From contig JAIOJX010000030.1 in NCBI GenBank assembly GCA_022376925.1, positions 173,223,298 to 173,287,297 on the forward strand: 64,000 nucleotides of DNA. The letters are read 5' to 3'. Below, in pieces: positions 1-64,000 of this stretch. The position numbers were made by a program, and so were the translations under genes. Position 1 is the first letter of the stretch; each line of letters starts with the position of its first letter. The stretch comes from Tragulus kanchil (Eukaryota > Chordata > Mammalia > Artiodactyla > Tragulidae). A model generated the notes under the pieces. The model made no database searches. It saw only the letters and a list, made by a program, of their open reading frames with translations, and was not told the origin of the DNA.

Positions 1-283
1 ACTTTGTTTAGAGCACAATGAATGATATTAAGATAACAAACTAATGATTAAAATCACAAAAGCAGATAGAATGGGTTTGACTTGTGGAGCTTTGAGGAGA
101 GTGGTGAAGGGACAGGGCATGGAGGGCTTCAGAGTTTATGCCTCATTACCATTTGCTAAAAACAAGGAATCAATAGGATATGTGACTCTGACAAAGATGG
201 GAAACAGTTTGAACATTATTTTTACCCTTTCTCACAGATGAATGGGATATGAGCAAAGAAGTGTGGGTCTGTGTGTTTTCCAG
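1..283. other. unannotated unique sequence
   Basis: There are no recognisable repeats or exons. The short open frames here show no domain and no codon structure that I recognise. Confidence 0.5.
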
Positions 284-297
284 TGACTTACAGATTT

Positions 298-569
298 TTT
301 TTTTTTTTTTTGGTCACTTCTATTGGTCTTTCATCTATTTATTTTCCTCCATCTTTGTTCTTTGGCCTGTGTGGACCTCCCACCACAGTGGCCTCTGGCA
401 ATGCAGAGCACCGGCTCTGGGCGGATGCACTCCAGAGCTCCAGCTCGGTAATTGGACACATGGGTCCAGCTGCTCTGCAGCACGTGGGATCTTCCCAGGC
501 CAAAGATCAAACTGGCACCCCTTGCACTGCAAGGCAGTGTCTTTACCCAATGGACCACCAGGGAAGCCC
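298..569 (-). mobile_element. CHR-type (CHR-2/SINE2-1_BT-like) tRNA-derived SINE
   Basis: The SINE reads on the minus strand. Its head ends at gggaagccct (561-570) and its A-tail appears as the poly-T tract near 295-312. It contains the family's typical blocks: the tRNA-like promoter region, then the stretches whose plus-strand forms elsewhere read 'gcatgcgcccagagc' and 'gaacaaagatgga'. It is flanked by a 14-bp target-site duplication with one mismatch (284-297 tgacttacagattt and 570-583 tgacatacagattt), so this is a complete retrotransposed copy. The open frames across it are SINE shadows. The exact subfamily name is uncertain. Confidence 0.85.
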
Positions 570-701
570 TGACATACAGATTTAGTAAAAAAGAAAGAAA
601 ATCCATTTATCCTTTTATGGGCCTAATGTATGGACATTCACAGATGGAAGTGTAAGAAATAAAGCACTGTATCATTACTGATCACTTTTATTTTAATTAC
701 A

Positions 702-1416
702 TGCTTCTAATAGCACATTGTTTTAATCATTTTTTAGACTTCTGTTCCTTTTAGTAGTACTTCCTTCACCAGGAATATTCACTATAGAAAACATTAACTA
801 CTTCTCAAGTACTTGCTATATTACAGTAAGCAAAGTCTTCAAAGGTGTTTTGGTGGCCAGAAATTTGTTTAAATCCAATGTCTTACCACTTCCAATTGTT
901 CTCCCTCACCTTCCACTACTCCATAGTTAGCAATGAGAAGAGCTTCATCCAGAAAGTTTTCCCACAAAACTGCCATTAGGTTACCTCTGGGGCAGGTGAC
1001 TTGGTGCGTGTTCTCAAATCTTACAAATCAACTACTAAAATACCCTCAGAAGAAAAGAAAAAGGTTTGTTTTTTATGGTAATCTTTTGAAATTAAAATAA
1101 ACAAATTAATGACAGAAATCACTGAGTACAGGTACTTTCGACGCAAGCAAACTTAGGTTTATGACCTTTCCTGGGGGTCTGAGACACCACAGGCAGTACT
1201 TATAGCTGGTGGGATTGGGGGGAGGGGAGTATTAATGTAATACTGTAAGGCTAGGGAATTGTCCACAATATTGCCTTTTCTTCTGACACTGTCTAAAGAG
1301 TCTGGGCATGTCCCTAGTCACCTTCACTTTTGACACAAATTACAAGTTCAGAGATCCCTAAGACCTCCCACAAGCTTCACAATTTTCCAGAAAAACTGAC
1401 AGGTAACACTGAAAGG
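702..1416. other. unannotated unique sequence (first copy)
   Basis: About 700 bp of AT-rich sequence with no repeat family or exon that I recognise. The same stretch recurs at 1875-2589. Confidence 0.4.
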
Positions 1417-1634
1417 TAGGGACTTCCCTGGTGGCTCAGATGGTAAAGAATCTGCTGGCAATGCAGGAGATCCAGGTTCAACTGCTGGGTCAGGAAGATC
1501 CCCTGGAAAAGGGAATGTCACACCACTCCTTATTCTTGCCTGGAAAATTCCATGAACAGAAGCACCTAGCAGGCTACAGTCTATGGGGTCACAAAAGTCG
1601 GACATGACTGAGTGACTAACACTTTTCACTTTTT
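1417..1634 (+). mobile_element. Bov-tA SINE (copy in pair 1, first)
   Basis: The SINE starts with gggacttccctggtggctca, the tRNA-Glu-like head. It continues through the BovA body (gaagatcccctggaaaaggg, gtctatggggtcacaaaa) and ends at gactgagtgactaac. The flanks cactgaaag (1408-1416) and cattgaaag (1635-1643) look like a target-site duplication with one mismatch. Bov-tA SINEs use the BovB LINE for mobilisation and are confined to ruminants. Confidence 0.85.
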
Positions 1635-2589
1635 CATTGAAAGCTATTATACTTAAAGTTATAGTTACAAAGGAAGGATACAGATTAAAATCAGACGTGG
1701 GAAGTGATGCAATTGATAGAGTCTGTAAACATGGATCAACCAGTTGTTCCTTCCTGGTTAAGTCATAGTGTTAACTTCTCTCATCCATGGGTGTGCTAGT
1801 AGACGTGAAGAATTAACACTCAGGAAAGCTCACATAAGCTTTCCTTTCTAGAGTTTTAATTCATTTTTTTTTTTTGCTTCTAATAGCACATTGTTTTAAT
1901 CATTTTTTAGACTTCTGTTCCTTTTAGTAGTACTTCCTTCACCAGGAATATTCACTATAGAAAACATTAACTACTTCTCAAGTACTTGCTATATTACAGT
2001 AAGCAAAGTCTTCAAAGGTGTTTTGGTGGCCAGAAATTTGTTTAAATCCAATGTCTTACCACTTCCAATTGTTCTCCCTCACCTTCCACTACTCCATAGT
2101 TAGCAATGAGAAGAGCTTCATCCAGAAAGTTTTCCCACAAAACTGCCATTAGGTTACCTCTGGGGCAGGTGACTTGGTGCGTGTTCTCAAATCTTACAAA
2201 TCAACTACTAAAATACCCTCAGAAGAAAAGAAAAAGGTTTGTTTTTTATGGTAATCTTTTGAAATTAAAATAAACAAATTAATGACAGAAATCACTGAGT
2301 ACAGGTACTTTCGACGCAAGCAAACTTAGGTTTATGACCTTTCCTGGGGGTCTGAGACACCACAGGCAGTACTTATAGCTGGTGGGATTGGGGGGAGGGG
2401 AGTATTAATGTAATACTGTAAGGCTAGGGAATTGTCCACAATATTGCCTTTTCTTCTGACACTGTCTAAAGAGTCTGGGCATGTCCCTAGTCACCTTCAC
2501 TTTTGACACAAATTACAAGTTCAGAGATCCCTAAGACCTCCCACAAGCTTCACAATTTTCCAGAAAAACTGACAGGTAACACTGAAAGG

Positions 2590-2808
2590 TAGGGACTTCC
2601 CTGGTGGCTCAGATGGTAAAGAATCTGCTGGCAATGCAGGAGATCCAGGTTCAACTGCTGGGTCAGGAAGATCCCCTGGAAAAGGGAATGTCACACCACT
2701 CCTTATTCTTGCCTGGAAAATTCCATGAACAGAAGCACCTAGCAGGCTACAGTCTATGGGGTCACAAAAGTCGGACATGACTGAGTGACTAACACTTTTC
2801 ACTTTTTC
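2590..2808 (+). mobile_element. Bov-tA SINE (copy in pair 1, second)
   Basis: Identical to the SINE at 1417-1634 including its flanks. It is a by-product of the local duplication rather than an independent insertion. Confidence 0.85.
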
Positions 2809-3033
2809 ATTGAAAGCTATTATACTTAAAGTTATAGTTACAAAGGAAGGATACAGATTAAAATCAGACGTGGGAAGTGATGCAATTGATAGAGTCTGTA
2901 AACATGGATCAACCAGTTGTTCCTTCCTGGTTAAGTCATAGTGTTAACTTCTCTCATCCATGGCGTGTGCTAGTAGACGTGAAGAATTAACACTCAGGAA
3001 AGCTCACATAAGCTTTCCTTTCTAGAGTTTTAA

Positions 3034-3299
3034 CTGGGGTTTAGTTACAGACCCAGCAGAACTGTCTCCTAGAAGAGTGCACCAGGGAATTCCATAAAGA
3101 ACATGATAGGGAAACAAAAAAAATTAGAAGATGCACTGTAGATTAAAGGACTATATTCATGTAAATTTATAAAGCTGATAACTGTACTACGAAGTAATAA
3201 TTTAAGATGATATCCCTATTCTTAGGAAATGCACACTGACAGACTTAGGGATGAATGGTCAAATGCTATGTGTAACTTACCTTAAAATAGCTCAAAATA
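3034..3299. other. unannotated sequence
   Basis: Nothing recognisable. Repeated at about 4100-4366 by the pair-2 duplication. Confidence 0.35.
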
Positions 3300-3417
3300 T
3301 TATGTGCATATGTATGTATATACAGACTTATTTACATATATTGTATTTTTAGATATATACACATGCATACATATATGTACATACATAAGTGGTGTGCATG
3401 TGGGTGTGTATGTGTGG
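3300..3417. repeat. TG/TA-rich simple sequence
   Basis: Degenerate tatgtata / catacata / gtgtgtatgtgtgg runs immediately upstream of a Bov-tA head. A second copy at about 4366-4485 differs slightly. Confidence 0.6.
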
Positions 3418-3949
3418 TGCTTCCCTGGTAGCTAGTAAAGAATCTGCCTGGGGCTTCCCTGGTGGTCCAGTGGGTAAGGACACCGCCTTGCAGTGCAAGG
3501 GGCGCCGGTTCAAGCCCTGGCCTGGGAAGATCCCACATGTTGCGGAGTGGCTGGACACGTGTCCAATTACGGAGCTGGAGCTCTGGAGCGCATGCGCCCA
3601 GAGTTGGTGCTCTGCAACGACAAAGGCCACTGTGATGGGAGGCCCACATGGGTCAAAGAACAAAGATGGATGAAAATAGATAAATGAAAGACCAATAGAA
3701 GTGGCCCGCCCGCCCCCCTCCCTCCCCAACCTGCGCCCCCCGCCACCAGAAAAAAAAAGAAAAAAAAGGGAATCTGCCTGCAATGAAAGAGACCCCGGTT
3801 TGATTCCTGGATCAGGAAGATACCCTGGAGAAAGGATAGGCTAGCCACTCTAGTATTCTTGGGCTTCCCTGGTTGTTCAGACAGTAAAGAATCTACCTGC
3901 AATACAAACGATCTGGGCTTACTCCCTGGGTCGGGAAGATCCTCTGGAG
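3418..3949 (+). mobile_element. nested SINE complex: CHR SINE inside Bov-tA, followed by a second Bov-tA (first copy, truncated)
   Basis: Bov-tA head 3418-3450 is interrupted by a CHR-2-like SINE (3451-3769). The Bov-tA body resumes at 3770-3860. The 11-bp duplication gaatctgcctg at 3440-3450 and 3770-3780 proves insertion of the CHR SINE into the Bov-tA. A second Bov-tA starts at 3861 (gggcttccctgg) directly after 'tattctt' of the first. It is cut off at 3949 by the pair-2 junction. Confidence 0.85.
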
Positions 3950-4485
3950 TGGGAAGTGATGCAATTGATAGAGTCTGTAAACAGTTGTTCCTTCCTGGTT
4001 AAGTCATAGTGTTAACTTCTCTCATCCATGGCGTGTGCTAGTAGACGTGAAGAATTAACACTCAGGAAAGCTCACATAAGCTTTCCTTTCTAGAGTTTTA
4101 ACTGGGGTTTAGTTACAGACCCAGCAGAACTGTCTCCTAGAAGAGTGCACCAGGGAATTCCATAAAGAACATGATAGGGAAACAAAAAAAATTAGAAGAT
4201 GCACTGTAGATTAAAGGACTATATTCATGTAAATTTATAAAGCTGATAACTGTACTACGAAGTAATAATTTAAGATGATATCCCTATTCTTAGGAAATGC
4301 ACACTGACAGACTTAGGGATGAATGGTCAAATGCTATGTGTAACTTACCTTAAAATAGCTCAAAATATTATGTGCATATGTATGTATATACAGACTTATT
4401 TACATATATTGTTTTTTTAGATATATACACATGCATACATATATGTACATACATAAGTGGTGTGCATGTGGGTGTGTATGTGTGG

Positions 4486-5130
4486 TGCTTCCCTGGTAGC
4501 TAGTAAAGAATCTGCCTGGGGCTTCCCTGGTGGTCCAGTGGGTAAGGACACCGCCTTGCAGTGCAAGGGGCGCCGGTTCAAGCCCTGGCCTGGGAAGATC
4601 CCACATGTTGCGGAGTGGCTGGACACGTGTCCAATTACGGAGCTGGAGCTCTGGAGCGCATGCGCCCAGAGTTGGTGCTCTGCAACGACAAAGGCCACTG
4701 TGATGGGAGGCCCACATGGGTCAAAGAACAAAGATGGATGAAAATAGATAAATGAAAGACCAATAGAAGTAGCCCGCCCGCCCCCTCCCTCCCTCCCCAC
4801 CCCTCCACCAGAAAAAAAAAAAGAAAAAAAAGGGAATCTGCCTGCAATGAAAGAGACCCCGGTTTGATTCCTGGATCAGGAAGATACCCTGGAGAAAGGA
4901 TAGGCTAGCCACTCTAGTATTCTTGGGCTTCCCTGGTTGTTCAGACAGTAAAGAATCTACCTGCAATACAAACGATCTGGGCTTACTCCCTGGGTCGGGA
5001 AGATCCTCTGGAGTGGGGAATGGAAACCCACTCTAGTATTCTTGCCTAGAGAATCCCATGGACAAAGAAGCCTGGTGGGCTACAGCTCATGGGGTCACAA
5101 AGAGTCAGACACAACTGAAGCGACTTAGAA
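4486..5130 (+). mobile_element. nested SINE complex: CHR SINE inside Bov-tA, followed by a second, complete Bov-tA
   Basis: Second copy of the complex at 3418. The CHR SINE spans 4519-4833 with target duplications gaatctgcctg at 4508-4518 and 4834-4844. The interrupted Bov-tA ends near 4924. The second Bov-tA runs 4925-5130, complete here because no junction cuts it (ends gactgaag-type tail near 5130). The order of events is Bov-tA insertion(s) first, CHR insertion later. Confidence 0.85.
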
Positions 5131-6857
5131 TGTACATATCTCTCTCTATATATATAAAAGCTAGATAGAAACAAAGACAGAGAGGAAAAATAGGAGAAAA
5201 AGAGGGAGAGAGAGAACAGATGATAAATTGGCTAGAGTTTTAAAATAAGTAAATCTGGGTAGTCTCCATAAACAATGACTTTTATTTGTACTATTTTAAC
5301 TGCAAATTTTGTAAATTTAAAACTACTTTGAAAAAGTACAAAATAGTTTTAAAAATCATCTAAAACTGGAGAGAAAACATTGCTCTATTTCCAATCTTGT
5401 TTCAGGATGAGGCAACAAAATACCCCTGGGTTGCAGGGAATGGTAATAACTCAACGGCACTCACACACTAAATGGGTATTAACAGAATATGTGCAACATC
5501 AGGCTCTTTGAACCTATGGATCCCAAATATATCACAGAACTTCATCTCTCTCTTTCTCAAATCTTATTTGGTCTTTGTTACCTTCACCCACTCAGATACT
5601 TGAAAACCTTGTTTGAATAAACATGGTCCCCAATGACTCCTAGATTCAAGTGATGTTTATGGCTAGTGATTTTAATAAGAAGATTCAAATCATTCCTAGT
5701 AATTCTTGGAAAAAAAACATTAAAATGAATTTTCTCAATTTTCAATGGTTTTGCTTAAACACCTAGAATTGAGCACCATGGACAGTGTGTGTGGTGCTGT
5801 GTGTGGTGCTCTGATTAACCAAGCCTGCATCACATGACTACCTATGAGTCATGGCAGGATAAGGGCCATGACTGTCAATCACAGGGAAACTATATGACTG
5901 AGAGATGAAGGGTGGTGAGTGGTTCCCAAAAGAACCTAAGGAGTTCTGTTATTATACAAGAATAGGCAAACAACAGGAAAAAAAAAAAGAAAATCCCTAA
6001 GACCACCATTCAAAGGACTTTACTACCCTGTCAAACTCCATGTTCCCTTACCTCTTAACACCTTTCCTTACAGCAGTGTCTTTTGTTAAGTCTGGGAAAG
6101 AGGCTTTGTATTGCAAGGCTGCCCTCAGCAAGAGCTCAAGGTCTACTTACAAGTTCCATAAAGACCCACTCTGTGAACACAACAGCCCGAGGGCTGCAGG
6201 GGCTGGCACCACAGGACCTGAGGGGGAGGCCAACCATCAACTCCACAGGCAGAGGCATTTGAACAGTTCTTCCCAGTGAAATTTATGACATTCATGAATC
6301 CACAAGCAGTCTGAGATTTTTCCTCTTAAATGGGTAATCCATAAAACAAAGCTTCTGGACACGACATGCAGGTAGTTCATTTCAACTGAAAACTGTATTG
6401 ATTTAAACATGTACCGGTATTACATTTACCACACAATGAATGCATAATATATGAATATTTAATGATCATTCAAAATACATTTAAACTATCAAATATTCAT
6501 GAACAAATATCTACATACTACCAGAAAAATAGAACATACTTGCCAAGTGAGTTGATATCCTTTATTTGGGGGATTGAAATATTCATATCAATACAATTAT
6601 GAGGATGTATATTGATTTAAACAAAAACAACTTTTAAACTTATTATCAGTGAAAAAATTGTTGCCTGACATATCCGTAAACCAAGGATGTTGCAGCTTCA
6701 GACCATTACATTACAGCAGCCTGAGGATGAGCCCTGAGGGCACTCAGAATGTAAAAGCACAGGATACTGGCCCCAGAGAGCTGAACTGCATATTAAAGGA
6801 ACGGTTTCAAAGAGCTCTGACATTTGCAGCTTCCCATATAAAGAAAAGAAGTAGAAA
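5131..6857. other. unannotated region with short simple repeats
   Basis: Contains a CT/TA microsatellite (about 5137-5160), purine-rich GA tracts to about 5220 and a perfect 12-bp dimer gtgtgtggtgct at 5787-5810. The remainder is AT-rich with no recognised element. A GC-richer patch near 6100-6270 has an open frame of 79 codons (6040-6279), but it matches nothing I recognise. The stretch 6681-6857 directly precedes BovB homology and is part of pair 3. Confidence 0.4.
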
Positions 6858-9083
6858 AGATTAAGAAGAGCTGGCAAGAACACCCATAGAACTATACAAA
6901 AAAAAATCTTAATAAGCTAAATAACCACAATAGGGTAGTCACTCACCTAGAGTGGGGCATCCTGGAGTGTGAAGTCAAGTGGGCCTTAGGAAGCATTACT
7001 ACTAATAAAGCTAGTGAAGGTGATCAAATTCCAGTTGGTGCTATATCAAATTCTAATAGATGATGCTGTTAAAGAGCTGCACTTATTATGTTAGAAAATT
7101 TGGACAACTCAGCATTGGTCACGGGACTGGAAAAGGGCAGCTTTCTTTTTAATATTAAAGAAGGACAAGGCTAACGGATGCTCAAACTGCCATACAATTG
7201 TATTCATTACACATGCTTGCCCAAAATCCTTTGAGCTAGGTTTCAACAATATTTGAACTGAGAACTTCCAGATGTACCAGTTGAGTTTCAAAGATACAGA
7301 GGAATCAGAGTTCAAATTCCCAACATCTGTTGGACCATGGAGAAAGTAAGGGCAATCTAGAATGACATCTACTTCTGCTTCACTGACTAGGCTAAAGTCT
7401 TTGACTGTGTGGATAACAATAAACTGTGAAAATCCTTAAAGAGATGGGAGTATCAGACTACTTTGTCTCCTGAGAAGCTCATATGCAGGTCAAAAAGCAA
7501 TATTTAGAACTGGACATGAAACAACTGACTAGTTCAAAATTGGGAAAGGCTATATATATTGTCATCCTGCTTATCTAACTTATATGCAGAGTAATCATGT
7601 GAAATGACTTATATTCAGAGTATATCATGTGAAAATGTTGGTCTGGATGAATCGCAAGCTGGAATTAAGATTGCTAGAGAAACAGCAGCCTCAGATATGG
7701 AGATGATACCACTTTAATGGAAGAAAGTAAAGAGGAACTAAAGAATCTCTTCATAAGGGTGAAAAAGGAAAGTGAAAAAGTTGACTTGAACTCAACATTC
7801 AAAAAAATAACATCTATGTCATCCAGTTTCATGACAAATGTATGAGGAAAAAAATGGAAGCAGTGACAAATTTTTATTTTCTCCAAGGATGTTGCAGCTT
7901 CAGACCATTACATTACAGCAGCCTGAGGATGAGCCCTGAGGGCACTCAGAATGTAAAAGCACAGGATACTGGCCCCAGAGAGCTGAACTGCATATTAAAG
8001 GAACGGTTTCAAAGAGCTCTGACATTTGCAGCTTCCCATATAAAGAAAAGAAGTAGAAAAGATTAAGAAGAGCTGGCAAGAACACCCATAGAACTATACA
8101 AAAAAAAATCTTAATAAGCTAAATAACCACAATAGGGTAGTCACTCACCTAGAGTGGGGCATCCTGGAGTGTGAAGTCAAGTGGGCCTTAGGAAGCATTA
8201 CTACTAATAAAGCTAGTGAAGGTGATCAAATTCCAGTTGGTGCTATATCAAATTCTAATAGATGATGCTGTTAAAGAGCTGCACTTATTATGTTAGAAAA
8301 TTTGGACAACTCAGCATTGGTCACGGGACTGGAAAAGGGCAGCTTTCTTTTTAATATTAAAGAAGGACAAGGCTAACGGATGCTCAAACTGCCATACAAT
8401 TGTATTCATTACACATGCTTGCCCAAAATCCTTTGAGCTAGGTTTCAACAATATTTGAACTGAGAACTTCCAGATGTACCAGTTGAGTTTCAAAGATACA
8501 GAGGAATCAGAGTTCAAATTCCCAACATCTGTTGGACCATGGAGAAAGTAAGGGCAATCTAGAATGACATCTACTTCTGCTTCACTGACTAGGCTAAAGT
8601 CTTTGACTGTGTGGATAACAATAAACTGTGAAAATCCTTAAAGAGATGGGAGTATCAGACTACTTTGTCTCCTGAGAAGCTCATATGCAGGTCAAAAGCA
8701 ATATTTAGAACTGGACATGAAACAACTGACTAGTTCAAAATTGGGAAAGGCTATATATATTGTCATCCTGCTTATCTAACTTATATGCAGAGTAATCATG
8801 TGAAATGACTTATATTCAGAGTATATCATGTGAAAATGTTGGTCTGGATGAATCGCAAGCTGGAATTAAGATTGCTAGAGAAACAGCAGCCTCAGATATG
8901 GAGATGATACCACTTTAATGGAAGAAAGTAAAGAGGAACTAAAGAATCTCTTCATAAGGGTGAAAAAGGAAAGTGAAAAAGTTGACTTGAACTCAACATT
9001 CAAAAAAATAACATCTATGTCATCCAGTTTCATGACAAATGTATGAGGAAAAAAATGGAAGCAGTGACAAATTTTTATTTTCT
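6681..9083. repeat. tandem near-identical copy pair 3 (6681-7882 / 7883-9083)
   Basis: Offset 1202, copies abut directly. The unit is the 5' flank plus most of a BovB reverse-transcriptase region. The second copy carries on correctly along BovB after the point where the first stops. Differences are one- or two-base homopolymer changes such as caaaaagc/caaaagc. Confidence 0.9.
6858..7882 (+). mobile_element. BovB (RTE) LINE, RT region, decayed (first copy)
   Basis: Plus-strand BovB homology begins near aagattaagaagagctggcaa and follows the family order through the RT fingers and palm. Frame is lost repeatedly. The RT catalytic box reads tatggagatgat at 7696-7707, i.e. Y-G-D-D instead of the usual Y-A-D-D. 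This is an inert relic. It is interrupted at 7882 by the pair-3 junction. Confidence 0.85.
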
Positions 9084-9246
9084 TAGGTTCCATAATAACT
9101 ATGGACAGTGAGTGCAGCCATAAAATTGAAAGGCACTCCTTGGAAAGAAAGCTATGACAAACCTTGACAGTGCATTAAAAAGCGAAGATGTAACTTTGCT
9201 GACCAAGGTCCACAGAGTTAAAGCTATGGTTTTCCAGTAGTCATAT
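8060..9246 (+). mobile_element. BovB LINE, RT region to ERV insertion (second copy)
   Basis: Same BovB relic as 6858-7882 but continuing further 3' (ggttccataataactatggacagtgagtg region, then the block before the 3' end). BovB homology stops at 9246, where an LTR-like tgaaagggttt begins. The remaining BovB 3' end is found 2.7 kb downstream at 11917. Confidence 0.85.
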
Positions 9247-9808
9247 TGAAAGGGTTTACTAGCTAGATTAATAGGCAGATTTAATGGGTACAGAAAGTAA
9301 TAAGGTTTGTGGAAGTGGACCCTGAGTAAAAGGTTTATGCACATTTGACACTGACTCTGTTTAGAATAAATTGAAGTAAATTTAAAGGTAATCTGAGGCA
9401 AAAGCTTGAATTTAGCTTTTTTTCTTTATTAAAAGGATACACTTTCTCCAGATATCAATTGCTTTTGATAACAGATTTAAGTTTACTTCCCTCTTAACTG
9501 ATCTCTTATGTAAGTAACTGACTTTGAGAATACTAACTCAGCTCAGGGCCTCTCCTAGCTCAGGGATGGCCTCTTTGTTTAGGGGTAAACACTGCTATTG
9601 CTTTATTAATGCCTAAAAGTCCTAAGTTTATTAATGAGTGGAATCTTATTGTGCTGGCTTCCCCTAATGTAAATGAAATCTTAAATTCAAAAATTTACAG
9701 TTAGATGTCAGATAGTGAGCTTCTTAAATCAAATGTCTATATGACAGGCCATTTTTGGACAGAAATTGTCATAGATTCAGAAGACTTAGAATTAACTGTG
9801 TAACCCAG
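9247..9808 (+). mobile_element. ERV 5' part (first copy, truncated by junction)
   Basis: Begins with tgaaagggtttactagctag, matching the start of the LTR at 11383, then turns into non-LTR sequence after about 35 bp. Repeated and continued at 10387. Confidence 0.6.
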
Positions 9809-10386
9809 CTTTGTCTCCTGAGAAGCTCATATGCAGGTCAAAAAGCAATATTTAGAACTGGACATGAAACAACTGACTAGTTCAAAATTGGGAAAGGCTA
9901 TATATATTGTCATCCTGCTTATCTAACTTATATGCAGATTTGGAAATGACTTATATTCAGAGTATATCATGTGAAAATGTTGGTCTGGATGAATCGAAGC
10001 TGGAATTAAGATTGCTAGAGAAACAGCAGCCTCAGATATGGAGATGATACCACTTTAATGGAAGAAAGTAAAGAGGAACTAAAGAATCTCTTCATAAGGG
10101 TGAAAAAGGAAAGTGAAAAAGTTGACTTGAACTCAACATTCAAAAAAATAACATCTATGTCATCCAGTTTCATGACAAATGTATGAGGAAAAAAATGGAA
10201 GCAGTGACAAATTTTTATTTTCTTAGGTTCCATAATAACTATGGACAGTGAGTGCAGCCATAAAATTGAAAGGCACTCCTTGGAAAGAAAGCTATGACAA
10301 ACCTTGACAGTGCATTAAAAAGCGAAGATGTAACTTTGCTGACCAAGGTCCACAGAGTTAAAGCTATGGTTTTCCAGTAGTCATAT
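9809..10386 (+). mobile_element. BovB LINE fragment (third copy of part of the RT region)
   Basis: Re-start of BovB sequence created by the pair-4 duplication. It has the same Y-G-D-D box and the same boundary with the ERV at 10387. Confidence 0.8.
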
Positions 10387-11916
10387 TGAAAGGGTTTACT
10401 AGCTAGATTAATAGGCAGATTTAATGGGTACAGAAAGTAATAAGGTTTGTGGAAGTGGACCCTGAGTAAAAGGTTTATGCACATTTGACACTGACTCTGT
10501 TTAGAATAAATTGAAGTAAATTTAAAGGTAATCTGAGGCAAAAGCTTGAATTTAGCTTTTTCTTTATTAAAAGGATACACTTTCTCCAGATATCAATTGC
10601 TTTTGATAACAGATTTAAGTTTATTTCCCCTCTTAACTGATCTCTTATGTAAGTAACTGACTTTGAGAATACTAACTCAGCTCAGGGCCTCTCCTAGCTC
10701 AGGGATGGCCTCTTTGTTTAGGGGTAAACACTGCTATTGCTTTATTAATGCCTAAAAGTCCTAAGTTTATTAATGAGTGGAATCTTATTGTGCTGGCTTC
10801 CCCTAATGTAAATGAAATCTTAAATTCAAAAATTTACAGTTAGATGTCAGATAGTGAGCTTCTTAAATCAAATGTCTATATGACAGGCCATTTTTGGACA
10901 GAAATTGTCATAGATTCAGAAGACTTAGAATTAACTGTGTAACCCAGCTTTCAGGTTTTTTAACAGACACTGTGAAAATATAGCCGCCAACTCAGACACA
11001 CTGCTAGATATGTGGACCACTCTCCTCTTCATCAATTAAAGACTTCTACTATGAGAAGACAGATTTCTCCACTTCAAAAAAAAGACTTTCTATAATAATC
11101 AATTGTCTTGTTTTTGCTGTTTGCTCCTTGCATTTACAGTTACATATAGAAATTTGTTTCTAACTATCTAAATGCTTTTAAGCTACAAATGATGGTTCAG
11201 GCTCCTACAACCTCCTCCAGCTATTACTTGAGATCCCTGGATCAAAGACCTGAATAAAGGGTAAGGAGAATATGTTGCCTCAATAATTTATGGACCACGC
11301 CCCTACTCAGCTTGAAGAAGCCAGCTCGGTTGTCGCCCTCTTCCCCTGGCAACATAATTCTCCTAAAAGAAAAAGGGGGGAATGAAAGGGTTTAATAGCT
11401 AGATTAATAGGCAGATTCAATAAGGAGGCCAGAGGGTCCAAAGGAAGAGGAGGTTAGGGACCGAAAAAAGAAGGAAAAGTATTTCTCTAACCTGAAATGT
11501 CTGTTATGATAAGATCAACCCAAAACTAAGTTTATTGTCTTATGTTGATGCTATCTATGGGCCTAGAAAGGCCTTTATACCAGAATGTCTCACCTAGCCC
11601 AGAGACTTTCCCCTGGCTAATCTCATGTTGTGGGTGTAGGACTGGAATGTCTTTATGACCTTAAGCTATTGTTTCGATAATCGACTGGAAAATACAAATT
11701 GTCATGCTTAAACTGGCAAAGGGGGTACTCTTCTATGCCCCTTAATGCTGGAAGATTTTCCCTATCCTTTCTTACTTTAATAAACTTTTCAATGAACGAA
11801 GTTCTGAGTGGCCATCATCGAGTCTTTTTGAACCCAATGTGAATTCTTCTCCATTGGAGATTAAGAACCTGACATCGTACACAGTAACCTACCGTCGTCT
11901 ATCACCCATAAGTATT
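10387..11916 (+). mobile_element. decayed endogenous retrovirus with 3' LTR, inserted in BovB
   Basis: The left end is a roughly 35-bp LTR-start fragment (tgaaagggttt...). About 960 bp of internal remnant follows without usable reading frame. Then come a polypurine tract at 11365-11380 (aaaagaaaaagggggg) and a recognisable 3' LTR from 11383. The LTR has a polyadenylation signal aataaa at 11779-11784 and ends roughly at 11874-11916. The right end and target duplication are not clear. The PPT followed directly by the TG of U3 is the retroviral signature. Most of the 5' LTR and the coding interior are deleted. A class I (gamma-like) assignment is a guess from LTR style only. Confidence 0.7.
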
Positions 11917-12290
11917 AAGAAGGCTGAGCGCTGAAGAATTGACGCTTTTGAACTGTGGTGTTGGAGAAGACTCTTGAAAGTCCCTTGGACTGCAAGATCA
12001 AAACAGTCAATCCTAAAGGGTCATTGGAAGGATTGTTGCTGAAGCTCCAATACTTTATTCACCTGATACAAAGACTCAACTCACTGGAAAAGACCTGAAT
12101 GCTGAGAAAGGTTAAAAGTGAAATGAGAAGGGATCAGCAGTGGATGAGGTGGTTAGATAGCATCACTGACTTAGTGGACATGAATTTGAATAGACTCTGG
12201 GAGATAATGAAGCACAGAAGAGCCTGTTGTGCTATAGTCCATGGGGTGATAAGGAACTGGATATGATTTAGGGACTGAACAACAACAATA
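11917..12290 (+). mobile_element. BovB LINE 3' end, downstream of the ERV
   Basis: Resumes BovB at aagaaggctgagcgctgaag and follows the family through gaattgacgcttttgaactg and the 3' UTR. It ends with the BovB tail gggactgaacaacaacaataac near 12290. Together with 8060-9246 it forms one BovB copy split by the ERV. Confidence 0.9.
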
Positions 12291-14452
12291 ACAATACAAA
12301 GAGCAACACTGAATTCCTTAACTTCTAAAATATCTGGTTTTCTTTAAACAACAGTAATCTTTTGATGTTCCGACTGCCTGGTCTTTGAAAACTCCTACCT
12401 CTTCCCTTACCTCTTCCCAACAGTCTGTAAGAACTACCTGAGACGCTGTCTTAAGTCCTAAGTTTTGCCTATCAAATTTACCATAGTTCTCAACTTTAAG
12501 GTTGTGCATTTTTTATCAGTTGACAATGTTAACATGATACTTTCATCAGATAAAAAAATGATTTAAAAACAATTCTTGTAGAGTCCATTATTTGCTGGCA
12601 GTAAAGCCAAAGACTTGTTTTTAGCAACTAGTAAAATATTTCTCCAAAGCAGTAACTAGTAAAATAGTTTTCTATACAAAGAACCACTAACTCTAACACT
12701 TAAGGTAATAATGTGTTTATTCTTTCCACAAAAGAACAATTAAAATGAGATCTCTAACTAAATGCCAGAGTCACATGAAAACAATCACTGGATTTACAGA
12801 AGTAATTATGAAAATACTGTCTTAGAACCAGGGAACCAGGGAAACAGAATTATTCCAATTTTGAAAAAGAAATCTTTGTATCAAGTATCAAGTTTCATAG
12901 TAAACTCCCCCAAACAACTTAGTTTAAGTGGTAAAAAGATAAATTACTAAAAAAAAAAAACAGAAATTTTGTGGTTAACAAAACAAGAAGGCTAATTTTC
13001 CCACCTCACAATTGAAGCCATGTGTATTTACCCTATGCCTGCAACTAAAAAATTACAGTGTATAATCCTGCTTTCCTTTTCTCCATGTTAGCTAAGCTCT
13101 GGAGCAGTAAACAAGAATATTTGTGGAACTGGGAATGTTTGAAAAAATTATCAATCTTTGATATTTTTCTGGTCAGTTCCCATATGCAGTATCCTGAATT
13201 TTATATTTCACCTGCTGCTTCATTCTGCATCTCTAAGACTTCTGAAAGATGCTCACTAATCACTTCCAGAATAGACACACAGATGAACAGAGAAGGATAA
13301 AAAATCCTAGACCTGTGATACGGTACAGTAGGAAAGCCTGATGCTGGGGTGATAAGGAACTGGATATGATTTAGGGACTGAACAAAAAAAAACCAATAAA
13401 ACAATAAAAAAAAAAAAAGAGCAACACTGAATTCCTTAACTTCTAAAATATCTGGTTTTCTTTAAACAACAGTAATCTTTTGATGTTCCGACTGCCTGGT
13501 CTTTGAAAACTCCTACCTCTTCCCTTACCTCTTCCCAACAGTCTGTAAGAACTACCTGAGACGCTGTCTTAAGTCCTAAGTTTTGCCTATCAAATTTACC
13601 ATAGTTCTCAACTTTAAGGTTGTGCATTTTTTATCAGTTGACAATGTTAACATGATACTTTCATCAGATAAAAAATGATTTAAAACAATTCTTGTAGAGT
13701 CCATTATTTGCTGGCAGTAAAGCCAAAGACTTGTTTTTAGCAACTAGTAAAATATTTCTCCAAAGCAGTAACTAGTAAAATAGTTTTCTATACAAAGAAC
13801 CACTAACTCTAACACTTAAGGTAATAATGTGTTTATTCTTTCCACAAAAGAACAATTAAAATGAGATCTCTAACTAAATGCCAGAGTCACATGAAAACAA
13901 TCACTGGATTTACAGAAGTAATTATGAAAATACTGTCTTAGAACCAGGGAACCAGGGAAACAGAATTATTCCAATTTTGAAAAGAAATCTTTGTATCAAG
14001 TATCAAGTTTCATAGTAAACTCCCCAAACAACTTAGTTTAAGTGGTAAAAGATAAATTACTAAAAAAAAAAAACAGAAATTTTGTGGTTAACAAAACAAG
14101 AAGGCTAATTTTCCCACCTCACAATTGAAGCCATGTGTATTTACCCTATGCCTGCAACTAAAAAATTACAGTGTATAATCCTGCTTTCCTTTTCTCCATG
14201 TTAGCTAAGCTCTGGAGCAGTAAACAAGAATATTTGTGGAACTGGGAATGTTTGAAAAAATTATCAATCTTTGATATTTTTCTGGTCAGTTCCCATATGC
14301 AGTATCCTGAATTTTATATTTCACCTGCTGCTTCATTCTGCATCTCTCTAAGACTTCTGAAAGATGCTCACTAATCACTTCCAGAATAGACACACAGATG
14401 AACAGAGAAGGATAAAAAAAAATCCTAGACCTGTGATACGGTACAGTAGGAA
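12243..14452. repeat. tandem near-identical copy pair 5 (12243-13334 / 13346-14452)
   Basis: Offset 1103, with 11 bp of filler (agcctgatgct, 13335-13345) between. The BovB tail is clean in the first copy (gaacaacaacaataac). It is corrupted with extra A runs just after the junction in the second (13380-13418). Several single-A length differences. Confidence 0.9.
12291..13334. other. unannotated unique sequence
   Basis: AT-rich, with an A-run at about 12948-12960. No repeat family or exon recognised. The same sequence returns at 13419-14452. Confidence 0.4.
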
Positions 14453-14788
14453 TGGTGCCTCATTCAGGAAAAAAAAAAAAAAATTAATTCAATAAATATA
14501 TTTATTTTCCTAGACCTATCACTTACATGTTTTGGTCAAAATTCCCTTGTGATTAAACAATCCATTTGCTCAGGCAAAGGCTATCTGGCCACTCTATGCA
14601 GAAACTTTGGCACTGAGTATAATGAAATGGTTACCATCTGTATACTGATTGATGACATATGAAATGGACTGTCATAAGAGTTCTCTTCTTTAATCAGAAC
14701 ACTGGTAATTAGCTTAGGCAAATAAATAGACTGGTTCCCTCTAAGATCTTATTTGTAGCACAGAGAATACTGGACATTCAAGAACAAC
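14453..14788. other. unannotated sequence
   Basis: Contains a 14-A run near 14470. Otherwise nothing recognisable. Confidence 0.35.
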
Positions 14789-14949
14789 AAGCAGTGAAGA
14801 GAAGATACTGAAAAATAACTGAAAGGATAGAAAGAGATGTGCAAAATTCAGAAGGATGTGCATAATGAGAATGAGCAGGCATGGATACATAAAGAACAGT
14901 GGACAGACGGAATGATATATCAAAAATATATTAAAAAGCAACCAATTCA

Positions 14950-15875
14950 ATATCGAAAAACAAACAACCAAACCAAAAAAATGAACAGAGGACCTAAAGA
15001 GGCATTTTTCCAAAGATGACACACAGATGGCTAACAGGTACATAAAAAGATGCTCAACATCGCTAATTATCAGAGAAACACAAATCAAAACAGTGAGATA
15101 GCATCTTACACTGGCTGGAATGGCTACCATTAAAAAGTCTAAAAATGATGTTGGATAGAATGTAGAGGAAAGGGCATCCTTGCACACTGTAGGTGGGAAC
15201 ATGAGTTCACACAGTCACTATGGAAAATAATATAGAGGTTCCTCATAGACTGAAAACAGAACTACCATATGATCCAGCAATTTCACTCATGCATCTATAC
15301 TTCAGGGAAAAAAATGAAAACTAATTAGGGAACATGCACATCCCAATGTTCATAGCATCACTATTTATAAATAGCCAAGATACATAAAAAGCTAAGAAAC
15401 TATCAACAGATGAATGCATAAAGAAAATATGATATTACAGAATAGCACACATTCATAAAGATAATGAAATTCTGCCTTCTGCAGCAAGGTGGCTGTACCT
15501 AGACAATATTACACTTAGTGAAATAAGTCTGACAGATACTGTATGATATCACTTATACGGGGAATCTAAACAATAATTCCAAAACATGTACATATAGCAA
15601 AGTAAAACCAGACTGATAGATATAGAAAACAAGGTAGTGGTTACAAATAAGAGAGGGAATAAGAAGAAAGTTGGGACATGGGATTAAGAAACACATACTA
15701 CTATGTATAAAATAGATAAGCAACAAGGATATAGTGTATTAGATGCAACAGGGAGTTACAACCATTATCTTGTAATAACTTTTTATGAAGTATAATCTAT
15801 AGGAATACTGAATCACTATGCTATACATATGAAACTAACATAACATCATAAATGAACTATATATTTCTGAAAGTT
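14950..15875 (+). mobile_element. L1 LINE 3' end, ORF2 C-terminus and 3' UTR (first copy)
   Basis: Plus-strand L1 homology includes the ORF2 end (gaggacctaaagaggcattt, gatgctcaacatcgctaatt, aactaccatatgatccagca). It is followed by the 3' UTR phrase ctatgtataaaatagataag and ends at gaaactaacataacatcat. Many frameshifts. No usable frame. Confidence 0.85.
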
Positions 15876-16046
15876 ATGTAGTTGCTTAACTTGTTTTAGA
15901 AACTCACAGTAGATAGAACTTGTGCAGGCATGAAATGAAGGCCCATGTCGAGTTTCAGTATTTGCTAAAAAAGCAGTGAAGAGAAGATACTAAAATAACA
16001 AAATATGCAAATTAAAATGAAAAACCAATTCAAAATTTTCGAAAAA

Positions 16047-16961
16047 CAAACAACCAAACCAAAAAAATGAACAGAGGACCTAAAGAGGCATTTTTCCAAA
16101 GATGACACACAGATGGCTAACAGGTACATAAAAAGATGCTCAACATCGCTAATTATCAGAGAAACACAAATCAAAACAGTGAGATAGCATCTTACACTGG
16201 CTGGAATGGCTACCATTAAAAAGTCTAAAAATGATGTTGGATAGAATGTAGAGGAAAGGGCATCCTTGCACACTGTAGGTGGGAACATGAGTTCACACAG
16301 TCACTATGGAAAATAATATAGAGGTTCCTCATAGACTGAAAACAGAACTACCATATGATCCAGCAATTTCACTCATGCATCTATACTTCAGGGAAAAAAA
16401 TGAAAACTAATTAGGGAACATGCACATCCCAATGTTCATAGCATCACTATTTATAAATAGCCAAGATACATAAAAAGCTAAGAAACTATCAACAGATGAA
16501 TGCATAAAGAAAATATGATATTACAGAATAGCACACATTCATAAAGATAATGAAATTCTGCCTTCTGCAGCAAGGTGGCTGTACCTAGACAATATTACAC
16601 TTAGTGAAATAAGTCTGACAGATACTGTATGATATCACTTATACGGGGAATCTAAACAATAATTCCAAAACATGTACATATAGCAAAGTAAAACCAGACT
16701 GATAGATATAGAAAACAAGGTAGTGGTTACAAATAAGAGAGGGAATAAGAAGAAAGTTGGGACATGGGATTAAGAAACACATACTACTATGTATAAAATA
16801 GATAAGCAACAAGGATATAGTGTATTAGATGCAACAGGGAGTTACAACCATTATCTTGTAATAACTTTTTATGAAGTATAATCTATAGGAATACTGAATC
16901 ACTATGCTATACATATGAAACTAACATAACATCATAAATGAACTATATATTTCTGAAAGTT
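16047..16961 (+). mobile_element. L1 LINE 3' end (second copy)
   Basis: Same L1 fragment as 14950-15875, re-started by pair 6. Confidence 0.85.
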
Positions 16962-17052
16962 ATGTAGTTGCTTAACTTGTTTTAGAAACTCACAGTAGAT
17001 AGAACTTGTGCAGGCATGAAATGAAGGCCCATGTCGAGTTTCAGTATTTGCT

Positions 17053-17929
17053 TCTTTTATTCATAAAAGACCTCTGAATCTTGTTTTCTTTAAGGACAAT
17101 TTCTTGGCTCTGTTTCCTTTTCTACACATATTTTCTTAGTGACTTCTTTTTGTCTCAGGCTTTAAACTTACCTTTTCACTTAAATCTTTCAAATATATAT
17201 CTCCATCTGAGATCTGTCTGCTGATATTCTATCTGATCTTGTCATTTGGATGTCTCACTGACACCTCAAGTTAAATACATCTTAAATAGAATCTTTACTC
17301 TCACTTCATTTCCAACCCATTCCTCCCAAAAAAGAATTCCAGGAATCTAGGAGCCATTCTTTCTTTCTTCTTTTCTCAAACTTCCACATTTAATTTCAGC
17401 TATACCTGGAATTAATCTACCTTTCTCCATCTCCTTTTCTACCACCTTAGGTCTAGCCACTGTTACCATCTGATCTACCAAAGTAGCTTCTTATCTCTAG
17501 GTTCCTTTTTGCCTTGGCATGCCACCCATAGGTCCTGCAGTGTCCAGAATTATAATTTAAAAGTATTACCATTACAAGCCTATGAGTGTGAAACTACAGG
17601 CAAGAATTTTGGAGTGGGTAGTCATTCCCTTCTTATAGGGATCTTCCCATAGGACTTAATATGGGGAACACTTTCCACATGTTAAAAATTAGACTAAACC
17701 ATACCATTCCCTCACTTACAACTCTACCATGTGTTTCTACTGCATTTATGACAAACATAAAATAAGTAAATATCCCCTAAAAATCCTACATGAACAAGCT
17801 ACTGCTTGCTTCTCCACTTTAAATTCATGAAGTGTTTTCTTCCAAAGCTCAAGTTATGCAAGTCTCTCAATTTCAAAATATGCTATTGTCTTCCAAAGGC
17901 AGCATCTTTATGCCCAAAATTTTCTCTGC
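17053..17929. other. pyrimidine-rich ancient sequence (first copy)
   Basis: Phrases such as gatgtctcactgacacctca and ctagccactgttaccatctg resemble a widespread ancient mammalian interspersed repeat (L2-like). I cannot name the family with confidence. Repeated at 18213-19089. Confidence 0.35.
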
Positions 17930-17936
17930 ACAATAG

Positions 17937-18121
17937 ACACATACTACTATGTATAAAATAGATAAGCAACAAGGATATAGTGTATTAGATGCAACAGGGA
18001 GTTACAACCATTATCTTGTAATAACTTTTTATGAAGTATAATCTATAGGAATACTGAATCACTATGCTATACATATGAAACTAACATAACATCATAAATG
18101 AACTATATATTTCTGAAAGTT
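17937..18121 (+). mobile_element. L1 3' UTR fragment (third copy)
   Basis: Contains ctatgtataaaatagataag to gaaactaacataacatcat, identical to the tail of the L1 at 16047. It exists only because pair 7 restarts inside the L1. Confidence 0.8.
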
Positions 18122-19089
18122 ATGTAGTTGCTTAACTTGTTTTAGAAACTCACAGTAGATAGAACTTGTGCAGGCATGAAATGAAGGCCCATGTCGAGTT
18201 TCAGTATTTGCTTCTTTTATTCATAAAAGACCTCTGAATCTTGTTTTCTTTAAGGACAATTTCTTGGCTCTGTTTCCTTTTCTACACATATTTTCTTAGT
18301 GACTTCTTTTTGTCTCAGGCTTTAAACTTACCTTTTCACTTAAATCTTTCAAATATATATCTCCATCTGAGATCTGTCTGCTGATATTCTATCTGATCTT
18401 GTCATTTGGATGTCTCACTGACACCTCAAGTTAAATACATCTTAAATAGAATCTTTACTCTCACTTCATTTCCAACCCATTCCTCCCAAAAAAGAATTCC
18501 AGGAATCTAGGAGCCATTCTTTCTTTCTTCTTTTCTCAAACTTCCACATTTAATTTCAGCTATACCTGGAATTAATCTACCTTTCTCCATCTCCTTTTCT
18601 ACCACCTTAGGTCTAGCCACTGTTACCATCTGATCTACCAAAGTAGCTTCTTATCTCTAGGTTCCTTTTTGCCTTGGCATGCCACCCATAGGTCCTGCAG
18701 TGTCCAGAATTATAATTTAAAAGTATTACCATTACAAGCCTATGAGTGTGAAACTACAGGCAAGAATTTTGGAGTGGGTAGTCATTCCCTTCTTATAGGG
18801 ATCTTCCCATAGGACTTAATATGGGGAACACTTTCCACATGTTAAAAATTAGACTAAACCATACCATTCCCTCACTTACAACTCTACCATGTGTTTCTAC
18901 TGCATTTATGACAAACATAAAATAAGTAAATATCCCCTAAAAATCCTACATGAACAAGCTACTGCTTGCTTCTCCACTTTAAATTCATGAAGTGTTTTCT
19001 TCCAAAGCTCAAGTTATGCAAGTCTCTCAATTTCAAAATATGCTATTGTCTTCCAAAGGCAGCATCTTTATGCCCAAAATTTTCTCTGC

Positions 19090-19405
19090 TAGGAGCCTTA
19101 TTCTCCAGACTCTCTGTCTTTCTAGTTTCTTTCATCATCATCTTTCATCTACAATCATGCCCTAATCATTCCATCTGAAATAGCATTTAATTAACTCAGT
19201 CACATAACACAGTTTACTTATTTCATGGTTCAAGTCATAATCAATAATTATTTCCATTATTTAAATATATGTCTGTGTCTTCCAAATGAAAATGTATACT
19301 CTGTGAATGCAGAATCCTGTCTGTTTTGTCTTCCCCTTTCCCCTTGGGTCTATGTCACCTAGTGGATGCTTAGTAGACATCTGTTGATTAAATGAATATA
19401 ATGAG
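19090..19405 (+). mobile_element. L2-like ancient LINE 3' end (tentative)
   Basis: The 3' part reads like an eroded L2 end: a 'ctctgtgaatgcagaatcctg'-type lead, then ggatgcttagtagacatctg and ttgattaaatgaat. Highly diverged. Repeated at 20291-20606. Confidence 0.4.
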
Positions 19406-19869
19406 TTTAAAAATTAGGGTAGACCAATAGCTCTAATAAGGTACCCCTGCATCACAGAGAGTTAGTCTCAAAATAGATTTATTCCTGGCTCACATATGAG
19501 TCCAAAACAACTCAGTGGAAATGGAAGATATACCATCATCCTCAACATACAGCTGCTGTTTTTCTGTTTGTTTTTTAGGAAATGGCATCCAGCTGTTAGA
19601 TGTGAGAGAGAAAATGAGAGAGGTAGGTGTAAAGGCACTCTGTTAAATTTTCTCAGCAGAAATGACGCATTTCACTTGGGACTCACATTCCAACATCCAG
19701 AACTGGTCACACAGCCCCATACAAACACAAAGAAGCATGAGAGCATCACTCAGCCCCTTGTCCAGGGACAACAACAGGTTTATTGAGCAGCCAGCTGGTC
19801 TTCTACTCCATTACATGGCTATTTGCCTACTTAGGTTAGCATCTTCTGTCTCCATCAAGATGGAGATCT

Positions 19870-19993
19870 TTTTAATTTTTTTTTTTTTAATTTATTGTTG
19901 GCTGGGCTGGGTCTGCGTTGCTGTGAGGGTTTTTCTCTAGTTGCAGTGGACAGATTTCTCACTGCAGTGGGTTCTCTTGTAGAGCAATGGACT
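19870..19993 (-). mobile_element. CHR-1-like SINE tail fragment (first copy, cut by junction)
   Basis: Starts at a T-rich run then ttggctgggctgggtctgcg, the reverse complement of a CHR SINE 3' part. Cut off at 19993. The complete version is at 21071. Confidence 0.7.
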
Positions 19994-21070
19994 AGGCAGA
20001 TTAGCATTCCCATAGGACTTAATATGGGGAACACTTTCCACATGTTAAATTAGACGAAACCATACCATTCCCTCACTTACAACTCTACCATGTGTTTCTA
20101 CTGCATTTATGACAAACATAAAATAAGTAAATATCCCCTAAAAATCCTACATGAACAAGCTACTGCTTGCTTCTCCACTTTAAATTCATGAAGTGTTTTC
20201 TTCCAAAGCTCAAGTTATGCAAGTCTCTCAATTTCAAAATATGCTATTGTCTTCCAAAGGCAGCATCTTTATGCCCAAAATTTTCTCTGCTAGGAGCCTT
20301 ATTCTCCAGACTCTCTGTCTTTCTAGTTTCTTTCATCATCATCTTTCATCTACAATCATGCCCTAATCATTCCATCTGAAATAGCATTTAATTAACTCAG
20401 TCACATAACACAGTTTACTTATTTCATGGTTCAAGTCATAATCAATAATTATTTCCATTATTTAAATATATGTCTGTGTCTTCCAAATGAAAATGTATAC
20501 TCTGTGAATGCAGAATCCTGTCTGTTTTGTCTTCCCCTTTCCCCTTGGGTCTATGTCACCTAGTGGATGCTTAGTAGACATCTGTTGATTAAATGAATAT
20601 AATGAGTTTAAAAATTAGGGTAGACCAATAGCTCTAATAAGGTACCCCTGCATCACAGAGAGTTAGTCTCAAAATAGATTTATTCCTGGCTCACATATGA
20701 GTCCAAAACAACTCAGTGGAAATGGAAGATATACCATCATCCTCAACATACAGCTGCTGTTTTTCTGTTTGTTTTTTAGGAAATGGCATCCAGCTGTTAG
20801 ATGTGAGAGAGAAAATGAGAGAGGTAGGTGTAAAGGCACTCTGTTAAATTTTCTCAGCAGAAATGACGCATTTCACTTGGGACTCACATTCCAACATCCA
20901 GAACTGGTCACACAGCCCCATACAAACACAAAGAAGCATGAGAGCATCACTCAGCCCCTTGTCCAGGGACAACAACAGGTTTATTGAGCAGCCAGCTGGT
21001 CTTCTACTCCATTACATGGCTATTTGCCTACTTAGGTTAGCATCTTCTGTCTCCATCAAGATGGAGATCT

Positions 21071-21382
21071 TTTTAATTTTTTTTTTTTTAATTTATTGTT
21101 GGCTGGGCTGGGTCTGCGTTGCTGTGAGGGTTTTTCTCTAGTTGCAGTGGACAGATTTCTCACTGCAGTGGGTTCTCTTGTAGAGCAATGGACTCTAGGG
21201 GGTGGGGGCTTCAGTAGTTGTGGCACGTGGGCTCGGTAGTTGCAGCTCCCAGACTCTAGAGCACAGGGTCAATAGCTGTGGTCCATTGGTTTAGTTAATC
21301 TGAGGCATCCCAGATCAGGGATTGAATCTATCTCTCTTGTACTGGTAGGCAGATTCTTAACCACTGAGCCACCAGGGAACCT
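21071..21382 (-). mobile_element. CHR-1-like SINE, complete
   Basis: Minus-strand SINE. It has a T-run, ttggctgggctgggtctgcg, the cagtagttgtggcacgtggg block, and the tRNA-derived head ending ccactgagccaccagggaac at about 21380. Its body differs from the CHR-2-like copies elsewhere in the window. Confidence 0.75.
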
Positions 21383-22250
21383 GAAGATGTCAGTGATTCT
21401 GATTCTCTCCTATACTCACTATGTAGACCAAAAATATATAAGGCTTCTATTAAAAAACTTTTTAGGTTCTCTTGATTAATTGATTAAAATGAGCATAAGG
21501 GTGAACACACAGCTCGCTGGCAAAGAAACAGTTTTGGAATAATCGATATATCTGGGTTTAAATTACATCCTTGAGTAAATTCTACTTGCTATGTAACACT
21601 AAAGAAGTAAATTTTCCTGAACCTCATTTTTTTCCTGTCATAAGGTTCTTATATTATCACTATATAACAACAAATTAATGGATTTAACAGCTTAAAGCAT
21701 CATTTTAAGTATTCTAAACTATGCAATTCCCAGGTATTCTTCCAAGCTTATCTTAGAACCACAAGCAAATGTTTTTTTCTTTTAACAAAAGCTGAAGGAC
21801 TGTATTTTTACACTGTATTCACTATTCATATAGAAATACAGTGATTGAAGCTTACATAAGGGCTTCATAGAAATAAAATAACTGAAATGAAAATAAAATT
21901 TGTGTTTGAAATTGAAACTATATCTTTTTTATATGCTCATATATCAGGACTTTTTCATGCAAGCTTTTGCTCCATTTAAAATATATTTGATAGAAATTCT
22001 CTTCGTTCAATGTCTCCAACAACAACCATACTCTATATTTTAATATGAGAAGGGTTCTATTTACTATAAAATTATAATCTATTAATACAACACTGTTTAA
22101 TTGGTTATATTATAATCAGCACTCATGATATAGAATAATACAATAATTTCGTTTCTACTAACAATTTAAAATTACTCTGTATGATTATGGTAGCTTGCTT
22201 TATTGCATTATTGGTACAATTTATAAGAAAGGCTCAAGATAAATCCAATA
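21383..22250. other. unannotated AT-rich sequence
   Basis: No recognised repeat or exon. Includes local inverted stretches of A/T but no clear element. Confidence 0.4.
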
Positions 22251-22263
22251 AAATGTGATTCCT

Positions 22264-22574
22264 TGGGCTTCCCTGGTGGTCCAGTAGATAAGGACACCGT
22301 CTTGCAGTGCAAGGGGCGCTGGTTCAATCCCTGGCCTGGGAAGATCCCACATGCCGTGGAGCGGCTGGACTGATGTGTCCACATACTGAGCCAGAGCTCT
22401 GGAGCGCATGCGCCCAGAGCCAGTGCTCTGAGAAAAGAGAGGCTGCTGCGATGGGAGGCCCACACGGGCCGAAGAACAAAGATGCATGAAAACAGATAAA
22501 TGAAGGACCAATAGAAGTAGCCCGCCCACTCCCCTCCCTCCCCAACCATCCCCCTCCCAAAAAACAAACAAAAA
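22264..22574 (+). mobile_element. CHR-2-like SINE
   Basis: Complete plus-strand copy from gggcttccctggtggtccag to a C-rich then A-rich tail. A 13-bp target duplication with one mismatch: aaatgtgattcct at 22251-22263 and aaatatgattcct at 22575-22587. Not in any duplicated block. Confidence 0.88.
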
Positions 22575-22689
22575 AAATATGATTCCTACATTTTAGAAAA
22601 TAACTTATAATATATTTCAACCATACTATAGAAAAGTATTCCTAAAAAGTCTCATATTAAAAAGTTATATTTACATAGTGATTTATTCA

Positions 22690-22860
22690 AAATTATATTA
22701 ACTTTTAGATGACACTCACATGAGTGATCACCTCATATGATCCTAACCAAAAGCCTGAGTTAGGTGGCATACACAGATTGAACATTTTTTTCTGTGCCCA
22801 TCTTACAAATTAGGAAATTTCTGCTCAGAGAGAATAGATGGCTCACCCTGTACTTTAGTT
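22690..22860 (-). mobile_element. MIR-like SINE fragment (tentative)
   Basis: The order of phrases (cccatcttacaaattagg, aaatttctgctcagagag) matches the antisense of the MIR core at low identity. Boundaries are approximate. Confidence 0.45.
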
Positions 22861-22992
22861 TGCCAACCATGAGTTAGGTATTACTGTTTGACACAACACC
22901 CTAAAACTTACTAATACTAGCAAAAATAAAATATGTTTTACTCATGAGTCTTGGGGTTAATAATTTACTCTGTGCTCAACTAGGTAATTCAT

Positions 22993-25151
22993 CTGAGCTT
23001 GCCTAGGATTACTCATTTATCTGCAACAATGCATGGGAATAGGCAAATTTAATTCAGATGATCATTATCTTGACTACTGTGGGCAAGAATCCCTTAGAAG
23101 AAATGGAGTAGCCCTCATAGTCAACAAAAGAGTCCAAAGTGCAGTACCTGGGTGCAAACTCAAAAAACAACAAAATGATCTTGGTTTGTTTCCAAGGCAA
23201 ACCATTCAATATCACAGTATTCCAAATCTATTCCCCAACCACTAATATCGGTTCTATGAAGACCTACAACATCTTCTAGAACTGACATCACAGGGGATTG
23301 GAATGCAAAAGCAGGAAGTCAGTTTTCATTCTAATTCCAAATAAGTGCAAAGCCAAAGAATCTTCAAACTGTCATACAATTGCACTCATTTCTCATGCTA
23401 GCAAGGTTATGTTCAAAATCCTTCAAGCTAGGCTACATGAACCAGGAACTTCCATGTGTAAAAGCTGGGTTTTGAAGAGGCAGAGGAGTCAGAGATCATA
23501 TTGCCAACATTCACTGGATTGTGGAGAAAGCCAGGGCATTTCAGAAAGACATCTACTTCTGTTTCATTAACTATGCTAAAGTCTTTGTGTGGATCACAAC
23601 AAACTGAGGAAAATCCTTAAAGAGATGGGAATACCAGACCATCTTATCTGTCTCATGAGAAACCTGTGTGTGAGTCAAGAAAAACACTGAGAACAGGATG
23701 TAGAACAACTGACTGGTTTACAACTGGGAAAGGAGTACAACAAGGCTGTATATTCTCACCGAGCTTATTTAACTTATAGGCAGAGTACATCATGCAAAAT
23801 GCTGGGCTGGATGAAGCACAAGCTTGAATCAAGACTTCTGAGAGAAGTATCAACAACCTCAGATATGCAGATGATACCATTCTAATGGCAGAAAGTGAAG
23901 AACATCTAAACTGTCTCTTTATGATGGTGAAAGAGAAGAGTAAAAACGGTGGCTTAAACTTGACATTCAAAAAACTAAGATCATGGCATCTGGTTCCATA
24001 TCTTCATGAATGAAGTGGGAAAAAGTGGAAGCACTAATGTATTTTCTTGGGCTCCAAATTACTGCAGATATGACTGAGCTTGCCTAGGATTACTCATTTA
24101 TCTGCAACAATGCATGGGAATAGGCAAATTTAATTCAGATGATCATTATCTTGACTACTGTGGGCAAGAATCCCTTAGAAGAAATGGAGTAGCCCTCATA
24201 GTCAACAAAAGAGTCCAAAGTGCAGTACCTGGGTGCAAACTCAAAAAACAACAAAATGATCTTGGTTTGTTTCCAAGGCAAACCATTCAATATCACAGTA
24301 TTCCAAATCTATTCCCCAACCACTAATATCGGTTCTATGAAGACCTACAACATCTTCTAGAACTGACATCACAGGGGATTGGAATGCAAAAGCAGGAAGT
24401 CAGTTTTCATTCTAATTCCAAATAAGTGCAAAGCCAAAGAATCTTCAAACTGTCATACAATTGCACTCATTTCTCATGCTAGCAAGGTTATGTTCAAAAT
24501 CCTTCAAGCTAGGCTACATGAACCAGGAACTTCCATGTGTAAAAGCTGGGTTTTGAAGAGGCAGAGGAGTCAGAGATCATATTGCCAACATTCACTGGAT
24601 TGTGGAGAAAGCCAGGGCATTTCAGAAAGACATCTACTTCTGTTTCATTAACTATGCTAAAGTCTTTGTGTGGATCACAACAAACTGAGGAAAATCCTTA
24701 AAGAGATGGGAATACCAGACCATCTTATCTGTCTCATGAGAAACCTGTGTGTGAGTCAAGAAAAACACTGAGAACAGGATGTAGAACAACTGACTGGTTT
24801 ACAACTGGGAAAGGAGTACAACAAGGCTGTATATTCTCACCGAGCTTATTTAACTTATAGGCAGAGTACATCATGCAAAATGCTGGGCTGGATGAAGCAC
24901 AAGCTTGAATCAAGACTTCTGAGAGAAGTATCAACAACCTCAGATATGCAGATGATACCATTCTAATGGCAGAAAGTGAAGAACATCTAAACTGTCTCTT
25001 TATGATGGTGAAAGAGAAGAGTAAAAACGGTGGCTTAAACTTGACATTCAAAAAACTAAGATCATGGCATCTGGTTCCATATCTTCATGAATGAAGTGGG
25101 AAAAAGTGGAAGCACTAATGTATTTTCTTGGGCTCCAAAATTACTGCAGAT
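22993..25151. repeat. tandem near-identical copy pair 9 (22993-24073 / 24074-25151)
   Basis: Offset 1081, abutting. It lies wholly inside a BovB LINE, so the family order shows directly that the sequence jumps back about 1.08 kb at 24074. In the last 20 bp the first copy has lost bases (ccaaattactgcagatatga against ccaaaattactgcagatgat). The second copy matches BovB. Confidence 0.93.
23010..24073 (+). mobile_element. BovB LINE, internally deleted, endonuclease fused to RT (first copy)
   Basis: Starts in the endonuclease domain. The stretch gggattggaatgcaaaagc encodes G-D-W-N-A-K, a typical AP-endonuclease motif (about 23294-23312). At 23318-23321 (gtca) the sequence jumps to the RT domain, deleting roughly 1 kb of the family sequence by my recollection of BovB. 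The RT box tatgcagatgat at 23864-23875 keeps Y-A-D-D, but frameshifts make the element inactive. Confidence 0.85.
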
Positions 25152-25697
25152 GATGACTGCAGCCATGAAAATAAAGACATCCCATGGAAGGAAAGCTATG
25201 ACAAACCTAGACAGTATATTAAAAAACAGATATATCACTTTGCTGAAAAAAATCTGTATAGTCAAAGCTGTGGTTTTCCCAGTAGTAATGTATGGATATG
25301 CATGCTGGGCCATAATGAAGGCTGAGCACTAAAGAAGTGATGCATTCAAAATATGATGATGGAGGATATTTTTGAGAGTCACCTGGATAGGAAGGAGATC
25401 AAACCAATCAATCCTAAAGGAAATCAACTCCAAATATTCACTAGAAAGACTGATGCTGAAGTTAAAGCTCCAATATTTTGGCCACCTGATGTGAAGAGCT
25501 GACTCACTGGAAAAGACCCTGAATGCTGGGATAGATCAAAAGCAAAAGGAGAAGAGGACTACAGAGGATGGGATTGTTAGACAGCATCATCAACTCAATG
25601 AATGGGATTTGAGTAAACTCTAGAAAATAGGTGAGGACAGAGTAGCCTGGTGAGCTACAGTCCATGGGGTCACATACAAGTTGGACACAACTTACCG
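24091..25697 (+). mobile_element. BovB LINE, internally deleted, through to its 3' end (second copy)
   Basis: Repeats the element at 23010 with the same internal deletion. The Y-A-D-D box is at 24945-24956. It continues through the post-RT region (gactgcagccatgaaaataa) and 3' UTR to gactgaaccaccaacacaat near 25697. This copy shows the true 3' structure. Confidence 0.87.
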
Positions 25698-25887
25698 ACT
25701 GAACCACCAACACAATAAGGAATCCTTTTTAAATAGAATCTATGTTTTGCAGCTTTTAGTTGTAATTTACTCTAATTACACTAGAGCTCCACTGATGCTA
25801 GTAAAATATTGGAGAAGAAAAGCATTTTGCAAACTATGAGTAAATCTCAGTTTTTAGTGGATTTAATTCTTAGATTCAATCTTCTGA

Positions 25888-26133
25888 AGACATTTTTTTT
25901 TAATTTTTTCAGATATATGCCCAGATGTGGAATTGCTGGATCATGCAGGAACTCTATGAGATTTTTTGAGGAACCACAATTCTGTTTATCACAGTAGTAG
26001 CGCCATTTTATAATTCTATTACACATCTGCAAATTTTCCAGTGTTTCCAATTTCTCCACATTGTGCCAAACTTTTAATTTTCTGCTATTTATTTGTTTTT
26101 AAAAATAGTAATCCTAATGAAGGATGACTATTT
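25888..26133 (-). mobile_element. L1 LINE, antisense, 3' end of ORF2
   Basis: Reverse complement of the L1 ORF2 terminal region (tatgcccagatgtggaattgc, ttttttgaggaaccacaatt). Interrupted by the Bov-tA at 26137. Confidence 0.8.
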
Positions 26134-26136
26134 CAG

Positions 26137-26340
26137 ACTTCTCTGGTGGTTCAAATCATAAAGAATCCACCTGCAATGAGAAGACCTGAGTTCCATCTCT
26201 GAGTCAAAAAGATCTTCTGGAGATCAGAATGGCTACCTACTCCAGTATTCTTGCCTGGAGAATTCCATGGACAGAAGTGGGCTACAGACCAACAGCGGTA
26301 CTACCATGGGGTAACACTGAGCGACTAGCACTTTCACTTT
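26137..26340 (+). mobile_element. Bov-tA SINE inserted in the antisense L1
   Basis: Contains gacttctctggtggttcaaa, gtattcttgcctggagaatt and an end at gagcgactagcactttcac. The L1 phrase atcctaatgaa occurs on both sides (26111 and 26342), supporting insertion with duplicated target, though 15 bp lie between the left copy and the SINE head. Confidence 0.82.
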
Positions 26341-27516
26341 CATCCTAATGAACACAAATTGCATTTCCTTATGTTGTAATCATGCTGAACATTTGCAAGT
26401 GATTAGTGGTCATTTGTTTATCTTTATCTGGAGAAACACCTATTCAAATACTCTACCTATTTCCAAATGGGATTATTTAATCTTCTGTTGTTGAGTTTTA
26501 AAACTATATTCTGGATATTAACCCTTTATCAAATGTATGTTTTGCTAATATTCTCTCCCTTTTGATTGGTCACCTATTCACTCTGTTGATTGTATCCTTT
26601 GATACACAGAAGACTTTAATTTTGATGTAGTCCAATTCATACATTTTTTTGTCTTCTGTTGCCTGAACTTTCCATATCACATGCAAGAAAACATCACAAA
26701 AGTCAACATCAAGAAGTTTTTCCCCTGTTTTCTTCTAAGAGGTTCATAGTTTAAGCTCTTACTCTGATGTCCTAATTTGTTTTGCATTGAATCTGTGTAC
26801 ATGGTATCTGGCAACAGTGCAACTTCATTTTTTTGCATGTAGATATCCAGCTTCCTCAACATCATTTGTTGAAAACATTGTGTTCTCCCCAGTGAAAGGT
26901 ATTGTCACTCTTCTCAAAAATCATTCAACCATATACACAAGGATTTATTTCTAGGATATATATGTATCATATTACGTTGATCTATATATGCATCTATATT
27001 CCAGTATTACATTGTTTTGGTTACTGTAGTTTTATAATATGTTTTGGTATCAAATGACCCCAACTTTGTTCTTCTTCAGTTTGTGCTTTGGCTATTCAGA
27101 ATCCCTTAAGATTTCATCTGAATTACAGGATGTACTTTTCTATTTATTTCTGCAAAAAGAAATGCTGAGATATCATATGGATTGCATTGACTCTAGTCTT
27201 TTCTGTCATACTGACATCTTAATAATTAACATCTTAATAATAATTAATTGTCTAGTCAATAAACATAAGCTGACTTTACATTTGTTTGGCTCTTCTTTAA
27301 TTTCTTCCAGCAATGTGTTATAATTTTTAGCATATACATCTTTCATCTCCATGGTTGAATTTACTCCTAAGTATTTTGTTATTTTTTGATGCTGCTTAAA
27401 ATGAGATTTAAAATATTATTTTCAAATTATTCACTGTCAGTGTATAGAAATACAACTAAATTTTCAGTAATGCTTTTGTATCCTGAAGCTTTGATAAATT
27501 AGCTATAACAATTGTG
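26341..27516 (-). mobile_element. L1 LINE, antisense, ORF2 middle part
   Basis: Continuous antisense L1 homology, for example ctggatattaaccctttatc, gatgtagtccaattcataca and tgttttggttactgtagttt. Frame is broken throughout. Confidence 0.85.
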
Positions 27517-27680
27517 TGTGCAGCCTGACAGCCTCCTTCAACCACAGAATTCTCCAGGTAAGAACACTGGAGTGGGTAGCCATTCCCTTCTCCAGGGTAT
27601 CTTCTTGACCCAAGGATGGAATCTGGGTCTCCTGCATTGTAGGCAGATTCTTTGTCATCTGAGCCACCAAGATTATTTCA
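27517..27680 (-). mobile_element. BovA/Bov-tA SINE fragment
   Basis: Antisense SINE: cacagaattctccaggtaag through cattgtaggcagattctttg to the head near gagccaccaag. Truncated at its tail side. Confidence 0.75.
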
Positions 27681-28089
27681 CCTGCTGAGATCATTTTACT
27701 CCTTTTTTTTTCCATTTGAATGCTTCTTCTTTCATATTTAATAGCTCTAGATAGAGGAATTTAGAGGAAGTCTTTTATCACTAAATCTGATGTTAACTGT
27801 GGTGTTTTCACATATGGCTTTCATTATACTGACATGGTTTCTTTCTATTCCTAGTTTGTTGAGAATTTCACATTGGCATGGTATTGAATGTTTTCAAATG
27901 CTTTTTGTGCATTAATTGAAATGATTAGTGTTTTTCCCCTTCATTCTGTTAATGGGATGTGTTACACTGGTTGAACTTCACATATTGCACCAGGCTTTCA
28001 TTGCAGGAATATATAACACTTGGTCATGGTGTAAGTCTTTTTAATGAGTTGTTGAATTCTGTTTGCTACTATTTTACTGAGGATTGTTC
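27681..28089 (-). mobile_element. L1 LINE, antisense, ORF2 upstream part (first copy)
   Basis: Antisense L1: ttgttgagaatttcacattg, ttcattctgttaatgggatg, gttgaattctgtttgctact. Interrupted at about 28090 by a Bov-tA. The part from 27839 is repeated at 28983. Confidence 0.8.
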
Positions 28090-28287
28090 TTATTTAGTCA
28101 CTAAGTCGTGTCTGGCACTTTTGCAGCCCTATGGACTGTAGCCCACCAGGCTCCTCTGGCCGTGGGATTTTCCAGGCAAGAATACGTGAGTTGTCCTTCT
28201 CCAGAGTATCTTCCTGACCCAGGGATCAAGCCCACATTTCCTGCATTGGCAGGTGAATTCTTCACCACTGAGCCACTTGGGAAGCCT
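28090..28287 (-). mobile_element. Bov-tA SINE (first copy)
   Basis: Minus-strand SINE from tagtcactaagtcgtgtctg to the head gagccacttgggaagcc. Inserted in the L1. Confidence 0.85.
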
Positions 28288-28507
28288 TCACTAAAGATAT
28301 TTGTATCAATAATCATAAGGGATATTGGTATACAGAATTTTTGTAGTGCTTCGTCTGGCTTTGGTATCAAACAGAACACGTTAGGCCTCACAGAATCAAT
28401 TAGAAAAGTATTCCCTCTTCAGTTTTTTGGAAAGGATGGGTCATAGTCATTCTTTAAATCTTTCCTATAGCATGACAACTAAGCTGTTTGGTCAAGGGAC
28501 TTTTCTT
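28288..28507 (-). mobile_element. L1 LINE, antisense (between SINEs, first copy)
   Basis: Contains tctggctttggtatcaaaca and related antisense ORF2 phrases. Confidence 0.75.
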
Positions 28508-28521
28508 TGTTAGGCAGTTGT

Positions 28522-28810
28522 GTTTCTTCTTTTTTTTTTTTTTAATTTTGGCCTCTTTTATTGTTTTTATTTATTTATTTATTTATTTTCATTCATCTTT
28601 ATTCTTTAACCTGGGTGGGCCTCCTATTGCAACAGCCTGTCTCATTTCAGAGCACCAACTCTGGGCACAAGCAATCCAGAGTTCTGGCTCATAAATGGAC
28701 ACACCAGTCCAGCCACTCATAGTACATGAGATCTTCCAGGGCCAGGGATTGAACTGGCGCCCCTTGCATGGTAAGGTGGATTCTTTACGCACTTGACCAC
28801 CAGGAAACAC
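28522..28810 (-). mobile_element. CHR-2-like SINE, diverged (first copy)
   Basis: Minus-strand CHR SINE with a T-run and a (TTTA)n tract replacing the tail region. The flanks tgttaggcagtt at 28508-28519 and 28811-28822 form a perfect 12-bp target duplication. Confidence 0.85.
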
Positions 28811-28982
28811 TGTTAGGCAGTTTTTGATTACTGATTAAAACTCATAAGTAGTTAGGAATCTATTCCAATTTTCTACTGTTTCATGGATCCATCTTAGTAA
28901 ACTGTATATTTCTAAGAATTTCTCAATTTCATCTAGATTGTCCAATTTTTGGTGTATAGTTATTCATAGTAATATTTTATAG
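28811..28982 (-). mobile_element. L1 LINE, antisense (first copy)
   Basis: Antisense ORF2 (catggatccatcttagtaaa region, ctcaatttcatctagattgt) up to the pair-10 junction. Confidence 0.7.
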
Positions 28983-30136
28983 TTCTTTCTATTCCTAGTT
29001 TGTTGAGAATTTCACATTGGCATGGTATTGAATGTTTTCAAATGCTTTTTGTGCATTAATTGAAATGATTAGTGTTTTTCCCCTTCATTCTGTTAATGGG
29101 ATGTGTTACACTGGTTGAACTTCACATATTGCACCAGGCTTTCATTGCAGGAATATATAACACTTGGTCATGGTGTAAGTCTTTTTAATGAGTTGTTGAA
29201 TTCTGTTTGCTACTATTTTACTGAGGATTGTTCTTATTTAGTCACTAAGTCGTGTCTGGCACTTTTGCAGCCCTATGGACTGTAGCCCACCAGGCTCCTC
29301 TGGCCGTGGGATTTTCCAGGCAAGAATACGTGAGTTGTCCTTCTCCAGAGTATCTTCCTGACCCAGGGATCAAGCCCACATTTCCTGCATTGGCAGGTGA
29401 ATTCTTCACCACTGAGCCACTTGGGAAGCCTTCACTAAAGATATTTGTATCAATAATCATAAGGGATATTGGTATACAGAATTTTTGTAGTGCTTCGTCT
29501 GGCTTTGGTATCAAACAGAACACGTTAGGCCTCACAGAATCAATTAGAAAAGTATTCCCTCTTCAGTTTTTTGGAAAGGATGGGTCATAGTCATTCTTTA
29601 AATCTTTCCTATAGCATGACAACTAAGCTGTTTGGTCAAGGGACTTTTCTTTGTTAGGCAGTTGTGTTTCTTCTTTCTTTTTTTTTTTTTAATTTTGGCC
29701 TCTTTTATTGTTTTTATTTATTTATTTATTTATTTTCATTCATCTTTATTCTTTAACCTGGGTGGGCCTCCTATTGCAACAGCCTGTCTCATTTCAGAGC
29801 ACCAACTCTGGGCACAAGCAATCCAGAGTTCTGGCTCATAAATGGACACACCAGTCCAGCCACTCATAGTACATGAGATCTTCCAGGGCCAGGGATTGAA
29901 CTGGCGCCCCTTGCATGGTAAGGTGGATTCTTTACGCACTTGACCACCAGGGAAACACTGTTAGGCAGTTTTTGATTACTGATTAAAACTCATAAGTAGT
30001 TAGGAATCTATTCCAATTTTCTACTGTTTCATGGATCCATCTTAGTAAACTGTATATTTCTAAGAATTTCTCAATTTCATCTAGATTGTCCAATTTTTGG
30101 TGTATAGTTATTCATAGTAATATTTTATAGTTCTTT
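28983..30136 (-). mobile_element. L1 with Bov-tA (29234-29431) and CHR SINE (about 29666-29958), second copy
   Basis: Second version of 27839-28982. The CHR target duplication reappears at about 29652 and 29959. The L1 then continues past 30136. Confidence 0.85.
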
Positions 30137-30430
30137 TTATTCCTATAAAATTTTGGTAGTAATATCACAATTTCATTTCTGATTTTAGTAACAGAAATAT
30201 TCTCTTTTCCTTTCCTAATGAGTACAATTAAGAACTTGTCAAAAACTTATTTATTTTCAACGATTTTCTGAATTGTTTTTCTACTCTCTATTTCATTCAT
30301 CTCTGCTCTAAGCTTGCTACTTTATTTCTTTCATTGTCTCAGCTTTGGACTCAGTTTCTTCTTTTTTATCTTTCTTAAGGTTGAAAGTCACTTTATTGAT
30401 TTGAGATCTTCTTTTTAACTGTAAGAATGA
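30137..30430 (-). mobile_element. L1 LINE, antisense, upstream ORF2
   Basis: Contains ctctatttcattcatctctg, tgatttgagatcttcttttt and neighbours, in L1 antisense order. Ends at the BovA at about 30437. Confidence 0.75.
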
Positions 30431-30436
30431 AACTGA

Positions 30437-30640
30437 AATTGTTGATTGTTCAGTCACGTCTGACTCCGGCAACCCTGTAGACTGTAGCCCACCAGAATCC
30501 TCTGTCCATGGGATTCTCCAGGCAAGGACACTGGAGTGGGTTGTCATGCCTTCCTCCTAGGGATTCTCCAGATGCAGGGACTGTGTCTCTTATGTCTCCT
30601 GCATTGCAAGGGGATTATTTACCACTATAAGGCTTAGAAA
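30437..30640 (-). mobile_element. BovA/Bov-tA SINE (first copy)
   Basis: Contains gttcagtcacgtctgactcc, gactgtagcccaccagaatc and gggattctccaggcaaggac, ending at the degraded head near ccactataaggct. Confidence 0.8.
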
Positions 30641-31260
30641 AGCACAATATCACAATCAGAGCAAATATCACACTAAAAGGAAACAATGGAAGGTAGTTAA
30701 TATATTCTTTTAACCTAGGAGTATTAATGAAAATTATGTGTAAATACAGTGAATAAATTGAACATGCAACTAAAGAATGATATTCCATGAAAAAAAAAAG
30801 AGGGCTTGTTCCAGGAATGCATGGATGAACCCACATTAGGAAATCAAGTAATACAGGAGTAAAAATATCTGGCACCTTTTTTAAGAGTAAAAGGATTATA
30901 TAATTCATCATTTATTGCTGATTTGATTAACTACAGAATAAAACTGTATTCGTGCAAAACCAACAGACTGTATCAATTTCAATGGAAAAATCATTAACCT
31001 AAAAGTGCTAAGAAAGATATTATTTCATGATATTATTTTTTTTTTACTTAACATTATCCTGACATGTCTAGCAAACGCAGTAACAAAAAGAAAGAAGCAG
31101 TAAATTTTCTATAGAGCAACAATTAAAAATGAAAATTTATTTACTAGAAAAAATATGATTAAAATAGCAAGTAGAACTTCAAAATACACAGAATTAAAAT
31201 CAACCACAAAATAGCCACAAAATAGTCAAACCAATGTGAAGCAAATGATATAGAGTTTTT
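30641..31260 (+). mobile_element. degraded L1-like sequence, sense orientation (tentative, first copy)
   Basis: Phrases such as ccaggaatgcatggatgaac and tctagcaaacgcagtaacaa resemble L1 ORF2 on the plus strand at low identity. Repeated at 31751-32370. Confidence 0.4.
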
Positions 31261-31261
31261 A

Positions 31262-31507
31262 AATTTTTTATTAAAAAACCTTAATATTTTTATTTGCTTC
31301 ATATATTTACAAAAGTGAGAAGGAAACCAAGGAGACCCCAAGAACACTGCCACACCTGGCTGACCAGGCCCCTTGCCCTGCAGAGGAGGCAGCCACAGCT
31401 GGAAGGGACAGGATTTATGTTGCATACTTGAACTACAGCGAGTGTAAGACTGGTCCTATTTACAGGGCAGGAACACTACAGATGGAGCTGGGGGGTGGCA
31501 GAGCAAG
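31262..31507 (-). pseudogene. AZIN2: AZIN2 processed pseudogene, 3' UTR fragment (duplicated piece)
   Basis: Identical to 32371-32616. It holds only the 3' UTR end with the aataaa signals on the minus strand and is present because pair 11 overlaps the pseudogene. Confidence 0.75.
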
Positions 31508-31545
31508 TGATTTGAGATCTTCTTTTTAACTGTAAGAATGAAACT

Positions 31546-31750
31546 GAAATTGTTGATTGTTCAGTCACGTCTGACTCCGGCAACCCTGTAGACTGTAGCC
31601 CACCAGAATCCTCTGTCCATGGGATTCTCCAGGCAAGGACACTGGAGTGGGTTGTCATGCCTTCCTCCTAGGGATTCTCCAGATGCAGGGACTGTGTCTC
31701 TTATGTCTCCTGCATTGCAAGGGGATTATTTACCACTATAAGGCTTAGAA
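31546..31750 (-). mobile_element. BovA/Bov-tA SINE (second copy)
   Basis: Same SINE as 30437-30640, shifted by 1110. Confidence 0.8.
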
Positions 31751-32370
31751 AAGCACAATATCACAATCAGAGCAAATATCACACTAAAAGGAAACAATGG
31801 AAGGTAGTTAATATATTCTTTTAACCTAGGAGTATTAATGAAAATTATGTGTAAATACAGTGAATAAATTGAACATGCAACTAAAGAATGATATTCCATG
31901 AAAAAAAAGAGGGCTTGTTCCAGGAATGCATGGATGAACCCACATTAGGAAATCAAGTAATACAGGAGTAAAAATATCTGGCACCTTTTTTAAGAGTAAA
32001 AGGATTATATAATTCATCATTTATTGCTGATTTGATTAACTACAGAATAAAACTGTATTCGTGCAAAACCAACAGACTGTATCAATTTCAATGGAAAAAT
32101 CATTAACCTAAAAGTGCTAAGAAAGATATTATTTCATGATATTATTTTTTTTTTACTTAACATTATCCTGACATGTCTAGCAAACGCAGTAACAAAAAGA
32201 AAGAAGCAGTAAATTTTCTATAGAGCAACAATTAAAAATGAAAATTTATTTACTAGAAAAAATATGATTAAAATAGCAAGTAGAACTTCAAAATACACAG
32301 AATTAAAATCAACCACAAAATAGCCACAAAATAGTCAAACCAATGTGAAGCAAATGATATAGAGTTTTTA

Positions 32371-34400
32371 AATTTTTTATTAAAAAACCTTAATATTTTT
32401 ATTTGCTTCATATATTTACAAAAGTGAGAAGGAAACCAAGGAGACCCCAAGAACACTGCCACACCTGGCTGACCAGGCCCCTTGCCCTGCAGAGGAGGCA
32501 GCCACAGCTGGAAGGGACAGGATTTATGTTGCATACTTGAACTACAGCGAGTGTAAGACTGGTCCTATTTACAGGGCAGGAACACTACAGATGGAGCTGG
32601 GGGGTGGCAGAGCAAGCACCAGAGTCTTGAGCAGAGGGTTCCTGGCTTGCCACCTTCCCCACACCTCCCAGAGGCATCTCTGCAGCACCACTAGGGTTCT
32701 CCAGAGGGGAACAGGGCCCACTCACATGATGCTTGCCGGAGTGAAGACAGGGCCCATGTACAAGGTGTCCATGATCTCCCAGCCATAGGAGAGAGGCTTG
32801 CACAGGCCCTCGGTGTCCTCCTCCTGTTCTGCAGGCAACAGCTGTGCTCACAGGGCTTCCCAGGCCACCCAGGACATGGCATAGGTGACATGGTAGGTCT
32901 GGGCACCCCTGAGGAGGCAGTCCATGCCCACAGTGTAGGCGCCCCTATTCTCAAAGATCAGCCCGTCCCCTACATGTAGCTGTGGCGGCCATAGGCCCTC
33001 AGTTACACACTCACAGCCATTGGCCAGTGGGCCCCACAGGCTGCTGCTGTACAGGGGCTGCTCTGTGGATGGTTTCTTCTGCAGGATGGGGACAGGGCAG
33101 GTGTTGTCAAGCAGAATTGAGTTGAAGATTCCATACACACTCTCACCCAGGTGATACACGACGGGTTTGGGGGTGGGACCGGTTTCCTGCCCGTCTAATC
33201 CAGAAGAATCGCCTCCTTGGCGATGATGCTGACTGCCAAGATGAAGGCCGAGGTCACACAGTAGCACTCCAGCTTGACAAGGATGTCCACACCACAGCCC
33301 TCCAGGAACTACAGGTCAAAGGCTGAGTTGATCACAGACATAATCTCTTCGAATCTCACTTTGGCCCTCTCCACGCCAGGGAAGCCGCCACCAAGGTCCA
33401 GGATGTACATCCTATGGCCCAGCTCATCACCCATTTCAAACACAAGCTGGGCATCTGCGAGGGACTGAGTATAGGCCTGAGGGTAAGGACAGCCACAGCT
33501 AATGTGAAAACTCACACCCATCACCTTCACGTGGTTCCTCTTGACATTCTCAAGCAGGTGTCTCAGGATGTCAGCGACACTCCAAACTTGAGGCTCAAGT
33601 GGCTCAGAAAGTGCGAGTCCTCGGTGGCAATGCACTGGCACTGGGGTGCACTGGCACTGGGGTGGCTTTTCACAACCTTTGCCAGCTCCATCTCATTGTC
33701 AAAGCTCAGAAGTCAGATCCTGTGCTTGGCAGCATACTTGAAGTGTGCAATTTGCTTACAGGGGCCAGCCTAGAAGATCAGGGATATTAATATGCTGCGC
33801 TTTGTTGGCACAGCTGAAGCCCAGTCCCAGCTCAATGGACCTTTAGCATGCCGGGGCTACTGTTGCACTTGACAGTGTAAAAGGGTCGGATTCCAGGAAG
33901 GCGCTTCAAAAAGCAGAAGTGCTTCCTCACCAGGGCACCCAGGCCCGCCACAAAGAAGGCGGTGGCCTCTTCTGTGGTGGCCTGTGCGGCACCCAGAGTG
34001 AGCTCCTCCAGCAGATCTTGGGTGTTGAAGCCCTCCTCCACCATCACAAAATCCGTTTCACTCCGATAGCCAGCCATGCTGAGGAGGAGGAGCCGATGGA
34101 CTGGATGAAGTTGTCACTGTCTCTGGCCACATTAGGAAGTGTGCAACACACAAGCCCCATGCTCCTTCACGGGGGCCAGAGCCAGGAGCACTGCTAGGCA
34201 GGGTTGCTGGTGACCTCGAAACTTGTGCAACACCCCAAGGAGGAGTAGCAGTTGTGGAGCTGAGGCCGCTGCTTAAAACACAGTAACACGGCTTGGGCCC
34301 ATAGGTCTCCCCACCTAGTGAATCCAATCCTCTGCACCTCTGCTCTTTCGCTCCCACTGGCTCAGCCCCACAGCCTGCTCCCCACCTGCCCAGCAGCCAC
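32371..34400 (-). pseudogene. AZIN2: processed pseudogene of antizyme inhibitor 2
   Basis: Minus-strand retrocopy of AZIN2, an ornithine-decarboxylase-like protein without decarboxylase activity that frees ODC from antizyme. The start ATG is at 34075-34077 (MAGYRSETDFVMVEEGF) and the terminal stop TGA at 32722-32724 after FTPASIM. The span of about 450 codons fits the family length of about 460. Visible family blocks are FYTVKCNSS (PLP-lysine region), DLGGGFPG (glycine loop), STEQPLYSSSLWGP and YTVGM. All coding blocks are contiguous with no introns. The 3' end shows aataaa signals (32398-32403 and 32376-32381) and then an A-rich remnant, so it came from an mRNA. Disablements: frameshift or stop near 33836, stops at 33770-33772, 33713-33715, 33309-33311 and 32848-32850, frameshifts near 33565 and 33195, a small deletion near 33797 and a 16-bp tandem duplication at 33631-33662. 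The 5' UTR probably reaches about 34400, where GC content falls. Confidence 0.92.
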
Positions 34401-34404
34401 CGAC

Positions 34405-35200
34405 ATAGATTTTAGACATATACATTATGATCCTAAACAAGAATCTTAATAACATAGAAATGTCGTTTCTCCTCAGACTTATGAAGCTTATGAAGTCATT
34501 TTTGATCAAATTCTCAATGAGATTATATGAAAATTTTTTGGCAAACAACGAATAATGCAAGAAGAGGAAAGCATGGAAAAAGGTGGTTATGTCCAATAAA
34601 GTAACAAGATATCTATAAAGCTACAATAATTAAGTATGAGCTTTGTGTACTTAGACATAAATGTCAGTATGGTAGAAAACAAAATAAATATTTATCTAAC
34701 TATCAGAATAATTTAATCTTATAAAATATAGTCTAATTTTCCAACCACCAAAGAAGAGTAACTAGTCAGTATATTCCAAATAAACGGTTATTCTTTTGGG
34801 GGGGGGGGGGGGGAAGCATGTTCTCACACTCACATCCATATATTATATTACCTCTTAGGATTATTGTGAAAATTAAACTAATGTAAATAAAGTTCAATAG
34901 ACAATCTCATAAACAGTGAAAAATACCTGTTACTTCACTTTCACAAGTCACTCCTGCATTTCTATGATGCTCCTGGAGGTAATTTTCCCCCAAAATAAAG
35001 TAACTTTTGCCACAACAACTGAAAAGCAAACAAACAAAATCTGTTTTGGCATAATCGCTTAGAGAGATTTCTGTGTCCCCAAAACAAAGACTTCCTCTTA
35101 TATTACCAGTTCTAACTCACTTATTTTTCATATCCAAATGTTTTTATTATATACGTAATATAATATAATATATTATATTATATACTATATATATATACAT

Positions 35201-35231
<31 letters not shown>

Positions 35232-35511
35232 AAGGTGGGAGAAAGGTTATCTCATTTCCCCATTTAATTAAGACTCCCTTTCAAATACATCAATCTCAGA
35301 CAAAATTCTAGAATGATCTCAAACAAAGTGGTTTACAGTTATTACTTTTTTCATATAGAATAGTTTGCACCTCTGTACTTGTCTGCTTTGAAATAATTAG
35401 AAAATAAATTGTAGAATGGTCAAAAATACTGTGCTGAGTAAGTCTATGATAGTCACAATAAAATCATTTTCATGTGTGTTTGACCTGGACCGTTTCAATT
35501 GTCCTCCACTA
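34405..35511. other. AT-rich unannotated sequence
   Basis: Contains a 16-G run (34798-34813) and a TA microsatellite listed separately. No gene or other element recognised. Repeated from 35740. Confidence 0.4.
35145..35232. repeat. (TA)n/(CATA)n microsatellite (first copy)
   Basis: About 88 bp of almost pure A/T with tacata interruptions. Identical copy at 36308-36394. Confidence 0.9.
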
Positions 35512-35733
35512 CAGCAATAGCTTAGAGATACTGTTTGTTAGCTTCAGACAATCACAATAAAGTGAATATCATAATAAAGAAATTTACACAATTTTCTTTG
35601 TTTCAGTACATACAAAATGACATTTACTCTATACAGTAGTATACTAAGTATGCTATTGCATTATATAGAAATTTACATGTATTAATTAAAAAAAACTTTG
35701 TTGCTACAAAATGCTAACCACCATCTGACAAGT
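35512..35733 (-). mobile_element. Tigger-type DNA transposon piece (first copy, cut by junction)
   Basis: Same as the left part of 36675-36996 and truncated at the pair-12 junction. Confidence 0.75.
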
Positions 35734-36307
35734 AAGAGGGAAAGCATGGAAAAAGGTGGTTATGTCCAATAAAGTAACAAGATATCTATAAAGCTACAAT
35801 AATTAAGTATGAGCTTTGTGTACTTAGACATAAATGTCAGTATGGTAGAAAACAAAATAAATATTTATCTAACTATCAGAATAATTTAATCTTATAAAAT
35901 ATAGTCTAATTTTCCAACCACCAAAGAAGAGTAACTAGTCAGTATATTCCAAATAAACGGTTATTCTTTTGGGAGGAAGCATGTTCTCACACTCACATCC
36001 ATATATTATATTACCTCTTAGGATTATTGTGAAAATTAAACTAATGTAAATAAAGTTCAATAGACAATCTCATAAACAGTGAAAAATACCTGTTACTTCA
36101 CTTTCACAAGTCACTCCTGCATTTCTATGATGCTCCTGGAGGTAATTTTCCCCCAAAATAAAGTAACTTTTGCCACAACAACTGAAAAGCAAACAAACAA
36201 AATCTGTTTTGGCATAATCGCTTAGAGAGATTTCTGTGTCCCCAAAACAAAGACTTCCTCTTATATTACCAGTTCTAACTCACTTATTTTTCATATCCAA
36301 ATGTTTT

Positions 36308-36363
36308 TATTATATACGTAATATAATATAATATATTATATTATATACTATATATATATACAT

Positions 36364-36394
<31 letters not shown>
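36308..36394. repeat. (TA)n/(CATA)n microsatellite (second copy)
   Basis: Copy of the tract at 35145 with no length change that I can see, unlike the G-run beside it. Confidence 0.9.
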
Positions 36395-36674
36395 AAGGTG
36401 GGAGAAAGGTTATCTCATTTCCCCATTTAATTAAGACTCCCTTTCAAATACATCAATCTCAGACAAAATTCTAGAATGATCTCAAACAAAGTGGTTTACA
36501 GTTATTACTTTTTTCATATAGAATAGTTTGCACCTCTGTACTTGTCTGCTTTGAAATAATTAGAAAATAAATTGTAGAATGGTCAAAAATACTGTGCTGA
36601 GTAAGTCTATGATAGTCACAATAAAATCATTTTCATGTGTGTTTGACCTGGACCGTTTCAATTGTCCTCCACTA

Positions 36675-36996
36675 CAGCAATAGCTTAGAGATACTGTTTG
36701 TTAGCTTCAGACAATCACAATAAAGTGAATATCATAATAAAGAAATTTACACAATTTTCTTTGTTTCCCAGTACATACAAAAATGACATTTACTCTATAC
36801 AGTAGTATACTAAGTATGCTATTGCATTATATAGAAATTTACATGTATTAATTAAAAAAAAAAAAACTTTGTTGCTACAAAAATGCTAACCACCATCTGA
36901 CAACTAAGAGTACCACAAACTTTCAATCTGTAAAATCAGTAATGTGGCAAAGCACAGTAAAACAAAGTGCAATAAAATGAAGTATGCATGCCTGTA
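36675..36996 (-). mobile_element. Tigger (TcMar) DNA transposon, internally deleted
   Basis: Minus-oriented ends of a Tigger1-like element. The left end has gagatactgtttgttagctt, aataaagtgaatatcataat and aaatgctaaccaccatctga. The right end has ggcaaagcacagtaaaacaa and caataaaatgaagtatgcatg, close to the family's terminal inverted repeat. The roughly 2 kb transposase interior is missing, so this is a nonautonomous derivative, inactive and old. Confidence 0.8.
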
Positions 36997-38068
36997 TGTT
37001 CCCCCAAAAGCTTTGCTTGACATATTTTAGCACAAATGTTTACCTAAAGCCTACACCAACTTTGAGACTATCACATTCATTCATTCATATCCCTCGGCAT
37101 TAGAAATGAAACATTTATTATCACATTCATCTTTTTTCAGTTTGAAATCTGACATTTCTATCCCAGAAGATCCATAAAAGTAAGCAAAACACTAGTTTTG
37201 AAATGCTTTTCACACAATATTTCAAAAATATAAACTTCATTAAAGGAAAAGAGAAGAAAATTAGATAATTGCTCTACTTAATATCTGTATAATGATTTAT
37301 TATTATATTTGCTTGCAATGTAACTCCTTTTAGAGTTTAATTAATCCCACTTAGTGTTTAAGTATCCTATATATCTGCCAACAGGAGTTCAATTTCTAGT
37401 TGGTGTTTATTAGCAAGATAATTGGCCTTATTACTTAAGCATGGTGCCTCCCTGGCATTCAGCCCAGATGGGATATTTTATATGTATTATATCTGGAAAG
37501 GAAAGTATACATTTCCTCAAAAGCAGATGTTTAAACAACTTAATAACCTGAATTTTTTTATATTACCATAATGCACCAAACTAGAGCTAAGCCAGTGTAG
37601 GAAAACCAATTCATTAAACTCATGCGCTAGAACAATTTCTCTTAAACTGTTAAGTTTATATTTACCATAATCTCCAATAAAACAATGGTTTCATTTGTCT
37701 ATACATATTGATATAAATATCTGAAGGTGTTATATATTTAAAGCTTGGTTGCACTATTTTTGCCCACTTATGACTTTTATTTCTAAAGAATAATTTTCAA
37801 ACTGTTACTACGGTTTATTGCTGAAGATGTGCCAAGTTTCCAGTTTTAAGTACAAAATTTATTTTGAGATACACAAGTAACAGATTACTGAAGAAAAAAA
37901 GACCCCAAGTAAAATATTGGGAGAAAATAATGTAAAATTTTAACTCTAGGAATTAAAAGTGGAGGACTGATGGATCCACTGTATCATTTCTTCTTTGCCA
38001 ATTCCATTTCAACACTAGATGACAAACTAGACTTTGTGAACAAGCTTCAAATAAAGTTTATACTAAAA
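36997..38068. other. unannotated AT-rich sequence
   Basis: Nothing recognisable. Repeated at 38167-39238. Confidence 0.35.
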
Positions 38069-38075
38069 GAAGATC

Positions 38076-38166
38076 AGAGTACCACAAACTTTCAATCTGT
38101 AAAATCAGTAATGTGGCAAAGCACAGTAAAACAAAGTGCAATAAAATGAAGTATGCATGCCTGTAT
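38076..38166 (-). mobile_element. Tigger terminal fragment (extra copy)
   Basis: Right terminal part of the Tigger derivative, starting agagtaccacaaactttcaa and ending gcatgcctgta. Created by pair 13. Confidence 0.7.
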
Positions 38167-39439
38167 GTTCCCCCAAAAGCTTTGCTTGACATATTTTAGC
38201 ACAAATGTTTACCTAAAGCCTACACCAACTTTGAGACTATCACATTCATTCATTCATATCCCTCGGCATTAGAAATGAAACATTTATTATCACATTCATC
38301 TTTTTTCAGTTTGAAATCTGACATTTCTATCCCAGAAGATCCATAAAAGTAAGCAAAACACTAGTTTTGAAATGCTTTTCACACAATATTTCAAAAATAT
38401 AAACTTCATTAAAGGAAAAGAGAAGAAAATTAGATAATTGCTCTACTTAATATCTGTATAATGATTTATTATTATATTTGCTTGCAATGTAACTCCTTTT
38501 AGAGTTTAATTAATCCCACTTAGTGTTTAAGTATCCTATATATCTGCCAACAGGAGTTCAATTTCTAGTTGGTGTTTATTAGCAAGATAATTGGCCTTAT
38601 TACTTAAGCATGGTGCCTCCCTGGCATTCAGCCCAGATGGGATATTTTATATGTATTATATCTGGAAAGGAAAGTATACATTTCCTCAAAAGCAGATGTT
38701 TAAACAACTTAATAACCTGAATTTTTTTATATTACCATAATGCACCAAACTAGAGCTAAGCCAGTGTAGGAAAACCAATTCATTAAACTCATGCGCTAGA
38801 ACAATTTCTCTTAAACTGTTAAGTTTATATTTACCATAATCTCCAATAAAACAATGGTTTCATTTGTCTATACATATTGATATAAATATCTGAAGGTGTT
38901 ATATATTTAAAGCTTGGTTGCACTATTTTTGCCCACTTATGACTTTTATTTCTAAAGAATAATTTTCAAACTGTTACTACGGTTTATTGCTGAAGATGTG
39001 CCAAGTTTCCAGTTTTAAGTACAAAATTTATTTTGAGATACACAAGTAACAGATTACTGAAGAAAAAAAGACCCCAAGTAAAATATTGGGAGAAAATAAT
39101 GTAAAATTTTAACTCTAGGAATTAAAAGTGGAGGACTGATGGATCCACTGTATCATTTCTTCTTTGCCAATTCCATTTCAACACTAGATGACAAACTAGA
39201 CTTTGAGAACAAGCTTAAAATAAAGTTTATACTAAAAATGAGAGTATCAGAGCATGATATTTGAGTATACTTTAGTGTGGCCCATAAAACTCAGGGCAAT
39301 TTTGTTAAAGCTAAACAACCCAGGGAGAAAGGACTTCAGAAAGACTGGGATGAACTGAGAGTCAATTGTCAAGAAAGGTTTCACTATGCACAGATATATA
39401 ATCCCTACAATGTAGCAGTGACTTTCCTAACAAAACAAG

Positions 39440-39570
39440 CACTCCTTATTAAACCATAAACTTTTAGAGGATGGGAAAATATTAATTCATCATTATATTC
39501 CCAGCACTGAGCAAAATATTAGATTCCTGGAAGATACTTATCAAATGGTTGCTGAATAGATAAACAAATG
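39440..39570 (+). mobile_element. L2-like 3' end (tentative)
   Basis: attcccagcactgagcaaaa followed by gaagatacttatcaaatggttgctgaata-type wording is typical of an eroded L2 3' end. Repeated near 40602-40732. Confidence 0.45.
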
Positions 39571-39790
39571 GTTAGGAAATCAATAAATCTAGCACATTAA
39601 ACACACTAAACACCTACTACTTAAAGTCTTAACTGACTTGTAAATAGAACTCAAATCACCAATATGAATGTCATTTTTACCATGAAAAATGAAAACCTTT
39701 TAATAGTATAAGGGCCATGTGATCATTTTAAGCTACACACTCTCAAATCAAAAGAAATAATGAAAAAGGCACATTCTAATAATGAGCTCT

Positions 39791-40083
39791 TGGGCTTCCC
39801 TGGTGGTCCAGTAGGTAAAGAGTCTCCCTTGCAGTGCAAGGGCCGCCAGTTCAATTCCTGGCCTGGGAAGATCCAACATGCCGCAGAGCGGCTGGACCAG
39901 TGTGTCCAATTACCAGTCAGCACTCTGGAGTGCATCTGCCCAGAGCCAGCCAGTGCTCTGCAACAAGAGAGGCCACTGTAATGGGAGGCCCACACAGGCC
40001 AAAGAACAAAGATGGACGAAAATAAACAAAGGAAAAGCCAATAACGGAGGCCAAAATTAAAAAAAGAAAAATAAATTGTTTTA
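39791..40083 (+). mobile_element. CHR-2-like SINE (first copy)
   Basis: Complete plus-strand SINE with perfect 10-bp target duplications aatgagctct at 39781-39790 and 40084-40093. Confidence 0.9.
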
Positions 40084-40952
40084 AATGAGCTCTCAAAACA
40101 TAACAGTAATATGACTTTTATTTCTAAGTAATTTTAAAGTATACGGTTTATTGCTGAAGATGTGCCAAGTTTCCAGTTTTAAGTACAAAATTTATTTTGA
40201 GATACACAAGTAACAGATTACTGAAGAAAAAGACCCCAAGTAAAATATTGGGAGAAAATAATGTAAAATTTTAACTCTAGGAATTAAAAGTGGAGGACTG
40301 ATGGATCCACTGTATCATTTCTTCTTTGCCAATTCCATTTCAACACTAGATGACAAACTAGACTTTGAGAACAAGCTTAAAATAAAGTTTATACTAAAAA
40401 TGAGAGTATCAGAGCATGATATTTGAGTATACTTTAGTGTGGCCCATAAAACTCAGGGCAATTTTGTTAAAGCTAAACAACCCAGGGAGAAAGGACTTCA
40501 GAAAGACTGGGATGAACTGAGAGTCAATTGTCAAGAAAGGTTTCACTATGCACAGATATATAATCCCTACAATGTAGCAGTGACTTTCCTAACAAAACAA
40601 GCACTCCTTATTAAACCATAAACTTTTAGAGGATGGGAAAATATTAATTCATCATTATATTCCCAGCACTGAGCAAAATATTAGATTCCTGGAAGATACT
40701 TATCAAATGGTTGCTGAATAGATAAACAAATGGTTAGGAAATCAATAAATCTAGCACATTAAACACACTAAACACCTACTACTTAAAGTCTTAACTGACT
40801 TGTAAATAGAACTCAAATCACCAATATGAATGTCATTTTTACCATGAAAAATGAAAACCTTTTAATAGTATAAGGGCCATGTGATCATTTTAAGCTACAC
40901 ACTCTCAAATCAAAAGAAATAATGAAAAAGGCACATTCTAATAATGAGCTCT

Positions 40953-41245
40953 TGGGCTTCCCTGGTGGTCCAGTAGGTAAAGAGTCTCCCTTGCAGTGCA
41001 AGGGCCGCCAGTTCAATTCCTGGCCTGGGAAGATCCAACATGCCGCAGAGCGGCTGGACCAGTGTGTCCAATTACCAGTCAGCACTCTGGAGTGCATCTG
41101 CCCAGAGCCAGCCAGTGCTCTGCAACAAGAGAGGCCACTGTAATGGGAGGCCCACACAGGCCAAAGAACAAAGATGGACGAAAATAAACAAAGGAAAAGC
41201 CAATAACGGAGGCCAAAATTAAAAAAAGAAAAATAAATTGTTTTA
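40953..41245 (+). mobile_element. CHR-2-like SINE (second copy)
   Basis: Same insertion as 39791-40083. Target duplications aatgagctct at 40943-40952 and 41246-41255 are carried along. Confidence 0.9.
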
Positions 41246-41381
41246 AATGAGCTCTCAAAACATAACAGTAATATGCATTCACAAAAGCCTCCAAAGTAAT
41301 AATAATTTCCAATTAAAAATATTTTAGAAATCCACTTTACTTTACTTTAAAAACCCACTTGCCCTTAAAATGTTATGCTTC

Positions 41382-41651
41382 GGGCTTCCTTGGTGGTCCA
41401 GTGGGAAAGGACACTGCCTTGCAGTGCAAGGAGTGCCGGACTGATGTCTGGGCTAGGAAGATCCCATGTGCTGCGGTGTGACTGAACCAATGTATGCAAC
41501 TACCCAGCTGGATCTCTGGAGTGCATGCGCCCAAAGCCGGTGCTCTGCAACAAGAGAGGCCACTGCAATGGGAGGCCCACACAGGCCAAAGAACAAAGAC
41601 GGATGAAAATAAATAAATGAAAGACCAATAGAAGTGGCCAAAAAAAAAAAA
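41382..41651 (+). mobile_element. CHR-2-like SINE
   Basis: Independent insertion, with perfect target duplications gttatgcttc at 41372-41381 and 41652-41661. The tail is a pure A-run. Confidence 0.9.
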
Positions 41652-41661
41652 GTTATGCTTC

Positions 41662-42003
41662 TTTTGACCACTGTGCTGCATTTATATGTTCCCAAGAAAC
41701 AAGACTGCAAGAAAAAAGAAAACGCATCTCTCTGTTCTCTCCTCTTTTTCTTCTTAGTTAACTCAGAAGCAAAGAAGATAAATATAACATTGGAAGTTAG
41801 AATTAAAAGTCTCCCTAGGACTTCGGAAACACTTCACCAAAATTAAATAGAATTTCTCTTATCCAGGATGTTTCTTCTCTTCTTTGGCTTTATGTTTGTA
41901 TGCCCTTCTTTCTATGTGCTTTTTCCAAACTACTTAAAATATCAGTTAGACTCTACAGTTTAAAAGTGTAAAAAGTAATGGTACCTTTTTCTCAAAGCTT
42001 TTT
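41662..42003. other. unannotated sequence
   Basis: Nothing recognised. Confidence 0.35.
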
Positions 42004-44315
42004 CACAGACCCTAATCCCTAGATTTCTGTCACATCTGAGGAGACTCATACCACATACAGTGTAGTTTTCCAGCATCAGTGACCTTTGATACTATATAAT
42101 TTTTTTTTTTAACTGCATGGACTGATCCAGAAAACAAGTAGGCTGAATACTGAAGACAGGGATTAGAATGCTCAGACTAGATTGTGAAGGGTTAATGAAC
42201 ATCAGGCTTAAACTTTGCTATGAAGGAGTAACAGTAGAAACAATAGATCTAAATGTTAAATTGGTCTGATATATGACTGCATAAAGTGTCAGTGGGTACC
42301 TCATGTTATATATGTGTCCTGTAAGTTTGGTAGGTCCCTGACTGGCTTCTATAACTAATTAGTTTATAGACACAGACAGACCATGGCATGGAACACCCAC
42401 ATGGAATGAGATTACCAGAAAAGTGTGGCATGTGATAGCTTACACTGTGAGTCCTAGCATATCACCGGTGATTTATATTTGCTGAAGAACAGTTTTCATC
42501 TTGTGGCATTTGAGGCAATTTAAGCTCTTTTTGTCAAGGGGAGAAGGATCTCAGCATAACTAGATGACAAGCATACCAACTTCTGATAGGTATACCTATG
42601 CAGAAGCTAGTCCTACTCATTTGGTCCAAACAATACAAATGAAAGGAAGTCTCTGAATTTAGATACACTAGGCTAAGACATCACTCAGTGTGATAGTGGT
42701 AATCCTCTAAGCCTCTGCTCATGTGCTTGTTATGAAAATTAAATGAGAAAATACACAAAAGTAGATACAATAAAAATTCAGTAATGGTCTTCAGTACCAT
42801 CAAGTACCATTTATGATGCTTATATTATGAAATTTCTACAATTCCTAAGGTACTGAATATATCATGTACAAGGAAACACGTCAAACCCAGGATAATCTTT
42901 TTTACTGGAGATATTTATCATGTGAAATGAAGAGAATGGACTCTGTGCCACAACATTTAAATACAGTCATTTGTTACCTGGTTTTATTCATCTAAATCAA
43001 ATTCTAAAAGCCTGTCAGACAGAAAATAAACTTTTCAGACTTAACAATGAGAAGTAACAGTCAGGATGGATATGGAAAATACAGCTGGTCTAACAGAGTA
43101 TGTCATTTTTTTCCAGGTGGGTTTAGATATTTCAATAAATAGCCTGCAACATTATTATTATTGCTTTTCACAGACCCTAATCCCTAGGTCTCTGAGGAGA
43201 CTCATACCACATACAGTGTAGTTTTCCAGCATCAGTGACCTTTGATACTATATAATTTTTTTTAACTGCATGGACTGATCCAGAAAACAAGTAGGCTGAA
43301 TACTGAAGACAGGGATTAGAATGCTCAGACTAGATTGTGAAGGGTTAATGAACATCAGGCTTAAACTTTGCTATGAAGGAGTAACAGTAGAAACAATAGA
43401 TCTAAATGTTAAATTGGTCTGATATATGACTGCATAAAGTGTCAGTGGGTACCTCATGTTATATATGTGTCCTGTAAGTTTGGTAGGTCCCTGACTGGCT
43501 TCTATAACTAATTAGTTTATAGACACAGACAGACCATGGCATGGAACACCCACATGGAATGAGATTACCAGAAAAGTGTGGCATGTGATAGCTTACACTG
43601 TGAGTCCTAGCATATCACCGGTGATTTATATTTGCTGAAGAACAGTTTTCATCTTGTGGCATTTGAGGCAATTTAAGATATTTTTGTCAAGGGGAGAAGG
43701 ATCTCAGCATAACTAGATGACAAGCATACCAACTTCTGATAGGTATACCTATGCAGAAGCTAGTCCTACTCATTTGGTCCAAACAATACAAATGAAAGGA
43801 AGTCTCTGAATTTAGATACACTAGGCTAAGACATCACTCAGTGTGATAGTGGTAATCCTCTAAGCCTCTGCTCATGTGCTTGTTATGAAAATTAAATGAG
43901 AAAATACACAAAAGTAGATACAATAAAAATTCAGTAATGGTCTTCAGTACCATCAAGTACCATTTATGATGCTTATATTATGAAATTTCTACAATTCCTA
44001 AGGTACTGAATATATCATGTACAAGGAAACACGTCAAACCCAGGATAATCTTTTTTACTGGAGATATTTATCATGTGAAATGAAGAGAATGGACTCTGTG
44101 CCACAACATTTAAATACAGTCATTTGTTACCTGGTTTTATTCATCTAAATCAAATTCTAAAAGCCTGTCAGACAGAAAATAAACTTTTCAGACTTAACAA
44201 TGAGAAGTAACAGTCAGGATGGATATGGAAAATACAGCTGGTCTAACAGAGTATGTCATTTTTTTCCAGGTGGGTTTAGATATTTCAATAAATAGCCTGC
44301 AACATTATTATTATT
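42000..44315. repeat. tandem near-identical copy pair 15 (42000-43162 / 43163-44315)
   Basis: Offset 1165 shrinking to about 1155. Within 30 bp of the junction the second copy loses 9 bp (ccctaggtctctgagg versus ccctagatttctgtcacatctgagg), and a T-run is shorter. One internal change gctctttttg/gatatttttg. Confidence 0.9.
42680..42790 (+). mobile_element. MIR-like fragment (tentative)
   Basis: The wording gttatgaaaattaaatgaga followed by aataaaaattcagtaatggt has the order of the MIR 3' half at low identity. Repeated at about 43835-43945. Confidence 0.3.
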
Positions 44316-45053
44316 CTAATAACAAATAACATATGGTAACATAATCTACCAGTGCTGTTCAGCTTCAGGGTGACTTATGTGCACCATAACACCATTTGTA
44401 GTGAAAATAAAACGGTCAAATGGTATATGAAGAGAATTCTTTACATTATATGGTAACCATCATACTTGCTTTATAACTATTTTCATATGAGTGATCAACT
44501 GTAATAATAAACTTGGGAGACAACTGTAATATCTTTTGAAAATCTTTTTTTTAATTTTGATTGCCATGTCATATTCTTAGTTCTGCCTTGGTGTTTGGTT
44601 TGTTGACATTCAATGCTATATCCTATGACAAATAAGATGCTTAACTTTCTAACTGCTATAAAACAAAGGTAAGTCAAACAGCTTGACTTCAAAGAGCTGT
44701 TTTAACGTAAGACTGTTTTAATGTAAGACTCCAGTGGATATGAAGAGGTATTCTAGACTCCTGTTTAAGCCACAGAAATTCTGAATCAGGCAATACTGTT
44801 GTTTGTGAACTTCCATTTTCTTAAAGGCACAAAGTGATCACCTCTTCCCTATTCATTCAGTTGACATGAATAATTCTTCTGAGGTTGGGCATGAGTGGGT
44901 AGAGGAGGGATAGAAATTATTATGCTAAAATGAAAATTCCTTAGTGAAAAGAACAGATGCCAAACATTTAAGTAGCAAGAACTCACAAGGAAGGACAAGA
45001 GCAGCTGATAATCACTGAAGTTATTTCACAGTTCCAGGGATATTGGGTCGTGG
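44316..45053. other. unannotated AT-rich sequence
   Basis: No element recognised. Repeated from about 45468. Confidence 0.35.
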
Positions 45054-45142
45054 TTTAGTTGCTAAATCGTGTCTAACTCTTGATACCTCATGAACTTCAG
45101 CCTGCCAGGCTCCTCTGTCCATGGGATTCTCCAGGCAAGAAT
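45054..45142 (-). mobile_element. Bov-tA SINE fragment (cut by junction)
   Basis: Left part of the SINE at 46207, from tttagttgctaaatcgtgtc to gattctccaggcaagaata. Confidence 0.8.
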
Positions 45143-46206
45143 ACAATTCCTAAGGTACTGAATATATCATGTACAAGGAAACACGTCAAACCCAGGATAA
45201 TCTTTTTTACTGGAGATATTTATCATGTGAAATGAAGAGAATGGACTCTGTGCCACAACATTTAAATACAGTCATTTGTTACCTGGTTTTATTCATCTAA
45301 ATCAAATTCTAAAAGCCTGTCAGACAGAAAATAAACTTTTCAGACTTAACAATGAGAAGTAACAGTCAGGATGGATATGGAAAATACAGCTGGTCTAACA
45401 GAGTATGTCATTTTTTTCCAGGTGGGTTTAGATATTTCAATAAATAGCCTGCAACATTATTATTATTCTAATAACAAATAACATATGGTAACATAATCTA
45501 CCAGTGCTGTTCAGCTTCAGGGTGACTTATGTGCACCATAACACCATTTGTAGTGAAAATAAAACGGTCAAATGGTATATGAAGAGAATTCTTTACATTA
45601 TATGGTAACCATCATACTTGCTTTATAACTATTTTCATATGAGTGATCAACTGTAATAATAAACTTGGGAGACAACTGTAATATCTTTTGAAAATCTTTT
45701 TTTTTTTTAATTTTGATTGCCATGTCATATTCTTAGTTCTGCCTTGGTGTTTGGTTTGTTGACATTCAATGCTATATCCTATGACAAATAAGATGCTTAA
45801 CTTTCTAACTGCTATAAAACAAAGGTAAGTCAAACAGCTTGACTTCAAAGAGCTGTTTTAACGTAAGACTGTTTTAATGTAAGACTCCAGTGGATATGAA
45901 GAGGTATTCTAGACTCCTGTTTAAGCCACAGAAATTCTGAATCAGGCAATACTGTTGTTTGTGAACTTCCATTTTCTTAAAGGCACAAAGTGATCACCTC
46001 TTCCCTATTCATTCAGTTGACATGAATAATTCTTCTGAGGTTGGGCATGAGTGGGTAGAGGAGGGATAGAAATTATTATGCTAAAATGAAAATTCCTTAG
46101 TGAAAAGAACAGATGCCAAACATTTAAGTAGCAAGAACTCACAAGGAAGGACAAGAGCAGCTGATAATCACTGAAGTTATTTCACAGTTCCAGGGATATT
46201 GGGTCG

Positions 46207-46411
46207 TGGTTTAGTTGCTAAATCGTGTCTAACTCTTGATACCTCATGAACTTCAGCCTGCCAGGCTCCTCTGTCCATGGGATTCTCCAGGCAAGAATAC
46301 TGAAATGGGTTGCCATTTTCTTCTTCAGAGAGTCTTCCCAACCCAGGTCAAAACGGTTTGACCTGCATTGTAGGCAGATTCTTTACCAACTGCGCCATCA
46401 GGGAAGCCTCC
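46207..46411 (-). mobile_element. Bov-tA SINE
   Basis: Complete minus-strand copy: tttagttgctaaatcgtgtc, ccatgggattctccaggcaa, cattgtaggcagattcttta, head catcagggaagcc. No convincing target duplication. Confidence 0.87.
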
Positions 46412-47222
46412 CAAGAGAGTTGGGGTAGAGCAAAAATAAAGAATTCTTTTGAGAAGTACTGATGATTTCGGTGATTATAAACTCTTCACTGCATTAGTCT
46501 GGACTCTGGACAATACTTGACAACACTACCTGTGATATCATCAAAAGTTTAATTAAAATCATTTATAATTTGTGCTAAGTTTAGAACCTACAGGAGGGAT
46601 GAGGCAAAGTAGGTGATGGTGTTACACATGAACATTTTTACATTCAAATTTGAGTCTACAGTATACTTTAATATGGTATATCATCACTACCAGAGATCAT
46701 TAGTGTATCAGCTTGTACAACAAAAACATAGAGCCAGTTTTTAATTCCTGCCCTGTAAATGTGGTACCCTTCACTGCGGGGCAAACTGATCCTTTATTTT
46801 TAGATCAGTCTTCTTGCAGGGTCTGGGATGCATCCTGTCTTTAGGCGGACATAACTTAAGGATTCTGAGGTCAATAGTTTAGGAACTTATCAAATTTGTT
46901 TTAGCTTTGTGTTCGTTACTGGTAACAGAATTGTTACCCTATTTCTGTTCATTGGTCCCCACCTCATACTCATACTGTGGTATTATTTTTTAATCTATGA
47001 AATATTTTGAATAAAAGAATAATGATGGTTTTCATGCATTAGAAAGATATCTGGGAAAGAAATGTGTATAATGAACTGGAAGTGGGAAGGTTAAGGGGCA
47101 GAGAAACATAAGGTATAATTCAGAAAAGGCAGGAACACAGAGAAAGGAGGTGAGTCAGTCAGAGAGACATTGACTAAGGCTTAATAAATACAAGCTACTT
47201 AACTGGACACTAAAAGATTGTG
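46412..47222. other. unannotated sequence
   Basis: Nothing recognised. Repeated at 47608-48418. Confidence 0.35.
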
Positions 47223-47402
47223 ACCAAAATTTACTGGAAAAGGTTTAGTAGCAAGGAGGGGTAGAAATTATTATGCTAAAATGAAAATTCCTTAGTGAAA
47301 AGAACAGATGCCAAACATTTAAGTAGCAAGAACTCACAAGGAAGGACAAGAGCAGCTGATAATCACTGAAGTTATTTCACAGTTCCAGGGATATTGGGTC
47401 GT

Positions 47403-47607
47403 GGTTTAGTTGCTAAATCGTGTCTAACTCTTGATACCTCATGAACTTCAGCCTGCCAGGCTCCTCTGTCCATGGGATTCTCCAGGCAAGAATACTGAAA
47501 TGGGTTGCCATTTTCTTCTTCAGAGAGTCTTCCCAACCCAGGTCAAAACGGTTTGACCTGCATTGTAGGCAGATTCTTTACCAACTGCGCCATCAGGGAA
47601 GCCTCCC
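47403..47607 (-). mobile_element. Bov-tA SINE (copy of 46207-46411)
   Basis: Identical to 46207-46411, moved by 1196 through pair 17. Confidence 0.87.
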
Positions 47608-48340
47608 AAGAGAGTTGGGGTAGAGCAAAAATAAAGAATTCTTTTGAGAAGTACTGATGATTTCGGTGATTATAAACTCTTCACTGCATTAGTCTGGACT
47701 CTGGACAATACTTGACAACACTACCTGTGATATCATCAAAAGTTTAATTAAAATCATTTATAATTTGTGCTAAGTTTAGAACCTACAGGAGGGATGAGGC
47801 AAAGTAGGTGATGGTGTTACACATGAACATTTTTACATTCAAATTTGAGTCTACAGTATACTTTAATATGGTATATCATCACTACCAGAGATCATTAGTG
47901 TATCAGCTTGTACAACAAAAACATAGAGCCAGTTTTTAATTCCTGCCCTGTAAATGTGGTACCCTTCACTGCGGGGCAAACTGATCCTTTATTTTTAGAT
48001 CAGTCTTCTTGCAGGGTCTGGGATGCATCCTGTCTTTAGGCGGACATAACTTAAGGATTCTGAGGTCAATAGTTTAGGAACTTATCAAATTTGTTTTAGC
48101 TTTGTGTTCGTTACTGGTAACAGAATTGTTACCCTATTTCTGTTCATTGGTCCCCACCTCATACTCATACTGTGGTATTATTTTTTAATCTATGAAATAT
48201 TTTGAATAAAAGAATAATGATGGTTTTCATGCATTAGAAAGATATCTGGGAAAGAAATGTGTATAATGAACTGGAAGTGGGAAGGTTAAGGGGCAGAGAA
48301 ACATAAGGTATAATTCAGAAAAAGGCAGGAACACAGAGAA

Positions 48341-48524
48341 AGGAGGTGAGTCAGTCAGAGAGACATTGACTAAGGCTTAATAAATACAAGCTACTTAACT
48401 GGACACTAAAAGATTGTGCATCAATATAAGACAGCAGTTGTTTCAAACCCAAACTGGAAAAGGTGCAAAGGGAATGAAACAGGAGGAATAACAAGGAGCC
48501 AGTATTTAGCACTTTAGTGACAAG
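48341..48524 (+). repeat. 184-bp inverted repeat, left arm
   Basis: The stretch aggaggtgagtcagtcagag to cactttagtgacaag is present in reverse complement at 53718-53901 with about two mismatches, and again directly at 49400-49583 through pair 18. Homology stops abruptly on both sides. It is not a repeat family that I recognise. Confidence 0.85.
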
Positions 48525-49186
48525 TGAGCCAGTGCTCAAGCACACCTTGAACTAGCACTGTTTTGATTCTAGATCATGTGTAAAGACAGTTTAATTTGAT
48601 TATGCACTGACTGACTATGAAAAAAATAATTTTCATTTAACAACTATGTTCCTGTAATGATCTGAGATGTTGTAAATTCAAAGGTGAATAAGAAGCTGTT
48701 CCAATGCAGATATCACAATCTTCTGCAAAATGGTACAAACTGAGTTACTTGTCCACATAATTCAGGCAAAGTAAGTTTCAGTTAAAGACAGGACTGTGTT
48801 TGGCTAAATTGTTCACCCTGGCTTTACTCTATTGATTAGGTTCACTGCATAATTATTTGATTCTTGGCTTCACTTTGCTTGTGTCAGACACAGTCAATAA
48901 CTTGGTGGCAGGATCTGCAACCAAAGCTTTGAAAATAACAGTACAGATTGATCAAAAGTGCTAATGTACGTAAGAGTGCCTTACAAACTGTGAAATACTA
49001 TGTAGACACACAACTGTCACTGCTTTCTCTTCAAAAAGAATTTAGTCTTCCAAATACTGAACTACCATACAAAACATGGTTTCTGTCATGTGGAACTGGC
49101 TTTGTAAATTATGGTGCCAGAAAATCAAGTATTTCATTGCTTTCTAGCAGACCTGCAACCTGTACCTGCAATAACATAAGTTATGT
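48525..49186. other. unannotated sequence
   Basis: A 96-codon open frame (48948-49238) crosses it, but it runs into the LTR-like repeat and shows no known domain. Confidence 0.35.
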
Positions 49187-49369
49187 ACTGTGCTGGCTAA
49201 TTTCATGTGTCAACTTCCCTGGGCCATTGCATGCCTAGATATTTGGTCAAACATCATTCTGGGTGTTTCCATGACTGCTTTCCGACAAGCTTAATACTTA
49301 AGTAAGTGGACTTGGATTAAAGCAGATTACTCTCCATTGTGGGGGTGTGCCTCACTCACTCAAGCAAAA
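49187..49369 (+). mobile_element. LTR-like ancient repeat, 5' part (first copy, cut by junction)
   Basis: Same start as 50248 (tgtgctggctaatttcatgt), truncated at the pair-18 junction. Confidence 0.5.
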
Positions 49370-50247
49370 AAAAACTGGAAAAAAAGGGAAAACAGAGAAA
49401 GGAGGTGAGTCAGTCAGAGAGACATTGACTAAGGCTTAATAAATACAAGCTACTTAACTGGACACTAAAAGATTGTGCATCAATATAAGACAGCAGTTGT
49501 TTCAAACCCAAACTGGAAAAGGTGCAAAGGGAATGAAACAGGAGGAATAACAAGGAGCCAGTATTTAGCACTTTAGTGACAAGTGAGCCAGTGCTCAAGC
49601 ACACCTTGAACTAGCACTGTTTTGATTCTAGATCATGTGTAAAGACAGTTTAATTTGATTATGCACTGACTGACTATGAAAAAAATAATTTTCATTTAAC
49701 AACTATGTTCCTGTAATGATCTGAGATGTTGTAAATTCAAAGGTGAATAAGAAGCTGTTCCAATGCAGATATCACAATCTTCTGCAAAATGGTACAAACT
49801 GAGTTACTTGTCCACATAATTCAGGCAAAGTAAGTTTCAGTTAAAGACAGGACTGTGTTTGGCTAAATTGTTCACCCTGGCTTTACTCTATTGATTAGGT
49901 TCACTGCATAATTATTTGATTCTTGGCTTCACTTTGCTTGTGTCAGACACAGTCAATAACTTGGTGGCAGGATCTGCAACCAAAGCTTTGAAAATAACAG
50001 TACAGATTGATCAAAAGTGCTAATGTACGTAAGAGTGCCTTACAAACTGTGAAATACTATGTAGACACACAACTGTCACTGCTTTCTCTTCAAAAAGAAT
50101 TTAGTCTTCCAAATACTGAACTACCATACAAAACATGGTTTCTGTCATGTGGAACTGGCTTTGTAAATTATGGTGCCAGAAAATCAAGTATTTCATTGCT
50201 TTCTAGCAGACCTGCAACCTGTACCTGCAATAACATAAGTTATGTAC

Positions 50248-50775
50248 TGTGCTGGCTAATTTCATGTGTCAACTTCCCTGGGCCATTGCATGCCTAGATA
50301 TTTGGTCAAACATCATTCTGGGTGTTTCCATGACTGCTTTCCGACAAGCTTAATACTTAAGTAAGTGGACTTGGATTAAAGCAGATTACTCTCCATTGTG
50401 TGGGTGTGCCTCACTCACTCAAGCAAAAGAAAACCTGAGGAAAACAAAAGGACCAGCTTGCCCTGAGCTAGACAGAATTCCCCACAAGACTGGGGAATTT
50501 CAGACTTCATCGGCAACAGGGCTCTGTCCATTATTATAGCAGACTGTCTTCATTCTCAGATGGGAACATTACCCCTTCCAGTTGTCTGATGATGGGCCAG
50601 CTTGCCCGTCTAAACAATAGCTCTCTTGTGTCTTCAGCCTATTGGCCTACATTGCAGATCTTATATTTGCCAGCCATCCTAATCTCTTGAGCCAATTTCT
50701 TAGTATAAATCTCTTTACATATAGTCTAACTACTGTCATTTCATGATTTTTAATAAATATATAATTGGTCTTTGT
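50248..50775 (+). mobile_element. LTR-like ancient mammalian repeat
   Basis: Opens with tgtgctggctaatttcatgt followed by gtcaacttccctgggccatt, and later has cttgagccaatttcttagta and a downstream aataaat. This order is that of a common old mammalian repeat with LTR-like layout. I cannot give the family name with certainty. Part is repeated at 51534-51940. Confidence 0.5.
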
Positions 50776-51313
50776 CTTTCATCCAGTTTCTGTCAGAGTT
50801 CCTAAAGTTTTTGGGGTTTCCTAAGTGATTAAGAGTCATAATAGAGTTGTGATCTTCATAACAAACCCCTCTCAATCATACCTTGTTGATGCTTCCCTGA
50901 GTTCTGTGAGCTGCTCTAGCAAATTAATCTGACCCAAGGAAAAAGTCATTAGAACCTCGGATCTTTAGCTAATCAATCAGAAGCTCAGATAGCAACCTGC
51001 GCCTATGATTGGTGTCTAAAGGTATGGGGAGGGGGCCAGTTTTGTGAAATCTAGCTCTTAACCTGACAGATCACAAAATATCTACCAGAAGTGAGTTAAC
51101 CGCCTGTGGAGTGAACCCACACAAAGATCATATTCATAGGTCCTACTGTTTGCTTCTCAAGAGAATATTAATACATCTGCTCAACATAACAAATTTAGGG
51201 CATACACATATGCCAAAACAATAATAATAATAAATAAAACAACACAACGTTTTCATTGTGAAGGATTCATAAATATTATTTCAGAGCAAATAAAAAACAA
51301 GCAATTAAAACAC
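50776..51313. other. unannotated sequence
   Basis: Nothing recognised apart from a short (ATA)n run near 51222. Repeated from about 51943. Confidence 0.35.
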
Positions 51314-51320
51314 ATGTAAC

Positions 51321-51533
51321 GGGCTTCCCTGGTGGTCCAGTGGGTAAGGACACTGTCTTGCAGTGCAAGGGGTGCGGCTTCAATTCCTGAACTGGGAAGA
51401 CCCCACGTGCCATGGAGTGGCTGGACCGATGTGTCCAATGACTGAGCTGGAGCTCTGAAGCGCATGCGCCCAGAGCCGGTGCTCTAGGACAACAGACGCC
51501 CCATGGGAGGCCCACATGCCAAAAAAGGACAAA
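51321..51533 (+). mobile_element. CHR-2-like SINE (first copy, damaged 3' end)
   Basis: Head and body are intact to about ggtgctctaggacaacagac, then truncated and scrambled at the pair-19 junction. Confidence 0.85.
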
Positions 51534-51940
51534 TGGACTTGGATTAAAGCAGATTACTCTCCATTGTGTGGTGTGCCTCACTCACTCAAGCAAAAGAAAA
51601 CCTGAGGAAAACAAAAGGACCAGCTTGCCCTGAGCTAGACAGAATTCCCCACAAGACTGGGGAATTTCAGACTTCATCGGCAACAGGGCTCTGTCCATTA
51701 TTATAGCAGACTGTCTTCATTCTCAGATGGGAACATTACCCCTTCCAGTTGTCTGATGATGGGCCAGCTTGCCCGTCTAAACAATAGCTCTCTTGTGTCT
51801 TCAGCCTATTGGCCTACATTGCAGATCTTATATTTGCCAGCCATCCTAATCTCTTGAGCCAATTTCTTAGTATAAATCTCTTTACATATAGTCTAACTAC
51901 TGTCATTTCATGATTTTTAATAAATATATAATTGGTCTTT
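51534..51940 (+). mobile_element. LTR-like ancient repeat, 3' part (extra copy)
   Basis: Duplicate of 50366-50772. Confidence 0.45.
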
Positions 51941-52487
51941 GTCTTTCATCCAGTTTCTGTCAGAGTTCCTAAAGTTTTTGGGGTTTCCTAAGTGATTAAG
52001 AGTCATAATAGAGTTGTGATCTTCATAACAAACCCCTCTCAATCATACCTTGTTGATGCTTCCCTGAGTTCTGTGAGCTGCTCTAGCAAATTAATCTGAC
52101 CCAAGGAAAAAGTCATTAGAACCTCGGATCTTTAGCTAATCAATCAGAAGCTCAGATAGCAACCTGCGCCTATGATTGGTGTCTAAAGGTATGGGGAGGG
52201 GGCCAGTTTTGTGAAATCTAGCTCTTAACCTGACAGATCACAAAATATCTACCAGAAGTGAGTTAACCGCCTGTGGAGTGAACCCACACAAAGATCATAT
52301 TCATAGGTCCTACTGTTTGCTTCTCAAGAGAATATTAATACATCTGCTCAACATAACAAATTTAGGGCATACACATATGCCAAAACAATAATAATAATAA
52401 ATAAAACAACACAACGTTTTCATTGTGAAGGATTCATAAATATTATTTCAGAGCAAATAAAAAACAAGCAATTAAAACACATGTAAC

Positions 52488-52810
52488 GGGCTTCCCTGGT
52501 GGTCCAGTGGGTAAGGACACTGTCTTGCAGTGCAAGGGGTGCGGCTTCAATTCCTGAACTGGGAAGACCCCACGTGCCATGGAGTGGCTGGACCGATGTG
52601 TCCAATGACTGAGCTGGAGCTCTGAAGCGCATGCGCCCAGAGCCGGTGCTCTAGGACAACAGACGCCACCACGATGGGAGGCCCACATGGGCCAAAGAAC
52701 AAAGATGGATGAAAATGGACAAATGAAAGACCAATAGAAGTGGCCCGCCTGTCCCCCTCGTCCCCACCCCACCCGCGAATAAATTTAAAAAAAACAAAAA
52801 ACAAAAAGCA
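52488..52810 (+). mobile_element. CHR-2-like SINE (second copy, complete)
   Basis: Full-length with a C-rich then A-rich tail. The flanking catgtaac (52480-52487) and tatgtaac (52811-52818) form a short target duplication with one mismatch. Confidence 0.88.
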
Positions 52811-52818
52811 TATGTAAC

Positions 52819-53220
52819 CATAGCACTGATGTGAGAAGTTAGTTTTTCAACCATTGTTTAGCCAGACCTGTACTACTGTGAGTTTTCCAAAGACTATTTA
52901 AGTTCTATGCTCAGTAGCAATTTAAATTTCAGTAACATATCAAAAATGACTTATGAAATGTAAAAAAAATTATATTGGGCAAATATAAGGAAGCATTAGT
53001 ATTTTATTCTTATCTCAGTACAATTTCCTTTTTGTCACTGGATTTAGGTTTTTATCTCTAGCTATACCACCACAAAACATATCATTCTATCTTCTTGGAA
53101 AATGCCAAAAAATGCTGAATAACAACTGAAACCACATCACAGAATGGTGCAAAATAAAAACCATTGTTTTTCTCTGAAATGAGTCTTATAAAATGAAAGG
53201 CACTATTATTGCCTACATTT
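52819..53220. other. unannotated sequence
   Basis: Not duplicated. Nothing recognised. Confidence 0.35.
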
Positions 53221-53235
53221 AAAAAATCAAGTTCA

Positions 53236-53575
53236 GGGCTTCCCTGGTGGTCCAGTGGGTTAGGACACAGCCTTCCGGTGAGGTTCGATCCCTGGCCTGG
53301 GAGGATCCCACGTGCCGCGGAGCGGCTGCATCCATGTGTCCAGTTACCGAGTGGGAGCTCTGGAGTGCATGCGCCCAGAGCCGGTGCTCTGCGAGAACAG
53401 AGGCCACCGCGATGGGAGGCCCACAGGAGCCAAAGGACAAAGATGGATGAAACTAGACAATGAAACTAGACAGACGAAAGACCAGTGGAAATGGCCTGCC
53501 CACCCCCCTCCCTCCTCACCTCTGCCAAAATAAATAAATAAATAAATGTTTAAAAAGTCTTCTTGTTTAAAAAAA
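53236..53575 (+). mobile_element. CHR-2-like SINE
   Basis: Complete, with a perfect 15-bp target duplication aaaaaatcaagttca at 53221-53235 and 53576-53590. The tail contains (AAAT)n. A small internal deletion after cagccttccggtgaggttcg relative to sister copies. Confidence 0.92.
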
Positions 53576-53717
53576 AAAAAATCAAGTTCAATTCATTAGT
53601 ATTATTCTTTAATATTCATTTTATTTTATTTACTTTATTATAGATATAACACTATACATGACAAAATAAAGCTTAGAAGGACTTTCACATATTTATTCTG
53701 TTTCTTTGAAGCACAAC

Positions 53718-53901
53718 CTTGTCACTAAAGTGCTAAATACTGGCTCCTTGTTATTCCTCCTGTTTCATTCCCTTTGCACCTTTTCCAGTTTGGGTTTGAA
53801 ACAACTGCTGTCTTATATTGATGCACAATCTTTTAGTGTCCAGTTAAGTAGCTTGTATTTATTAAGCCTTAGCCAATGTCTCTCTGACTGATTCACCTCC
53901 T
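53718..53901 (-). repeat. 184-bp inverted repeat, right arm
   Basis: Reverse complement of 48341-48524, from cttgtcactaaagtgctaaa to gactgattcacctcct, about 99% identical. The 61-codon plus-strand frame here is the same frame seen on the minus strand at 48351-48545, so it is a shadow of the repeat and not a gene. Confidence 0.85.
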
Positions 53902-53954
53902 GGACTTCAGAAGCAGTGTCAACTTGAAGCCCCCTAAAGATATAACTTATGTAA

Positions 53955-53983
53955 TAGATAGATAGACAGACAGACAGACACAT
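53955..53983. repeat. (GATA)n(GACA)n microsatellite
   Basis: Three to four gata units followed by four gaca units. Short and uninterrupted. Confidence 0.85.
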
Positions 53984-54289
53984 AAATGAGTAGTATAGAT
54001 TAGTGGTTCTCAGACGACTCAGGAGAGCCAAAGCAATAGCTTTTTGCTCTATTTCCTTCTCCCCAGTAGGGGCTGGAGGAGAAAATCCATTCTTACTGTT
54101 TAGACATCAATTCTTGCCCCTAATTCAGACTTAGAAAGAACCAGCCAGCCCTTTCCTTCTGATGATTTTTCTTTTCTACCCCAGTTTAGTTTTTATTTCC
54201 TCTCTACCTCCACCTCTGAAGCCATTTTATAAACTGTCATGTGTCATCACAGCCACCATTAAAACAAAAACAGGCTGTCTCCTTTAAAG

Positions 54290-54312
54290 AGAGAAAGAGA
54301 GAGAGAGCAAAA
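54290..54312. repeat. (GA)n microsatellite
   Basis: aaagagagaaagagagagag, with an identical copy at about 55372-55395. Confidence 0.8.
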
Positions 54313-55209
54313 GAACAAGGGCAAGAGTAAGAGACCAAAGCTAGTCTATGAAAAAGTTCTCATTGATCTGTAGCCAAATGACAAACATGAGAACAATGTA
54401 GTAAAATTTTTGTAATGCAATATTTAATCTGTGCTTTCCATGATAATTTTGGTGAAGAAATGACATACTTCATAAGGTTATGGAAATACTTGATAATATT
54501 TTCATCAGAAATGATCTTTAAAAGAGTATTTCAACACCATGTGATCCCCATACTTGTGTGTAAGGCATCTATTTTTGGCAAACTGAATTTGTTCATTAAA
54601 TCATAAGCTCAAGGAACCAGTGATTCAGTATAAGAGCTATACTTCTTAGGAGGTAAGGGTTGTTTAGATCTGAGGGATCAGAGGCAGTATCAAGGAAAAA
54701 GTAGGAAGTCAGTAAGACAGACTGGATTTAATTACGTGGAAACCAGATAGAGGGCATTCTAAAAGGAAGAATTGTAGTAGGAAACATAGAAGGACTAGTT
54801 TCCTATCTTAAAATAGGAGAAAATAAGCAAGCAAACAAATGACTAGTTTAGCTTGAGTAAAGGATATGATGAGATTTAAAGTGGTGAAAAGTAGGTCCAA
54901 AATAATAAATTCTGAATGCCAAGCATTGATAATTAAACTTTTATAGTTAGGCAATTCTACTGCTCACAACTGAGAAAGAAACAGGCTCTAAGAAAACAAA
55001 GGCACTAAGTGCAACATGTTCCTTTGATAATTTTAGTAATTAAATGGAAGGAGTTAAGATGGAAATTCAAAAGATACAGGAAGACTGAGAGAAGGCTTTG
55101 ACAAAAGGGGAGAACCATTGTGAAGAAAGAGCACCACTCAAAAGTATGAAACTACAAAATTAAATTTATTGTTTATGAATTGTCTCACCTGATTTAGCAG
55201 AGCCAAGGG
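54313..55209. other. unannotated sequence
   Basis: Open frame of 63 codons at 54415-54606 with no recognised domain. Nothing else. Repeated at 55396-56292. Confidence 0.35.
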
Positions 55210-56292
55210 AGACTTAGAAAGAACCAGCCAGCCCTTTCCTTCTGATGATTTTTCTTTTCTACCCCAGTTTAGTTTTTATTTCCTCTCTACCTCCACCTCT
55301 GAAGCCATTTTATAAACTGTCATGTGTCATCACAGCCACCATTAAAACAAAAACAGGCTGTCTCCTTTAAAGAGAGAAAGAGAGAGAGAGCAAAAGAACA
55401 AGGGCAAGAGTAAGAGACCAAAGCTAGTCTATGAAAAAGTTCTCATTGATCTGTAGCCAAATGACAAACATGAGAACAATGTAGTAAAATTTTTGTAATG
55501 CAATATTTAATCTGTGCTTTCCATGATAATTTTGGTGAAGAAATGACATACTTCATAAGGTTATGGAAATACTTGATAATATTTTCATCAGAAATGATCT
55601 TTAAAAGAGTATTTCAACACCATGTGATCCCCATACTTGTGTGTAAGGCATCTATTTTGGCAAACTGAATTTGTTCATTAAATCATAAGCTCAAGGAACC
55701 AGTGATTCAGTATAAGAGCTATACTTCTTAGGAGGTAAGGGTTGTTTAGATCTGAGGGATCAGAGGCAGTATCAAGGAAAAAGTAGGAAGTCAGTAAGAC
55801 AGACTGGATTTAATTACGTGGAAACCAGATAGAGGGCATTCTAAAAGGAAGAATTGTAGTAGGAAACATAGAAGGACTAGTTTCCTATCTTAAAATAGGA
55901 GAAAATAAGCAAGCAAACAAATGACTAGTTTAGCTTGAGTAAAGGATATGATGAGATTTAAAGTGGTGAAAAGTAGGTCCAAAATAATAAATTCTGAATG
56001 CCAAGCATTGATAATTAAACTTTTATAGTTAGGCAATTCTACTGCTCACAACTGAGAAAGAAACAGGCTCTAAGAAAACAAAGGCACTAAGTGCAACATG
56101 TTCCTTTGATAATTTTAGTAATTAAATGGAAGGAGTTAAGATGGAAATTCAAAAGATACAGGAAGACTGAGAGAAGGCTTTGACAAAAGGGGAGAACCAT
56201 TGTGAAGAAAGAGCACCACTCAAAAGTATGAAACTACAAAATTAAATTTATTGTTTATGAATTGTCTCACCTGATTTAGCAGAGCCAAGGGA

Positions 56293-57033
56293 TATATGAA
56301 GTTTGGGAGAAGAATTTGTTTTGGGGCCGAGTTGCTTACAGATGGAAATGTAGAATTGCTTACAGATGGAAGTGTAGAGGAAGAACTATGAGGACTTTGG
56401 GGATGTGTTTTGTGTTGGTGTCAGGCAGGTTTGACTGACCTAATATATTTTATTTGCCTGTCTGGCAGCTGTTACCATGGCTACAGAAAAATCAGCCTTG
56501 CCCTAACTGTATGGCAACTTCTTTATTCTCACCATTTAATAGCCAAGACTTCCTGTCTTTTTTCCAAGTGATGAAAGCTTGGTTCAATCACCCCTCCTCT
56601 TTCCCATCACCTAGCATACAGCAACTTAGCTGCTACCACACTAGTCCTCAGTACTGTCCCTCTACCTGGAAGGACAGTCTTGGAGTTATCATTAAGGGCA
56701 TGGTAGAACCCTTCACAGTTTGATGAAGTTCTGTGCCATCCTTGGATTCATCCGCTACAAGAAAGATCCCATGATGCCACTATCCTATAAACTAAGATTC
56801 TCGATTTCTCCTTTCTCTACTTTTCATGATAAAGCCCAATCCAAACTCTTCAGATTTATCTCCTGCTCCTGCTACCCCAAATTACTAGGCCATTTTTACC
56901 ATTGTGCCAGGAAATTATACATTGTAAATTCTAACTTCAAACCTTTATCATTCCCTAAGATAATTTGCAATGACCTGTATTTTAAGAAATAAACATAAAC
57001 GTCATAGAATAAATACAAATTTGTGGTAATTAA
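56293..57033. other. unannotated unique sequence
   Basis: Two adjacent 89-90-codon frames (56454-56723, 56720-56992) overlap by 4 bp. Their translations show no known domain and look like non-coding text. A direct 21-bp repeat-like phrase (ttgcttacagatggaaatgtag and its variant) occurs at about 56332-56377. Confidence 0.35.
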
Positions 57034-57035
57034 TA

Positions 57036-57262
57036 TACAAGTTTCTTTTTATTTTTTAAAATGTTTATTTATTTGGCTGTGCCAGGTCTTAGCTGTGGCA
57101 TGCAAGATCTTCAATCTTCTTTGTGGCAAGCAAGATCTTTAGTTGCAGCATGCAAACTCTTAGTTGTGGCATGTGGGATTTAGTTCCCTTACCAGGGGTC
57201 GAACCCACGTCCCCTGCATTGGGAGCATGAAGTTTAGCCAAGGGACCATCAGGGAAGTCCCT
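57036..57262 (-). mobile_element. CHR-type SINE, diverged (first copy)
   Basis: Minus-strand. T-rich tail, ttggctgtgccaggtcttag, three similar gcatgcaagatct-like blocks, head accatcagggaagtcc. An older or different CHR subfamily than the CHR-2-like copies. Confidence 0.75.
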
Positions 57263-57934
57263 TTAAGTTTCCCTTTAAATATAAGGATCAAACAGTTAAC
57301 CATTACCTTAAAACAAACTACTCTCACTAGCTAGGGCTCTGGCATGAATTATTCAGAAAATCACCTCAAATCATTGCCTTCATTTCTCTTTAAATATATA
57401 ATCTGAGTCAACAAATATCAAGTACCCTTCTATAATCAGACTTCAATTAAGTTTAAATCATTTTAGAATAACTCAACAGAGGCATCCATCTTTTCTCCTT
57501 CTAATCAATAAAGTCGCTTAATTCAGAGATGGATCACCTCATCTCAATGGATGAATATGAAAATAAACTGCTCTGAGTTTTGTCTCCCTTTCTTTCTTCA
57601 TGCTCCATTAGGATGCAACAAAATACATTTTCATTTTTCTGGTCATTAAAGAAGAATGAGCAGAGTGAAAAATGAAATTTAGCTCATTTAGACTGAACTG
57701 AATTCAACGAGGCTGACCTTTTCTGTTAATTTTGATATGTTTCTTGTTTCTAAACAAATACAAACTTTATTTTGATGAAATATCATAATCACTCCTCATT
57801 CATAAACATCTTAAGCAGATGAATTATAGAAGTGCCACCTTCATAGATATTCTATGCCTTTCAAAGCACCAACATGAAATCCTAGGAAATCCAAGTTAAA
57901 TTTAATTAAGAATATAAAAATCAGCAGACAGATA
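57263..57934. other. unannotated sequence
   Basis: No repeat recognised. It precedes a TATA-like box listed next. Confidence 0.35.
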
Positions 57935-58011
57935 TTTATATAAGCTAAGCTGAAAGACAGAGACTCATTGTGGCTAAATTTTGGCTTCACCGCAGGCTCA
58001 CCCAGCTAGGT
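57935..58011 (+). promoter_or_regulatory. TATA-like box followed by a splice-donor-like site (speculative first exon)
   Basis: tttatataag at 57935-57944 is followed about 65 bp later by ccagctag|gtaagg (donor GT at 58010-58011), a layout that a short non-coding first exon would have. Upstream near 57885 is tcctaggaa, one base off a STAT-type palindrome. The second copy is at 59086-59162. I recognise no gene here and the signals could be chance in AT-rich DNA. Confidence 0.2.
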
Positions 58012-58184
58012 AAGGCATTTTTACCACATTTGGAGTAGATGGACCTTTCATTTTTTCATTTTTCTTTACCATCTAGATCTCCTCTCAAAGCTTCTCAACA
58101 GTCAAACTATCTTTCATTGCGTCCACTGCATGGGAGATTGTGGCAAAACTAAAAAAAAAAAAGGAATAAATAAATTTGTAATTA

Positions 58185-58411
58185 TACAAGTTTCTTTTTA
58201 TTTTTTAAAATGTTTATTTATTTGGCTGTGCCAGGTCTTAGCTGTGGCATGCAAGATCTTCAATCTTCTTTGTGGCAAGCAAGATCTTTAGTTGCAGCAT
58301 GCAAACTCTTAGTTGTGGCATGTGGGATTTAGTTCCCTTACCAGGGGTCGAACCCACGTCCCCTGCATTGGGAGCATGAAGTTTAGCCAAGGGACCATCA
58401 GGGAAGTCCCT
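58185..58411 (-). mobile_element. CHR-type SINE, diverged (second copy)
   Basis: Duplicate of 57036-57262 by pair 21. Confidence 0.75.
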
Positions 58412-59753
58412 TTAAGTTTCCCTTTAAATATAAGGATCAAACAGTTAACCATTACCTTAAAACAAACTACTCTCACTAGCTAGGGCTCTGGCATGAATTA
58501 TTCAGAAAATCACCTCAAATCATTGCCTTCATTTCTCTTTAAATATATAATCTGAGTCAACAAATATCAAGTACCCTTCTATAATCAGACTTCAATTAAG
58601 TTTAAATCATTTTAGAATAACTCAACAGAGGCATCCATCTTTTCTCCTTCTAATCAATAAAGTCGCTTAATTCAGAGATGGATCACCTCATCTCAATGGA
58701 TGAATATGAAAATAAACTGCTCTGAGTTTTGTCTCCCTTTCTTTCTTCATGCTCCATTAGGATGCAACAAGAAATACATTTTCATTTTTCTGGTCATTAA
58801 AGAAGAATGAGCAGAGTGAAAAATGAAATTTAGCTCATTTAGACTGAACTGAATTCAACGAGGCTGACCTTTTCTGTTAATTTTGATATGTTTCTTGTTT
58901 CTAAACAAATACAAACTTTATTTTGATGAAATATCATAATCACTCCTCATTCATAAACATCTTAAGCAGATGAATTATAGAAGTGCCACCTTCATAGATA
59001 TTCTATGCCTTTCAAAGCACCAACATGAAATCCTAGGAAATCCAAGTTAAATTTAATTAAGAATATAAAAATCAGCAGACAGATATTTATATAAGCTAAG
59101 CTGAAAGACAGAGACTCATTGTGGCTAAATTTTGGCTTCACCGCAGGCTCACCCAGCTAGGTAAGGCATTTTTACCACATTTGGAGTAGATGGACCTTTC
59201 ATTTTTTCATTTTTTTCTTTACCATCTAGATCTCCCTCTCAAAGCTTCTCAACAGTCAAACTATCTTTCATTGCGTCCACTGCATGGGAGATTGTGGCAA
59301 AAACTAAACAAAATCATTCATTGGTAAGGGAAATAAGATCCTACATACTACTGAAAAAGCAGCTGAGTTGACTTAGAAAGTATAAGGCAACTGAGCCAAT
59401 AAACTTAAAATTTCATAGAAAGTCACAGACTCAGAAAAACCCAAAGATGAGATCCAAAAGCCATATACACCAGTCTCACAAAATCAAAAGTTATGTGGTA
59501 GAATAGCAATGGTTAATAATTGGGATCAGATATTGGGACCATATATTAAGTGTATGATAGAACACTTCACAGAATTTAGACACTCTCTTTAAATAACACA
59601 AAAAATAAGCCAAAGTTCTCAGGAAAGGGAACTTAAATTACTTAAGTCACATGTCAGTCACTGAAACTAATCTGGTTCAATACTTAAGCTTTAAAACAAT
59701 TTTTAGATATGGTGAGAAATCAGGACACCACAAAGACATCAAGCTAAACTTTT
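58412..59753. other. unannotated sequence
   Basis: To 59307 it is the second copy of pair 21. From 59308 it is single-copy AT-rich DNA with no recognised element. Confidence 0.35.
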
Positions 59754-59766
59754 AAGATGTTGAATA

Positions 59767-60355
59767 CTTGGGCTTCCCTGGTGGTCCAGTGGGTAAAGAC
59801 ACTGCCTTGCAGTGCAAGGGGCATTGGTTTGATCCCTGACCTGAGAAGATCCCACATGCTGCAGAGTGGCTGGACCGATGTGTCCAATTACCAAGTCACC
59901 GCTCTGGAGCGCACGCGCCCAGGGCCAGTGCTCTGCAAGAGGTAGGCCACTGCAATGGGAGGCCCACACAGACCAAAGAACAAAGATAGAAATAAATGAA
60001 AGATCAGGGCTTCCCTGGTGGTCCAGTGGGTAGGGACACCGCCTTGCAGTGCAAGGGGAGCTGCTTCGATCCCTGGCCTGGGAAGATCCCATGTGCCGTG
60101 GAGCGGCTGGACCGCTGTGTCCAATTACCGAGCCGGAACTCTGGAGCGCATGCGCCCAGAGCCGGTGCTCTGCGACAACAGAGGCCACCGCGATGGGACG
60201 CCTACACGGGCCAAAGAACAAAGATGGATGAAAAACAGACAAATGAAAGACCAATAGAAGCAGCCTGCCTGCTTCCCTCCCTCCCACCCCCCCACCACCA
60301 AATAAAGAAAGAAAGAAAGAAATGAAAGACCAAAAGCAGTGGCCAAAAAGAAAAA
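59767..60355 (+). mobile_element. CHR-2-like SINE split by a second CHR-2-like SINE
   Basis: The outer SINE starts at gggcttccc (about 59770). Near its end, after caaagatagaaataaatgaa, the inner SINE (60007-60319) is inserted with a 13-bp target duplication, one mismatch: aaatgaaagatca 59994-60006 and aaatgaaagacca 60320-60332. The outer tail resumes (ccaaaagcagtggccaaaaa) and ends with its own target duplication aagatgttgaata 59754-59766 / aagacgttgaata 60356-60368. The (GAAA)n at about 60304-60320 is the inner tail. The long minus-strand open frame (59739-60287) is two SINE shadows joined. Confidence 0.92.
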
Positions 60356-60368
60356 AAGACGTTGAATA

Positions 60369-60796
60369 TCATTCTTTATACATTATTTATGATGCTCTAA
60401 TGGGCTTACTGGCATTTAAAAGACAATGGATTAGAGAAGAAAACTTATCCTAGCTTACAGATTAATGCACTCATTACCCGTATCTTTTGAACCTGCCCTA
60501 TTCCTTACATTGACACTATAACAGCAGCTAAGTCTGAACTGTTACTAATCAATCCACTAAATGCCTACTAAGTACCATGTCTTTTAATAGAAGTGGGTTA
60601 AAACAACAAGAAAAAAGGCAAAGACAAAAGCAATTAACTAACAAAAATTAACACAATAAAACAGAAATCACTCTCATCCTCAATGATTCATATCCTAAAA
60701 GATAATTAATAATCTATATTAAATAACTAATCATATAAATACATGACTGTTATGAATGCTGTGAATAAGAAATCATGCAGTTCGGGAATGAACCTA
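60369..60796. other. unannotated sequence
   Basis: AT-rich, nothing recognised. Confidence 0.35.
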
Positions 60797-63269
60797 ATCA
60801 GGAAATATTTCCTGAGAATGTGATACTAAAGGAGATAAATAAAAACAAGAAATAGTTCAATGAAAGAGACAAGCAAAGTCTCTTCCTGAACAAACTCTAG
60901 GACTGACTCCTCTGAGCCTGACTAGGACCTGATCTTGACTATACCCTTGGAGCCCCAGTTTTTGAAAGAATCCTGCTAAGTTTTTTTAGCCAAAACCCCC
61001 CATCTTGACATCTAGTCAAATTTCTCATCCTTCAGCATCATCTGGGCTATGTCTGATTCGCCTAATATAATTTTGGCGAGAATTCTGCTAGTTCAGTTTA
61101 GCCAGAATCCATCCTTACTCTAGTGTTGCCCCTTAATTGCTTCCATCTTTTGATACTCACCTCACTTCTTGTTTACAAATCTCTACTTGTCCATTTTGTA
61201 TTCAGTAATGAGGCAAACTTTCCGTAAAGTTTCTCTCCCTAGTATTCTACTGTAAACTACAGATTTAAATGTAGTTATAGAAATCCTTCCTTGGTCAACT
61301 CACTTCAAGACCTACAAATAACAGAATCACCATCTAAATACATCTGCAAAGCTCTTTTGATGTCAAATTTTCAGCAGTTCCTAAGTCTACATACTACAAG
61401 GTTTAAAAGGAATTACTGAAAATCTAGAGCATCCCAAAAAGCTTCAGAGAAGTCAATGAGTGATTAGTTTACCAGAATACCAGAGTCACAATTAACATAG
61501 CATTTTCATCATAAGAAGGTGTTTTATTACTCCCTCTATAATCAAAATAGAATTTTTTATATTCCACTACATACTTTCATGTTCTTCATGGTATATGGTA
61601 TTCAGAATACATAAAATGATGAGAGAACATTCTAAGTTAAAGACAACTGGATTTACTGATTAACTCCACTCGAAAGTATTTCAAATGTTAGGCATGAGAA
61701 ATTTTAAAACTTGATTTTATCTGTGGAAGTATGCAGAACCCATGAATGCCTGACACCAGCAATGACAAAATGCTCAAGTGTTCACATTGTCTACTCTTCT
61801 TTCCAGCATCTTTATTTCTCTTCACCACAGTCATACTGAGATAAAAAATCTGGAATGGTCAAATACACTCCTTTTCTCTATCATTTACACTTCTGATGAT
61901 GAGGAATATGCTTACTCACACTGCAAATGGCACATTTGAGTTCTTTCAAGAACTGTTCCAAATGCACACCTGGACTTGCTTGTAAACCTGGATCTTGAAC
62001 TGACTGAAAACCCTGATAAGCAAGAGCCAACAATCAGGAAATATTTCCTGAGAATGTGATACTAAAGGAGATAAATAAAAACAAGAAATAGTTCAATGAA
62101 AGAGACAAGCAAAGTCTCTTCCTGAACAAACTCTAGGACTGACTCCTCTGAGCCTGACTAGGACCTGATCTTGACTATACCCTTGGAGCCCCAGTTTTTA
62201 AAGAATCCTGCTAAGTTTTTTTAGCCAAAACCCCCCATCTTGACATCTAGTCAAATTTCTCATCCTTCAGCATCATCTGGGCTATGTCTGATTCGCCTAA
62301 TATAATTTTGGCGAGAATTCTGCTAGTTCAGTTTAGCCAGAATCCATCCTTACTCTAGTGTTGCCCCTTAATTGCTTCCATCTTTTGATACTCACCTCAC
62401 TTCTTGTTTACAAATCTCTACTTGTCCATTTTGTATTCAGTAATGAGGCAAACTTTCCGTAAAGTTTCTCTCCCTAGTATTCTACTGTAAACTACAGATT
62501 TAAATGTAGTTATAGAAATCCTTCCTTGGTCAACTCACTTCAAGACCTACAAATAACAGAATCACCATCTAAATACATCTGCAAAGCTCTTTTGATGTCA
62601 AATTTTCAGCAGTTCCCTAAGTCTACATACTACAAGGTTTAAAAGGAATTACTGAAAATCTAGAGCATCCCAAAAAGCTTCAGAGAAGTCAATGAGTGAT
62701 TAGTTTACCAGAATACCAGAGTCACAATTAACATAGCATTTTCATCATAAGAAGGTGTTTTATTACTCCCTCTATAATCAAAATAGAATTTTTTATATTC
62801 CACTACATACTTTCATGTTCTTCATGGTATATGGTATTCAGAATACATAAAATGATGAGAGAACATTCTAAGTTAAAGACAACTGGATTTACTGATTAAC
62901 TCCACTCGAAAGTATTTCAAATGTTAGGCATGAGAAATTTTAAAAACTTGATTTTATCTGTGGAAGTATGCAGAACCCATGAATGCCTGACACCAGCAAT
63001 GACAAAATGCTCAAGTGTTCACATTGTCTACTCTTCTTTCCAGCATCTTTATTTCTCTTCACCACAGTCATACTGAGATAAAAAATCTGGAATGGTCAAA
63101 TACACTCCTTTTCTCTATCATTTACACTTCTGATGATGAGGAATATGCTTACTCACACTGCAAATGGCACATTTGAGTTCTTTCAAGAACTGTTCCAAAT
63201 GCACACCTGGACTTGCTTGTAAACCTGGATCTTGAACTGACTGAAAACCCTGATAAGCAAGAGCCAACA
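60797..63269. repeat. tandem near-identical copy pair 22 (60797-62031 / 62032-63269)
   Basis: Offset 1235, the longest unit, abutting at aatcaggaaat. Single-base run-length differences only (gtttttgaaag / gtttttaaag, gttcctaag / gttccctaag). The unit has no recognised element. Confidence 0.92.
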
Positions 63270-63593
63270 AGGTCTCTGTGTCCAGCAAACACCTTATCAG
63301 ATTGTTAACTAGGCAAATTTAGTGCCTGCCCTCCAGATGCTCACTTTCTAGTAGATAATGATGTCAAAATAAACAAATAAATGATTTAATTTTAAAGAGT
63401 GCATAATTCCTATAAGAAAAGCTAAGCACATTAATGAGGCTAGAGTATTAGCTCAAAAAGTAAAGCCTAGAGGGAGGAAAAGTTACTTTTCTTACTATCC
63501 TAGGTCCCTATGAATTGTATTGACAAAACAGATTAACAAGAGAACAACATACAAATGCATTTACTATAAGCTGCACACAACAAGGGGGGTTTC
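63270..63593. other. unannotated sequence
   Basis: Nothing recognised. Confidence 0.35.
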
Positions 63594-63607
63594 AAAAAGG
63601 AAATGAA

Positions 63608-63885
63608 GGGGCTTCCCAGTGGTCCAGTGGGTGAGGAATCCGCCTTGCAGTGCAAGGGGCGTTGGTTAGGTCCCTGGCCTAGGAGGATCCCACGTGCTGC
63701 GGAGCGACTGGACCCATATGTCCAACTATCAAGCCAGAGCTCTGTAGCACATGCGCCCACAGCCAGTGCTCTGCAGCGAGAGAGGCCACTGCAATGGGAG
63801 GCTCATGCAGGCCGAAGACCAAAGATGGATTAAAATAAACAAATGAAAGACCAATAAAAGTGGCCAAAAAGTTAAAAAAAAAAAA
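63608..63885 (+). mobile_element. CHR-2-like SINE
   Basis: Complete, with target duplications aaaaaggaaatgaa at 63594-63607 and 63886-63899. Tail is a pure A-run. Confidence 0.9.
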
Positions 63886-64000
63886 AAAAAGGAAATGAAA
63901 CCTGAAGAAATATTTAAGCCTGAGCATTTTTATACAAGGCTTGATGAAGAATGGGAAGTCATCAAAAGCATGATAGGAAAATCAAGTATGAGCTAAGGGC

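What the first reader, a model, noticed from the sequence alone, without database searches (positions are those of the whole stretch)
702..63269. Twenty-two separate direct duplications of about 1.1 kb, each of different sequence
Seen directly: 22 adjacent near-identical pairs, all 1.06-1.24 kb, spread through the whole window and covering unrelated content (BovB, L1, SINEs, pseudogene UTR, unique DNA). Junctions are near 1860, 3950, 7883, 9809, 13340, 15970, 17935, 20000, 24074, 28983, 31508, 35734, 38070, 40111, 43163, 45143, 47240, 49380, 51534, 55210, 58170 and 62032. No known mutational process makes many unrelated tandem duplications of nearly equal size in a row. Failure to collapse fixed-size overlaps between successive contigs would. 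If so, about 25 kb of this window is spurious and any copy-number or gene-structure inference from it is unsafe.
Basis: partly seen in the sequence, partly recalled or inferred. Interest (0 to 1): 0.8.

Follow-up and report, generated by a model that had tools for sequence, protein, structure and literature searches.

The report
Assembly error: overlaps kept twice
The 22 side-by-side 1.1-kb duplications are almost certainly not in the animal's DNA: they look like overlaps between neighbouring assembly pieces that software failed to merge, and the same error turned up in nearly every part of this genome that was sampled.

Summary
All 22 pairs exist at the stated junctions: copies 1.04-1.24 kb, 97.6-100% identical, about 25.2 of 64 kb surplus. 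The window lies in a 3.17-Gb, 32-contig genome, and 19 of 20 spread 10-kb stretches show the same pattern.

The artefact reading is supported. Over 78 junctions, copy differences cluster at overlap edges (12.0 versus 1.9 per kb), and in 101 of 122 edge indels the missing base is in the copy at a piece's own end (p about 1e-13). No two of the measured successive junctions lie closer than about 1.78 kb (59 intervals). Exons of two p53-family genes and part of the telomerase RNA gene recur at the same spacing.

The pieces are 1.8-5.3 kb, with sizes that fit wtdbg2 layout units: neighbours share a 1,024-base node, and the shortest unit is 7 bins of 256. Short-piece/overlap ratio is 1.754 (1.712-1.796); 7/4 is 1.75. 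Whole-bin steps were not detectable. Artefact about 98%; this assembler about 75%. No biology is claimed.

The parts
702..3033 (.). pair 1: 702-1859 repeated at 1875-3033
2870..5014 (.). pair 2: 2870-3950 repeated at 3949-5014
6681..9083 (.). pair 3: 6681-7882 repeated at 7883-9083
8663..10948 (.). pair 4: 8663-9809 repeated at 9809-10948
12242..14452 (.). pair 5: 12242-13334 repeated at 13345-14452
14923..17052 (.). pair 6: 14923-15966 repeated at 16000-17052
16777..19089 (.). pair 7: 16777-17929 repeated at 17937-19089, identical copies
18804..21194 (.). pair 8: 18804-19993 repeated at 20007-21194
22993..25157 (.). pair 9: 22993-24074 repeated at 24074-25157
27839..30131 (.). pair 10: 27839-28983 repeated at 28983-30131
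30397..32616 (.). pair 11: 30397-31507 repeated at 31508-32616
34558..36903 (.). pair 12: 34558-35731 repeated at 35729-36903
36907..39237 (.). pair 13: 36907-38068 repeated at 38076-39237
38938..41273 (.). pair 14: 38938-40111 repeated at 40110-41273
42000..44315 (.). pair 15: 42000-43162 repeated at 43165-44315
43990..46299 (.). pair 16: 43990-45143 repeated at 45142-46299
46059..48418 (.). pair 17: 46059-47222 repeated at 47254-48418
48319..50434 (.). pair 18: 48319-49375 repeated at 49381-50434
50366..52696 (.). pair 19: 50366-51523 repeated at 51534-52696
54127..56292 (.). pair 20: 54127-55210 repeated at 55210-56292
57007..59313 (.). pair 21: 57007-58158 repeated at 58164-59313
60796..63269 (.). 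pair 22: 60796-62032 repeated at 62032-63269

Best explanation
The window is a chain of separately built consensus pieces, 1.8-5.3 kb long, laid end to end without removing the about 1.1 kb that each shares with its neighbour. The pieces behave like the layout units of the long-read assembler wtdbg2. There, a graph node is a 1,024-base read segment (four 256-base bins), each unit runs from one node to the next, and neighbouring units therefore share one node that the consensus step must align and merge. Here that merge did not happen, so the shared node was written twice; where two nodes overlap by about one bin, the shared stretch was written three times. Shown here: the overlap pattern, its recurrence across the genome, the edge errors and the unit sizes. 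Taken from a paper: wtdbg2's 1,024-bp segments. Recalled only: the 256-base bin, the default maximum node overlap of 256, and that adjacent units share a node. Inferred: that wtdbg2 was used, that the consensus step was where it failed, that the longest pieces may be several units merged properly, and that a later polish made the two copies nearly identical.
For: 1) Recurrence independent of content: 19 of 20 spread 10-kb stretches have the pattern (18 with a complete junction, 1 only with a cut one). 78 complete junctions in 314 kb, offset mean 1,130, SD 42, range 1,053-1,237. In a search with a SINE-bearing query, 24 of the 46 listed matches outside the window have a same-strand partner 1,089-1,137 bp away, at 9 places on 7 contigs (a capped list, 40 of 5,242 candidates scored). 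2) Piece-end signature: differences are 12.0/kb within 100 bp of the overlap edges and 1.9/kb inside; of 122 edge indels, 101 lack the base in the copy that lies at the end of its own piece (54 of 68 at left edges, 47 of 54 at right edges; p about 1e-13). 3) Minimum spacing: 59 piece lengths, none below 1,782 bp; under random (exponential) spacing of the same mean that has probability 3e-16. 4) wtdbg2 numbers: shortest piece 1,782 against 2x1024-256 = 1,792; 23 of 59 pieces form a cluster at 1,782-2,118 (mean 1,983) whose ratio to the mean offset is 1.754 (bootstrap 1.712-1.796), against 7/4. PMC10989838 (passages) states that wtdbg2 chops reads into 1,024-bp segments as graph vertices. 5) Genes: 3 of 8 distinct p53-domain exons are listed twice, 1,094, 1,094 and 1,149 bp apart; an overlap starts inside the telomerase RNA gene, so its 3' part recurs 1.1 kb on.
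Against: Whole-bin steps are not detectable over all 59 piece lengths (Rayleigh p = 0.64); an uncorrected raw-length periodogram peak at 250 bp (p = 0.0012, 37 periods tried) is not claimed. Piece and overlap ends were measured between exact 18-base anchors, so true pieces are somewhat longer than given (fillers between copies up to 88 bp) and the closeness of 1,782 to 1,792 is partly luck; both sizes need a stretch factor of about 1.10 over the raw numbers. The detector asked for chains of 800 bp or more, so very close or short junctions could have been missed. The largest triple overlap, 438 bp, exceeds one stretched bin. The short cluster was picked by eye from a gap in the lengths. Copies are 99.4% identical on average (lowest 96.6%), so an aligner should have merged them easily; why it failed is unknown. 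One of 20 spread stretches (L027) shows no duplication. Reads, assembly notes and another assembly were not available.
Confidence: 0.75

Rival explanations
1. Same artefact class (uncollapsed overlaps between consecutive pieces) but from another program: another assembler, a gap filler or a polisher that works in overlapping chunks.
For: Everything except the size match fits equally well; the use of wtdbg2 is not documented in any call, and whole-bin steps were not detected.
Against: Fixed-window polishers would give constant piece length, whereas pieces run 1.8-5.3 kb. The 7:4 ratio and the minimum near 1.8 kb need a separate reason.
Confidence: 0.22
2. Real tandem duplications of about 1.1 kb, made many times over by some mutational process in this species.
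For: The DNA as held is continuous across the window's junctions (no N); the copies are nearly identical, as recent duplications would be.
Against: Errors concentrate at the unit edges with missing bases on the piece-end copy; no measured pair of successive junctions lies within 1.78 kb (59 intervals); exons of p53-family genes and part of the telomerase RNA gene recur; 21-40% of the sampled letters would be recent duplication.
Confidence: 0.01
3. Uncollapsed alleles (heterotype false duplication): the two copies are the two parental haplotypes.
For: Inside the overlaps there is about 1 mismatch per kb (70 mismatches in the middles of 78 overlaps), not far from mammalian heterozygosity (recalled).
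Against: Small indels are about as common as mismatches there (66 and 70), which is unlike allelic variation (recalled); 8 of 78 pairs are identical; allelic copies would not have a nearly fixed 1.1-kb length or sit adjacent every 2-5 kb.
Confidence: 0.01

Closest known systems
Homotype false duplication, type 'overlapping sequences at contig boundaries' (Vertebrate Genomes Project, PMC8081667; passages seen)
   Same: The same locus is written twice in tandem because overlapping ends of adjacent pieces were not merged; the copies differ by consensus errors.
   Different: There the duplicated length is often that of a corrected read, at contig boundaries, with a gap between the copies after scaffolding. 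Here the length is about 1.1 kb throughout, no N lies between the window's copies, and it recurs every 1.8-5.3 kb inside chromosome-scale sequences.
wtdbg2 layout units (Ruan and Li 2020; paper not held; short description seen in passages of PMC10989838)
   Same: 1,024-bp read segments are graph vertices; unit and overlap sizes here fit one shared vertex per neighbour.
   Different: In a normal wtdbg2 run the shared vertex is merged (recalled); here it is not.
False gene gains from duplication errors (PMC9516828; passages seen)
   Same: Falsely duplicated genic sequence that can be misread as gene or exon gain.
   Different: The homotype share in the table seen there is at most 2.7% of an assembly; here 21-40% of the sampled letters are surplus.

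Membership tests
Homotype false duplication (uncollapsed overlap) | The same locus is present twice, in tandem, at the boundary of assembly pieces | tested here: met
   Tandem copies at 22 of 22 junctions in the window and 78 in 314 kb; that the junctions are piece boundaries is inferred from the edge errors
Homotype false duplication (uncollapsed overlap) | Copies differ by consensus errors rather than haplotype variants | tested here: met
   Edge-concentrated, directionally missing bases; 188 indel events to 135 mismatches over 78 junctions. Haplotype variants in reads could not be checked.
Homotype false duplication (uncollapsed overlap) | Reduced read depth and excess assembly k-mer copy number against the reads | not testable with these tools
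   No reads available
wtdbg2 layout units | Shared segment between neighbours of one 1,024-base node | tested here: met
   Offsets 1,053-1,237, mean 1,130; anchored overlap lengths 1,002-1,238, mean 1,114. A stretch factor of about 1.10 has to be assumed.
wtdbg2 layout units | Shortest unit 1,792 bases (two nodes overlapping by at most 256; defaults recalled) | tested here: met
   Minimum of 59 pieces 1,782; ratio of short cluster to offset 1.754 (1.712-1.796) against 1.75
wtdbg2 layout units | Unit lengths in whole bins | tested here: inconclusive
   Rayleigh p = 0.64 on 59 pieces; jitter of bin borders may blur it
wtdbg2 layout units | Assembler named in the assembly record | not testable with these tools
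Heterotype (allelic) false duplication | Copies are haplotypes: variant spectrum and extent of allelic sequence | tested here: not met
   8 of 78 pairs identical; indels about as common as mismatches in overlap middles; nearly fixed length. Not tested on reads.

The most novel reading that the evidence does not exclude
A whole chromosome-scale assembly, probably of a ruminant, carries its assembler's layout units unstitched, so that roughly a fifth to two fifths of it is surplus. The 1.1-kb offset, the minimum unit of about 1.8 kb and the piece-end deletions form a fingerprint by which other affected assemblies, with false exon and gene duplications, could be found.
Probability: 0.6. Interest if true: 0.35.

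Novelty: not a real feature. Interest (0 to 1): 0.25.

Why it matters
No biology should be read from these duplications. The practical point is larger than the window: if the sampled rates (21-40%) hold throughout, 0.7-1.3 Gb of the 3.17-Gb assembly is surplus, and exons (p53-family genes) and RNA genes (telomerase RNA) appear duplicated. Copy-number, gene-structure, tandem-duplication and genome-size studies on it are unsafe until the overlaps are collapsed. The fingerprint is simple to screen for.

Tried and rejected
Tandem Repeats Finder found nothing (its period limit is 500 bp). Rayleigh test for whole-bin piece lengths: not significant (p = 0.64). Junctions are not tied to homopolymers or dinucleotide runs: 6 of 78 against 4.3 +/- 2.3 at random positions. 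G+C is 0.39 around junctions and 0.42 overall, not tested further. Successive offsets are not positively correlated (lag-1 r = -0.20, n = 40). ARAGORN and Rfam (gathering scores) found nothing in the window. Allelic duplication and fixed-window polishing were considered and rejected (see rivals). Literature: searches listed no paper that by title or abstract start describes unstitched wtdbg2 units (search listings only; of these papers I saw passages of PMC10989838 alone); the wtdbg2 paper is not held. Species: a SINE that I recognise from recall as Bov-tA-like (11 of my 12 strict typed motifs had no exact hit; the twelfth, 7 letters long, says nothing) and 16 contigs of 73-297 Mb suggest a ruminant with 2n near 32. 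A chevrotain was guessed; searches found no paper, and the species stays unknown.
Full report
OBSERVATION. A k-mer self-comparison found the pairs without prior coordinates, local alignment at the 22 junctions measured 97.6-100% identity, and base-by-base alignment gave copies of 1,044-1,238 bp at offsets of 1,062-1,236 bp, with 21 mismatches and 66 indel events over all 22; 52 of these 87 lie in the first or last tenth of the copy. The offsets sum to 25.2 kb. Twenty block-shuffled windows gave no chain of 150 bp or more (weak control). Where two pairs lie close, the shared part is present three times, at offsets of 2.24-2.36 kb. The window has no N.

WHERE IT LIES. Sixteen contigs are 73-297 Mb long, one is 10.7 Mb, the other fifteen are 0.19-1.5 Mb. 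The most frequent repeat words belong to a SINE that I recognise from memory as Bov-tA-like, so the animal is probably a ruminant; the species was not established.

GENOME-WIDE. A search with window 702-1874 listed 50 matches (40 of 5,242 candidates scored). Of the 46 outside the window, 24 form same-strand pairs spaced 1,089-1,137 bp, at 9 places on 7 contigs. I then took 20 stretches of 10 kb on 13 contigs, at round coordinates chosen without seeing the sequence: 19 of 20 show the pattern, 18 with at least one complete junction and one (L022) only with a pair cut by its end; one (L027) shows none. With the window and 50 kb adjoining it this makes 314 kb and 78 complete junctions. Pairs cut by stretch ends or broken by masked bases were left out of that count. 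Offsets average 1,130 bp, SD 42, range 1,053-1,237. Surplus sequence is 40% of the 114-kb contiguous stretch and 21% of the spread stretches; the second figure is a lower bound, because junctions near stretch ends were not counted.

WHY IT IS AN ARTEFACT. (a) If two consensus pieces overlap, the left edge of the overlap is the raw start of the right piece and the right edge is the raw end of the left piece. Errors should pile up at both edges and sit on opposite copies. They do: 12.0 differences per kb within 100 bp of an edge against 1.9 inside. At left edges 54 of 68 indels lack the base in the right copy, at right edges 47 of 54 lack it in the left copy; together 101 of 122, p about 1e-13. 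A real tandem duplication has no evident reason to do this. (b) Between successive complete junctions the piece length is never below 1,782 bp (59 pieces, mean 2,937); for random spacing with that mean the chance is 3e-16. The detector asked for chains of 800 bp or more, so unusual close junctions could have been missed. (c) Gene content: the p53 domain family gives 11 exon matches on three contigs, which I read as 8 distinct exons; 3 of the 8 occur twice, 1,094, 1,094 and 1,149 bp apart. The two C2 pairs have equal scores; the C23 pair differs (66 and 59 bits), and the sequences could not be fetched to compare. From general knowledge, vertebrate p53-family genes do not carry such exon repeats. 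The best telomerase RNA match is crossed by an overlap start, so its last 162 or so bases recur 1.1 kb downstream; a weaker telomerase RNA-like copy on C26, probably a pseudogene, is wholly doubled at 1,106 bp. (d) Junctions ignore sequence content as far as tested: homopolymers or dinucleotide runs lie near 6 of 78, against 4.3 at random positions.

WHICH PROCESS. Pieces are 1.8-5.3 kb, so they are not ordinary contigs, and their length varies, so they are not fixed polishing windows. A review states that wtdbg2 chops reads into 1,024-bp segments that become graph vertices (PMC10989838, passages). From memory, the segment is four 256-base bins, neighbouring segments on a read may overlap by at most 256 by default, and neighbouring layout units share one vertex which the consensus program merges. 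This predicts an overlap of 4 bins and a shortest unit of 7 bins (1,792 raw bases). Observed: shortest piece 1,782; 23 of 59 pieces at 1,782-2,118, mean 1,983; ratio to mean offset 1.754, bootstrap 95% 1.712-1.796, unchanged for cut-offs of 2,130-2,260 and 1.78 at 2,350. The mean overlap and the short-piece mean are both about 1.10 times the raw numbers, as expected if raw reads are shorter than the true sequence; this is inference. Against it: whole-bin steps are not detectable over all pieces (p = 0.64), piece ends were measured between 18-base anchors and so are slightly short, and the largest triple overlap (438 bp) exceeds one stretched bin. Why merging failed is unknown. One possibility, from memory only, is a consensus run with an overlap setting far below one node.

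WHAT IS KNOWN. The Vertebrate Genomes Project calls this class homotype false duplication, with 'overlapping sequences at contig boundaries' as one type, often one corrected read long and with a gap between the copies (PMC8081667, passages). The table seen in PMC9516828 gives homotype shares of at most 2.7% (passages). The present case has the same logic with a nearly fixed unit and a far higher load. Searches listed no paper that by title or abstract start describes it.

VERDICT. Observation confirmed, interpretation supported with a refinement of the unit and a likely assembler. As biology it is not a real feature. As a quality warning for a whole assembly it deserves action.

Noticed in passing
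32848-33315 (- strand): A 155-aa stop-to-stop frame matches the C-terminal domain of ornithine/DAP/arginine decarboxylases (PF00278, E 5.8e-8); probably an ornithine-decarboxylase-type pseudogene.
   Followed up: no
L027 (C31:10000001-10010000): The only one of 20 spread 10-kb stretches without any 1.1-kb duplication; the error may be unevenly spread.
   Followed up: no
L035/L036 (C26:102316260-102317799): A telomerase RNA-like sequence, weaker than the C23 match, is present twice 1,106 bp apart; further matches lie on C2 (236 bits) and C30 (108 bits).
   Followed up: partly
39792-40065 and 41382-41650: Two stretches about 79% alike, apart from the 1.1-kb pairs; perhaps an ordinary interspersed repeat.
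   Followed up: no
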